From Callipepla californica brunnescens (taxonomy: Eukaryota > Chordata > Aves > Galliformes > Odontophoridae), in contig JALIRH010000125.1 in the NCBI GenBank assembly GCA_023055505.1, forward strand, positions 75,001 to 139,000: a stretch of DNA of 64,000 nt, written 5' to 3'. The notes below the pieces were generated by a model, which was given only the letters and a program-made list of their open reading frames with translations, did no database searches and was not told where the DNA came from. This document shows, piece after piece, positions 1-64,000 of the stretch (the first letter of the stretch is position 1; every line of letters starts with the position of its first letter). A program made the position numbers and the translations under genes.

Positions 1-108
1 GCCCCGCCCCTCCCCCGCTGCCGCTGCCGCTGCCGCTGCCCCTGCCCAGCCCCACCCCCAAAGCTCACAGTGCCTCCCGTACAGCCGCCGCCGCCGCTCC
101 AACGTGCG

Positions 109-122
109 GTTTCCGCGGCAAC
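109..122. promoter_or_regulatory. RFX X-box-like palindrome 1
   Basis: GTTTCCGCGGCAAC fits the palindromic X-box pattern GTTNCCNNGGNAAC bound by RFX factors. It is the first of three matches in the CpG island. Binding is inferred from the motif alone. Confidence 0.5.
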
Positions 123-156
123 GGAGCCGCCGCCGCCGCCGCCGCTCCAACGTGCG

Positions 157-170
157 GTTTCCGCGGCAAC
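157..170. promoter_or_regulatory. RFX X-box-like palindrome 2
   Basis: Second exact match to GTTNCCNNGGNAAC, identical to the first copy and 48 bp downstream, carried by the tandem unit. Confidence 0.5.
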
Positions 171-231
171 GGAGCCGCCGCCGCCGCCGCCGCTCCAATG
201 CGCGGTTTCCGCAGTTTCCGCAGTTTCCGCG

Positions 232-245
232 GTTCCCACGGCAAC
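232..245. promoter_or_regulatory. RFX X-box-like palindrome 3
   Basis: GTTCCCACGGCAAC also satisfies GTTNCCNNGGNAAC although its centre differs from copies 1 and 2. The half-sites are kept while the surrounding repeat has changed, which is mildly suggestive of constraint. Confidence 0.45.
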
Positions 246-446
246 GGAGCCGCCGCCGCCGCCGCCGCCGCCGCTCCAACGCGCGGTTTCCGCGGTTTCC
301 GCGGCGCCGCCACCGCCGCCGCCATAGTACTCCACCGCTCCGTTCATCTGCGGGGGGGGGGGGACTTCCGTTTCCGGCTTCCGGGACCGGCGCACGCGTA
401 GTGCTATTCCCAGAGCCGCGCGCAGTGGGGGTGGGGCTGTTCGGCC

Positions 447-523
447 ATGGCGTTGGCGGGGGGGGGAGGTCGCGCAACGTGGAGCTCCTGGGGGAGCTAC
501 AGCGGCTGCTCGCGCACACGCAG
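447..523 (+). CDS. Probable first coding exon of an unidentified host gene
   Basis: An ATG in strong context (GGCCATGG) opens a short G-rich segment. It is followed by a stretch that reads NVELLGELQRLLAHTQ in another frame and looks like a normal leucine-rich amphipathic helix. The exon would end at CAG|GTGGGA (GT at 524), a good splice donor. The ATG frame and the helix frame differ by two positions, and a run of nine G at 458-466 lies between them. One G more, or two fewer, would bring them into one frame. This may be a homopolymer sequencing error, a polymorphism, or a genuine break. The upstream island and X-box-like sites support a promoter here. I do not recognise the protein and see no certain second exon. 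The next 22 kb is nearly all tandem repeat. Confidence 0.45.
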
Positions 524-845
524 GTGGGAAAGGGGAGGGGGGGAGGAGTGGGGTGGCGGAGGGAGAAGGGGGGAATAGGGTGTGGGTGGGGTGGGGCGGA
601 GTTGGGTGAGGGACGGGGATGTGGGGCTGGGGTTGGGGCTAATGGGGCTCGATGCTCGGTTCTAAGTCCGGGTGCTCAGTTAGGGGTCTGAAGGCTCTGT
701 TATGGGGCTGGGGCTGCAGATGTGGGGTCGGGGTTGTGGGTCCGGGGCCGTCGATGTGGGGGAGGGATCAGCCAGTCCTCATTGGTGGGCAACCATGGAA
801 GGGGCGAGGACTCCAACAAAAGAAGCGGGGGGAAACCAGCAGCCC
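524..845 (+). other. G-rich intron-like sequence
   Basis: After the predicted donor the plus strand is G-rich (runs of GGGG, TGGGG) with no clear coding signal. Avian microchromosome introns often look like this. It merges into the 11-bp minisatellite at about 846. Confidence 0.4.
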
Positions 846-3800
846 CACTGCTGCCCCATAGCCTCCTCATAGCTGCCCCACTGCAGCCCCATAGCTGCCC
901 CATGGCTGCCCCACTGTTGCCCCGCTGCCACCCCATAGCCACCCCACTGCTGCCCCATAGCTGCCCCACTACTGCCTCATAGTGGCCCCATAGCCTCCTC
1001 AGAGCTGCCCGATAGCTGCCTCATAGCCACCAGATAGCCGCCCCATAGCTGCTCCATAGCCTCCCCATAGCCTCCTCATAGCTGCTACACTGCTGCACCA
1101 TAGCTGCTCCATGGCTGTATAATAGCCGCCCGATAGCTGCCCCACGGCTTCCCAATAGCTGCCCAATAGCTGCCCGACTACTGCCACATAGCCGCTCTAT
1201 ACCTGCCCAATAGCCTCCTCATAGCTGTCCCACTGCAGCCCCATACCGGCCCCATGGCTGCCCCATTGCTGCCACATAGCCACCCCACTGCTGCCCCATA
1301 GCTGCCCCACTACTGCCTCATAGCGGCCTCATAGCCTCCTCAGAGCTGCTCGATATCTGCATCACTGCTGCCTTAGAGCCGCCCCATAGCTGCCCCACTG
1401 CTGCCCCATTGCTGCCTCACTGCAGCCCCATAGCTGCCAATGGCTGCCCCATAACCTCCTCATAGCTGCCCCACTGCTGCCCCATAGCCGCCCCATAGCT
1501 GCCCCACTGCTAACTTATAGTTGCCCCACTACTGCCCCATAGCTTCCCCACTGCTGCTCCACAGCCGCCCCAAAGCCTGCTCACAGCTGCCCCACTGCTG
1601 CCCCATATCTGCCTCATGGCTGCCTCATAGCCGCACCATAGCTGCCCCACTGCTGCCCCGTGTCTGCCTCATGGCTGCCTCATAGCCGCACCATAGCTGC
1701 CCCACTGCTGTCCCATAGCTGCCCTATAGCTTCCTCGTAGCTGCCCCACTGCTGCCCCATAGATGCAAAATGGCTGCCTCATAGCCGCTCCGTAGCTGCC
1801 CCACTGCTGCCCTATAGCATTTCCATAGCCTCTTCATAGCTGCCTCACTGCTGCCCCACAGCCACCCCATGGCTGCCTCATACCTGCCCCATAGCTGCCT
1901 CCTAGCCGCTCCATACATGCCCCATAGTCTCCCTATAGCGTCCTCATTGCTGCCCCACTACTGCCCCATAGCTGCCCCACTACTGCGTTATTGCTGCCCC
2001 ACTGCTGCCCCATAGCTGCCCCATAACGTCCTCATAGCTGCCCCATACCTGCCTCACTGCTGCCCAATAGGTGCCCAAAGGCTGCCTAATAGCCGCCCCA
2101 TAGCTGCCCCACTGCTTCCCAATAGCTGCCTTATATCTGCCCGACTGCTGCCCCATAGCTGCCTCATAGCCTCCCCATAGTCTCCTCATAGTTGCCCACA
2201 CTGCTGCCCCATAGCCTTCCCATAGCTGCCTTAGCTGCCCCACTGCTGCCCCATATCTGCCCCATAGCCTCCTCAAGGCCTCCTCATAGCTAACCCATAG
2301 CTGCCTCACTCGTGCCCCATAGCTGCCTCTCTGCTGCCCCATAGCTGCCCCATAGCCTCCTCATAGCTGCCTCACTGCTGCCCCATATCTGCCCAACTTC
2401 TGCCTAATTGCTGCCTCACTGCTGCACCATAGCTGCCCTACGGCTGCCTCATAGTTGCCCCATAGCTGTCTCATAGCCACCCGATAGCTGCCTCCATAGC
2501 CTTCTCGTAGCTTCCTTACTGCTGCCCCATAGCTGCACCGTGGCTGCCCCATAACTGCACCGTGGCTGCCTCATAGCCGTTACATATCTGCCCCATAGCC
2601 TCCCCATAGCCTCCCCATAGCTTCCTCATAGCTGCCTCACTGCTACCCCATAGCTCCCTCGCTGCTTCCCCATAGGTGCCCCATGGCTACCTCATAGCTG
2701 CCCCACTGCTGTCCCATAGCTGCCCCATGGCTGCCTCATAGCCACCCCATAGCTGACCCACTGCTGCCTCATAGCCACCCCATAGCTGACCCACCGCTGC
2801 CTCATAGCTGCTCCACTACTGCCCCATAGCTGCCTCACTGGTTTCTCATACCTACCCCATGGCTGCCTCATAACCTCACCATAGCTGCCCCACTACTGCC
2901 CCATAGCCACCCCGTCGCTGCCCCATAGCCTCCCCATACTTGCCCCATAGCTGTCTCACTGCTGCCCCATAGCTGCCCCATGGCTGCCTCATAGCCGTCC
3001 AATAGCTGCCCGACTACTGCCCCATAGCTGCCTCATAGCCTCCCCATAGTCTCCTCATAGTTGCCCACACTGCTGCCCCATAGCCTCCCCATAGCTGCCT
3101 TAGCTGCCCCACTGCTGCACCACATCTGCCCCATAGCCTCCTCATAGCTGACCCATAGCTGCTTGATAAGTGCCTCATACCTGTTCTATAACTGCCTCAC
3201 TGCTGCCCCATAGCTGCCCCATAGTTTCCTCAGAGCCTCCTCATATTTGCCCCACTGCTGCCCCGTAGCTGCCTTACTACTGCCCCATACCTGCCTCACT
3301 GCTGCCCCATAGCTTCCCCGTCGCTGCCTCATAGCCGCCCCATTGCTGCCCCATGGCTTCCCAATAGCATCCTCAAAGCTGCCCCATTGCTTCCCCTTAG
3401 CTTCCTCACTGCTGCCCCATAGCTACCCCACTACTGCCCCATAGCCGCCCCGTAGCCTCAAAGCTGCCCCACTGCTGCCCCATGGCTGCCTCTTTGTTGC
3501 CCCATACCTGCCCCACTGCTGCCCTATAGCCACCCCATAGCTGCCTCACTTCTGCCCCATAACTGCCTCATATCCTCCCCATAGCCTCCTCATAGATGCC
3601 TCACTGCTACACAATAGCTGCCCCACAGCTGCCCCATAGCTGCCTCACTGCAGCCCCACAGCTACTTTTTGTCTGCCTCAAAGATGCCCCATAGCTTCCT
3701 CATGGCCTTCCCATAGTCTCATCATAGCTGCCCCACTGCTGCCCCAAAGCTGCCTTACTACTGCCCCTTGCTGCCCCAAGGCTCGCTTATAGCTACACCA

Positions 3801-4877
3801 TAGCTGTTTCACTACTGCCACATAGCTGCCCCATGGCTGCCCCATAGCTGCTCAACTGCTGCCCCATAGTCGCCCCATAGCTGCCCCACTGCTGCCCCAT
3901 ACCTGCTTCATAGCCTCCCCATAGTCTCCTCCTGCTACCCCACTGCTGCCCCATAGCTGCTCCATAGCCTCTCAAGAGACTCCTCATAGCTGCCCCACTT
4001 CAGCCCCATAGCCGCCCCATAGCTGCCTCACTGCTGCCCCATTGCCACCCCATGGCTGCCTAATAGCCGCCCCATAGCTGTCCCACTGCTGCCCCATAGC
4101 TGCCTTATAGGTGCCCCACTACTGCCACATTGTCGCTCTATAGCTGCCCCATAGCCACCCCATAGCTGCCCCCATAGCCTTCTCAATAGCTTCCTTACTG
4201 CTGCCCATAGCTGCCCCACTGCTGCCCCATAGCTGCACCGTGGCTGCCCCATAGCCTCCCCATAGCCTCATCATAGCTGCCTCACTGCTACCCCATAGCT
4301 CCCTCGCTGCTTCCCCATAGCTGCCCCATGGCTACCTCATAGCTGCCCCATAGCTGCCCCACTACTGCCCCATAGCCACCCCATAGCTGCCTCACTGCTC
4401 CCCCATAGCTACATTTTGTCTGCCTCAGAGCTGCCCCATCGCTTCCCCATGGCCTTCCCATAGCCTCGTCATAGCTGCCAAACTACTGACCCATAGCTGC
4501 TTCACTACTGCCCCATAGCTGCCCAATGGCTTCCCCATAGCCACCCTATAGCTGCCCAACTACTGCCCCATAGCCTCCCCATAGCTGCCTCACTGCTCCC
4601 CCATAGCTGCCCCATGTCTGCCTCATCGCCGCCCCATAGCTGCCCCATAGCCTCTCGATAGCTGACCCATAGCTGCCCCATAGCCTCCTCATAGCTGCCT
4701 CACTGCTGCCTGATTGCTGCCTCACTTCTGCCCCATAGCTGCCCAATGGCTTCCTCATAGCCGCCCCATAGCTGCCCCACTGCTGCCCCATAGCTGCCTT
4801 ATAGCTGCCCTACTACTGCCCCATAGCTGCCCCACTGCTGCCCAATAGCTGCCCCATAGCTTCCCCATAGCCTCCTC
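846..4877. repeat. Minisatellite of 11-bp units (CTGCCCCATAG / CTGCCCCACTG)
   Basis: Four kilobases of imperfect tandem repeat. The commonest units are CTGCCCCATAG, CTGCCCCACTG and CCTCCTCATAG, all 11 bp. C is concentrated on the plus strand. Read on the minus strand, units give stop-poor pseudo-protein of the MGQLWGSYGAA type, which explains several open frames of 60-120 codons. No unique sequence is seen inside it. Confidence 0.95.
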
Positions 4878-7180
4878 ATACCTTTCTTTTCTCTTATTCT
4901 GGCATTCTGACATTCTGACATTGTGACATTCTGAGATACTCTCATTGTCACATTGCAACATTGTTACATTCTAATATTCTCCCATTCTGAACTTCTGGAA
5001 TTATGACAACCTGCCATTGTGACATTCTCCCATTCTGACATTATGACATTCTAATATTCTCACATTCTGAAGTTCTGGCATTATGACAACCTGCCCTTGT
5101 GCTATTTTCACATTCTGACATTCTGACATTCTAGCATTGTGACATAGTGACATTCTGGAATTGTGACAACCTGTCATTCTGACATTCTGTCATTGTGATA
5201 CTCTCACATTCTGCTATTGTGACATTCAGATATTTGGACATTCTGAAATTCTGGAATTGTGACATTCTGAAATTCTGGAAATGTGACAATCTGTCATTCT
5301 CACATTGTGACAATGCAAAATTCTGATACTGTGAAATTCTGACTCTCTCTCATTGTGACATTGTGAGATTCTCACATCGTGGCATTGTGGCATTCTCACT
5401 TTCTCACGTTCTGACATGTTAACATTGTGACATTCTAACATTCTCTCATTGTGATTTTCGGCCATATTTATCATCTGACATTGTGACGTTCTGTCACAGT
5501 CATATGTTGTCATTGTGACATTCTATCTTCATGACATACTGATATTGTGACTTTGTGGCATTGTGATACACTGACATTCTGAAATTGTGGCAATCTGTCT
5601 TTGTGACTCTGTGACATTCTCCAATTCTGACATTCTCACATTCTAACGTTCTCACATTGTGTCATTCGGTCATTGTCATATTCTCACTTTCTGATATTCT
5701 CTCATTGTGATATCGTGACGTTGTGACAATTTGACATTCTGACATTAAGACATTCCGACATCATGAGATTCTCTCTTTCTCTCATTCTGACATTTTGACA
5801 TTGTGACATTCTCACTTTCTCATATTCTGCCATTCTGATATTCTGGCATTGTGACATTCTGAGATACTCACATTGTAACATTGTGACATTGTGACATTCT
5901 AATATTCTCACCTTCTGAAGTTCTGGCATTATGACAATCTGCCATTGTGATATTCTCACTTTCTGATATTATGACATTCTAGCGTTGTGACATAGTGAAA
6001 TTGTGACATTGTGACATTCAGACATGTTGACATTCTGAAATTCTGGAATTGTGACAACCTGTCATTCTCACATTGTGACAATGCAACATTCTGATATTGT
6101 GACATGATGACATTGTGACACTGTGACATTCTGAAATTCTAACTCTCCCTCATTCTGACGTTCAGACATTCTCACATTGTGACATTGTAAAACTCTGACT
6201 CTCTCTCATGGTGACATTCAGACATTCACACATTTTGACATTCTGACATTCTGACATTCTCACAATGTGTCATTCGGTCATTGCCATATTCTCACTTTCT
6301 GATATTCTCTCATTGTGATATTGTGACGTTGTGACAATTTGACATTCTGACGTTAAGACATTCTGACATCATGACATTCTCTCCCTCATTCTGACATTTT
6401 GACATTGTGACATTCTGAGATACTCTCATGGTGACATTGTGACATTGTGGCATTCTAATATTCTCACCTTCTGATGTTCTGGCATTATGACAATCTGCCA
6501 TTGTGTTGTTCTCACCTTGTGACATTGTGACATTCTAGCATTTTGACAATGCGTCATTCTGACGTTGTGACATAGTGACATTCTGGAATTTGGAAAATCT
6601 TTCATTCTGACATTCTGTCATTGTGACATTCTCAGAATCTGACATTGTGACATTCTGATATTTTCACATTCTGAAATTCTGTAATCGTGACAATCTGTCA
6701 TTCTCCCATTGTGGTATTTGTGACGTTCTTACACTGTTACATATTGATATTCTGACCTTGAGACATTGCGACATTGTGACATAGTGATATTCTGTCATTC
6801 TGACATTTTGACATTCTCACATTCTCACTTTCTTACATTGTGACACTCGGTCATTGTGATATTCTCTCTTTTTCATCTCCTCTTATTGTGACTTTCTGAC
6901 ACAGTCATATTCCCTAATCTTGTAGTTGTGACACAGTGAAGATTTGACATTCTGACATTAAGACACTCTGACATCATGACATTCTCACTTTCTCCCATTC
7001 TGACATGTTGACATTGTTGCATTCTAACATTCTCTCATTGCTATATTCTGACATATTTCTATTCTGTCATTGTGACATTCTCTCACAGACACATGCTGCC
7101 ATTTTGACATTCTATCGTTGTGACATTCTGACATTGTGACATTCTGAGATACTCTCATGGTGACATTCTGACATTCTAAT

Positions 7181-7513
7181 TGTATGGGAACTGTTGAATC
7201 ATGGCCTGAACCACTGATTGATCACCTGAGGCAAGCCCTGAGTCAGCTGCAGGGGCACAAGTGAGTGTGATTGGAAGGGGTGGAGTTTGACTCCACCTCT
7301 GCCAAGACCCCATTTAAGGGCTGACCTCCAGCAGGGAAGGTTCTCTTGTTAGAGATCCCTCCCTTTTGGAGTTATTAGCGAGCCTCGACCATCATCAAGG
7401 TGAGCTCCTCTCTTTTCTTCTTGTTTGTATACCATTTTCTTAAGCCTACCTAAAATATACCGCCTTTCGCACAATTTCCATGGAGTGCTTTTTTGGGGGT
7501 TATTTGCCCTATA
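7181..7513 (+). mobile_element. Solo LTR, 333 bp, with 5-bp target duplication CTAAT
   Basis: Unique sequence interrupts the 8-bp array. It begins TGTATGGG and ends CCCTATA, imperfect inverted termini close to the TG...CA of retroviral LTRs (the last CA appears mutated to TA). CTAAT at 7176-7180 is repeated at 7514-7518. There is no coding sequence. A TTTAAGGG element near 7313 may be a TATA-like site, so plus orientation is tentative. The family is not identified. Confidence 0.7.
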
Positions 7514-8788
7514 CTAATATTCTGACTTTCTCACATCGTGACATTCAGTCACTGTCATAATTCTCACTTTCTGATATTCTCTTACTGTGCTATTGTGGCC
7601 TTGTGACAAGTTGACATTCTGACTTCATGACATTCTCTCTTTCCCTCATTCTGACATTGTGACATTGTCACGTTCTGACATTCGGTCGTTGTGATATTCT
7701 CACTTTTTCATATTCTCTCTTTGTGACATTGTGACACAGTCATATTCCCTGATTTTGTAATTCTGATATTCTGACGTTCTGACATTCTGACATTCTCACA
7801 ATGTGTCATTCATTCACTGGCATATTCTCACTTTCTGATATTCTCTCATTGTGATATTGTGACTTTGTGACAATTTGACATTCTGACATCATGACATTCT
7901 CTCTTTCCCTCATTCTGATATTCTGACATTGGGACATTCTCACTTTCTCGTATTCTGACATTCTGATATATCAATAATCTGTAATTGCGACATTCTCTCA
8001 TTGTGGCATTGTGACATTCTCTCATTCTGACACTGAAATTCTGAGATTTGTGATATTGTGACGTTCTCATACTGTGACATTCAGGCACTCTCACATTGGT
8101 ACATTCTGACGTTATGACATTTTGATGTTGTGACATTCACTCACTCCCATTCTGGCGTTTTCACATTCTGACATTCTCACAATCTGGCATTCTAAAATTG
8201 TGGCCATCTCTCATTGTGACATTCACTCATTCTCACATTCTGATAGTTTGACAGTCTCTCTTGGTGACATTTTGAGGTTCTCTCGTTGTGACATTGTGAT
8301 ATTCTGACCTTCTGATGTTCTGACATTTTGACATTATAGCATTGTGACACTCTGACATTCTCTCCTTGTGACATTCTGACATTCCGATATTTTGACTTTC
8401 TCTCATTACCACATTCTGACATTCTGAAACTGTGGGAATCTGTCATTCTGACATTCTGTCATTGTGATATTTGGACTTTGTGACATTTTGACATTTTGAA
8501 GTTCTGACATTCTGAGATACTCTCATTGTGACACTGTGACATTGTCATTCACTTGGTGTTATTATCTCTCATTGTGACGTTGTGACATTTTGATATTCCC
8601 CGATTTTCTAATTGCGACATTCTGACATTCGGTCATTGTGATGTTCTCACTTTTTCATATTCTCTCATTGTGATGTTTTGACACAGTGTCACGCTCCAAA
8701 ATAAAGGAGGGAGATGAGGTTCTTTATATGTATGTGTATACCCGATGGTGAGATTAAAAGGCAATGGTTCAAATTTTAGCCCAACCAG

Positions 8789-8794
8789 TTTATT
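8789..8794 (-). promoter_or_regulatory. Polyadenylation signal of the retroviral insertion
   Basis: AATAAA on the minus strand, about 100 bp before the predicted LTR end. This position fits an R/U5 boundary signal. Confidence 0.5.
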
Positions 8795-9333
8795 ACAATA
8801 AGTAGTTTTTTAGGGATATGGGGAAGGGAAGATGGGTGATAGAAAAGAGATGAAAAGCGAAGAGACTTGGCAGAAAGCAAGAAAGAGAAAGAGAGAGCAT
8901 CAGCACCGTGGATCTGGCGAGGTCCGTAGTCCGTTGGTCTCAGGAATTCGTCTGGTCTCCGCGGGGGATGGGAGAAAGCCGGGAAGTTTTGCAGCAAGCA
9001 GGCGCTGTGCAGGGGGGTTCTTCCAAAGAGGTTTTTCCCTCAGGAAAGTCTCTTCTTCAAAGTCTTTGGTTTAGTGGTGTCGAGAAAACCAACTGAGCAA
9101 CTCGACACACCAATGAGTTCTGTCAAGCGGCGCGCTGGGTACATGGGGGATTGCTTCACCAAACATGCGCACGTAAGAGAGAAATGAATAGCTATTTAAA
9201 GGTATAGCACATGCATATTCATCACATTCCAGACTCTGGTTATCGAGGGGATTAAACCTAAAGGTCAGTTTTGCTTTAAATTTTCAAACCTTGAAGGAGG
9301 AAAGCTCCTCACCATTCATGTGGGTGTTTTGTT

Positions 9334-9519
9334 TTAAGAGAGGCTTGTCTTGTAGGGACAACAGGGTGTTTCTCCTGCTTTCTTTAGCTGCCTCCGTGTT
9401 CTGGCATTAGTTTGATTTGTGCCCACCCAACACATCTGGCCCAACAGATAAATCAACAGGAGTAGTACTTTCGGTGCCATACAAGTATTATTGTCCTTTG
9501 TGATGATCAGCTTCTCCAA
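9334..9519 (-). pseudogene. Env-leader-like fragment
   Basis: Short minus-strand frame of 61 codons inside the retroviral insertion. After about 12 residues a second methionine begins a typical hydrophobic signal peptide (APKVLLLLIYLLGQMCWVG). An Asn-Gln-Thr glycosylation site and a basic RTRR stretch follow. Then a CC pair is seen and the frame stops. This resembles the leader of a retroviral envelope glycoprotein, with the remainder missing. The rest of the surface and transmembrane parts are not found in the element, so it cannot make an envelope. The alternative is an accessory frame within a long U3. Confidence 0.5.
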
Positions 9520-11099
9520 GCAGTTGTCAATTAGAGTCTTCTAGCCAGAAAGACCTCATGAAGCAAGCTTTGAGACAACAAAAGTAAAAAACAGTTGCTG
9601 TCTTTCACACACAGTCATATTCCCTGAATTTTAATTGGGAGGTTGTGACGATTTGACATTCTGACATTAAGACATTCTGACATCATGACATTCTCCCTTT
9701 CTCACATTCTGACATGTTGACATTGTGACATTCTAATATTCTCTCATTGTGACATTCTGACATTCTGACATTCTTATATTCTCACCTTCTGATGTTCTGG
9801 CATTCTGACAATCTGCCATAGTGACATTCTGACATTGTGATATTGTGATATTATGACATTGTGGCTTTGTGACTTTGTGATATTCTCGCAGTGTCAAATT
9901 CTGTGATTCTGACATTCTGAGATTGTGACATCGTGGCATTTTGGGAATCTGGCAGAGTGATATTGTGATATTCTCACATTTTGTCATTCTGACATTCTGA
10001 CAATCTGATATTGTGACATTCTCAGATTGTTACATTGCTGCGTTCTGAAATTCTCTCATTGTGACATTGTGAAGTTGTGAAATTCTGACATTATGATGTG
10101 ATGTCTTTGTTACATTCTGAGATTGTGCCAATGTTACATTCTTCTATTCAGATACATTGTGACATTCTCAACTTAGGACATTCTGATATTCTTGCATTCT
10201 GACGTTGTGACATTCTGACATTCTGAAATTCGGACATTCTCACATAATCACATTCTGACATCATTTCGTTCTCACATTCTGACATTCTGTTATTCTGACA
10301 TTCTCATATTCTCACTTTGTGACATTGTGACGTTCTGACATCCTCACGTACTGACATTCTGAAAATGCGACCTTCTGACATTGTGACACTGTAATATTCT
10401 GACTGTGAAATTTTTACCTTCTGGTATTGTGACAGTCTTTCATTTTTGCATTGTGACATTCTGACACTGTGACATTTTTAGATTCTCACATTGTGATATT
10501 TTGGCATTGTGAAATTCTAACCTTGTGACACTGACATTCTAACATTGTGATACTTTGATATTGTGACTGTCACATTCTGACACCGTTAGGGTAGGGTTAG
10601 GGTTAGGTTTAAGGGGTAGGGTAGGGACGGGGTAGGGTTAGGGTTAGATAATGGTTAGGGTAAGTATTAGGGTCAGGGTTAAGGGTAGGGTGTGAGGTAG
10701 GGTTAGGGTTTTAGGGTTAGGGTAGGGTTAGGGTTAGGTTAGGGTAGGGTTTAGGGTTAGGGTGTAGGGTTAGGGTAAGGGTAGGGTTAGGGTTAGGGGT
10801 TAAGGTTAGGGGTTAGGGTCAGGGGTTAGGTTTAGGGATAGGGTCAGGGTTAGGGTTAGAATTAGCGTAGGGTTAGGTTTAGGGTAAGGGTTAGGGTAGG
10901 GTAAGGGTTAGGGTTAGGGTTGGGTAAGGGTTAGGGGTAGGATTACGGGTAGGGTTAGTGTTACAGTTAGGGTCCATCAATAGGGTTAGCAAAGGGTTAG
11001 GTGTTAGGGTTAGGTGTTAGGGTTAGGGGTTAGGGTTAGGGTAGAACTAGGGTCCATCAATAGGGTTATGGTAGGGTTAGGGTTTAGGGTTAGGGTAGG

Positions 11100-14000
11100 G
11101 TTAGGGTTAGAGTAGAATTAGGGTTAGATTGCAGGGTTAGGGTAGGGTTAGGGTTAAGGGTTAGGGTAGGGTTAGAGATAGGTAAGGGTTAGGGTAAGGG
11201 TTAGGGTTAGGGATAGGGTAAGGGTTAGGGTTAGGGTAGGGCTAGGGTTAGGGATAGGTAAGGGTTAGGGTAAGGGTTAGTGTAGGGGTAGGGGTATGGG
11301 TAGGGTTAGGGTAGGGTTAGGGTTAGGGTTGGATTAGAATTTTCAGTAAGGGTTAGGGTTAGGAGTTAGGGTCAGTGTCAGGGTTAGGGCTTAGCGTTAG
11401 GGATAGGGTAAGAGTTAGGGTAGGGTTAGTGTTAGGGTTAGAGTTAGGGTAAGGGTAGGGTTAGGGTAGGTTTAGGGTAAGGTTAGGGTTTGGGTTAGGG
11501 GTTAGGGGTTAGGGCTAGGGTAGGGTTAGGTCTAGGGTAGGGCTAGGGTAGGGTTAGGGGTTTGTGTTAGGGTTAGGGGCAGGGTTAGGGTTAGGATTAG
11601 GGTAGGGTTTGGGTTAGGTAAGGGTTTGGGGTTAGGGCTTATGGGTTGGGGTTAGGGGTTAGGGTCACGGTTAGGGTAGGGTAAGGTTAGGGTTAGGGTT
11701 AGTGTTAGGGGTATGGTTAGGGGTTAGGGTAAATGTTAGGGTAGGGTTAGGGTTAAGGGTTAGGGTAGGGTTAGGGTTAGGTAAGGGTTAGGGTAGGGTT
11801 AAGGAAGGTTAAGGGTAGGGTTTGAGTCAGGGGTAGGGTAGGGTTAGGGTTAGGGTAGGGTTAGGGGTTAGTGTTAGGGTAGAATTAGGGTTAGATTTGA
11901 GGGTTAGTGTAGGGTTAGGGTTAGGTAAGGGATAGGGTTAGGGTTAGGGTTAGGTGTTAGGGTAGGGTTAGGGTTGGGTTAGGGATAGGTAAGGGTTAGG
12001 GTCAGGGATAGTGTTAGGGTCACTGTTAGGGTTAGGGTATGGTTAGGGTTAGGGCAGGGTTAGGGTAGGGCTAGGGTTAAGGGTTAGGGTTAAAATTAGG
12101 GGTTAGGGGTTAGGGCTAGGGTAGGGTTAGGGGTTAGTGTGAGGGTTAGGGGCAGGGTTAGGGTTAGAGTAGAATTAGGGTTAGATTGGAGGGTTAGGGT
12201 AGGGTTAGGGTTAAGGGTTAGGGTTAAGGGTTAGGGTAGGGTTAGAGATAGGTAAGGGTTAGGGTAAGGGTTAGGGTTAGGGATAGGGTAAGGGTTAGGG
12301 TTAGGGTAGGGCTAGGGTTAGGGATAGGTAAGGGTTAGGGTAAGGGTTAGTGTAGGGGTAGGGGTATGGGTAGGGTTAGGGTAGGGTTAGGGTTAGGGTT
12401 GGATTAGAATTTTCGGTAAGGGTTAGGGTTAGGAGTTAGGGTCAGTGTCAGGGTTAGGGCTTAGCGTTAGGGATAGGGTAAGAGTTAGGGTAGGGTTAGT
12501 GTTAGGGTTAGAGTTAGGGTAAGGGTAGGGTTAGGGTAGGTTTAGGGTAAGGTTAGGGTTTGGGTTAGGGGTTAGGGGTTAGGGCTAGGGTAGGGTTAGG
12601 TCTAGGGTAGGGCTAGGGTAGGGTTAGGGGTTTGTGTTAGGGTTAGGGGCAGGGTTAGGGTTAGGATTAGGGTAGGGTTTGGGTTAGGTAAGGGTTTGGG
12701 GTTAGGGCTTATGGGTTGGGGTTAGGGGTTAGGGTCACGGTTAGGGTAGGGTAAGGTTAGGGTTAGGGTTAGTGTTAGGGTTATGGTTAGGGGTTAGGGT
12801 AAATGTTAGGGTAGGGTTAGGGTTAAGGGTTAGGGTAGGGTTAGGGTTAGGTAAGGGTTAGGGTAGGGTTAAGGAGGGTTAAGGGTAGGGTTTGAGTCAG
12901 GGGTAGGGTAGGGTTAGGGTTAGGGTAGGGTTAGGGGTTAGTGTTAGGGTAGAATTAGGGTTAGATTTGAGGGTTAGTGTAGGGTTAGGGTTAGGTAAGG
13001 GATAGGGTTAGGGTTAGGGTTAGGTGTTAGGGTAGGGTTAGGGTAGGGTTAGGGATAGGTAAGGGTTAGGGTCAGGGATAGTGTTAGGGTCACTGTTAGG
13101 GTTAGGGTATGGTTAGGGTTAGGGCAGGGTTAGGGTAGGGCTAGGGTTAAGGGTTAGGGTTAAAATTAGGGGTTAGGGGTTAGGGCTAGGGTAGGGTTAG
13201 GGGTTAGTGTGAGGGTTAGGGGCAGGGTTAGGGTTAGAGTAGAATTAGGGTTAGATTGGAGGGTTAGGGTAGGGTTAGGGTTAAGGGTTAGGGTTAAGGG
13301 TTAGGGTAGGGTTAGAGATAGGTAAGGGTTAGGGTAAGGGTTAGGGTTAGGGATAGGGTAAGGGTTAGGGTTAGGGTAGGGCTAGGGTTAGGGATAGGTA
13401 AGGGTTAGGGTAAGGGTTAGTGTAGGGGTAGGGGTATGGGTAGGGTTAGGGTAGGGTTAGGGTTAGGGTTGGATTAGAATTTTCGGTAAGGGTTAGGAGT
13501 TAGGGTCAGTGTCAGGGTTAGGGCTTAGCGTTAGGGATAGGGTAAGAGTTAGGGTAGGGTTAGTGTTAGGGTTAGAGTTAGGGTAAGGGTAGGGTTAGGG
13601 TAGGTTTAGGGTAAGGTTAGGGTTTGGGTTAGGGGTTAGGGGTTAGGGCTAGGGTAGGGTTAGGTCTAGGGTAGGGCTAGGGTAGGGTTAGGGGTTTGTG
13701 TTAGGGTTAGGGGCAGGGTTAGGGTTAGGATTAGGGTAGGGTTTGGGTTAGGTAAGGGTTTGGGGTTAGGGCTTATGGGTTGGGGTTAGGGGTTAGGGTC
13801 ACGGTTAGGGTAGGGTAAGGTTAGGGTTAGGGTTAGTGTTAGGGGTATGGTTAGGGGTTAGGGTAAATGTTAGGGTAGGGTTAGGGTTAAGGGTTAGGGT
13901 AGGGTTAGGGTTAGGTAAGGGTTAGGGTAGGGTTAAGGAGGGTTAAGGGTAGGGTTTGAGTCAGGGGTAGGGTAGGGTTAGGGTTAGGGTAGGGTTAGGG

Positions 14001-14300
14001 GTTAGTGTTAGGGTAGAATTAGGGTTAGATTTGAGGGTTAGTGTAGGGTTAGGGTTAGGTAAGGGATAGGGTTAGGGTTAGGGTTAGGTGTTAGGGTAGG
14101 GTTAGGGTAGGGTTAGGGATAGGTAAGGGTTAGGGTCAGGGATAGTGTTAGGGTCACTGTTAGGGTTAGGGTATGGTTAGGGTTAGGGCAGGGTTAGGGT
14201 AGGGCTAGGGTTAAGGGTTAGGGTTAAAATTAGGGGTTAGGGGTTAGGGCTAGGGTAGGGTTAGGGGTTAGTGTGAGGGTTAGGGGCAGGGTTAGGTTTA
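11100..14300 (+). repeat. Higher-order tandem repeat of about 1.07 kb within the telomeric block
   Basis: Long variant strings recur in the same order three times. GGATTAGAATTTTC occurs at about 11331, 12401 and 13469. TTTGAGTCAGGGGTAG occurs at 11821, 12891 and 13955. AGAATTAGGGTTAGATT occurs near 11111, 12172 and 13241. The period is 1.06-1.07 kb and the copies differ by only scattered changes, so they arose by recent segmental tandem duplication rather than telomerase action. Confidence 0.9.
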
Positions 14301-16182
14301 GGGTAGGGTTGGGGTTAGGGGCAGGGTTAGGGTTAGGGCTTAGGGGTTGGGGTTAGGGGTTAGGGTCACGGTTAGTGCAGGGTTAGGGTTAGTGTTAGGG
14401 TAAGGGTTAGGGTAGGGTTAGGGGTTAGGGTAGGGTTAGTTTTAGTGTTAGTGTTATGGTTAGGTAAGGGTTAGGGGTTAGGGTAAATGTTAGGGTAGTG
14501 TTAGGGTTAGGGTAGGGTTAGGGTTAGGTAAGGGTTAGGGTAGGGTTAGGGTCAGGGTTAAGGGTAGGGTTTGAGTCAGGGTTAGGTTTAGGGTGGGGTT
14601 AGGGTTAGGGTAGAATTAGGGTTAGATTTGAGGGTTAGTGTAGGTATAGGGTTAGGTAAGGGATAGGGTTAGGGTTAGGGGTTAGGGTAAGTGTTAGAGT
14701 AGGGTTAGGGTTAAGGGTTAGGGTAGGGTTAGGGATAGGTAAGGGTTAGGGTCAGGGATAGGGTTAGGGTCAGTGTTAGGGTTAGGGCAGGGTTAGGGTA
14801 GGGCTAGGGTTAAGGGTTAGGGTTAAAATTAGGGGTTAGGGGTTAGGGCTAGGGTAGGGTTAGGGGTTAGTGTTAGGGTTAGGGGCAGGGTTAGGGTTAG
14901 GGTAGGGTTGGGGTTAGGGGCAGGGTTAGGGTTAGGGCTTAGGGGTTGAGGTTGGGGGTTAGGGTCACGGTTAGTGCAGGGTTAGGGTTAGTGTTAGGGA
15001 AAGGGTTAGGGTAGGGTTAGGGGTTAGGGTAGGGTTAGTTTTAGTATTAGTGTTATGGTTAGGTAAGGTTTAAAGGTTAGGGTAAATGTTAGGGTAGTGT
15101 CAGGGTAAGGGTTAGGGTAGGGCTAGGGTCGGGGTTAAGGGTAGGGTTTGAGTCAGGGTTAGGGTTAGGGTAGGGTTAGGGGTTAGGGTTAGGGTAGAAT
15201 TAGGGTTAGATTTGAGGGTTAGTGTAGGGTTAGGGTTAGGGGTTAGGGTAAGGGTTAGGGTAGGGTTCGGGTTAAGGGTTAGGGTAGGGTTAGGGATAGG
15301 TAAGGGTTAGAGTAAGGGTTAGGGTCAGGGATAGGTGTAGGGTCAGTGTTAGGGTTAGGGTATGGTTAGGGTAAGGGGCAGGGTTAGGGTTAGGGTAGGG
15401 TTAGGGTTAGGGGTTAGGGTTAAAATTAGGCTTTAGGGCTAGGGTAGGGTTAGGGCGAGGATAGGGCTAGGGTAGGGTCAGGTGTTAGGGGCAGGGTTAG
15501 GGTTAGGGTGGGGTTAGGGCTTAGGAGTTAGGGTTAGGGCTTAGGGGTTGGGGTTAAGGGTTAGGGTTAGGTTTAGTGTTAGGGTTATGGTCAGGTAAGG
15601 GTTAGGGGTTAGGGTAAATGTTAGGGTAGTGTTAGGGTAGTGTTAGGGTGAGGGTTAGGGTAGGGTTAGGGTTAGGGTACGGTTAGGGTAAGTGTTATGG
15701 TTAGGGTAGGATTTGGGTTAGGTTTTGGGTCCATCAATAGGGTTAGGGTTAGTTTAGATTAGGGTTAGTGTAGGGTTAGTGTTAGGGTTAGGGGTTAGGG
15801 TTAAGGTAGAATTAGGGTCCATCAACAGGGTTATGGTAGGATTAGGGTTTAGGGTTAGGGTAGGGTTAGGGTTAGGGGTTAGGGTTAGAGTAGAATTAGG
15901 GTTAGATTGGAGGGTTAGGGTAGGGTTAGGGTAGGGTTAGGGTTAGGGTTAGAGTAGGGTTAGAGATAGGTAAGGGTTAGGGTAGGGTTAGGGTCAGGGT
16001 CAGGGTTAAGGGTAGGGTTTGAGTGAGGGTTAGGGTAGGGTTAGGGTCAGGGTTAAGGGTTGGGTTTGAGTCAGGGTTAGGGTCAGGGTTAGGGTCAGGG
16101 TTAGGGTTAGGGTAAGTGTTAGGGTTAGGTTTTGGGTCCATCAATAGGGTTAGGGTTAGTTTAGATTAGGGTTAGTGTAGGG

Positions 16183-16217
<35 letters not shown>

Positions 16218-16386
16218 TTTAGATTAGGGTTAGTGTAGGGTTAGTGTTAGGGTTAGGGTTTAGGGTTAGGGGTTACGGTAAGGGTTAGGGTTAGGGGTTA
16301 GGGTCAGGGATAGGGTCAATATTAGGGTTAGGGTAAGGGTTAGGGTTAGGGGTTAAGTTTAGGGTAGGGTTAGGGTTAGGGTAGGG

Positions 16387-16510
16387 TTATGGTAAGGAAT
16401 CAGTAGGGTTAGGGTTAGAGTTAGGGTTAGGGATCTGGTGGGTTGGGGTTAGGGTTTAAGGTTAGGGTTAGGTTTAGTGTAGGGTTAGGGTAGGGTTAAG
16501 GTTTAGGGTT
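16387..16510 (+). repeat. Dispersed duplication inside telomeric block, copy 1
   Basis: A string containing GGAATCAGTAGGG and GGATCTGGTGGGTT followed by the same variant order is repeated at about 18688-18812, 2.3 kb downstream. Confidence 0.75.
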
Positions 16511-18687
16511 AGGGTTAGGGATAGGTAAGGGTTAGGGTAAGGGATAGGGTTAGGGTGAGGGGTAGGGTTAGGGTAGGGCTACGGTTAGGGGTTAGGGTTA
16601 GGGGTTAGGGTTAGGGTAGTGTTAGGGTTAGGGTGAGGGGTAGGGTTAGGGTAGGGCTACGGTTAGGGGTTAGGGTTAGGGGTTAGGGTTAGGGTAGTGT
16701 TAGGGTTAGGTTAGGGTTAGGGGTAGGGGTATGGGTAGGGTTAGGGTAGGGTTAGGGTTAGGTTGGATTAGAATTTACGGTAAGGGTTAGGTTTAGTGGT
16801 TAGGGTCAGTGTCAGGGTTAGGGTTAGGGATAGGGTAAGAGTTAGGGTTAGGGTTAGAGTTAGGGTAGGGTTATAGTTAGGTTTAGGGTAGGGTTAGGGT
16901 AAGGGTAGAGATAGAGTAGGTTTAGGGTAAGGGTAGGGTAGTGTTAGGGTAGGGTATGGGTTAGGGATTAGGGCTAGGGTAGGGTTAGGGGTTAGTGTTA
17001 GGTTTAGGGTTAGGGTAGGGTTGTGGTTAGGGTTAGGGTAGGGTTGGGGTTAGGGACAGGGTTAGGGTTTGGGCTTACGGTTTGGGGATAGGGGTTAGGG
17101 TCACGGTTAGGGTAGGGTTAGGTTAGGTTTAGGGTTAGTGTTAGGGTTATGGTTAGGTAAGGGTTAGGGTAAATGTTAGGGTAGGGTTAGGGTTAGGGTT
17201 ATGGGTTAGGATTATGGGTTAGGGTTAGGTAAGGTTTAGGGTAGGGTTAGGGTCAGGGTCAGGGTTAAGGGTAGGGTTTGAGTCAGGGTTAGGGTAGGGT
17301 TAGGGGTAGGGTTAGGGTAGGGTTAGGGATAGGTAAGGGTTAGGGTAAGGGTTAGGGTTAGGGATAGGGTAGGGTTAGGGTTAGGGTAGGGCTAGATGTA
17401 GGGGTTAGGGGTAGGGGTATGGTTAGGGTTAGGGTAGGGTTAGGGATAGGTAAGGGTTAGGGTAAGGGTTAGGGATAGGGTAGGGTTAGGCTTAGGGTAG
17501 GGCTAGATATAGGGGTTAGGGGTAGGGGTATGGGTAAGGGTTAGGGTAGGGTTAGGGTTAAGGGTTAGAGTAGGGTTAGGGATAGGTAAGGGTTAGGGTA
17601 AGGGTTAGGGTTAGGGTCAGGGATGGTGTAGGGTCAGTTTTAGGGTTAGGGTATGGTTAGTGTAAGGGGTAGGGTTAGGGTTAGGGTAGGGCTAGGGTTA
17701 GTGTTAGGGTTAAAATTAGGGGTTAGGAGTTAGGGCTAGGGTAGGGTTAGGGGTTAGTGTTAGGGTTAGGGTAGGGTTGGGGTTAGGGTTAGGGTTGGGT
17801 TGGGGTTAGGGGCAGGGTTAGGGTTAGGGCTTTGGGGTTGGGGTTAGGGGTTAGGGTCACGGTTAGGGTAGGTTTAGGGTTAGTGTTAGGGTAAGGGTTA
17901 GGGTAGGGTTAGGGGTTAGAGTAGGGTTAGTTTTAGTGTTAGTGTTATGGTTAGGTAAGGGTTAGGGGTTAGGGTAAATGTTAGGGTAGTGTTAGGGTTA
18001 GGGTAGGGTTAGGGTTAGGTAAGGGTTAGGGTAGGGTTAGGGTCAGGGTTAAGGGTAGGGTTTGAGTCAGGGTTAGGGTCAGGGTTAGGGTTAGGGTACG
18101 GTTAGGTTAAGTGTTATGGTTAGTGTAGGGTTAGGGTTAGGTTTTGGGTCCATCAATAGGGTTAGGGTTAGTTTAGATTAGGGTTAGTGTAGGGTTAGGG
18201 TTAGGGTTTAGGGTTAGGGGTTAAGGTTAGGGGTTAGGGTTAGGGTAGGGTTAGGGGTTACTGTAAGGGTTAGGGTTAGGGGTTAGGGTCAGGGTAAGGG
18301 TTAGGGTTAGAGTTAGGGTAGGGTTTGGTTTAGGGTAAGGGTTAGGGTAGGGTTAGGGTTGGGTTAGGGTAAAGTAGGGTTAGGGTTAGGGGTTAGGGTA
18401 GCGTCAGGGGTTAAGGTTAGGATAAGGGTTAGGGGTTAGGGTTAAGGTTAGGGTAAGGGTAGGGTTAGGGATAGGGTTGGGTTAGGGTTAGGGTAGGGTT
18501 AGGGTAGGGTTAGTGTTAGGGTTGGGTTGGGATTAGGGTAGGGTTAGGTTTAGGGGTTAGGGTAGAGTCAGGGGTTACGGTTAGGATAAGGGTTAGGGTA
18601 GGGTTAAGGGTTAGGGTTAGGGTAGGGTTAAAGTTGGGGTTAGGAATAGGGTTAGGGTTAGGTTAGAGTTAGGGTAGGGTTAGGGTA

Positions 18688-18812
18688 AGGAATCAGTAGG
18701 GTTAGGGTTAGAGTTAGGGTTAGGGATCTGGTGGGTTAGGGTTAGGGTTTAAGGTTAGGGTTAGGTTTAGGGTAGGGTTAGGGTAGGGTTAAGGTTTAGG
18801 GTTAGGGTTAGG
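18688..18812 (+). repeat. Dispersed duplication inside telomeric block, copy 2
   Basis: Second copy of the GGAATCAGTAGGG...GGATCTGGTGGGTT segment seen at 16387. Confidence 0.75.
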
Positions 18813-21800
18813 TTTAGGGGTTAGGGTAGGGCTAGGGTTAGGGGTTAGGGGTTGGGTTAGTGTAGGGGTAGGGGTATGGGTAGGGTTAGGGTTAGGGGTT
18901 AGGGTATGGTCAGGGGTTACCGTTAGGTTAAGGTTTAGGGTTAGAGTAGGGTTAGGAGTTAGGGTTAGGGTTAGGGTTAAGGATAGGGTTGGGGTTAGGG
19001 TTAGGGTAGGGCTAGTGTTAGGTTAGGGTTAGGTGTTTGGGTCAGGGTTAGTGTAGGGTTAATGTTAGGGTAGGGGTTAGGATTAGGTTTATGGTAAGGG
19101 TTAGGGTAGGGTTAGGGTAAGAGTTAGGGAAAGGTAAGGGTTAGGGTAAGGGTTAGGGTTAGGGTCAGTGTTAGGGTCAGGGTTAGGCTTATAGTATGGT
19201 TAGGGTAAGGGTTAGGGGTTAGGGTAGGGTTAGGGTAGGGGTAGGGGTAAGGGTAGGGGTATGGGTAGGGTTAAGGTAAGGGTAGGGTTAGGGTTAGGTT
19301 TGGATTAGAGGTTACGGTAAGGGTTAGGGTTAGGGGTTAGGGTCAGTGTCAGGGTTAGGGTTAGGGTAGGGTTAGTGTTAGGGTAAGGTTTAGGGTTAGG
19401 GTTGTGGTAAGCGTTAGGGTTAGAGTTAGGGTAGGGTTAGGGTAGGGTTAGGGTTAGGGTAGGGTTTGGGTTAGTGGTTAGGGTTAAGGTTAGGGGTTAG
19501 GGCTGGGGTAGGTTTAGGGCTAGGGTAGGGTTGGGTTTAGGGTTAGGGTGGGGTAAGGGTTAGGGTCAGGATAAGGGCTTAGGGGTTGGGGTTAGGGGTT
19601 AGGATTAGGGTAGGGTTAGGGTAAGGGTTAGGGTAGGGTAAGGGTTAGGGTTTACGGTAGGGTTAGGGTTAGTGTTAGGGTAGGGTTATGGTTAAGTAAG
19701 GGTTAGGGTTAGGGTAAAGGTTAGGGTAGGGTTAGGGTTAGGTTTAAGGGGTAGGGTTAGGGTTAGATAATGGTTATGGTAAGTATTAGGGTCAGGGTTA
19801 CGGGTAGGGTGTGAGTCAGGGTTAGGGTTTTAGGGTTAGGGTAGGGTTAGGGTTAGGTTTTGGGTCGATCAATAGGGTTAGGGTTAGATTAGGGTAGGGT
19901 TAGGATAGGGTTAGGGTAGGGTTTGTGTTAGGGTTAGGGTGTAGGGTTAGGGTTAGGGTAGGGTTAAGGTTAGGGGTTAAGGTTAGGGGTTAGTGTTAGG
20001 GTAGGGTAGGGGTAGGGTTAGGGTAGGGTAAGGGTTAGGGGTTAGGATTAGGGTTAAGGTGTTAGGAGTTAGGGTTAGGGTAGGGTTAGGGTTAGGGTTA
20101 GGGTTAGGGTTAGAATAGGGTAAGGGTTAGGGGTAGGGTTACGGGTAGGGTTAGGGTAAAGTTAGGGTTAGGGTTCCGGTTACGGTTAGGGTCCATCAAT
20201 AGGGTTAGGGTTTAGGGTTAGGGGTTAGGGTTAGGTGTATGGGTAGGGGTAGAGTTAGGGTTAGGGTTAGGTTGGATTAGGGTTAGGGTTAGGGTTAGGG
20301 TTGGGTAAGGGTTAGGGGTAGGATTACGGGTAGGGTTAGTGTTATGGTTAGGGTCCATCAATAGGGTTAGGCAAGGTTTAGGGTTAGGGTTAGGTGTTAG
20401 GGTAAGGGGTTAGGGTTAGGGTAGGGTTAGGGTCCATCAATAGGGTTATGGTAGGGTTAGGGTTATGGATAGGGTTAGAGTTAGGGTAGGGTTAGAGTTA
20501 GGGTTAGGGTAGGGTTAGGGTAAGGGTAGAGTTAGGGTAGGTTTATGGTAAGGGTAGGGTAGTGTTAGGGTAGGGTATGGGTTAGGGGTTAGGGCTCGGG
20601 TAGGGTTAGGGGTTAGTGTTAGGGTTAGGGGCAGGGTTAGGGTTAGTGTAGGGTTGGGGTTAGGGTTAGGGTAGGGTTGGGGTTAGGGACAGGGTTAGGG
20701 TTTGGGCTTACGGGTTGGGGATAGGGGTTAGGGTCACGGTTAGGGTAGGGTTAGGTTAGGTTTAGGGTTAGTGTTAGGGTTATGGTTAGGTAAGGGTTAG
20801 GGGTTAGGGTAAATGTTAGGGTAGGGTTAGGGTTGGGTTAGGGTTAGTGTTAGGGTTAGGGTTATGGCTTAGGGGTAGGTAAGGGTTAGGGTAGGGTTAG
20901 GGTCAGGGTCAGGGTTAAGGGTAGGGTTTGAGTCAGGGTCAGGGTCAGGGTTAGGGTTAGCACAGGGTTAGGGTAGGGTTAGGTGTTAGGGTTAATGTTA
21001 GAGTTATGGTTAGGTAGGGGTTAGGGTAAGGGTTAGGGGTTAGGGTAAATGTTAGGGTAGGTTTAGGGTTAAGGATTAGGGTAGAGTTAGGGTTAGGTAA
21101 GGGTTAGGGTATGGTTAGGGTCAGGGTTAAGGGTAGGGTTAGGGTTAGGGTAGAATTAGGGTTAGATTTGAGGGTTAGTGTAGGGTTAGGGTAGGGTTAG
21201 GGGTTAGGGTAAGGGTTAGGGTTGGATTAGAATTTACGGTAAGGGTTAGGGTTAGGGGTTAGGGTTAGGGATAGGGTAAGAGTTAGGGTAGGGTTAGGGT
21301 AGGGTTAGAGTTAGGGTAGGGTTAGTGTTAGGGTTAGGGTACGTTTAGGGTTTGGGTAAGGGTTAGGGTGAGGGTTGGTGTTAGGGTAGGATTAGGGTTA
21401 GGTTCAGGGTTAGGGTAGTGTTAGGGTTTAGGGTTAGGGTTAGGGTATGGTTAGGGGTTAGGGTTGGGGTAAGGGTTAGGTTAGGGTTAGGGTTAGGGGG
21501 TTAGGGTTAGGGGATTAGTGTTAGGGTTAGGGGTTAGGGTTAGGGTGAGGGTTGGTGTTAGGGTAGGATTAGGGTTAGGTTCAGGGTTAGGGTAGTGTTA
21601 GGGTTCAGGGTTAGGGTTGTGGTAAGGTTTAGGGGATTAGTGTTAGGGGTTAGGGTAGGGTTAGGGTTAGGATTGGGATTAGGTTTAGGTTAGGGTTATG
21701 GTTAGGGTTAGGATAGGGTTAATGTAGGGTTAGGGTTAGTGATAGAGTAAGACTTAGGGTTAGGGTTATGGTAAGAGTTAGGGATTGGGATACGGTTAGA

Positions 21801-22121
21801 TTTAGGGTTAAGAATAGGGTTCGGGTTTGATTAGGGTTAGGGTTAGTGTTAGGAATCAATTTGGAGGAAGGAAAAGGTTTAGGAATTGGTTCATTGTTAG
21901 GGTTAGTCTTCAAGTTAGTAATAGAGTAAGGGTTAGTGTTCGGGTTAGGAATAGGGTTCTGAATAGGGCGAGGTTTGGGAATAGGATGAAGTTTAGGGTT
22001 AGGGTTCGGGTCAGATTTAGCACTATGTTTCAGGTTCCTTTTAGGTTTAGTGATAAGGATTAGGGGTACGTTTAGGTATTGTACAATGCTAAGTGTTAGC
22101 TTCTGGGTGGGGGTTGGGGTT

Positions 22122-22695
22122 TGTCATGGTTTTATGATTTTTTGGTACTGGTATTCCACATCATAACATCATGTATTGCATTAGGAGTTGAAGAGCTAAT
22201 ACTCCAGCTCCATAGATCATTGATAATTCCAGGTATACCTGTCTGAGAAGAGAAGAAGCACTACATTCCCCAGAGGACTTTGCGATGCTTTGTATTTTTA
22301 CGTGTTTTCCGCTCAGAGGGAACAGATAAAAACCCTCAGCGGTCACGGGACACTCTCTTTCCTTCGGGATCGACTCAGCAGTGGGTGCTCACTGCCGTAT
22401 CGCCTTCAGCGTTAGCGTAAGGCCTTCGGTTTATCGGACACTCTCTCTTGCTCATTTTGTTTGATTCATTAGCCTCAATTCCAATTACATTGTATTATAT
22501 TGTGTTATTTTGCTTTCTAATATCTTATTTAGTAAATTAGCTTTCCTCCTCAGATCGTTGCCGCTGTTTTGTTTCTAGGCCCATCTCCCTTTTCCCTTTT
22601 CCCTTTTTCCTTGCCCTTTCCTGGGGCGTGGGTCCGTGGGTCCCCGCAGCAATCGTCACGGAACCGGGCCGATCCAGCCCGGTAAACCGTTGACA
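22122..22695 (+). mobile_element. Solo LTR, 574 bp, with 5-bp target duplication GGGTT
   Basis: Unique sequence beginning TGTCATGG and ending CCGTTGACA sits inside telomere-derived repeat. GGGTT flanks both sides (22117-22121 and 22696-22700). GATAAAAACC at about 22325 is a TATA-like element, followed by a pyrimidine-rich segment, supporting plus orientation. The related locus near 35018-35022 has the same flanks joined with a single GGGTT, a clear empty site. There is no internal coding region, so this is a recombined solo LTR. Confidence 0.9.
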
Positions 22696-23315
22696 GGGTT
22701 AGATTAAGGGTGAGGGTTAGGATTAGGACTAGATTTAGGATTAGGTTTAGGAATAGGTTTTCTTTGATTGTTAGAGTGAGAGAAAGGTTAGGCCTTGGGT
22801 TTGTTTTTGGAATAGTTTTGGGTTTCAGAATAGGAATTGGGTTAGTATTTGGAATCTGTTTTGGTTTAGTATTAGTGTTAGGGTCAGGGTTAGAAGTTAG
22901 GTGATGGCTGTGGTAATCTAATGCTTTGTGTTAGGCTTAGGGTTGGGCTTAAATTTGGGGTTGCTTTTAAGGTCCCATTTAGATTTCAGGTAGAATTGGA
23001 GTTAAATTAAGGTAACGGTTAGGATTAGATTTAGGGTTCTGATAAGGGTTAGGTTAGGGTTAGGGTTTGGTTCCAAGTTGTTTTTAGGGTTAGGGTTAAC
23101 GTTAGGTTTCAGGATAGGGTTAGGAATATAGCTAGGTGTTAGGTAAGGTTTAATCCTAGGGTTTCAGTTCGGGTTAGGTGAAGCATTAGTTTTACAGTTA
23201 GAAGACATGTTAGGGTTAGGGTTAGGTTTTGGTGTAGATTTAGGTTTAGGGTAAGGGTTAGGGATGTAGATGAAGGTTTAGTGGAAGGGGTAGGGTTCTC
23301 TTTAGTTTTAGGACC
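22696..23315 (+). repeat. Telomere-derived repeat, 3' part of a segmental duplication
   Basis: Highly diverged TTAGGG-type sequence. It matches 35022 onward almost base for base in long stretches (for example TAGGCCTTGGGTTTG and GGTCCCATTTAGATTTCAGG). Compared with that copy it lacks about 270 bp between repeated AATCTAATGCTTTGTG strings. Similarity ends at TTTTAGGACC at 23315. Confidence 0.85.
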
Positions 23316-23890
23316 CACAGCACAGAACCCGGCCCCAAAAGGGCACGAACGGACCCCATAACCCAGCCCTATAATGTCGATATCTGACCCCAAAACTCAG
23401 CACCAAAATCCTGCAATTCCACCCCAAAATCTCCATTATCAGCCCCAGAATCCGATTATTTCCCCCAAATGTCAGCCCCAAATCCCATTAGTTCCCCCCT
23501 GACCCCACAATTTTCCCCCGACCCCATAATTCCCCCCCATGACCCTATAATTTCCCCCCCAACCCCATCAATTCCCCCCTGTGACCCCATTACTTCACCT
23601 CCTGACCCTGTTACTTCCCCTATTCCCCCCGACCCTATAATTGCCCTAGAACAGCCGCAGGACGATTCCTCGGTGCTGTTTGAGGTCACATCAGCCCAAC
23701 CCCATTACTTTCCCCGCGTCCCCATAATTCACCTGTTCCCCCCGTGACCCCATTAATTTCCCCTCTGACCCTATTAGTTCCCCTGTTCCCCCTCCAACCC
23801 TTTAAATTCCCCCTGACCCCATAATTCCCCCTGACCCCATTGCTTTCCTCCCGACCCCATAAATTCCCCCTGACCCCATAATTGCTCTAT
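23316..23890. repeat. C-rich minisatellite (TGACCCCATAATTCCCC)
   Basis: Tandem units of about 17-20 bp of the form TGACCCCATAATTCCCC with variable C runs. The array also contains an exon-like fragment at 23661. Strand composition is strongly skewed (C-rich on plus), which leaves long but meaningless frames on both strands. Confidence 0.85.
23661..23684 (+). pseudogene. Partial duplicate of an exon start
   Basis: AACAGCCGCAG followed by sequence reading DDSSVLFE repeats the start of the exon-like segment at 23902, 241 bp upstream of it. Here similarity stops at TTTGAG|GTCACA, which happens to resemble a splice donor. It is most simply an exon fragment copied along with the surrounding C-rich unit. 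Confidence 0.5.
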
Positions 23891-23901
23891 AACAGCCGCA
23901 G

Positions 23902-24009
23902 GATGATTCCTCGGTGCTGTTTGAGGACACGTTGTACGCTGACGGATATTCATCGCCACTCAACGTCGCACAGCGCTACGTTGTGGCCTGCAGGGACACC
24001 AAGAAGAAG
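23902..24009 (+). CDS. Exon-like segment of an unidentified gene
   Basis: An acceptor-like ATAACAGCCGCAG precedes an open segment with balanced amino-acid composition, unlike the surrounding repeats. It reads DDSSVLFEDTLYADGYSSPL and then NVAQRYVVACRDTKKK. The alternating hydrophobic pattern resembles beta strands of a small barrel domain, but I cannot assign a family. The 3' boundary is unclear: after AAGAAGAAG the sequence is CGACCCCGTG, with no good donor. The frame stays open through a GGGGTCATTTT-type repeat to a stop at 24151. Part of the segment is duplicated at 23661 and 24127. This could be an old exon of the gene at the window start, a separate gene, or a pseudogene. Confidence 0.4.
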
Positions 24010-24330
24010 CGACCCCGTGTGGCCGTTTTGGGGCCGTTCCAGGATTTGGGTTTTTTGGGGTCATTAGGGCCGATTTACGGTCACTTTGGGGTCACTCTGG
24101 AGCATTTTGGGGTGCAGTGCTGCATCGTGGCCTGCAGAGACACCAAGAAGTGACCCCATAGGGGATTTGATATGGTCCTTATGGGGTCGTTATAGGGTTT
24201 TGGGGTCACTTTGGGGTCATTTTGGGGCCCTTTGGGGCGCAGCGCTTCCAAGAAGTGTTGGAAGTAATCTGGGATATTTGGGGTCATTTTGCGTCACATT
24301 GGGGTCACTTCGGGTCATTGCACGTTGGGG
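24010..24330. repeat. Short-unit repeat (TTTTGGGGTCAC)
   Basis: Roughly 11-14-bp units of GGGGTCATTTT and GGGGTCACTTT, best seen at 24055-24120 and 24180-24315. It separates the exon-like segment from the CpG promoter. Confidence 0.7.
24127..24153 (+). pseudogene. Partial duplicate of the exon-like segment's 3' part
   Basis: GTGGCCTGCAGAGACACCAA repeats 23983-24009 with an offset of 144 bp. It then runs AAGTGACCCC, giving a stop. The original has AAGCGACCCC. It is embedded in a TTTTGGGGTCA repeat. Confidence 0.55.
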
Positions 24331-24599
24331 CGTGGCTCGAATGCGAGGCTTAACGTTGGCCATGCCCACTCGCTTCCCACTGGCTTCCGGTTTCCCACTT
24401 CCAGGCGTGCTTCCGCCTCCTTACCCACAATGTCCCGCTCGCTGCCGGAAATCCGCGCTCCCAGAAGTTTCAGTCATTTCCGGTCATCGTGCCTCGTTCC
24501 AGTGGCACTGTTCCGCCTCGCTACCCCACACCCCGCCCTTTCCGCTGCCGATCTGTGCTGTGATTGGCCGAGCTGTGCCGTGGGGCCGGAAGCGGCCGC
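24331..24599 (+). promoter_or_regulatory. TATA-less CpG promoter with CCAAT and ETS motifs
   Basis: GC-rich non-repetitive segment with several TTCCGG/CTTCC elements, an inverted CCAAT box (ATTGG, 24563-24567) and a consensus ETS/GABP site CCGGAAGC at 24586-24593, seven bases before an ATG. This is a typical housekeeping promoter arrangement for a plus-strand gene. No TATA box is seen. Confidence 0.6.
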
Positions 24600-24632
24600 A
24601 TGGTGGAAGCGGAGCTGGAAGCAGAGCACGTG
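24600..24632 (+). CDS. Probable first coding exon, 11 codons, unidentified gene
   Basis: The ATG right after the CCAAT/ETS promoter opens an acidic start, MVEAELEAEHV. It is followed by GTG|GTCAGTGG, a plausible donor at 24633. Splicing here would leave phase 0, matching the candidate second exon at 25480. The ATG context has G at +4 but C at -3. Unspliced readthrough gives only glycine-rich low-complexity peptide. I do not recognise the product. Confidence 0.45.
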
Positions 24633-25479
24633 GTCAGTGGCAGGGCGGGAGGGGCGGTTATGGGGCCGGGGTCAGGTTATGGGGTTATGGGGCAGGGATT
24701 TGGGGCTGGGGTCGTGGGTGTGGGGTCCAGGCTTGGGGCAGAGCTGTGGGGCAGAGTTGTGGGTTCAGGTGCACTGATTGGGGCAGGGCTGTTGGATGCG
24801 GGGCTGAGCTGTGGGGTGGATCTGTGGGGCAGAGCTGTGGCGGTTGGGGGGCGGAGGTGTGGTGCAGGTATGAGCAGATGTGGGGCTCAGATGCGGGGCT
24901 GAGCTGCGGGATGTGAGGCTGATCCATGGGGCAGAGCTGTGGAATGTGGGGCTGATCTGTGGGGCAGGTAGGTATGTGGGGCAGAGCTGTGGGATGTGGG
25001 GCAGGTATGTGCAGATTGGGGTTGAGCCGTGGGGCTGAGGTGTGGGATATGGGGCAGCACTATGGGGCTGAGTTGTGGGGTTGAGCCGTGGGGCAGAGCT
25101 GTGGGATGTGGGGCAGATCTGTGGGTCCAGGTGTGGGGTTTGGGGCAGATGTGTGGGGCAGAGCCACAGGGCTGAGCTCTGGGGCCAGGTGTGGGGTGAG
25201 GGGCTGAGCTGTGGTGCAGAGCTGAGGGATGTGGGGCTGAGCTGTGGGTCCAGGTGTGGGGTTTGGGGCAGATGTGTGGGGCAGAGCCACAGGGCTGAGC
25301 TCTGGGGCCAGGTGTGGGATGAGGGGCTGAGCTGTGGGATGTGGGGCTGAGCTGTGTGGCCAGGGGATGAGGGGCAGAGATGTGGGGCAAATGTGTGGGA
25401 TGTGGGGCAGCGCTGTGGGGCTGAGCTGTGGTGTGGATGTTTGGGGTGAAGGTGTGGGGCAGAGTTCTGCCCCACAGAG
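24633..25479 (+). repeat. G-rich intronic minisatellite (GTGGGGCAGAGCTGTGGGAT)
   Basis: Units of about 20 bp such as GTGGGGCTGAGCTGTGGGAT fill the interval between the two candidate exons. A longer 122-bp tandem duplication is visible (GTGGGTCCAG at 25121 and 25243). Minus-strand frames of over 370 codons cross this region, but they are proline/serine/histidine repeat artefacts. Confidence 0.85.
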
Positions 25480-25532
25480 GTGCTCCCGCAGGAGGTGGAG
25501 GAGATGCAGTGGCGGCATTCTGAGGGGAATAG
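25480..25532 (+). CDS. Probable second exon of the gene starting at 24600
   Basis: A pyrimidine-containing acceptor (CTGCCCCACAGAG) is followed by an open segment reading VLPQEVEEMQWRHSEGN. It ends AATAG|GTCAGTG, a donor resembling the one at 24633. The phase-0 join with the first exon keeps a single acidic reading frame. The acceptor could also be two bases upstream (CACAG), which would not keep this frame. No third exon is evident before the minisatellite and retrovirus, so the gene may be broken or have distant exons. Confidence 0.45.
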
Positions 25533-25725
25533 GTCAGTGCCCCATTGCTGCCCCACAGCTGCCCCATAGCCACCCCATTGAGATCCACTGAGATCAGTGG
25601 AGACCCCATTGAGATCCGTAGGGACCCCATGGAGATCCATGGTGACCCATGGCTGCCCCGTAGCTGCCCCACATCCGCCCCATAGCTGGGCGTGGCTTCG
25701 CTCTGGGCACACCACCTTCTGCGGG
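25533..25725. other. Transition with short patches of the 11-bp repeat
   Basis: CTGCCCCACAG and CTGCCCCATAG units, the same 11-bp family as at 846-4877, appear at about 25545-25580 and 25650-25685. They are mixed with GAGATCC-type repeats. No coding signal is seen. Confidence 0.6.
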
Positions 25726-26206
25726 ACCCACAGCGACCCACACTGACCCACAGTGACCCACACTGACCCATAGAGACCCACAGCGACCCATAGAGACTCA
25801 CAGCGACCCATAGCGGGACCCACAGCGACCCAACCGACCCACAGCAACCTATAGGGGGAACCACAGCAACCCACAGAGACCGATAGCTCACACAGCGACC
25901 CACAGTGACCCACAGCGGGACCCACAGCGACCCATAGAGACCCACAGCGACCCATAGAAACACATAGAGACTCATAGTTACCCACAGCGACTTATAGAGA
26001 CCCACAGCGACTCACTGAGACCCACAGTGACCTATAGCTGGACCCACAGACACCCACAGCAACCCAAAGTGACCCACAGCTTGACCCATAGCGACCCATG
26101 CCAGGAACCACAGCGATCCATTGGGACCCATAGCGATCCACAGCGACCCATGGAAAACCACAGGGAGCAAGAGGGAGCCACAGAGACACAGCGACATCAT
26201 GTGAGA

Positions 26207-26225
26207 GCGCCGCCTGGTGTCGTGG
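26207..26225 (-). promoter_or_regulatory. CTCF-like motif, copy 1 (diverged)
   Basis: GCGCCGCCTGGTGTCGTGG is the most mutated of four copies of the embedded segment. The core has lost two positions of the CCACCAGGGGGCGC pattern read on the minus strand. Confidence 0.35.
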
Positions 26226-26993
26226 AGGGGGAACTGCAGCTCCTTAGGAATCTCCTGGGGCACATAGAGACCAACAGCGCCTCATAGCAGGACCCACACT
26301 GACCCACAGCGAACCATATTGGGACCCACAGCGTAACCCACAGCGACCCGTAACAGACCACATTGACCCATTGCGACGCACTGCAACCCATAGCGACTCA
26401 TAGAGGCACAGCGACACACAGCCATCCACAGCAACCCATAGCGACCCAGCCGACCCACAGCAACCTATAGGGGGGCCCACAGCGACTCACAGCAACCCAC
26501 AGAGACCGATTACAACCAATAGTGACCGATAGCGACCCACCGCGACACACAGCGACCCACACCGACCCATAGCAACCCACAGTGACCCACAGAGACCCAC
26601 TGAGACCCATAGAGACCCAAAGCGACCCACAGCGACCCATAGCAGGACCTAGAGTGACCCATAGCGTCCCGAAGAGACCCGTAGCGACTCACTGCGACCC
26701 ACAATGACCCATAGCTGGACCCACAGACACCCACAGCATGACCCACAGCGACCCATTGCAACCCTTAGCAACATGTAGAGACTTATAGCGATCCACATCG
26801 ACCCATAGCGACCCATGGATACACATAGCAAGACCCACAGTGACCCATAGCGTCCCATAGAGACCCGCAGCAAAACGTAGCAGCCCACGGAGATCGATAG
26901 CGACGCATAGTGACCCACAGCGACCCATAGCGCCCAATAGGAAACCACTGATAGCAATAAGGAGCCCTAGAGACCCAGCGACATTACGTGAGA

Positions 26994-27012
26994 GCGCCCC
27001 CTGGTGGCGTGG
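26994..27012 (-). promoter_or_regulatory. CTCF-like motif, copy 2 (best match)
   Basis: GCGCCCCCTGGTGGCGTGG is, on the minus strand, a near-perfect CTCF core (CCACCAGGGGGCGC). It lies in the conserved segment that continues into GGAACTGCAGCCCC. Confidence 0.6.
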
Positions 27013-27240
27013 AGGGGAACTGCAGCCCCTTAGGGATCCATTGGGAACCTTAGAGACCCACAGAGACCCATAGCAGGACCCACAGCAAACCAAAGCGATC
27101 CATAGCAACCCATAGCGATCCACAGTGACCCACAGTAACCCACAGCGAAGCATATTGGGACCCATAGCGACACATAGCGCCCAATAGGAAAACACAGAGA
27201 GCAATAGGAAGCCGTAGAGACACAGCGACATCATGTGAGA

Positions 27241-27258
27241 GCTCCCTCTGGTGGCGTG
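27241..27258 (-). promoter_or_regulatory. CTCF-like motif, copy 3
   Basis: GCTCCCTCTGGTGGCGTG keeps the CCACCAGAGGG core on the minus strand, an accepted variant of the CTCF motif. It is 247 bp from copy 2. Confidence 0.5.
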
Positions 27259-27547
27259 AAGGGGAACTGCAGCCCCTTAGGGATCTCCTGGGGCACGTAG
27301 AGACCCATAGCAGGACCCACACCGACCCACAGCGAACCCTATTGGGACCCATAGCGTGACCCACAGCGACCCACAGCAACCCATAGAGACTCATAGCAAA
27401 CCACAGCAACCCACAGTGACCCATAGCGAGACCCACAGCGACCCACAGTGACCCACAGCTTGACCCAAAGCAACCCATGCCGGGACCCACAGCGACCCAT
27501 AGAAAACCTCAGAGAGCAATAGGAAGGCACAGAGACATCACGTGAGA

Positions 27548-27571
27548 GCGCCCCCTCCCCTGGTGGCGTGG
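27548..27571 (-). promoter_or_regulatory. CTCF-like motif, copy 4
   Basis: The core is kept but preceded by an inserted CCCCT (CCCTCCCCTGGTGGCGTGG), giving CCACCAGGGGAGGG on the minus strand. It is 307 bp from copy 3. Confidence 0.45.
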
Positions 27572-27700
27572 AGGGGAACTGCAGCCCCTTAGGGATCTCC
27601 TGGGGCATATAGAGACCCACAGCGACCCATAGCAGGACCCACAGTGACCCACAGCAAACCATATTGGGACCCATAGCGGGACCCAGAGAGACCCACAGAC

Positions 27701-28067
27701 TGTTACAATGAAGGGTCGGGAACCCAGCTTGATGCTAGCTAATGTTCCATTTATTAAGCAACAACTCAAAGCTTAGATAGACAGAGAAGCAGTGTGTGTT
27801 AGGATCTAACTGGGGGAAGCTACAAGGATCTAATTGAGGGAATTTACACTCCTCAGTGTTAACAGGTCAAGAATATAAAACACTCCTAGTCATCTAAACA
27901 AACAGTTTCTTATTGCTATCCATTACTGTCTTCTATTTCTTTTCACTCCTTAGACATGGTTGTCTCAAGCTTATCAGCTTATCTTTACACAGCCTACGTC
28001 CAAGGTTTATGGCCTGATTCCTGCTTAGCTAACAGTTCCGTCTGACTCCCACTTTTGCCATCACCCA
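27701..28067 (-). repeat. 3' LTR of the provirus, about 367 bp
   Basis: The plus-strand left edge is TGTTACAATG and the right edge is CATCACCCA, giving TG...CA termini on the minus strand. A TTTTATATTC TATA-like element (near 27873) and AATAAA (TTTATT at 27750-27755) are placed as expected. The polypurine tract abuts it. Confidence 0.85.
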
Positions 28068-28081
28068 CTTCTCCCCCTTTC
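28068..28081 (-). other. Polypurine tract
   Basis: Minus strand GAAAGGGGGAGAAG immediately before the TG of the LTR. This is the plus-strand DNA primer site used in retroviral reverse transcription and it fixes the LTR edge. Confidence 0.85.
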
Positions 28082-29241
28082 TGTTATGAATATTTTCTTT
28101 GTAGCATTGTCAATCATCTTTTTGCGCACATTGTAAAATGCAAGGAAGTAACAGCAAAAGCGTTACAACGATCATCGCAATGTAGCACATCATTTTTAAG
28201 ATACTGTGGAGCCATCCGGTGAGACCCCCATCCCGAGAATAATTTGTCCAACCAGTCCCAATCCCTCTGTTCCTGCAGTTTCTTCACTCCATCCCGTATG
28301 GTCTTGATACTTGCTTGAATTGAAACGGAATGTTCTGACAGGTTCATGCAGCACATTCCTTCGAAATCCTCCCAGCCATGGCCTTGTGCCAGAAGTAGGA
28401 AATCAGTAGCAGCGCAATTTTGTGGCGCAGCATGTCTGACACTGTCCGCATCAAGTAAAAGACCTGTTAAAGCTAAACTAGTGGCATTTCCTTGTTTTGC
28501 TAAGCAAGAACCCAGTTTGTTCAGTGTTGCCAAAGCTTTAGCAACAGCAACCTGCGGTGTGAAAAAGGAAACGGCTCCTATGGTCTCCCTGTTCCAAAAC
28601 TTCATGTTATCATCACAATCTGATCTGAAGGTGTGGGTCATTCTCCTAAAACGGTGGTGAGAATATTTCTTTCTCCATTGCAAGACAGTTGTCTCATTTC
28701 GGGTAAGGATGGTTAAACGCCCGAGACTACATGGCCCACCTCTAAGGAATGGCAGGCCATGCCCGGTCAGCGCAACTACGGCAAACTCCATCTGGTAACT
28801 GTAAAGGAGCATTTACTGATTTTGAAAGGCTGGGTGAGGTGTAATTACACCACAGAGTTTGGTTATTGATGGCTGCGTCTACGGGACTGACATCCCATAG
28901 TTTGGTTTTATTTTTTCCAGTAGAATGGAATCTCAGGCAGAAGTCCATTTTTATAGATCCTAAGAAATCTATTTCTTGTGGCTCTAATTTGGCAGACGGA
29001 AGATATGGAACCCATCCATCCCAATTATCTACTGAATTTGTGCCAGTAAAGATTGCTCGTGAGGGACCAGGGATTGGCCACTCGTCTATGGGAAAGCCCA
29101 CCAAGCGGGTAGAGAAGGGATTTTGTGCAGTTGCAGTGGCTAAGCAAAGTGTTTCCTGATGAGTAATATTAGCAAGTGTAAGCCACACATTCGTTTTTGG
29201 GAGGGTAATAAAACCAGTAGAGAGTCCTGACATTTCAAGAA
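28082..29241 (-). pseudogene. env: Broken env pseudogene, alpharetrovirus-like
   Basis: The surface-subunit part (29233 to about 28745) has several N-glycosylation sites such as NIT and NQT, and paired cysteines. An in-frame stop lies just upstream, so the leader is not continuous. Near 28745 the frame changes. The following frame (28812-28114) carries the subunit boundary region with a basic stretch (RKK, RFRR), a fusion-peptide-like hydrophobic segment, and a region ending GMCC that corresponds to the transmembrane disulfide motif. The first cysteine of the expected CX6CC is tryptophan here. A second frameshift near 28220 throws off the membrane anchor, which is visible as a hydrophobic leucine/valine run in the adjacent frame. 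The product would be neither membrane-anchored nor complete. Entry function is not expected. Confidence 0.88.
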
Positions 29242-29265
29242 GTCAAGTCCATACAGTAGCTGGTC

Positions 29266-30119
29266 TCATCCTTCCTTGGTTGTGTTTTCATCTGTTGTCA
29301 ACGAAGTCTGTTCCTCCCGGTATGGTTTCACGTTCTTCGCAGGAATCCACCTGGGGCCTTTTCCTGTGGAGACACAAGCATAACCTCTCCCCCATGTGAC
29401 AAGAGGATATGGCCCCATTATCATACCTGTTTCTGGGTGGCGAATCAACACCGGAGCCTTGATTCTTCTTTCCAATGTGATATTCGAACTAAAATGTCGG
29501 ACTATCGGGGGATTGGTATCTAGCAGAGAAGAATTCAAAAAGTGAAAACATCAAGAGCTTTATGTAGTCGCTCCTCAGGAGGGGAAGCTCCCATTCCCCC
29601 TTTCTGTTGTGCTAATAGACGCTTTAAAGATTGGTGTGACCGCTCAATTGACCTGGAGGGGAATGAGGGATCGCGGTGATGTGCATAATGCCCCAAGAAT
29701 CCAGGAAGGCTTTTGTCGCAGCGGAGGTATATGCAGGACCATGATCTGTTTTTAATTGGGAAGGGATACCTAATGTAGCAAAAGCACGCAGCAAACGCTT
29801 GCGAACATCTCGTGCCTTTTCTCCTGTATGACAAGAGGAAAATAAAGCTCCGGAAAAAGTATCAATCGAGGAATGTGTATATTTCAGCTTACCAAACCAT
29901 GGGTAATGTGTGACATCCATTTGCCATAGCTGGAGGCTCTGCAGATCTCTGGGGTTAACCCCCCCTGCTATTGATGGGAAAGAATGCCTCTGGCAGTCGG
30001 GACATACCGCTGTAATGTTTGATGCTTGTTGGGAGGTAAGCCCAGACTGTCGTTTAAGACCTCCAGCATTCTGATGAAAGAAGGAGTGGCTAAGTTTAGC
30101 TTGCGCTATTCGGTCTGGT
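29266..30119 (-). pseudogene. pol: Integrase domain of pol, frameshifted
   Basis: The zinc-binding HX3H (HSFFH, near 30071-30088) and CX2C (CPDC, near 29992-30005) are present. The catalytic core follows with MDVTH (first Asp, near 29915) and KTDHG (second Asp, near 29745). The final Glu (ERSHQ, near 29644) lies in another frame. The second Asp and Glu codons are 101 nt apart, where the usual DX35E spacing needs 108, so a 7-bp loss may explain the shift. The C-terminal domain (29538-29266) is intact to its stop and contains WGRGYACV and a PRWIPAKNVKP segment. Env begins within about 30 bp. As it stands it cannot make full-length integrase. Confidence 0.9.
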
Positions 30120-31320
30120 AAAACACGGACATATCAGCTTGAGATTCCCTTCTGCCGTGAAACCAGGTAAAGATGTGTGTGAGCGGATGTGCATTACAAA
30201 ATAAGGATGAGTGTGGGAGTCTAAAAAAAAAAAAGTTCCTGGAACAAAATAAACAATGAAGAGTGAGAAATATTGCGTAATATGGATGCTTCTGCTCGCT
30301 GAACAATTCCTGCAACAGAAGCTGAGTCGGTAATAGGATTGAAAGGTGTGGACCATTTCCAAAAAACTCGGACAACAGCAGCTGGTTCCACTATTTGTGG
30401 AGAACCAGAAACAATTTCAATATCCGAATCCCATTGCTTCTGTTGATTATCCCACCATCAAATAACTGATTTGTGTGATCTTCCAGACCCATCCGTAATC
30501 TGGTAAGGGCCTGCAGCAGCTGATCACTTCTTTTTGGTGTGGATGTGAAGTGAACATTGAGGTTCAATAGCTTGTGTGACGGTGCGTGGGAAGTAAGGCT
30601 GCCTGTATAGCTTGCCAATGCCATGCTAAAGGCATCTGCTTGCTGATCAAGCCATTGTAAATACACATTTGTCACAGGTAAACAACTAGAGGAAAAGTCT
30701 ACCCCTGATAACATCAGCAAGCGCTGCCTAGCTTTGATTCTCAGGGAAGCAAACATCTCATGCTGTGTCAGGATTGTCTTTGTCAACTGGTTTGGCAAAA
30801 AAATCCATTCAATAATGAATAGTGGGTCTGGCCTTTGAAAATCCCACTGAAAAATTAGCGCATGAGGTTGTCGAGCAGGGTTGAGGATCATTAGAAAAAA
30901 AGGTAACTCCGGGGCACACCGATGAGCTTGTCTGTTAGTGCTAGCTGCAGCAACTTTTTGCAAGGCACTAGCCACTTCAGAGCCAAGACGGCAGGGAGAG
31001 TGTAAATCAGAATCCCCTTTCAGTAGTTCCAAAAGAGGATACAAGTCTGCATTAGAGATACCCAAGAGCGCTCAGACCCAGTTAATTGATCCCAACCATT
31101 TTTGTACATCGTGTCAATTTTTCACATCAGTTTGTCTTTGGAAGGGCTAGGGAATGATAGTCTGGGCTCTGATGCACCAGCCTAAATATTTCCATGGTGA
31201 TATTTTCTGCATTTTTTCAGGCGCAATACAGAAACCTGCCGAATTAACAGCAGTTGTAAGGAGGGCTACTGCTTCCTCCATGATCTCGTGATGTTGCGCG
31301 GTTACTAAGATGTCGTCCAT
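30120..31320 (-). pseudogene. pol: Reverse transcriptase thumb/connection and RNase H, frameshifted
   Basis: Directly after MDD the frame reads on through the palm and a YLGW motif to about 31070. A frame change then leads to the thumb and connection (31065 to about 30510), with LYPLLELLKGDSDLHSPCRL being characteristic. RNase H begins at TDGSG near 30485 in a shifted frame. It continues with TDSASV near 30320 and HIRSH near 30190. Another frame change and an A-rich run (near 30225) lie between these. The RNase H catalytic order is recognisable but the reading frame is broken at least three times. Confidence 0.85.
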
Positions 31321-32040
31321 CTAATGATACAATAAAACATTTGGCATTGTGTCTGGAATGGGGCTAAGCACTTTAGCTACATACCACTGACAAATGGTGG
31401 GGCTATTTTTCATTCCTTGTGGCAGCACAACCCACTGGTATCTCTGCAACTGGGCTTGCATGTTGATGCTTGGAACTGAAAAAGCAAATGGAGGGGCATC
31501 CTCAGGGTGTAATGGACTATTAAAAAAGCAGTCTTGAAGATCAGTGCCAGTCAAATGCCAGTCTCGGGGAATCATAGTGGGTGACAGGAGGCCTGGTTGA
31601 AGGGCTCCCATATTTTCCATAGCATCATTCATTTTTCTGAGGTCATGGAACAAGCGCCATTGACCAGTTTGTTTCTTAATGACAAATCCAGGTGAGTTCC
31701 AAGGATTAGTGGAGGTACAGTATGTCCTTTTGCTAATTGTTCCGCTACCAAGTCTTGGAGGGCGCCAAGTTTTTCTAGCGGAAGGGGCCATTGATCCACC
31801 CATCTAGGGGTATCTGTTTTCCATATTAGCTTAAGGGCGTCGCACCTCTCAATGGCCCCTCCCGAAAAGCTGACTTGATAGTGACTCCCCACTGAACCAT
31901 AACATCAGGGCCCCATAAATATCATCGGAATTGGCAACACAAACGGTTTGATAGTAGCTACCCGATCTTCAGGTCCTCTGATTGGAATGAACTCAGCACT
32001 TTGCTGGCTGTTCCTTGCACCTCCCACCCCAGCTAATGTA
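31321..32040 (-). pseudogene. pol: Protease end and reverse transcriptase fingers/palm with premature stop
   Basis: From about 32030 the minus strand reads a short end of the protease region. It then enters the RT start with WKTDTPRWVDQWPL and a GHTVPP segment. A frame change near 31700 leads to the fingers/palm, with SPGFVIKKQTGQWR, LHDLRKMN-type and LPQGMKNSPT motifs (31803-31321). TAG (CTA at 31321-31323 on plus) sits immediately before MDD, where the YXDD active site should be continuous (YH*MDD). This stop inactivates the enzyme. Upstream sequence is lost at the junction with CCCTAA-type repeat. Confidence 0.92.
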
Positions 32041-33540
32041 TGGGATGATTTGTATGATGTAACCCAAAACCAAACCCCAGGCCTACCCCTTCTCTCACCC
32101 TGACACTCGAACCAAACCTCCGCCTAAACCTAACCCTAATATCTAAGCCTAAGCCTAACCCTTCCAATTGCCCTAGCCCTAACACTAACCCTTTTCCTAT
32201 ACCTAACCCTGACCTCAACCCTGATCCTAACCTTTCCCTAACCCTAACACCAACCCGTAACATCATTTGAATCCTAATCCTATTCCAAACCTTAACCCTA
32301 TCCCAAGGCCTAACCCTACTGTGACCTTTACACTCAAACTAACCCAACCTCGATCAAGAAATACAAATGGAATCCTAAACCTAAACCTAAACCTACTGCT
32401 AACACCACAAGTCAGCCTACTTTTCTCCCTAAATCTAATCATAAATCTCAAAAAATCTTTGTCCCTATCCCTAATCATAAATCCAGTCCAAACTCTGAAA
32501 CTTTCCCAAAACCTATGCCTATTCCTAACACTTACTCTTACCCTAAGTCTATCCCTAACACTAACCCTTCTCCCAGACACAACCCTAAAGCCAACACTAA
32601 TCCTAACCTAATCTTTATCCTAATCCTAAACCTAATCCTAACTCTTACCCTAATTCTAACTCTACCCTAACCCTAACTCTGACCCTCAAACCAAACCCAC
32701 ATTTAAGCACAACCCTAATCCCGACACCTAGCATCAGATTACCACAACCCTAACGGAACCCTAACCCTAACACTAATGCTAGGACTATCCCAAACCCTAA
32801 CCCAAGTACTAGACCAAACCATACCCCTATCCCTCACTCTAAAACTAACAACCCTAACTAAACTCTAACCGTAACCCTATCCCTAATACTAACACTAATC
32901 ATCTTTTAAACACCAATGTTATTCCTATTCCTAAACCTTACCCAATCTCCAAATGAAATCCAAGGCCGGTGCCTTCTCACACCCTAACGATCAAACCAAA
33001 CCTACATCTAAACCTAACCCTAAATCCAATCTTTACCCTAAACCATACACTTGCCCTGGCCTTAACACTAACCCTTTCCCTATACCTAACCCTAACCCTA
33101 ACCTTAACACTAATTTGAGGCCTATCCCTAGTAGGAACCCAAAACCTAATTGGAATCTGAATCCTGTTCTTAACCTTAACCCTAACACGACTTAACTCTA
33201 CTCTGACCCTAAAAGTCAAATTAACCCTACTCCTTACCCTAAACCTCAATCTAAACCTAAACCTAACCCTAAACCTAAACTTCACAAGAACACTCAACCT
33301 AATCCTAGCACTAACCTAAACTAAAACTAAAACAACTTTTTTGCTAACCCTAATCCTAAATCTAACCCTAACCCCAAAACTCCCCCAAACCTGACCCTAA
33401 ACCTAATCCACCCCCAAATCCTTACCCTAACCCTAACCCCAAACACCCTAATACTAGAACTAAAGCAATCCTTCACCCTAACCCTAAAACTAACAATTTA
33501 ACTTTGACCCTAAAACTCAAATTCACCCTACATACACTTG
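32041..33540 (-). repeat. Telomere-derived repeat in CCCTAA orientation
   Basis: Degenerate CCCTAA sequence, the reverse orientation of every other telomeric block in the window. Its start is the reverse complement of 35.98-36.03 kb (shared strings such as GAGAGAAGGGGTAGGCC and GTTTGGTTTTGG-like parts), so it is an inverted paralogue rather than a random array. It starts exactly where the provirus is cut off. Confidence 0.9.
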
Positions 33541-34572
33541 ATGCTACCTAGGTTAGGGTCAGGCTCAATCTGGGTTTTGTGTTGGGGTCAAAGGGATAGG
33601 GTTAGGGTAGAGTTCGAGTTAGGATGAAGGTAATGCTTACAGATATGTTTAGAGAATGGAACAGGGTTAGGGTTAAGGTTAGGGTAAGGTTGAAGGTTAG
33701 GCTCAGGGACAGATTTAGGGTTAGAGTTTGGGTTCCTTTTAGGTTTAGGGATAGGGTTAGGGTACGGTTAGGTATTGTACAACGCTAAGTGTTAGCTTCT
33801 GGGTAAGGGATAGGGTTAGGGTAAGGGTTAGATTCAGGGTTAGGGTTAGCATTAGCATCAGGGTTAGGGTTATGGTAAGAGTTAGGATAGGGAATGGGAT
33901 ACAGTTAGGGTAAGGGTTAGGAATAGGGTTAGGGTTACATTAAGGTTAGGGTTAGTGTTTGGATCAGGGGTAGGGTTAGGAATAAAGTTAGAGTAAGGGC
34001 TAGGAATAGGGTTAGGGTTAGGGTAGGGATACGGTTAGGGTAGAGTTAAGGTTAGGGTAGGGTTAGGGTTAGGGTTAGGGTAAGGGTTAGGGATAGGGTT
34101 AGGGTTAGGGTTAGGGTTAGGTTAGGGTTTGGGTTATGGTAAGAGTTAGGATAGGGATTGTGATACGGTTAGGGTAAGGGTTAGGAATAGGGATAGGGTT
34201 TGATTAGGGTAAGGGTTATTGTTTGGATTAGGGGTAGGGTTACGAATAAAGTTAGAGTTAGGGCTAGGATTAGGGTTACGGTTCGGGATTGGATTAGTGT
34301 TAGGGTAAGGAATAAAGTTAGAGTTAGTGTTAGGATTAGGGTTAGGGTAAAGTAGGGTTAGGGTTAGGGTTAGGGTTAGGGTTAGGGTTAGGGTTAGGGT
34401 TAGGGTTTGGGTTAGGCTAGGGTTAGGGTAAGGGTTAGGGTTAGGATAAGAATTAGGATAGGGAATGTGATACAGTTAAGGTAAGGGTTAGGAATTAGGG
34501 TTAGGGTTAGGGTTAGGGTTATGATTAGGGTTAGGGTTAGGGTTAGGATTAGGGTTAGGGTTAAGGTTAGAG

Positions 34573-34637
34573 TTAGGGTTAGGGTTAGGGTTAGGGTTAG
34601 GGTTAGGGTTAGGGTTAGGGTTAGGGTTAGGGTTAGG
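34573..34637 (+). repeat. Longest pure TTAGGG run in the window
   Basis: Ten uninterrupted TTAGGG hexamers followed by a partial one. A second run of about nine units lies at 34353-34406. These are longer than pure runs in the 11.5-kb block upstream. Confidence 0.9.
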
Positions 34638-34799
34638 TAAGGGTTAGGGTTAGGGTAAGAATTAGGATAGGGATTGTGATACAGTTAAGGTAAGGGTTAG
34701 GAATTAGGGTTAGGGTTAGGGTTAGGGTTAGGTTTAGGTTTAGGGTTAGGGTTAGGGTTAGGGTTAGGGTTAATGTAGTTTAGGGCTAGGGTTAGGGTT

Positions 34800-35909
34800 A
34801 GGGTTAGGATAGGGTTAATGTAGGGTTAGGGTTAGTGCTAGGAATTAATTTGGAGGAAGGAAAAGGTATAGGAATTGGTTCATTGTTAGCGTTAGTCTTC
34901 AGGGTTAGGGTTCGGATTTAGCACTATGTTTCAGGTTCCTTTTAGGTTTAGTGATAAGGATTAGGGGTACGTTTAGGTATTGTACAATGCTAAGTGTTAG
35001 CTTCTGGGTGGGGGTTGGGGTTAGATTAAGGGTGAGGGTTAGGGTTAGGACTAGATTTAGGATTAGGTTTAGGAATAGGTTTTCTTTGATTGTTAGGGTG
35101 AGAGAAAGGTTAGGCCTTGGGTTTGTTTTTGGAATAGTTTTGGGTTTCAGAATAGGAATTGGGTTAGTATTTGGAATCTGATTGCTTTAGTATTAGTGTT
35201 AGGGTGGGGGTTAGAAGTTAGGTGAGCGTTGTGGTAATCTAATGCTTTGTGTTAGGCTTAGGGTTGGGCTTTTACTTGAGGTTGGTGTTAGGGTCAGCTT
35301 TAGTTTGAAGGTAGATTTAGAGTTTAAATTGTGGTCATGCTTGGGATTAGTTTTAGAGTTAGGGTAAGATTTAGGTTTCCTTTCAGTGTTAGGCTGTGAG
35401 AATTGTAGGCTTTGTGTTTTTGGGTTTGTGTTGGGTTTAGGAATTGGAATAGTGTTTGGGATAGTATTAGCGTTAAGGCTGGGGTTAGAGTTAGGTGATG
35501 GCTGTGGTAATCTAATGCTTTGTGTTAGGTTTAGGGTTGGGCTTCCATCTGGGGTTGGTTTTAAGGTCCCATTTAGATTTCAGGAAGAATTGGAGTTCAA
35601 TTGAGGTAACGGTTAGGATTAGATTTAGGGTTCTGATAAGGGTTAGGTTAGGGTTAGGGTTTGGTTCCAAGTTGTTTTTAGGGTTAGGGTTAACGTTAGG
35701 TTTCAGGATAGGGTTAGGAATATAGCTAGGTGTTAGGTAAGGTTTAGTCCTGGGGTTTCAGTTCGGGTTAGGTGAAGCGTTAGTTTTACAGTTAGAAGAC
35801 ATGTTAGGGTTAGGGTTAGGTTTTGGTGTAGATTTAGGTTTAGGGTAAGGGTTAGGGATGTAGATGAAGGTTTAGTGGAAGGGGTAGGGTTCTCTTTAGT
35901 TTTAGGACC
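34800..35909 (+). repeat. Segmental duplication partner of 21.7-23.3 kb, without the LTR
   Basis: Strings such as ATTTGGAGGAAGGAAAAGG, TTGTACAATGCTAAGTG and TAGGCCTTGGGTTTG occur in the same order as at 21.85-23.3 kb. At 35018-35022 a single GGGTT joins the two flanks that in the other copy are separated by the 574-bp LTR. This copy has about 270 bp extra near 35215-35480 caused by an internal repeat. Similarity ends at TTTTAGGACC (35909). A shorter third relative is at 33725-33810. Confidence 0.9.
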
Positions 35910-37090
35910 AGGGAAGGGTCCTAAAAGGGCCTTGGCTAAGGGTGAGTTTTAGTATTTGATTTAGCGTTGCGTTCAGGTCTAGGTTAGTTTGAGTGTCAGG
36001 CTGAGAGAAGGGGTAGGCCTTGGGTTTGGTTCTGGCTTAGTGTTAGGTTTAGGAATAGGAATAGTTTTGGTGTTTGGATTGGGTTTGGGGTTAGTAGTAG
36101 GGATTGGATTGGGGTTAGTGTTAGGTGAGATCTGCGGTAATCTGATGCTTTCTTTGAGGCTTGAGGTTTGAGCTTAAACGTGGTGTTGGTTTTAGGGTAG
36201 GATTTAGGGCTAGGGTTTGGTTGAGGGTAGCATTAGGTTTAGGTTTAGGGGAAGGGTTTTGGTTAGGGTAGAGGTTCGAATTCTGGTTTGGGTTAGGAAT
36301 AGGGTTCTGGACAAGGTAAGGATTTAGTCCTAGGTTTCCAGTTAGGGTAAGGTGAAGTGCTGGTGTTCTAGTTAGGAGAAGAGTTAGGTTGAGGTTTCGG
36401 GTTAGGTTTTTTTGTCGATTTAGGTTTTAGGTAAGGGGTAGATTTTAGACAACATGAGCTTTCTGGTCAGAGTAGGGTTAGGCCTTAGAATATGGATAAG
36501 ATTAGGATAAATGTAGGGTTAGTTTCGGGTTTAGGTTAGTTTGAGTGTTAGGCTGAGAGAAGGGGAGGGCCTTGGGTTTGGGTTTGGTTTAGGGTTAAGA
36601 TAAGGTTTAGGAATAGGAGTAGGTTTGGGGTTTGGATTGGGTTTGGGGTTAGCTTTAGGGCTAGGTTTTGGTTTTGGTTTCGAGTTAGGTGAGGGTTGTG
36701 GTAATCTGATGCTTTGTTCAAGTTTTAGGGTTGGGCTTCAATTTGGGTTTTGGATTAGGATCAGAGTTAGGGATAGCTTGAAGGTAGAGTTAGGATTCGG
36801 GTAATAGCTACAGTGATTCTTATGGAGACGATTTGGGTCAAGGGTAAGTATTAGGCTTAGCTTATGATTTAGAGTTAGCTTTAGGTTTAGGATTAGAGTT
36901 GTGGTTTTGGTTGGGAGTAGGGTTAGTGCTAGGTTTGAGGTTAGGGTTAGGGTTAGGTTTAGCATTTCAAGTAAGGCTTAGGGTTATGCTTAGGTTGAGG
37001 TTGAGGGTTAGGTTGTGAGTTAGGGCAAAGATTGTGGATAGGGTAAAGGTTGGAGCTTGGATTAGTTTTCGGGTTAGCAATAGTCTTAGG

Positions 37091-38050
37091 TGTCATTTCT
37101 CCTCTAGACAAATCAGGTGTGATTCCACTGCTTCGAAATATTCAGCAAGAAACCGTATAATCAGAGCACCGCAAAAGCCCCCTTTACCAAGTAGATCACA
37201 CCAGCAGCGAGCTTTCTGTTCGAATGGCGCTGATCTGCGAATTCCGATTCTATGGCATCAATCGCGGCTCCTGCGGCTCTTGCCGCTGAAGAAAGACGAG
37301 CGTCATCAAGGTGCCGTGCAATGAATAGCGGCTTCAAGAATCAGCCGGCAGAGGTCCTAATCAAGCAAATCGCGGTTTCCATGTGAAAGTGACTCCGTTT
37401 CAGGAGTTGGAAGTGAATGGAAGCTGAATCCTAATATTAATGGGAGGGTAAGTTTGGATTCTCATTCTGCTCTGCAACTGTATACAACGTATGTCGGCAT
37501 CATTCATTCATCTGCGAGCACGTTTTCATTCTTTTTCTCTGAGCAGTGTTCTTCTCCTTTTTAGTACCTCTAGATAATACCGACACACTAGTTTTTATGT
37601 CGAAGAAACGGATCATTCCGATGTTCATTTGGAACGGTATGATATTCAGAGCTAAAGAAGTCAAATAGTAGCGTTGAATACGTCAAGCTGTTTTTTCTAC
37701 CAAATGCATTGTGTGATTCAACCGCTTCGAAATGTTCCCCAAAAACACTGTCATCGGAGCATTGCAAAAGCCTTCTTTAAAAAGGAGAGCAAAACGGCTG
37801 CGAGCTTTCTATTTGAAACGAGAAGAACTGCGTATCAGGCTCGAATCGCATCAATCGCGGCTATTGCTGCTTTTGCCGCTGAAGAAAGACGCCAATAAAA
37901 CGACAGACGTGCACTGAATAGCGGCATCAATAATTGCCGGTTGCGGTCAAATTTCATCCAATCGCGTCTAACACGTGAAAGTGACTCCGTTTCAGGAGTT
38001 GTAAGAGAATGCATGCTGGATCCCAAACTTAGTGGGAGGGAAAGATTTGA
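37091..38050. repeat. Divergent edge of the satellite
   Basis: The first monomers are shorter or rearranged and carry many differences (for example GCGGCTCCTGCGGCTCTTGC at about 37264). Spacings are not the regular 591 bp. Degenerate monomers at an array edge are normal for satellites homogenised in the centre. Confidence 0.8.
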
Positions 38051-41000
38051 TTCTCGTGTGTGATTCTACCGCTTCTAAATGTTCCTCATAAAACCTTGTC
38101 ACCGGAGCTTCGTAATGGCTCCCTTTAAGAAGCAGAGCAAAGCGGCCGAGAGTTTGATGCTCGAACCGCGCTTAGCAGCGGATTCCCATTCAAACGCATC
38201 AATCGCGGCTCCTGCTGCTCTTGCCGCTGAAGAAAGACGCCAGTCAGACAGCAGCAGTGCACTGAATCGCGGCTTTTCAAAAATCAGCCGGTAGCGGTCC
38301 TAATCGAGCAAATCGCGATTTACACGTGAAAGTGACTCGGTTTCAGGAGTTGTAAGAGAATGTGTGCTGGATCCCAGTGTCAATAGGATGGAAAGTTTTG
38401 ATTCTCATTCTGCTCTGCTACTGAATGCAACGTAAGTCTGCATCATTCATTCATCTGCGAGCACGTTTTCATTCTTTTCTCCTACCAGTGTTGGTATCGT
38501 TTTTACTTCCACAATGTACCACATTCACTTCAATTTTCTTACAATACACGTGGATCGTTCTCATTTTCTCTCAAAAAGGTATGTTTTTCAGAACTATGGA
38601 AGCAATGGAGAGGAGTTAAGTACGAAAATTTAATTCTCCCAATGGTATGTGTGATTCTACAGCTTCTAAATGTTCCCCAGAAAACCTTGTCACCGGAGCA
38701 TCGGAATAGCCCCATTTAAGAAGCAGTGCAAAGCGGCCGAGAGTTTGATGCTCGAACCGCGCTTAGCCGCGGATTCCGATTCAATCGCACCAGTCGCGGC
38801 TCCTGCTGCTTTTGCCGCTGAAGAAAGACGCTAGTCAGCCGGTAAAAGTGCACTGAATCGCGGCTTCAGTAATCAGCCGGTAGCGGTTCTATTCCAACAA
38901 ATCGCGGTTTACACGTGAAAGTGACTCGGTTTCAGGAGTTGTATGTGTATGTATGCTGCATCCCAGTGTTAGTGGGAGGGAAAGTTTTGATTCTGATTCT
39001 GCTCTACTACTGAATGCAACGTATGTCTGCATCATTCATTCATCTACGAGCACGTTTTCATTCTTTTCTCTGACCAGTCATGTTACCTTTTTTAGTTCCT
39101 CTAGTTAATATCGTCACACAAGTTTTTCTTGCCAAACAAACAATTCATTCCCTTTTTCTTTGGAACGGTATGGTATTCAGAGCTAAAAAGTCAAATAGTA
39201 GCGTTAAGTACGTCAAGCTGCCTCTTCTATCAAATGTATATTTGATTCCACCTCTTTTAAGTGTTCCCCAAAAACACTGCCAGTGGAGATTTCCTTAAGC
39301 CACTTCAAACGAACATAGCAAACCGGCAGCGTGTTAATGTTCTAAACGCGAAGAACTTTGAATTCAGCTCGAATCGCATCAATCGCGGCTACTGCTGCTT
39401 TTGCCGCTGAAGAAAGACGCCAATCAGACGGCAGCAGTGCACTGAATCCCGGCTTTTCAAAAATCAGCCGGTAGCGGTTCTTCTCCAAAAATTCTCGGTT
39501 TACACGTGAAAGTGACTCGGTTTCAGGAGTTGTAAGTGTATGTATGCTGCATCCCAATTTTAGTGGGAGGGAAAGTTTTGATTCTCATTCTGTTCTGCTA
39601 CTGAATGCAACGTATGTCTGCATCGTTCATTCATCTACGAGCACGTTTTCATTCTTTTCTCTGACCAGTGCTGTTATCCTTTTTACTTCCTTAATGTAAT
39701 ACACTCACTTGAATTTTCTTACAATACCGGCGGATCTTTCTCATTCTCTCTCAAAAAGGGATGTTTTTCAGAACTATGGAAGCAATGGAGAGACGTTAAG
39801 TACGGAAAGATAATTCCTCTCCCAAAGGTGTGTGTGATTCCACCGCTTCTAAGGGTTCCCCAGAAAACCTTGTCACCGGAGCATCGGAATAGCTCCCTTT
39901 AGAAGCAGAGAAAAAGCGGCAGAGAATTTGATGCTCGAACCGCGCTTAGCCGCGGATTCCGATTCAATCGCACCAATCGCGGCTCCTGCTGCTTTTGCCG
40001 CTGAAGAAAGACGCCAGTCAGCCGGCTGCCGTGTACTGAATCGCGGCATCAATAATCAGCCGGTAGCGGTTTTTCTTTAACAAATCGCGGTTTACACGTG
40101 AAAGTGACTCGGTTTCAGGAGTTGTAAGTGTATGTATGCTGCATCCCAATTTTAGTGGGAGGGAAAGTTTTGATTCTCATTCTGCTCTGCTACTGAATGC
40201 AACGTATGTCTGCATCATTCATTCATCTACGAGCACGTTTTCATTCTTGACTCTGACCAGTGTTGTTATTCTTTTTCGTACTTCTAGTTAATACATGGAA
40301 AAACTTTTTCTTGTCGAACACAAGTATCTTTCGATTCTCTTTTGCAAAAGTATGGTATTCAGAGATAAAGAGGCAAAAGAGAAAAGTTTATTACGGAAAG
40401 CTGTTTCTTCTACTAATTGCATTGTGTGATTGCACCGCTTCTATATGTTCCCCAAAAACACTGTCATCTGAGCATTGCAAAAGCTCCCTTTAACAAACAT
40501 AGCAAACCGGCAGCGAGCTAATGTTCGAACCGCGGAAAACCGTGAATCATGTTCGAATCGCATCAATCGCGGCTCCTGCTGCTTTTGCCGCTGAAGAAAG
40601 ACGCCAGTCAGTTGAAAGACGTGCACTGAATTGCGTCTTCAGTAATCAGCCCGTAGCGGTTCTATTCCAACAAATCGCGGTTGAAACCTGAAAGTGACTC
40701 CAATTCTGGTGTTGTAAGTGAATGGATGCTGGATCCCAGTGTTAGTGAGAGGGAAAGTTTTGATTCTCATTCTGCTCTACTACTGAATGCAACGTATGCC
40801 TGCATCATTCAATCATCTACGAGCACGTTTTCATTCCTTTCTCTGACCAGTCTTGTTATTCCTTTTCCTACCTCTTTTTAATATCGTCACACAAGTTTTT
40901 CTTGCCAAACAAACAATTCATTCCCTTTTTCTTTTGGAACGGTATGGTATTCAGAGCTAAAAAGTCAAATAGTAGCGTTAAGTACGTTAAACTTTTTCTT

Positions 41001-44000
41001 CTACCAAATGTATGTTTGATTCCACCTCTTCTAAGTGTTCCCCAAAAACACTGTCAGTGGAGCGTTGCAAAAGCCACTTTTAACAAACATAGCAAACCGG
41101 CAGCGTGTTAATGTTCGAACCGCGAAGAACCGCGTCTAAGGCTCGAATCGCATCAATCGCGGCTACTGCTGCTTTTGCCGCTGAAGAAAGACGCCAGTCA
41201 GGCGGCAGCAGTGCACTGAATCGCGGCTTTTCAAAAATCAGCCGGTAGCGGTCCTATTCCAACAATTCGCGGTTTACACGTGAAAGTGACTCGGTTTCTG
41301 GAGTTGGAAGAGAATGTGTGCTGGATCCCAGTGTTAATGGGAAGGAAAGTTTTGATTCTCATTCTGCTCTGCTACTGAATGCAACGTATGTCTGCATCGT
41401 TCATTCATCTGCGAGCACGTTTTCATTCTTTTCTCTGACCAGTGCTGTTATCCTTTTTACTTCCTCAATCTAACACATTCACTTCAATTTTCTTACAATA
41501 CCCGCGGATCTTTCTCATTCTCTCTCAAAAAGGTATGTTTTTCAGAACTATGAAAGCAATGGAGAGGCGTTAAGTACGGAAAGATAATTCCTCTCCCAAA
41601 GGTGTGTGTGATTCCACCGCTTCTAAGGGTTCCCCAGAAAACCTTGTCACCGGAGCATCGGAATAGCTCCCTTTAGAAGCAGAGAAAAAGCGGCAGAGAA
41701 TTTAATGCTCGAACCGCGCTTAGCCGCGGATTCCGATTCAATCGCACCAGTCGCGGCTCCTGCTGTTTTTGCCGCTGATGAAAATCGCTAGTCAGCCGGT
41801 AAAAGTGCACGGAATCGCGGCTTCAGTAATCAGCCGGTAGCGGTTCTTCTCCAACAAATCGCGGTTTACACGTGAAAGTGACTCGGTTTCTGGAGTTGTA
41901 TGTGTATGTATGCTGCATCCCAATTTTAGTGGGAGGGAAAGTTTTAATTCTCATTCTGCTCTGCTACTGAATGCAACGTATGTCTGCATCATTCATTCAT
42001 CTACGAGCACGTTTTCATTCTTTACTCTGACCAGTGTTGTTATTCTTTTTCGTACTTCTAGTTAATACATGGAAAAACTTTTTCTTGTCGAACACAAGTA
42101 TCTTTCGATTCTCTATTGCAAAAGTATGGTATTCAGAGATAAAGAAGCAAAAGAGAAACGTTTATTAAGGAAAGCTGTTTCCTCTACCAAATGGATGTGT
42201 GATTCCACCGCTTATAAGTGTTCCCCAAAAACACTGTCATCTGAGCATTGCAAATGCTACCTTTTACAAACATAGCAAACCGGTAGCGAGCTAATGTTCG
42301 AACCGCGGAAAACCGTGAATCATGTTCGAATCGCATCAATCGCGGCTCCTGCTGCTTTTGCCGCTGAAGAAAGAAGCCAGTCAGTTGAAAGACGTGCACT
42401 GAATTGCATCTTCAGTAATCAGCCGGCAGCGTTTCTATTCCAACAAATCGCGGCTGAAACCTGAAAGTGACTCCAATTCTGGTGTTGTAAGTGTATGTAT
42501 GTTGCATCCCAATGTTAGTGGGAGGGAAAGTTTTGATTCTCATTCTGCTCTACTACTGAATGCAACGTATGTCTGCATCATTCATTCATCTACGAGCACG
42601 TTTTCATTCCTTTCTCTGACCAGTCTTGTTATTCCTTTTCCTACCTCTTTTTAATCTCGTCACACAGATTTTTACTTGCCAAACAAACAATTCATTCCCT
42701 TTTTCTTTTGGAACGGTATGGTATTCAGAGCTAAAAAGTCAAATAGTAGCGTTAAGTACGTTAAACTTTTTCTTCTACCAAATGTATGTTTGATTCCACC
42801 TCTTCTAAGTGTTCCCCAAAAACACTGTCAGTGGAGCGTTGCAAAAGCCACTTTTAACAAACATAGCAAACCGGCAGAGTGTTAATATTCGAACCGCGAA
42901 GAACCTCGGATTCCGCTCGAATCTCATCAATCGCGGCTCCTGCTGCTTTTGCCGCTGAAGAAAGACGCCAGTCAGGCGGCAGCAGTGCACTGAATCGCGG
43001 CTTTTCAAAAATCAGCCGGTAGCGGTCCTTATCCAACAATTCGCGGTTTACACGTGAAAGTGACTCGGTTTCTGGAGTTGGAAGAGAATGTGTGCTGGAT
43101 CCCAGTGTTAATGGGAAGGAAAGTTTTGATTCTCATTCTGCTCTACTACTGAATGCAACGTATGTCTGCATCGTTCATTCATCTGCGAGCACGTTTTCCT
43201 TCTTTTCTCTGACCAGTGCTGTTATCCTTTTTACTTCCTCAATCTAACACATTCACTTCAATTTTCTTACAATACCCGCGGATCTTTCTCATTCTCTCTC
43301 AAAAAGGGATGTTTTTCAGAACTATGGAAGCAATGGAGAGGCGTTAAGTACGGAAAGCTGGTTCCTCTCCCAAAGGCGTGTGTGATTCCAGCGCTTCTAA
43401 GGGTTCCCCAGAAAACCTTGTCACCGGAGCATCGGAATAGCCCCCTTTAGAAGCAGAGAAAAAGCGGCAGAGAATTTGATGCTCGAACCGCGCTTAGCCG
43501 CGGATTCCCATTCAACCGCACCAGTTGCGGCTCCTGCTGCTTTTGCCGCTGATGAAAGACGCTAGTCAGCTGGTAAAAGTGCATGGAATCGCGGCTTCAG
43601 TAATCAGCCGGTAGCGGTTCTTCTCCAACAAATCGCGGTTTACACGTGAAAGTGACTCGGTTTCAGGAGTTGTAAGTGTATGTATGCTGCATCCCAATGT
43701 TAGTGGGAGGGAAAGTTTTGATTCTCATTCTGCTCTGCTACTGAATGCAACGTATGTCTGCATCATTCATTCATCTACGAGCACGTTTTCATTCTTTACT
43801 CTGACCAGTGTTGTTATTCTTTTTCGTACTTCTAGTTAATACATGGAAAAACATTTTCTTGTCGAACACAAGTATCTTTCGATTCTCTTTTGCAAAAGTA
43901 TGGTATTCAGAGATAAAGAAGCAAAAGAGAAACGTTTATTAAGGAAAGCTGTTTCCTCTACCAAATGGATGTGTGATTGCACCGCTTCTATATGTTCCCC

Positions 44001-47000
44001 AAAAACACTGTCATCTGAGCACTGCAAAAGCTCCCTTTAACAAACATAGCAAACCGGCAGCGTGCTAATGTTCGAACCACGGAAAACCGTGAATCATGTT
44101 CGAATCGCATCAATCGCGGCTCCTGCTGCTTTTGCCGCTGAAGAAAGAAGCCAGTCAGTTGAAAGACGTGCACTGAATTGCGTCTTCAGTAATCAGCCGG
44201 CAGCGTTTCTATTCCAACAAATCGCGGTTGAAAACTGAAAGTGACTCCAATTCTGGTGTTGTAAGTGAATGGATGCTGGATCCCAGTGTTAGTGAGAGGG
44301 AAAGTTTTGATTCTCATTCTGCTCTACTACTGAATGCAACGTATGTCTGCATCATTCATTCATCTACGAGCACGTTTTCATTCCTTTCTCTGACCAGTCT
44401 TGTTATTCCTTTTCCTACCTCTAGTTAATATCGTCACACAAGTTTTTCGTGCCAAACAAACAATTCATTCCCTTTTTCTTTTGGAACGGTATGGTATTCA
44501 GAGCTAAATAGTCAAATAGTAGCGTTAAGTACGTTAAACTTTTTCTTCTACCAAATGTATGTTTGATTCCACCTCTTCTAAGTGTTCCCCAAAAACACTG
44601 TCAGTGGAGCGTTGCAAAAGCCACTTTTAACAAACATAGCAAACCGGCAGCGTGTTAATGTTCGAACCGCGAAGAACCGCGTCTAAGGCTCGAATCGCAT
44701 CAATCGCGGCTCCTGCTGCTTTTGCCGCTGAAGAAAGACGCCAGTCAGACGGCAGCAGTGCACTGAATCGCGGCTTTTCAAAAATCAGCCGGTAGCGGTT
44801 CTTCTCCAACAATTCGCGGTTTACACGTGAAAGTGACTCGGTTTCAGGAGTTGGAAGAGAATGTGTGCTGGATCCCAGTTTAAATAGGAGTGAAAGTGTT
44901 AATTCTTATTCTGCTCTGTTACTGAGTGCAACGTACGTCTGAATCGTTCATTCATCTGCGAGAACATTTTCATTCTTTTATCTGACCAGTGCTGTTATCC
45001 TTTTTACTTCCTTAATCTAATACACACACTTGAATTTTCTTACAATACCGGCGGATCTTTCTCATTCTCTCTCAAAAAGGGATGTTTTTCAGAACTATGG
45101 AAGCAATGGAGAGACGTTAAGTACGGAAAGATAATTCCTCTCCCAAAGGTGTGTGTGATTCCACCGCTTCTAAGGGTTCCCCAGAAAACCTTGTCACCGG
45201 AGCATCGGAATAGCCCCCTTTAGAAGCAGAGAAAAAGCGGCCGAGAGTTTGATGCTCGAACCGCGCTTAGCCGCGGATTCCGATTCAATCGCACCAATCG
45301 CGGCTCCTGCTGCTTTTGCCGCTGAAGAAAGACGCCAGTCAGCCGGCTGCCGTGCACTGAATCGCGGCATCAATAATCAGCCGGTAGCGGTTTTTCTTTA
45401 ACAAAGCGGGGTTTACACGTGAAAGTGACTCGGTTTCAGGAGTTGTAAGTGTATGTATGCTGCATCCCAATTTCAGTGGGAGGGAAAGTTTTGATTCTCA
45501 TTCTGCTCTGCTACTGAATGCAACGTATGTCTGCATCATTCATTCATCTACGAGCACGTTTTCATTCTTTACTCTGACCAGTGTTGTTATTCTTTTTCGT
45601 ACTTCTAGTTAATACATGGAAAAACTTTTTCTTGTCGAACACAAGTATCTTTCGATTCTCTTTTGCAAAAGTATGGTATTCAGAGATAAAGAAGCAAAAG
45701 AGAAACGTTTATTACGGAAAGCTGTTTCTTCTACTAATTGCATTGTGTGATTCCACCGCTTCTAAATGTTCCCCAAAAACACTGTCATCTGAGCATTGCA
45801 AAAGCTCCCTTTAACAAACATAGCAAACCGGCAGCGTGCTAATGTTCGAACCGCGGAAAACCGTGAATCATGTTCGAATCGCATCAATCGCGGCTCCTGC
45901 TGCTTTTGCCGCTGAAGAAAGAAGCCAGTCAGTTGAAAGACGTGCACTGAATTGCGTCTTCAGTAATCAGCCGGCTGCGTTTCTATTCCAACCAATCGCT
46001 GTTGAAACCTGAAAGTGACTCCAATTCTGGTGTTGTAAGTGAATGGATGCTGGATCCCAGTGTCAGTGAGAGGGAAAGTTTTGATTCTCATTCTGCTCTA
46101 CTACTGAATGCAACGTATGTCTGCATCATTCATTCATCTACGAGCACGTTTTCATTCTTTTCTCTGAGCAGTCTTGTTATTCCTTTTCCTAAATCTAGTT
46201 AATATCGTCACACAAGTTTTTACTTGCCAAACAAACAATTCATTCCCTTTTTCTTTTGGAACAGTATGGTATTCAGAGCTAAAAAGTCCAATACTAGCGT
46301 TAAGTACGTCAAGCTGTTTCTTCTACCAAATGTATGTTTGATTCACCACTTCTAAGTGTTCCCCAAAACACTGTCAGTGGAGCGTTGCAAAAGCCTTCTT
46401 TAACAAGCAGAGCAAACCGGCAGCGTGTTAATATTCGAACCGCGAAGAACCGCGTCTCAGGCTCGAATCGCATCAATCGCGGCTCCTGCTGCTTTTGCCG
46501 CTGAAGAAAGACGCCAGCCAGACAGCAGCAGTGCACTGAATCGCGGCTTTTCAAAAATCAGCCGTTAGCGGACCTATTCCAACAATTCGCGGTTTACACG
46601 TGAAAGTGACTCGGTTTCAGGAGTTGGAAGAGAATGTATGCTGGATCCCATTGTTACTGGGAAGGAAAGTTTTGATTCTCATTCTGCTCTGCTACTGAAT
46701 GCAACGTATGTCTGAATCGTTCATTCATCTGCGAGCACGTTTTCCTTCTTTCTTGACCAGTGCTGTTGTCCTTTTTACTTCCTCAATCTAACACATTCAC
46801 TTCAATTTTCTTACAATACCCGCGGATCTTTCTCATTCTCTCTCAAAAAGGTATGTTTTTCAGAACTATGGAAGCAATGGAGAGGCGTTAAGTACGGAAA
46901 GCTGGTTCCTCTCCCATAGGCGTGTGTGATTCCACCGCTTCTAAGGGTTCCCCAGAAAACCTTGTCACCGGAGTATCGGAATAGCCCCCTTTAAGAAGCA

Positions 47001-49745
47001 GAGAAAAAGCGGCAGAGAATTTGATGCTCGAACCGCGCTTAGCCGCGGATTCCGATTCAATCGCACCAATCGCGGCTCCTGCTGCTTTTGCCGCTGAAGA
47101 AGGACGCCAGTCAGCCGGTAAAAGTGCACTGAATCGCGGCTTCAGTAATCAGCCGGTAGCGGTTCTTCTCCAACAAATCGCGGTTTACACGTGAAAGTGA
47201 CTCCGTTTCAGGAGTTGTAAGTGTATGTATGTTGCATCCCAATGTTAGTGGGAGGGAAAGTTTTGATTCTCATTCTGCTCTGCTACTGAATGCAACGTAC
47301 GACTGCATCGTTCATTCATCTACGAGCACGTTTTCATTCTTTTCTCTGACCAGTCTTGTTATTCCTTTTCCTACCTCTTTTTAATATCGTCACACAAGTT
47401 TTTCTTGCCAAACAAACAATTCATTCCCTTTTTCTTTTGGATTGGTATGGTATTCAGAGCTAAAAAGTCAAATAGTAGCGTTAAGTACGTTAAACTTTTT
47501 CTTCTACCAAATGTATGTTTGATTCCACCTCTTCTAAGTGTTCCCCAAAAAGACTATCATCGGAGCTTTGCAAAAGCCTTCTTTAACAAGCAAAGCAAAC
47601 CGGCAGAGTGTTAATATTCGAAACGCTCAGAACCTCGGATTCCGCTCGAATCTCATCAATCGCGGCTCCTGCTGCTTTTGCCGCTGAAGAAAGACGCCAG
47701 TCAGACGGCAGCAGTGCACTGAATCGCGGCTTTTCAAAAATCAGCCGGTAGCGGTTCTTCTCCAAAAATTCGCGGTTTACACGTGAAAGTGACTCGGTTT
47801 CAGGAGTTGGAAGAGAATGTGTGCTGGATCCCAGTTTTAATAGATGTGAAAGTTTTAATTCTTATTCTGCTCTGTTACTGTATGTAACGTACGTGTGAAT
47901 CGTTCATTCATCTGCGAGCACGTTTTCATTCTTTTCTCTGACCAGTGCTGTTATCCTTTTTACTTCCTTAATCTAATACACTCACTTGAATTTTCTTACA
48001 ATACCCGCGGATCTTTCTCATTCTCTCTCAAAAAGGTATGTTTTTCAGAACTATGAAAGCAATGGAGAGGCGTTAAGTACGGAAAGATAATTACTCTCCC
48101 AAAGGTGTGTGTGATTCCACCGCTTCTAAGGGTTCCACAGAAAACCTTGTCACCGGAGCATCGGAATAGCCCCCTTTAGAAGCAGAGAAAAAGCGGCAGA
48201 GAATTTGATGCTCGAACCGCGCTTAGCCGCGGGTACCGATTCAATCGCACCAGTCGCGGCTCCTGCTGCTTTTGCCGCTGAAGAAAGACGCTAGTCAGCC
48301 GGTAAAAGTGCACGGAATCGCGGCTTCAGTAATCAGCTGGTAGCGGTTCTTCTCCAACAAATCGCGGTTTACACGTGAAAGTGACTCGTTTTCTGGAGTT
48401 GTATGTGTATGTATGCTGCATCCCAATGTTAGTGGGAGGGAAAGTTTTAATTCTCATTCTGCTCTGCTACTGAATGCAACGTATGTCTGCATCATTCATT
48501 CATCTACGAGCACGTTTTCATTCTTTACTCTGACCAGTGTTGTTATTCTTTTTCGTACTTCTAGTTAATACATGGAAAAACTTTTTCTTGTCGAACACAA
48601 GTATCTTTCGATTCTCTATTGCAAAAGTATGGTATTCAGAGATAATGAAGCAAAAGAGAAACGTTTATTAAGGAAAGCTGTTTCCTCTATCAAATGGATG
48701 TGTGATTCCACCGCTTATAAGTGTTCCCCAAAAACACTGTCATCTGAGCATTGCAAATGCTACCTTTTACAAACATAGCAAACCGGTAGCGAGCTAATGT
48801 TCGAACCGCGGAAAACCGTGAATCATGTTCGAATCGCATCAATCGCGGCTCCTGCTGCTTTTGCCGCTGAAGAAAGACGCCAGTCAGTTGAAAGACGTGC
48901 ACTGAATTGCGTCTTCAGTAATCAGCCGGTAGCGGTTCTATTCCAACAAATCGCGGTTGAAACCTGAAAGTGACTCCAATTCTGGTGTTGTAAGTGAATG
49001 GATGCTGGATCCCAGTGTCAGTGAGAGGGTAAGTTTTGATTCTCATTCTGCTCTACTACTGAATGCAACGTATGTCTGCATCATTCATTCATCTGCGAGC
49101 ACGTTTTCATTCCTTTCTCTGACCAGTGCTGTTATCCTTTTTACTTCCTCAATCTAACACATTCACTTCAATTTTCTTACAATACCCGCGGATCTTTCTC
49201 ATTCTCTCTCAAAAAGGTATGTTTTTCAGAACTATGGAAGCAATGGAGAGGCGTTAAGTACGGAAAGCTGGTTCCTCTCCCAAAGGCGTGTGTGATTCCA
49301 GCGCTTCTAAGGGTTCCCCAGAAAACCTTGTCACCAGAGCATCGGAATAGCCCCCTTTAGAAGCAGAGAAAAAGCGGCAGAGAATTTGATGCTCGAACCG
49401 CGCTTAGCCGCGGATTCCCATTCAACCGCACCAGTCGCGGCTCCTGCTGCTTTTGCCGATGAAGAAAGACGCTAGTCAGCCGGTAAAAGTGCACTGAATC
49501 GCGGCTTCAGTAATCAGCCGGTAGCGATTCTATTCCAACAAATCGCGGTTTACACGTGAAAGTGACTATGTTTCAGGAGTTGTATGTGTATGTATGCTGC
49601 ATCCCAATGTTAGTGGGAGGGAAAGTTTTGATTCTCATTCTGCTCTACTACTGAATGCAACGTATCTCTGCATCATTCATTCATCTACGAGCACGTTTTC
49701 ATTCTTTACTCTGACCAGTGTTGTTATTCTTTTTCGTACTTCTAG
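38051..49745. repeat. Satellite section with 1.77-kb A-B-C trimers and local irregularities
   Basis: After C-B-C at 38.5-39.7 kb, trimers A-B-C repeat from about 40.26 kb. Equivalent B points at 40902 and 42676 are 1774 bp apart, three times 591. Four trimers in a row are followed by B-C, then A-C and another A. The missing B near 49 kb indicates loss of one monomer. B at 46.2 kb and its following C-B-C match 50.4-52.1 kb closely. Confidence 0.9.
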
Positions 49746-52700
49746 TTAATACATGGAAAAACTTTTTCTTGTCGAACACAAGTATCTTTCGATTCTCTTT
49801 TGAAAAAGTATGGTATTCAGAGATAAAGAAGCAAAAGAGAATCGTTTATTAAGGAAAGCTGTTTCCTCTACCAAATGGATGTGTGATTCCACCGCTTCTA
49901 AATGTTCCCCAAAAACACTGTCATCTGAGCATTGCAAAAGCTCCCTTTAACAAACATAGCAAACCGGTAGCGAGCAAATGTTCGAACCGCGGAAAACCGT
50001 GAATCATGTTCGAATCGCATCAATCGCGGCTCCTGCTGCTTTTGCCGCTGAAGAAAGAAGCCAGTCAGTTGAAAGACGTGCACTGAATTGCGTCTTCAGT
50101 AATCAGCCGGCAGCGTTTCTATTCCAACCAATCGCTGTTGAAACCTGAAAGTGACTCCAATTCTGGTGTTGTAAGTGAATGGATGCTGGATCCCAGTGTC
50201 AGTGAGAGGGAAAGTTTTGATTCTCATTCTGCTCTACTACTGAATGCAACGTATGTCTGCATCATTCATTCATCTACGAGCACGTTTTCATTCTTTTCTC
50301 TGAGCAGTCTTGTTATTCCTTTTCCTAAATCTAGTTAATATCGTCTCACAAGTTTTTACTTGCCAAACAAACAATTCATTCCCTTTTTCTTTTGGAACAG
50401 TATGGTATTCAGCGCTAAAAAGTCCAATACTAGCGTTAAGTACGTCAAGCTGTTTCTTCTACCAAATGTATGTTTGATTCACCACTTCTAAGTGTTCCCC
50501 AAAACACTGTCAGTGGAGCGTTGCAAAAGCCTTCTTTAACAAGCAGAGCAAACCGGCAGCGTGTTAATATTCGAACCGCGAAGAACCGCGTATCAGGCTC
50601 GAATCGCATCAATCGCGGCTCCTGCTGCTTTTGCCGCTGAAGAAAGACGCCAGCCAGACAGCAGCAGTGCACTGAATCGCGGCTTTTCAAAAATCAGCCG
50701 TTAGCGGACCCATTCCAACAATTCGCGGTTTACACGTGAAAGTGACTCGGTTTCAGGAGTTGGAAGAGAATGTATGCTGGATCCCATTGTTACTGGGAAG
50801 GAAAGTTTTGATTCTCATTCTGCTCTGCTACTGAATGCAACGTATGTCTGAATCGTTCATTCATCTGCGAGCACGTTTTCCTTCTTTCTCTGACCAGTGC
50901 TGTTGTCCTTTTTACTTCCTCAATCTAACACATTCACTTCAATTTTCTTACAATACCCGCGGATCTTTCTCATTCTCTCTCAAAAAGGGATGTTTTTCAG
51001 AACTATGGAAGCAATGGAGAGGCGTTAAGTACGGAAAGCTGGTTCCTCTCCCATAGGCGTGTGTGATTCCACAGCTTCTAAGGGTTCCCCAGAAAACCTT
51101 GTCACCGGAGCATCGGAATAGCCCCCTTTAAGAACAGAGAAAAAGCGGCAGAGAATTTGATGCTCGAAACGCGCTTAGCCGCGGATTCCGATTCAATCGC
51201 ACCAATCGCGGCTCCTGCTGCTTTTGCCGCTGAAGAAGGACGCCAGTCAGCCGGTAAAAGTGCACTGAATCGCGGCTTCAGTAATCAGCCGGTAGCGGTT
51301 CTATTCCAACAAATCGCGGTTGAAACCTGAAAGTGACTCCAATTCTGGTGTTGTAAGTGTATGTATGTTGCATCCCAATGTTAGTGGGAGGGAAAGTTTT
51401 GATTCTCATTCTGCTCTACTACTGAATGAAACGTACGACTGCATCGTTCATTCATCTACGAGCACGTTTTCATTCTTTTCTCTGACCAGTCTTGTTATTC
51501 CTTTTCCTACCTCTTTTTAATATCGTCACACAAGTTTTTCTTGCCAAACAAACAATTCATTCCCTTTTTCTTTTGGAACGGTATGATATTCAGAGCTAAA
51601 AAGTCAAATAGTAGCGTTAAGTACGTTAAACTTTTTCTTCTACCAAATGTATGTTTGATTCCACCTCTTCTAAGTGTTCCCCAAAAACACTATCATCGGA
51701 GCTTTGCAAAAGCCTTCTTTAACAAGCAGAGCAAACCGGCAGAGTGTTAATATTCGAAACGCTCAGAACCTCGGATTCCGCTCGAATCTCATCAATCGCG
51801 GCTCCTGCTGCTTTTGCCGCTGAAGAAAGACGCCAGCCAGACGGCAGCAGTGCACTGAATCGCGGCTTTTCAAAAATCAGCCGGTAGCGGTTCTTCTCCA
51901 ACAAATCGCGGTTTACACGTGAAAGTGACTCGGTTTCTGGAGTTGGAAGAGAATGTGTGCTGGATCCCAGTTTTAATAGAAGTGAAAGTTTTAATTCTTA
52001 TTCTGCTCTACTACTGAATGCAACGTACGTGTGAATCGTTCATTCATCTGCGGGCACGTTTTCATTCTTTTCTCTGACCAGTGCTGTTATCCTTTTTACT
52101 TCCTTAATCTAATACACTCACTTGAATTTTCTTACAATACCCGCGGATCTTTCTCATTCTCTCTCAAAAAGGTATGTTTTTCAGAACTATGAAAGCAATG
52201 GAGAGGCGTTAAGTACGGAAAGCTGGTTCCTCTCCCAAAGGCGTGTGTGATTCCACCGCTTCTAAGGGTTCCACAGAAAACCTTGTCACCGGAGCATCGG
52301 AATAGCCCCCTTTAAGATGCAGAGAAAATGCGGCAGAGAGTTTGATGCTCGAACCGCGCTTAGCCGCGATTCCCATTCAATCGCATCAATCGCGGCTCCT
52401 GCTGCTTTTGCCGCTGAAGAAAGAAGCCAGTCAGCCGGTAAAAGTGCACGGAATCGCGGCTTCAGTAATCAGCCGGTAGCGGTTCTTCTCCAACAAATCG
52501 CGGTTTACACGTGAAAGTTACACCGTTTCAAGAGTTGTATGTGTATGTATGCTGCATCCCAATGTTAGTGGGAGGGAAAGTTTTGATTCTCATTCTGCTC
52601 TACTACTGAATGCAACGTACGTCTGCATCGTTCATTCATCTACGAGCACGTTTTCATTCTTTTCTCTGACCAGTCTTTTTATTCCTTTTTTAGTTCCTCT

Positions 52701-55659
52701 AGTTAATACCGTCACACAAGTTTTTCTTGCCAAACAAACAATTCATTCCCTTTTTCTTTTGGAACGGTATGGTATTCAGAGCTAAAAAGTCAAATAGTAG
52801 CGTTAAGTACGTCAAGCTGTTTCTTCTATCAAATGTATATTTGATTCCACCTCTTCTAAGTGTTCCCCAAAAACACTATCATCGGAGCTTTGCAAAAGCC
52901 ACTTCAAACAAACATAGCAAACCGGCAGCGTGTTAATGTTCGAACCGCGAAGAACTTTGAATTTCGCTCGAATCTCATCAATCGCGGCTACTGCTGCTTT
53001 TGCCGCCTAAGAAAGACGCCAGTCAGCCGGTAAAAGTGCACTGAATCGCGGCTTCAGTAATCAGCAGGTAGCGGTTCTTCTCCAACAAATCGCGGTTTAC
53101 ACGTGAAAGTGACTCGGTTTCAGGAGTTGGAAGAGAATGTGTACTGGATCCCAGTGTTAATGGGAAGAAAAGTTTTGATTCTCATTCTGCTCTGTTACTG
53201 AATGCAACGTATGTCTGCATCGTTCATTCATCTGCGAGCACGTTTTCATTCTTTTCTCTGACCAGTGCTGTTATCCTTTTTACTTCCTTAATCTAATACA
53301 CTCACTTGAATTTTCTTACAATACCCGCGGATCTTTCTCATTCTCTCTCAAAAAGGTATGTTTTTCAGAACTATGAAAGCAATGGAGAGGCGTTAAGTAC
53401 GGAAAGATAATTCCTCACCCAAAGGCGTGTATGATTCCACCGCTTCTAAGGGTTCCCCAGAAAACCTTGTCACCGGAGCATCGGAATAGCTCCCTTTAGA
53501 AGCAGAGAAAAAGCGGCAGAGAATTTGATGCTCGAACCGCGCTTAGCCGCGGATTCCCATTCAATCGCACCAGTCGCGGCTCCTGCTGCTTTTGCCGCTG
53601 AAGAAAGACGCCAGTCAGCCTGCTGCCGTGCACTGAATCGCGGCATCAATAATCAGCCGGTAGCTGTTCTTCTTTAACAAATCGCGGTTTACACGTGAAA
53701 GTGACTCGGTTTCAGGAGTTGTAAGTGTATGTATGCTGCATCCCAATGTTAGTGGGAGGGAAAGTTTTAATTCTCATTCTGCTCTGCTACTGAATGCAAC
53801 GTATGTCTGCATCATTCATTCATCTACGAGCACGTTTTCATTCTTTACTCTGACCAGTGTTGTTATTCTTTTTCGTACTTCTAGTTAATACATGGAAAAA
53901 CTTTTTCTTGTCGAACACAAGTATCTTTCGATTCTCTTTTGCAAAAGTATGGTATTCAGAGATAGAGAAGCAAAAGAGAAAAGTTTATTACGGATAGCTG
54001 TTTCTTCTACTAATTGCATTGTGTGATTGCACCGCTTCTATATGTTCCCCAAAAACACTGTCATCTGAGCATTGCAAAAGCTCCCTTTAACAAACATAGC
54101 AAAAAGGCATCGTGCTAATGTTCGAACCGCGGAAAACCGTGAATCATGTTCGAATCGCATCAATCGCGGCTCTTGCTGCTTTTGCCGCTGAAGAAAGAAG
54201 CCAGTCAGTTGAAAGACGTGCACTGAATTGCATCTTCAGTAATCAGCCGGCAGCGTTTCTATTCCAACAAATCGCGGCTGAAACCTGAAAGTGACTCCAA
54301 TTCTGGTGTTGTAAGTGAATGGATGCTGGATCCCAGTGTTAGTGGGAGGGAAAGTTTTGATTCTCATTCTGCTCTACTACTGAATGCAACGTATGTCTGC
54401 ATCATTCATTCATCTACGAGCACGTTTTCATTCCTTTCTCTGACCAGTCTTGTTATTCCTTTTCCTACCTCTTTTTAATCTCGTCACACAGATTTTTACT
54501 TGCCAAACAAACAATTCATTCCCTTTTTCTTTTGGAACGGTATGGTATTCAGAGCTAAAAAGTCAAATAGTAGCGTTAAGTACGTTAAACTTTTTCTTCT
54601 ACCAAATGTATGTTTGATTCCACCTCTTCTAAGTGTTCCCCAAAAACACTGTCAGTGGAGCGTTGCAAAAGCCACTTTTAACAAACATAGCAAACCGGCA
54701 GAGTGTTAATATTCGAACCGCTCAGAACCTCGGATTCCGCTCGAATCTCATCAATCGCGGCTCCTGCTGCTTTTGCCGCTGAAGAAAGACGCCAGTCAGG
54801 CGGCAGCAGTGCACTGAATCGCGGCTTTTCAAAAATCAGCCGGTAGCGGTCCTATTCCAACAATTCGCGGTTTACACGTGAAAGTGACTCGGTTTCTGGA
54901 GTTGGAAGAGAATGTGTGCTGGATCCCAGTGTTAATGGGAAGGAAAGTTTTGATTCTCATTCTGCTCTACTACTGAATGCAACGTATGTCTGCATCGTTC
55001 ATTCATCTGCGAGCACGTTTTCCTTCTTTTCTCTGACCAGTGCTGTTATCCTTTTTACTTCCTCAATCTAACACATTCACTTCAATTTTCTTACAATACC
55101 CGCGGATCTTTCTCATTCTCTCTCAAAAAGGGATGTTTTTCAGAACTATGGAAGCAATGGAGAGGCGTTAAGTACGGAAAGCTGGTTCCTCTCCCAAAGG
55201 CGTGTGTGATTCCACCGCTTCTAAGGGTTCCCCAGAAAACCTTGTCACCGGAGCATCGGAATAGCCCCCTTTAGAAGCAGAGAAAAAGCGGCAGAGAATT
55301 TGATGCTCGAACCGCGCTTAGCCGCGGATTCCCATTCAACCGCACCAGTCGCGGCTCCTGCTGCTTTTGCCGCTGAAGAAAGACGCTAGTCAGCTGGTAA
55401 AAGTGCATGGAATCGCGGCTTCAGTAATCAGCCGGTAGCGGTTCTTCTCCAACAAATCGCGGTTTACACGTGAAAATGACTCGGTTTCAGGAGTTGTATG
55501 TGTATGTATGCTGCATCCCAATGTTAGTGGGAGGGAAAGTTTTGATTCTCATTCTGCTCTACTACTGAATGCAACGTATGTCTGCATCATTCATTCATCT
55601 ACGAGCACGTTTTCATTCTTTACTCTGACCAGTGTTGTTATTCTTTTTCGTACTTCTAG
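49746..55659. repeat. 5.91-kb higher-order repeat, copy 1
   Basis: Ten monomers in the order A B C B C B C A B C. Comparable points in copies 2 and 3 are 5914 and 5913 bp later. Phase is set arbitrarily at an A monomer. Confidence 0.92.
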
Positions 55660-58600
55660 TTAATACATGGAAAAACTTTTTCTTGTCGAACACAAGTATC
55701 TTTCGATTCTCTTTTGCAAAAGTATGGTATTCAGAGATAGAGAAGCAAAAGAGAAACGTTTATTAAGGAAAGCTGTTTCCTCTACCAAATGGATGTGTGA
55801 TTGCACCGCTTCTATATGTTCCCCAAAAACACTGTCATCTGAGCATTGCAAAAGCTCCCTTTAACAAACATAGCAAACCGGTAGCGAGCAAATGTTCGAA
55901 CCGCGGAAAACCGTGAATCATGTTCGAATCGCATCAATCGCGGCTCCTGCTGCTTTTGCCGCTGAAGAAAGAAGCCAGTCAGTTGAAAGACGTGCACTGA
56001 ATTGCGTCTTCAGTAATCAGCCGGCAGCGTTTCTATTCCAACCAATCGCTGTTGAAACCTGAAAGTGACTCCAATTCTGGTGTTGTAAGTGAATGGATGC
56101 TGGATCCCAGTGTCAGTGAGAGGGAAAGTTTTGATTCTCATTCTGCTCTACTACTGAATGCAACGTATGTCTGCATCATTCATTCATCTACGAGCACGTT
56201 TTCATTCTTTTCTCTGAGCAGTCTTGTTATTCCTTTTCCTAAATCTAGTTAATATCGTCACACAAGTTTTTACTTGCCAAACAAACAATTCATTCCCTTT
56301 TTCTTTTGGAACGGTATGGTATATAGCGCTAAAAAGTCCAATACTAGCGTTAAGTACGTCAAGCTGTTTCTTCTACCAAATGTATGTTTGATTCACCACT
56401 TCTAAGTGTTCCCCAAAACACTGTCAGTGGAGCGTTGCAAAAGCCTTCTTTAACAAGCAGAGCAAACCGGCAGCGTGTTAATATTCGAACCGCGAAGAAC
56501 CGCGTCTCAGGCTCGAATCGCATCAATCGCGGCTCCTGCTGCTTTTGCCGCTGAAGAAAGACGCCAGCCAGACAGCAGCAGTGCACTGAATCGCGGCTTT
56601 TCAAAAATCAGCCGTTAGCGGACCCATTCCAACAATTCGCGGTTTACACGTGAAAGTGACTCGGTTTCAGGAGTTGGAAGAGAATGTATGCTGGATCCCA
56701 TTGTTACTGGGAAGGAAAGTTTTGATTCTCATTCTGCTCTGCTACTGAATGCAACGTATGTCTGAATCGTTCATTCATCTGCGAGCACGTTTTCCTTCTT
56801 TCTCTGACCAGTGCTGTTGTCCTTTTTACTTCCTCAATCTAACACATTCACTTCAATTTTCTTACAATACCCGCGGATCTTTCTCATTCTCTCTCAAAAA
56901 GGGATGTTTTTCAGAACTATGGAAGCAATGGAGAGGCGTTAAGTACGGAAAGCTGGTTCCTCTCCCATAGGCGTGTGTGATTCCACCGCTTCTAAGGGTT
57001 CCCCAGAAAACCTTGTCACCGGAGCATCGGAATAGCCCCCTTTAAGAACAGAGAAAAAGCGGCAGAGAATTTGATGCTCGAAACGCGCTTAGCCGCGGAT
57101 TCCGATTCAATCGCACCAATCGCGGCTCCTGCTGCTTTTGCCGCTGAAGAAGGACGCCAGTCAGCCGGTAAAAGTGCACTGAATCGCGGCTTCAGTAATC
57201 AGCCGGTAGCGGTTCTATTCCAACAAATCGCGGTTTACACGTGAAAGTGACTCCGTTTCAGGAGTTGTAAGTGTATGTATGTTGCATCCCAATGTTAGTG
57301 GGAGGGAAAGTTTTGATTCTCATTCTGCTCTACTACTGAATGAAACGTACGACTGCATCGTTCATTCATCTACGAGCACGTTTTCATTCTTTTCTCTGAC
57401 CAGTCTTGTTATTCCTTTTCCTACCTCTTTTTAATATCGTCACACAAGTTTTTCTTGCCAAACAAACAATTCATTCCCTTTTTCTTTTGGAACGGTATGA
57501 TATTCAGAGCTAAAAAGTCAAATAGTAGCGTTAAGTACGTTAAACTTTTTCTTCTACCAAATGTATGTTTGATTCCACCTCTTCTAAGTGTTCCCCAAAA
57601 ACACTATCATCGGAGCTTTGCAAAAGCCTTCTTTAACAAGCAGAGCAAACCGGCAGAGTGTTAATATTCGAAACGCTCAGAACCTCGGATTCCGCTCGAA
57701 TCTCATCAATCGCGGCTCCTGCTGCTTTTGCCGCTGAAGAAAGACGCCAGTCAGACGGCAGCAGTGCACTGAATCGCGGCTTTTCAAAAATCAGCCGGTA
57801 GCGGTTCTTCTCCAACAATTCGCGGTTTACACGTGAAAGTGACTCGGTTTCTGGAGTTGGAAGAGAATGTGTGCTGGATCCCAGTTTTAATAGAAGTGAA
57901 AGTTTTAATTCTTATTCTGCTCTACTACTGAATGCAACGTACGTGTGAATCGTTCATTCATCTGCGGGCACGTTTTCCTTCTTTTCTCTGACCAGTGCTG
58001 TTATCCTTTTTACTTCCTTAATCTAATACACTCACTTGAATTTTCTTACAATACCCGCGGATCTTTCTCATTCTCTCTCAAAAAGGTATGTTTTTCAGAA
58101 CTATGGAAGCAATGGAGAGGCGTTAAGTACGGAAAGCTGGTTCCTCTCCCAAAGGCGTGTGTGATTCCACCGCTTCTAAGGGTTCCACAGAAAACCTTGT
58201 CACCGGAGCATCGGAATAGCCCCCTTTAAGATGCAGAGAAAATGCGGCAGAGAGTTTGATGCTCGAACCGCGCTTAGCCGCGGATTCCCATTCAATCGCA
58301 TCAATCGCGGCTCCTGCTGCTTTTGCCGCTGAAGAAAGAAGCCAGTCAGCCGGTAAAAGTGCACGGAATCGCGGCTTCAGTAATCAGCCGGTAGCGGTTC
58401 TTCTCCAACAAATCGCGGTTTACACGTGAAAGTTACACCGTTTCAAGAGTTGTATGTGTATGTATGCTGCATCCCAATTTTAGTGGGAGGGAAAGTTTTG
58501 ATTCTCATTCTGCTCTACTACTGAATGCAACGTATGTCTGCATCGTTCATTCATCTACGAGCACGTTTTCATTCTTTTCTCTGACCAGTCTTGTTATTCC

Positions 58601-61572
58601 TTTTTTAGTTCCTCTAGTTAATACCGTCACACAAGTTTTTCTTGCCAAACAAACAATTCATTCCCTTTTTCTTTTCGAACGGTATGGTATTCAGAGCTAA
58701 AAAGTCAAATAGTAGCGTTAAGTACGTCAAGCTGTTTCTTCTATCAAATGTATATTTGATTCCACCTCTTCTAAGTGTTCCCCAAAAACACTATCATCGG
58801 AGCTTTGCAAAAGCCACTTCAAACAAACATAGCAAACCGGCAGCGTGTTAATGTTCGAACCGCGAAGAACTTTGAATTTCGCTCGAATCTCATCAATCGC
58901 GGCTACTGCTGCTTTTGCCGCCTAAGAAAGACGCCAGTCAGCCGGTAAAAGTGCACTGAATCGCGGCTTCAGTAATCAGCAGGTAGCGGTTCTTCTCCAA
59001 CAAATCGCGGTTTACACGTGAAAGTGACTCGGTTTCAGGAGTTGGAAGAGAATGTGTGCTGGATCCCAGTGTTAATGGGAAGAAAAGTTTTGATTCTCAT
59101 TGCTCTGCTACTGAATGCAACGTATGTCTGCATCGTTCATTCATCTGCGAGCACGTTTTCATTCTTTTCTCTGACCAGTGCTGTTATCCTTTTTACTTCC
59201 TTAATCTAATACACTCACTTGAATTTTCTTACAATACCCGCGGATCTTTCTCATTCTCTCTCAAAAAGGTATGTTTTTCAGAACTATGAAAGCAATGGAG
59301 AGGCGTTAAGTACGGAAAGATAATTCCTCACCCAAAGGCGTGTATGATTCCACCGCTTCTAAGGGTTCCCCAGAAAACCTTGTCACCGGAGCATCGGAAT
59401 AGCTCCCTTTAGAAGCAGAGAAAAAGCGGCAGAGAATTTGATGCTCGAACCGCGCTTAGCCGCGGATTCCGATTCAATCGCACCAGTCGCGGCTCCTGCT
59501 GCTTTTGCCGCTGAAGAAAGACGCCAGTCAGCCTGCTGCCGTGCACTGAATCGCGGCATCAATAATCAGCCGGTAGCTGTTCTTCTTTAACAAATCGCGG
59601 TTTACACGTGAAAGTGACTCGGTTTCAGGAGCTGTAAGTGTATGTATGCTGCATCCCAATGTTAGTGGGAGGGAAAGTTTTAATTCTCATTCTGCTCTGC
59701 TACTGAATGCAACGTATGTCTGCATCATTCATTCATCTACGAGCACGTTTTCATTCTTTACTCTGACCAGTGTTGTTATTCTTTTTCGTACTTCTAGTTA
59801 ATACATGGAAAAACTTTTTCTTGTCGAACACAAGTATCTTTCGATTCTCTTTTGCAAAAGTATGGTATTCAGAGATAAAGAAGCAAAAGAGAAAAGTTTA
59901 TTACGGAAAGCTGTTTCTTCTACTAATTGCATTGTGTGATTGCACCGCTTCTATATGTTCCCCAAAAACACTGTCATCTGAGCATTGCAAAAGCTCCCTT
60001 TAACAAACATAGCAAACCGGCAGCGTGCTAATGTTCGAACCGCGGAAAACCGTGAATCATGTTCGAATCGCATCAATCGCGGCTCCTGCTGCTTTTGCCG
60101 CTGAAGAAAGAAGCCAGTCAGTTGAAAGACGTGCACTGAATTGCGTCTTCAGTAATCAGCCGGCAGCGTTTCTATTCCAACAAATCGCGGTTGAAACCTG
60201 AAAGTGACTCCAATTCTGGTGTTGTAAGTGTATGTATGTTGCATCCCAATGTTAGTGGGAGGGAAAGTTTTGATTCTCATTCTGCTCTACTACTGAATGC
60301 AACGTATGTCTGCATCATTCATTCATCTACGAGCACGTTTTCATTCCTTTCTCTGACCAGTCTTGTTATTCCTTTTCCTACCTTTTTTTAATATCGTCAC
60401 ACAGATTTTTACTTGCCAAACAAACAATTCATTCCCTTTTTCTTTTGGAACGGTATGGTATTCAGAGCTAAAAAGTCAAATAGTAGCGTTAAGTACGTTA
60501 AACTTTTTCTTCTACCAAATGTATGTTTGATTCCACCTCTTCTAAGTGTTCCCCAAAAACACTGTCAGTGGAGCGTTGCAAAAGCCACTTTTAACAAACA
60601 TAGCAAACCGGCAGAGTGTTAATATTCGAACCGCTCAGAACCTCGGATTCCGCTCGAATCTCATCAATCGCGGCTCCTGCTGCTTTTGCCGCTGAAGAAA
60701 GACGCCAGTCAGGCGGCAGCAGTGCACTGAATCGCGGCTTTTCAAAAATCAGCCGGTAGCGGTCCTATTCCAACAATTCGCGGTTTACACGTGAAAGTGA
60801 CTCGGTTTCTGGAGTTGGAAGAGAATGTGTGCTGGATCCCAGTGTTAATGGGAAGGAAAGTTTTGATTCTCATTCTGCTCTACTACTGAATGCAACGTAT
60901 GTCTGCATCGTTCATTCATCTGCGAGCACGTTTTCCTTCTTTTCTCTGACCAGTGCTGTTATCCTTTTTACTTCCTCAATCTAACACATTCACTTCAATT
61001 TTCTTACAATACCCGCGGATCTTTCTCATTCTCTCTCAAAAAGGTATGTTTTTCAGAACTATGGAAGCAATGGAGAGGCGTTAAGTACGGAAAGCTGGTT
61101 CCTCTCCCAAAGGCGTGTGTGATTCCACCGCTTCTAAGGGTTCCCCAGAAAACCTTGTCACCGGAGCATCGGAATAGCCCCCTTTAGAAGCAGAGAAAAA
61201 GCGGCAGAGAATTTGATGCTCGAACCGCGCTTAGCCGCGGATTCCCATTCAACCGCACCAGTCGCGGCTCCTGCTGCTTTTGCCGCTGAAGAAAGACGCT
61301 AGTCAGCTGGTAAAAGTGCATGGAATCGCGGCTTCAGTAATCAGCCGGTAGCGGTTCTTCTCCAACAAATCGCGGTTTACACGTGAAAATGACTCGGTTT
61401 CAGGAGTTGTATGTGTATGTATGCTGCATCCCAATGTTAGTGGGAGGGAAAGTTTTGATTCTCATTCTGCTCTACTACTGAATGCAACGTATCTCTGCAT
61501 CATTCATTCATCTACGAGCACGTTTTCATTCTTTACTCTGACCAGTGTTGTTATTCTTTTTCGTACTTCTAG
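55660..61572. repeat. 5.91-kb higher-order repeat, copy 2
   Basis: Same ten-monomer order as copy 1. In a stretch of about 110 bp at the A monomer only three differences are seen from copy 1, while neighbouring A and B monomers differ far more. This is classic higher-order homogenisation. Confidence 0.92.
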
Positions 61573-64000
61573 TTAATACATGGAAAAACTTTTTCTTGTC
61601 GAACACAAGTATCTTTCGATTCTCTTTTGCAAAAGTATGGTATTCAGAGATAAAGAAGCAAAAGAGAAACGTTTATTAAGGAAAGCTGTTTCCTCTACCA
61701 AATGGATGTGTGATTGCACCGCTTCTATATGTTCCCCAAAAACACTGTCATCTGAGCATTGCAAAAGCTCCCTTTAACAAACATAGCAAACCGGTAGCGA
61801 GCAAATGTTCGAACCGCGGAAAACCGTGAATCATGTTCGAATCGCATCAATCGCGGCTCCTGCTGCTTTTGCCGCTGAAGAAAGAAGCCAGTCAGTTGAA
61901 AGACGTGCACTGAATTGCGTCTTCAGTAATCAGCCGGCAGCGTTTCTATTCCAACCAATCGCTGTTGAAACCTGAAAGTGACTCCAATTCTGGTGTTGTA
62001 AGTGAATGGATGCTGGATCCCAGTGTCAGTGAGAGGGAAAGTTTTGATTCTCATTCTGCTCTACTACTGAATGCAACGTATGTCTGCATCATTCATTCAT
62101 CTACGAGCACGTTTTCATTCTTTTCTCTGAGCAGTCTTGTTATTCCTTTTCCTAAATCTAGTTAATATCGTCACACAAGTTTTTACTTGCCAAACAAACA
62201 ATTCATTCCCTTTTTCTTTTGGAACGGTATGGTATTCAGCGCTAAAAAGTCCAATACTAGCGTTAAGTACGTCAAGCTGTTTCTTCTACCAAATGTATGT
62301 TTGATTCACCACTTCTAAGTGTTCCCCAAAACACTGTCAGTGGAGCGTTGCAAAAGCCTTCTTTAACAAGCAGAGCAAACCGGCAGCGTGTTAATATTCG
62401 AACCGCGAAGAACCGCGTCTCAGGCTCGAATCGCATCAATCGCGGCTCCTGCTGCTTTTGCCGCTGAAGAAAGACGCCAGCCAGACAGCAGCAGTGCACT
62501 GAATCGCGGCTTTTCAAAAATCAGCCGTTAGCGGACCCATTCCAACAATTCGCGGTTTACACGTGAAAGTGACTCGGTTTCAGGAGTTGGAAGAGAATGT
62601 ATGCTGGATCCCATTGTTACTGGGAAGGAAAGTTTTGATTCTCATTCTGCTCTGCTACTGAATGCAACGTATGTCTGAATCGTTCATTCATCTGCGAGCA
62701 CGTTTTCATTCTTTCTCTGACCAGTGCTGTTGTCCTTTTTACTTCCTCAAATTAACACATTCACTTCAATTTTCTTACAATACCCGCGGATCTTTCTCAT
62801 TCTCTCTCAAAAAGGGATGTTTTTCAGAACTATGGAAGCAATGGAGAGGCGTTAAGTACGGAAAGCTGGTTCCTCTCCCATAGGCGTGTGTGATTCCACC
62901 GCTTCTAAGGGTTCCCCAGAAAACCTTGTCACCGGAGCATCGGAATAGCCCCCTTTAAGAACAGAGAAAAAGCGGCAGAGAATTTGATGCTCGAAACGCG
63001 CTTAGCCGCGGATTCCGATTCAATCGCACCAATCGCGGCTCCTGCTGCTTTTGCCGCTGAAGAAGGACGCCAGTCAGCCGGTAAAAGTGCACTGAATCGC
63101 GGCTTCAGTAATCAGCCGGTAGCGGTTCTATTCCAACAAATCGCGGTTTACACGTGAAAGTGACTCCGTTTCAGGAGTTGTAAGTGTATGTATGTTGCAT
63201 CCCAATGTTAGTGGGAGGGAAAGTTTTGATTCTCATTCTGCTCTACTACTGAATGAAACGTACGACTGCATCGTTCATTCATCTACGAGCACGTTTTCAT
63301 TCTTTTCTCTGACCAGTCTTGTTATTCCTTTTCCTACCTCTTTTTAATATCGTCACACAAGTTTTTCTTGCCAAACAAACAATTCATTCCCTTTTTCTTT
63401 TGGAACGGTATGATATTCAGAGCTAAAAAGTCAAATAGTAGCGTTAAGTACGTTAAACTTTTTCTTCTACCAAATGTATGTTTGATTCCACCTCTTCTAA
63501 GTGTTCCCCAAAAACACTATCATCGGAGCTTTGCAAAAGCCTTCTTTAACAAGCAGAGCAAACCGGCAGAGTGTTAATATTCGAAACGCTCAGAACCTCG
63601 GATTCCGCTCGAATCTCATCAATCGCGGCTCCTGCTGCTTTTGCCGCTGAAGAAAGACGCCAGTCAGACGGCAGCAGTGCACTGAATCGCGGCTTTTCAA
63701 AAATCAGCCGGTAGCGGTTCTTCTCCAACAATTCGCGGTTTACACGTGAAAGTGACTCGGTTTCTGGAGTTGGAAGAGAATGTGTGCTGGATCCCAGTTT
63801 TAATAGAAGTGAAAGTTTTAATTCTTATTCTGCTCTACTACTGAATGCAACGTACGTGTGAATCGTTCATTCATCTGCGGGCACGTTTTCCTTCTTTTCT
63901 CTGACCAGTGCTGTTATCCTTTTTACTTCCTTAATCTAATACACTCACTTGAATTTTCTTACAATACCCGCGGATCTTTCTCATTCTCTCTCAAAAAGGT
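61573..64000. repeat. 5.91-kb higher-order repeat, copy 3 (cut by window end)
   Basis: Begins A B C B C in register with copies 1 and 2 (for example B points at 51541, 57455 and 63368). The window ends inside a C monomer. Confidence 0.92.

Follow-up and report, generated by a model that had tools for sequence, protein, structure and literature searches.

A 591-bp satellite fills the right part of the 64,000-nucleotide stretch of Callipepla californica brunnescens DNA analysed here (the window), and we read it, with a probability of about 0.6, as a centromere-region heterochromatin satellite of New World quail. It would probably lie on several chromosomes and would be characterized by modules built through crossing-over, by copying of whole cassettes and by arrays that are unmethylated in the germline. 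The window corresponds to positions 75,001–139,000 of contig C125 (JALIRH010000125.1; 871,241 bp). A further 120 kb to its right was added to the analysis, and the genome searched comprises 321 contigs with 1,085,249,470 bases.

A tandem array with nested higher-order repeats

The satellite occupies window positions 37118–64000 on the forward strand and continues to contig position 144,058 (window coordinate 69058), where it ends in an A monomer cut after 253 bp. The whole array on C125 measures 31.9 kb, about 54 monomer lengths arranged head to tail. Monomer starts recur at 588–595 bp from 37118 to the window end, the sole exception being a 347-bp step at 37712, and 46 units, partial ones included, are listed in the window. 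The initial annotation had described a 591-bp tandem satellite at 37091–64000: the recurrent starts bear out the satellite and the repeated stretch is real, but the monomers begin at 37118 and the array runs past 64000. The array contains no stop-to-stop open reading frame of 150 amino acids or more, and the window no Rfam family at the gathering threshold and no tRNA.

Monomers fall into three subfamilies, A, B and C, whose consensus sequences are 79.3–79.8% identical to one another. Four successive A-B-C trimers of 1774 bp (39833–46924, forward strand) start at 39833, 41607, 43381 and 45154, in steps of 1774, 1774 and 1773 bp, exactly the trimer spacing that had been claimed. To their right lie copies of a ten-monomer unit, A B C b C b C A B C, on the same strand: copy 1 at 49291–55204, copy 2 at 55205–61117 and the window part of copy 3 at 61118–64000, with its end at 67032. 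In the rotation of the initial annotation, the starts at 49291, 55205 and 61118 are separated by 5914 and 5913 bp, as proposed; what had been called B in the BC-BC part is, however, a chimera of A and B, here named b, and the ten-mer is composed of two ABC trimers and two bC dimers. Distances between exact 20-mer pairs in the window peak at 5913, 5914, 11827 and 1774 bp. Among monomers 23–46 of the window, mean identity is 99.4% between unit copies (lag 10) against 78.3% between adjacent monomers (lag 1), which places the array among the higher-order-repeat satellites and supports the earlier suggestion that whole 5.91-kb units have been amplified.

With T standing for ABC and D for bC, the C125 array reads divergent edge, D, TTTT, D, A plus B/C chimera, T, DD, TT, DD, TT, DD, TT, cut A. 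The higher-order arrangement does not extend across the entire array as had been supposed: its first 2.7 kb (37118–39832, forward strand) is a divergent left edge made of chimeric and part-deleted monomers (AB, C-partial, AC, AB, C).

Within the monomer, A, B and C agree in 90–93% of columns 330–420 and in 29 of 30 columns from 150 to 180, and merely in 40–69% over columns 450–596 (counted in steps of 30 columns). The most uniform stretch of 60 columns contains 57 identical ones, compared with 55 at the 99.9th percentile of shuffles. Such a conserved core could result from constraint or from exchange. None of the three consensus sequences contains a CENP-B box with up to one mismatch allowed, and their dyad symmetries show no convincing enrichment: A has 14 where 7.3 would be expected, B has 10 (7.8 expected) and C has 6 (8.5 expected). 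A short internal period, either CNM-like or of half a monomer, was considered and dropped: no unit up to 500 bp long came up within the array, and comparing each of the three consensus sequences with itself gave no match longer than 15 bp.

Chimeric monomers and module variation

Overall, group b is 88.2% identical to A and 88.2% identical to B, with the two likenesses divided along the monomer. In seven of the first eight forty-column windows b matches A at 95–100%, and in the last four it matches B at 95–100%; the A-like part reaches about column 330 and the B-like part begins near column 440, and one 40-column window close to the 5' end is no nearer to A than to B. Being A-like in its 5' part and B-like in its 3' part, b is an A/B recombinant monomer. 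In one example (56976–57567, forward strand; 5' A, 3' B) the switch lies between columns 328 and 421. Further chimeras on this strand start at 38650 (more complex), 46925, 51062 (switch closer to the 5' end), 52246, 58160 and 62889.

Switches were called with a single fixed switch penalty over 121 monomers from seven contigs, a set in which at most two monomers are counted twice, since L005 and L030 have about 1.4 kb in common, and from which L006 and L007 were left out. No switch was called in 86 monomers, and the other 35 carry 51 switches in 21 classes. The switch interval begins at column 312 or 328 and ends by 468 in 14 of the 19 AB-typed monomers, the remaining five switching elsewhere (214–244, 418–421, 451–468). 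Nine of the 21 distinct classes fall within about a fifth of the monomer, its conserved core; since the classes are non-independent and half-monomer typing favours the core, no enrichment of breakpoints there is claimed.

A/B chimeras were typed on C125, C218, C100, C165, C188 and C158, and not in the short C120 stretch. The order of modules varies from contig to contig (T D T D T on C100, T T T D on C218, T T D T on C158), and C165 and C188 additionally contain orders (b B C; A B C/B C) that T and D do not account for. An exchange between adjacent A and B monomers, with loss of one monomer length, would convert T into D and fits the data. We take the pair at 48110–49290 (forward strand), an A followed by a B/C chimera and thus a dimer short of one monomer length, to result from a like exchange, here involving B and C.

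The arrays are embedded in a macro-repeat with telomere-like sequence

The flanks of the array on C125 form a macro-repeat. In the window it includes an 11-bp-based minisatellite, AGCTGCCCCAT (838–4871), and an 8-bp (ATTCTGAC)n-type repeat in pieces (4896–10582), both given without strand, as well as about 11 kb of degenerate telomere-like (GTTAGG)n repeat on the forward strand (10585–21853). This tract keeps a single orientation and recurs in the macro-repeat units of the C125 stretch examined. An interrupted proviral segment follows on the reverse strand (28001–31900; C125 103001–106900). Integrase and reverse-transcriptase domains are found in separate frames of this remnant (Pfam), a thumb domain stays below the cut-off, and two more frames match no Pfam family. 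Three other proviral copies in the 259 kb of C125 examined are 99.1–99.6% identical to the one in the window; because the copies share the same macro-repeat setting, spread by segmental amplification appears more likely than separate insertions. Degenerate telomere-like repeat (33663–37090, forward strand) forms the left flank of the array, and at the left junction (36900–37117, forward strand) the TTAGGG-strand repeat meets the satellite. The C125 array sits at a head-to-head switch of telomere-like repeats, from the TTAGGG strand (36900–37117) to the CCCTAA strand (contig position 144,059 onward).

The macro-repeat extends to other contigs: the first 600 bases of 11 out of 15 satellite-bearing contigs match it at 95.8–100%, while those of C76, C85, C91 and C120 give no match. 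Sampling of large contigs delimits blocks of it. On C49 (4.0 Mb), ten 300-bp samples between 640 and 850 kb match C125 at 92.7–100%, including one that falls in the satellite. Similarity is limited to 247 bases (86%) in the 900-kb sample and to 73 bases (85%) in the 2.0-Mb sample, and samples at 1.0 and 3.9 Mb have no match to C125. One 300-bp sample, 700 kb into this contig and within the block (L072, 700001–700300), is a near-perfect (CCCTAA)n tract (96.6%). On C57 (3.3 Mb) the block is present in five samples from 100 to 400 kb and absent from four samples from 500 kb onward. Close to its inner edge, the sample at 300001–300300 (L085) contains a more divergent satellite monomer, with only 85% identity to the C125 array. 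On C47 (4.2 Mb), junctions were scored at 3.78 and 3.94 Mb, and the samples at 1.0 and 3.0 Mb have no match and are minisatellite-like; C63 (3.0 Mb) matches at the contig start and not at 2.0 Mb. GC content beside the block reaches 72% in one 300-bp C49 sample. Because these four large contigs carry the block next to other sequence, they would imply at least two chromosomes if a block has no more than two edges.

These surroundings could suggest a subtelomeric macrosatellite, that is, blocks at chromosome ends derived from decayed telomere repeats in which the 591-bp arrays are simply carried along and play no part in the centromere. The flanks are indeed kilobases of degenerate telomere repeat, the near-perfect 300-bp telomere tract lies within the C49 block, and the sampled block positions are toward one end of C47, C49 and C57. 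We nevertheless find this rather unlikely. Chicken centromere cores are also marked by telomere repeats, which often lie within them, and higher-order centromere repeats of chicken occur beside (TTAGGG)n (available part of PMC9974502). Moreover, the telomere-like strands flip repeatedly in the block, and in acrocentric microchromosomes the centromere and the subtelomere are both near one end, so that the block positions would fit either reading.

CpG content and mutation spectrum of the satellite

The observed/expected ratio of CpG is 1.03 in the array, compared to 0.20–0.45 in seven comparison stretches (six from C125, one from C1); high values occur elsewhere too, exceeding 0.6 in three of 20 contig starts (0.65–0.84), all of them GC-rich. 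The satellite also shows no excess of mutation at its CpGs, where the transition rate is 0.46–1.03 times that of other C/G sites in four ways of counting: all variants (34/242 CpG against 133/807 other C/G sites), transitions in one monomer only (5/242 against 36/807), transitions shared with other groups (26/242 against 84/807) and transitions among the three ten-mer copies (2/584 against 15/2010).

The flanks behave differently. Transitions affect 9/202 CpG against 8/1143 other C/G sites in a non-proviral segment and 6/184 against 8/1582 in the proviral segment, so that CpG rates in the two are 6.4–6.6 times those of other C/G sites (pooled 15/386 against 16/2725, ratio 6.6, P 9e-7). A third, telomere-like segment (0/32 against 1/709) has too few CpGs and was kept outside the pool. 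Four pairwise flank comparisons give 33 CpG transitions over 1,300 sites and 33 other transitions over 24,809 sites, a contrast inflated by counting a site as CpG if either copy has one. Under the flank ratio the satellite counts are very improbable (2/17, P 7e-6; 5/41, P 9e-13), these being guide values since the monomers are related; direct tests of the flank against the ten-mer copies and against the singletons give P 0.013 and P 0.001. The ratio of transitions to transversions is low in the satellite (0.62, singletons). A transversion-rich satellite spectrum was dropped as a claim because the flank ratio outside CpG is equally low (33:35), and our claim is confined to the CpG difference.

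Because CpGs have been kept and show no hypermutability, unlike those of the flanks, the data suggest that the satellite is unmethylated in the germline, which is the simplest reading. Retention of CpG through GC-biased gene conversion, or merely through youth of the arrays, is an unlikely substitute. Frequent exchange between monomers is visible and would provide the opportunity for conversion; yet conversion follows mutation and youth leaves the spectrum unaltered, and neither accounts for the lack of a CpG excess in single-monomer changes or among ten-mer copies. Chicken centromere cores are described as undermethylated in the accessible text of PMC9974502. The duck repeat APL-HaeIII is highly methylated (excerpt of PMC6435179), and absence of methylation is therefore no general rule for bird satellites. 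The contrast between a satellite of full CpG content and its CpG-depleted, CpG-hypermutable flanks makes germline absence of methylation a simple prediction for long-read methylation data.

Islands with shared ends on many contigs

To locate related arrays, four DNA probes of 501–601 bp were used, and the best 40 of 2,071–3,011 candidates were scored per probe. Pooled matches of the four probes place close satellite copies on at least 49 contigs. Mean identity within contigs is hardly above that between contigs (A 96.6 against 95.3%, B 96.6 against 96.4%, C 93.8 against 93.6%). The initial annotation argued from chromosome-specific tandem arrays of chicken, a premise at odds with these figures; an array on a single chromosome is unsupported, the genome search and the between-contig homogenisation both speaking against it. 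It had also reckoned the centromeric candidacy weakened by presence on many chromosome arms or by a match to a named dispersed repeat. Part of that reservation applies: copies lie on many contigs and the repeat is probably a named one, but the copies sit in repeat-rich blocks.

The junctions of the array recur as well. The right junction is full length in the best 40 matches scored, over 20 contigs, and the left junction in the best 40 scored, over 27 contigs; these counts describe the best-scoring candidates and are not proof of identical ends for every island. The C165 array, for one, begins at a different left end, beside the opposite telomere strand. Past the right junction, C125 is 99.3% identical to C188 over 2.2 kb and 99.4% identical to C120 over 1.0 kb. 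In 15 of the 16 contigs with at least two scored junctions a single orientation prevails throughout, C82 being mixed. Seven islands could be paired at both ends, with lengths of 7.7, 7.8, 9.5, 10.1, 12.2, 19.5 and 31.9 kb, and the distance from one right junction to the next within a contig ranges from 61 to 762 kb among the best 40 scored. Because the best-scoring islands share both junctions with degenerate telomere repeats, they look like one ancestral cassette with private length changes, in what we consider the simplest reading.

Another account would make all these contigs pieces of one heterochromatic W chromosome. It would be in keeping with a highly repetitive sequence homogenised across contigs and with proviral copies in the macro-repeat, but we judge it improbable: the four contigs of 3.0–4.2 Mb (C47, C49, C57 and C63) in which the block lies beside other sequence fit several chromosomes, a point limited for C47 by the minisatellite-like nature of its two other samples. 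Finally, the near-identical junctions might tempt one to see a single array copied to many contigs by mis-assembly or haplotype duplication, which is very improbable because artefactual copies would not differ in higher-order structure (TTDD on C125, TD on C100, TTTD on C218), in length (7.7–31.9 kb) and in monomer sequence (about 4–6% apart between contigs).

A model for the origin of the islands

For the centromere-region satellite that we favour, the following course of events may be proposed. Unequal crossing-over would have reshaped an ancestral array of ABC trimers. The chimeras observed would stem from an A/B exchange, which would have produced b and with it the bC dimer. T and D modules are co-duplicated in local higher-order units (TTDD on C125, TD on C100). 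Islands with the same two ends and flanks would then have been copied genome-wide inside a macrosatellite that includes degenerate telomere repeats, minisatellites and the provirus remnant. The arrays would have escaped CpG decay, most simply through absent germline methylation, and may serve as centromeric or pericentromeric structural DNA, as the chicken precedent and the repeat CCA-BamHI suggest. The array offers a clear sequence record of how a higher-order repeat may originate: the passage from trimer to dimer is marked by the chimera, best explained by A/B crossover, and island-specific units are then assembled from T and D modules.

It is plausible that the arrays have a centromeric or pericentromeric role. 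Several findings weigh against the favoured model: the paired islands are small (7.7–31.9 kb, n = 7) and several occur per contig, in contrast to a single large centromeric array; the consensus sequences have no CENP-B box within one mismatch and no convincing dyad enrichment; and C165 and C188 hold deviating monomer orders, C165 also a different left end. A bolder and decidedly tentative version would have the arrays act as germline-unmethylated, centromere-competent islands spaced through methylated macrosatellite blocks on several chromosomes. If so, chromatin resembling a centromere core would be found at many near-identical cassettes per block rather than at one array, and the epigenetic state of the islands could be read from the mutation spectrum alone.

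Relation to known centromere repeats

Ishishita et al. in 2014 reportedly cloned centromeric repeats of New World quails, CCA-BamHI being the repeat of Callipepla californica, with a unit length that we take to be 591 bp. A BamHI site is present in the B and C consensus and absent from the A consensus and from b; of the 28 BamHI intervals in the array, eight are 591–593 bp, 15 are 1181–1185 bp and five have other lengths. Judged by unit length and BamHI sites, the satellite is most likely CCA-BamHI, a named centromere-region repeat. It is thus quite probable that the monomer is already known, with the higher-order, cassette and CpG results being new, and for quail genomics a cloned centromeric repeat is probably tied to its genomic context.

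Human alpha-satellite likewise has divergent monomers in a set order, near-identical higher-order copies and diverged edge monomers; no sequence relation is claimed, and the quail consensus differs in having no CENP-B box. The New World quail lineage indicated by lysozyme, a unit of 591 bp, the BamHI site in the B and C consensus and some BamHI spacings of 591–593 bp would link our satellite to CCA-BamHI. PMC6435179 counts CCA-BamHI among the repeats that are homogenised between macro- and microchromosomes, in keeping with the many contigs found here. The text consulted on CCA-BamHI mentions no higher-order structure, chimeras or macrosatellite context. A literature search, with Ishishita et al. 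2014 outside its reach, found no description of higher-order structure in the 591-bp satellite, and the accessible sections of PMC4992247, PMC10820513, PMC5559828 and PMC5704224 do not describe the satellite.

Chicken repeats offer further comparisons, drawn from the available part of PMC9974502. The CNM repeat likewise comes from the centromere regions of a galliform bird, forms higher-order units and lies close to telomere repeats, but its unit is about 41 bp, whereas the 591-bp satellite has no short internal period. The macrochromosome-specific centromere repeats of chicken are, like the quail satellite, tandem repeats without the CNM unit; in contrast to them, the quail satellite is on at least 49 contigs and homogenised between them.

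The initial annotation had argued from chicken centromeres, a premise that fails because the genome is not that of chicken: its lysozyme differs from that of hen at four residues, which excludes a chicken origin and points to New World quail. Four exon stretches on contig C1 give T40S, I55V, S91T and Q121H relative to hen lysozyme, which we take to be the changes of California quail lysozyme; serine-valine-threonine at residues 40, 55 and 91 presumably marks New World quail lysozyme. Among solved structures, a hen mutant carrying T40S, I55V and S91T matches best, and bobwhite quail lysozyme comes third, differing at residues 68 and 121.
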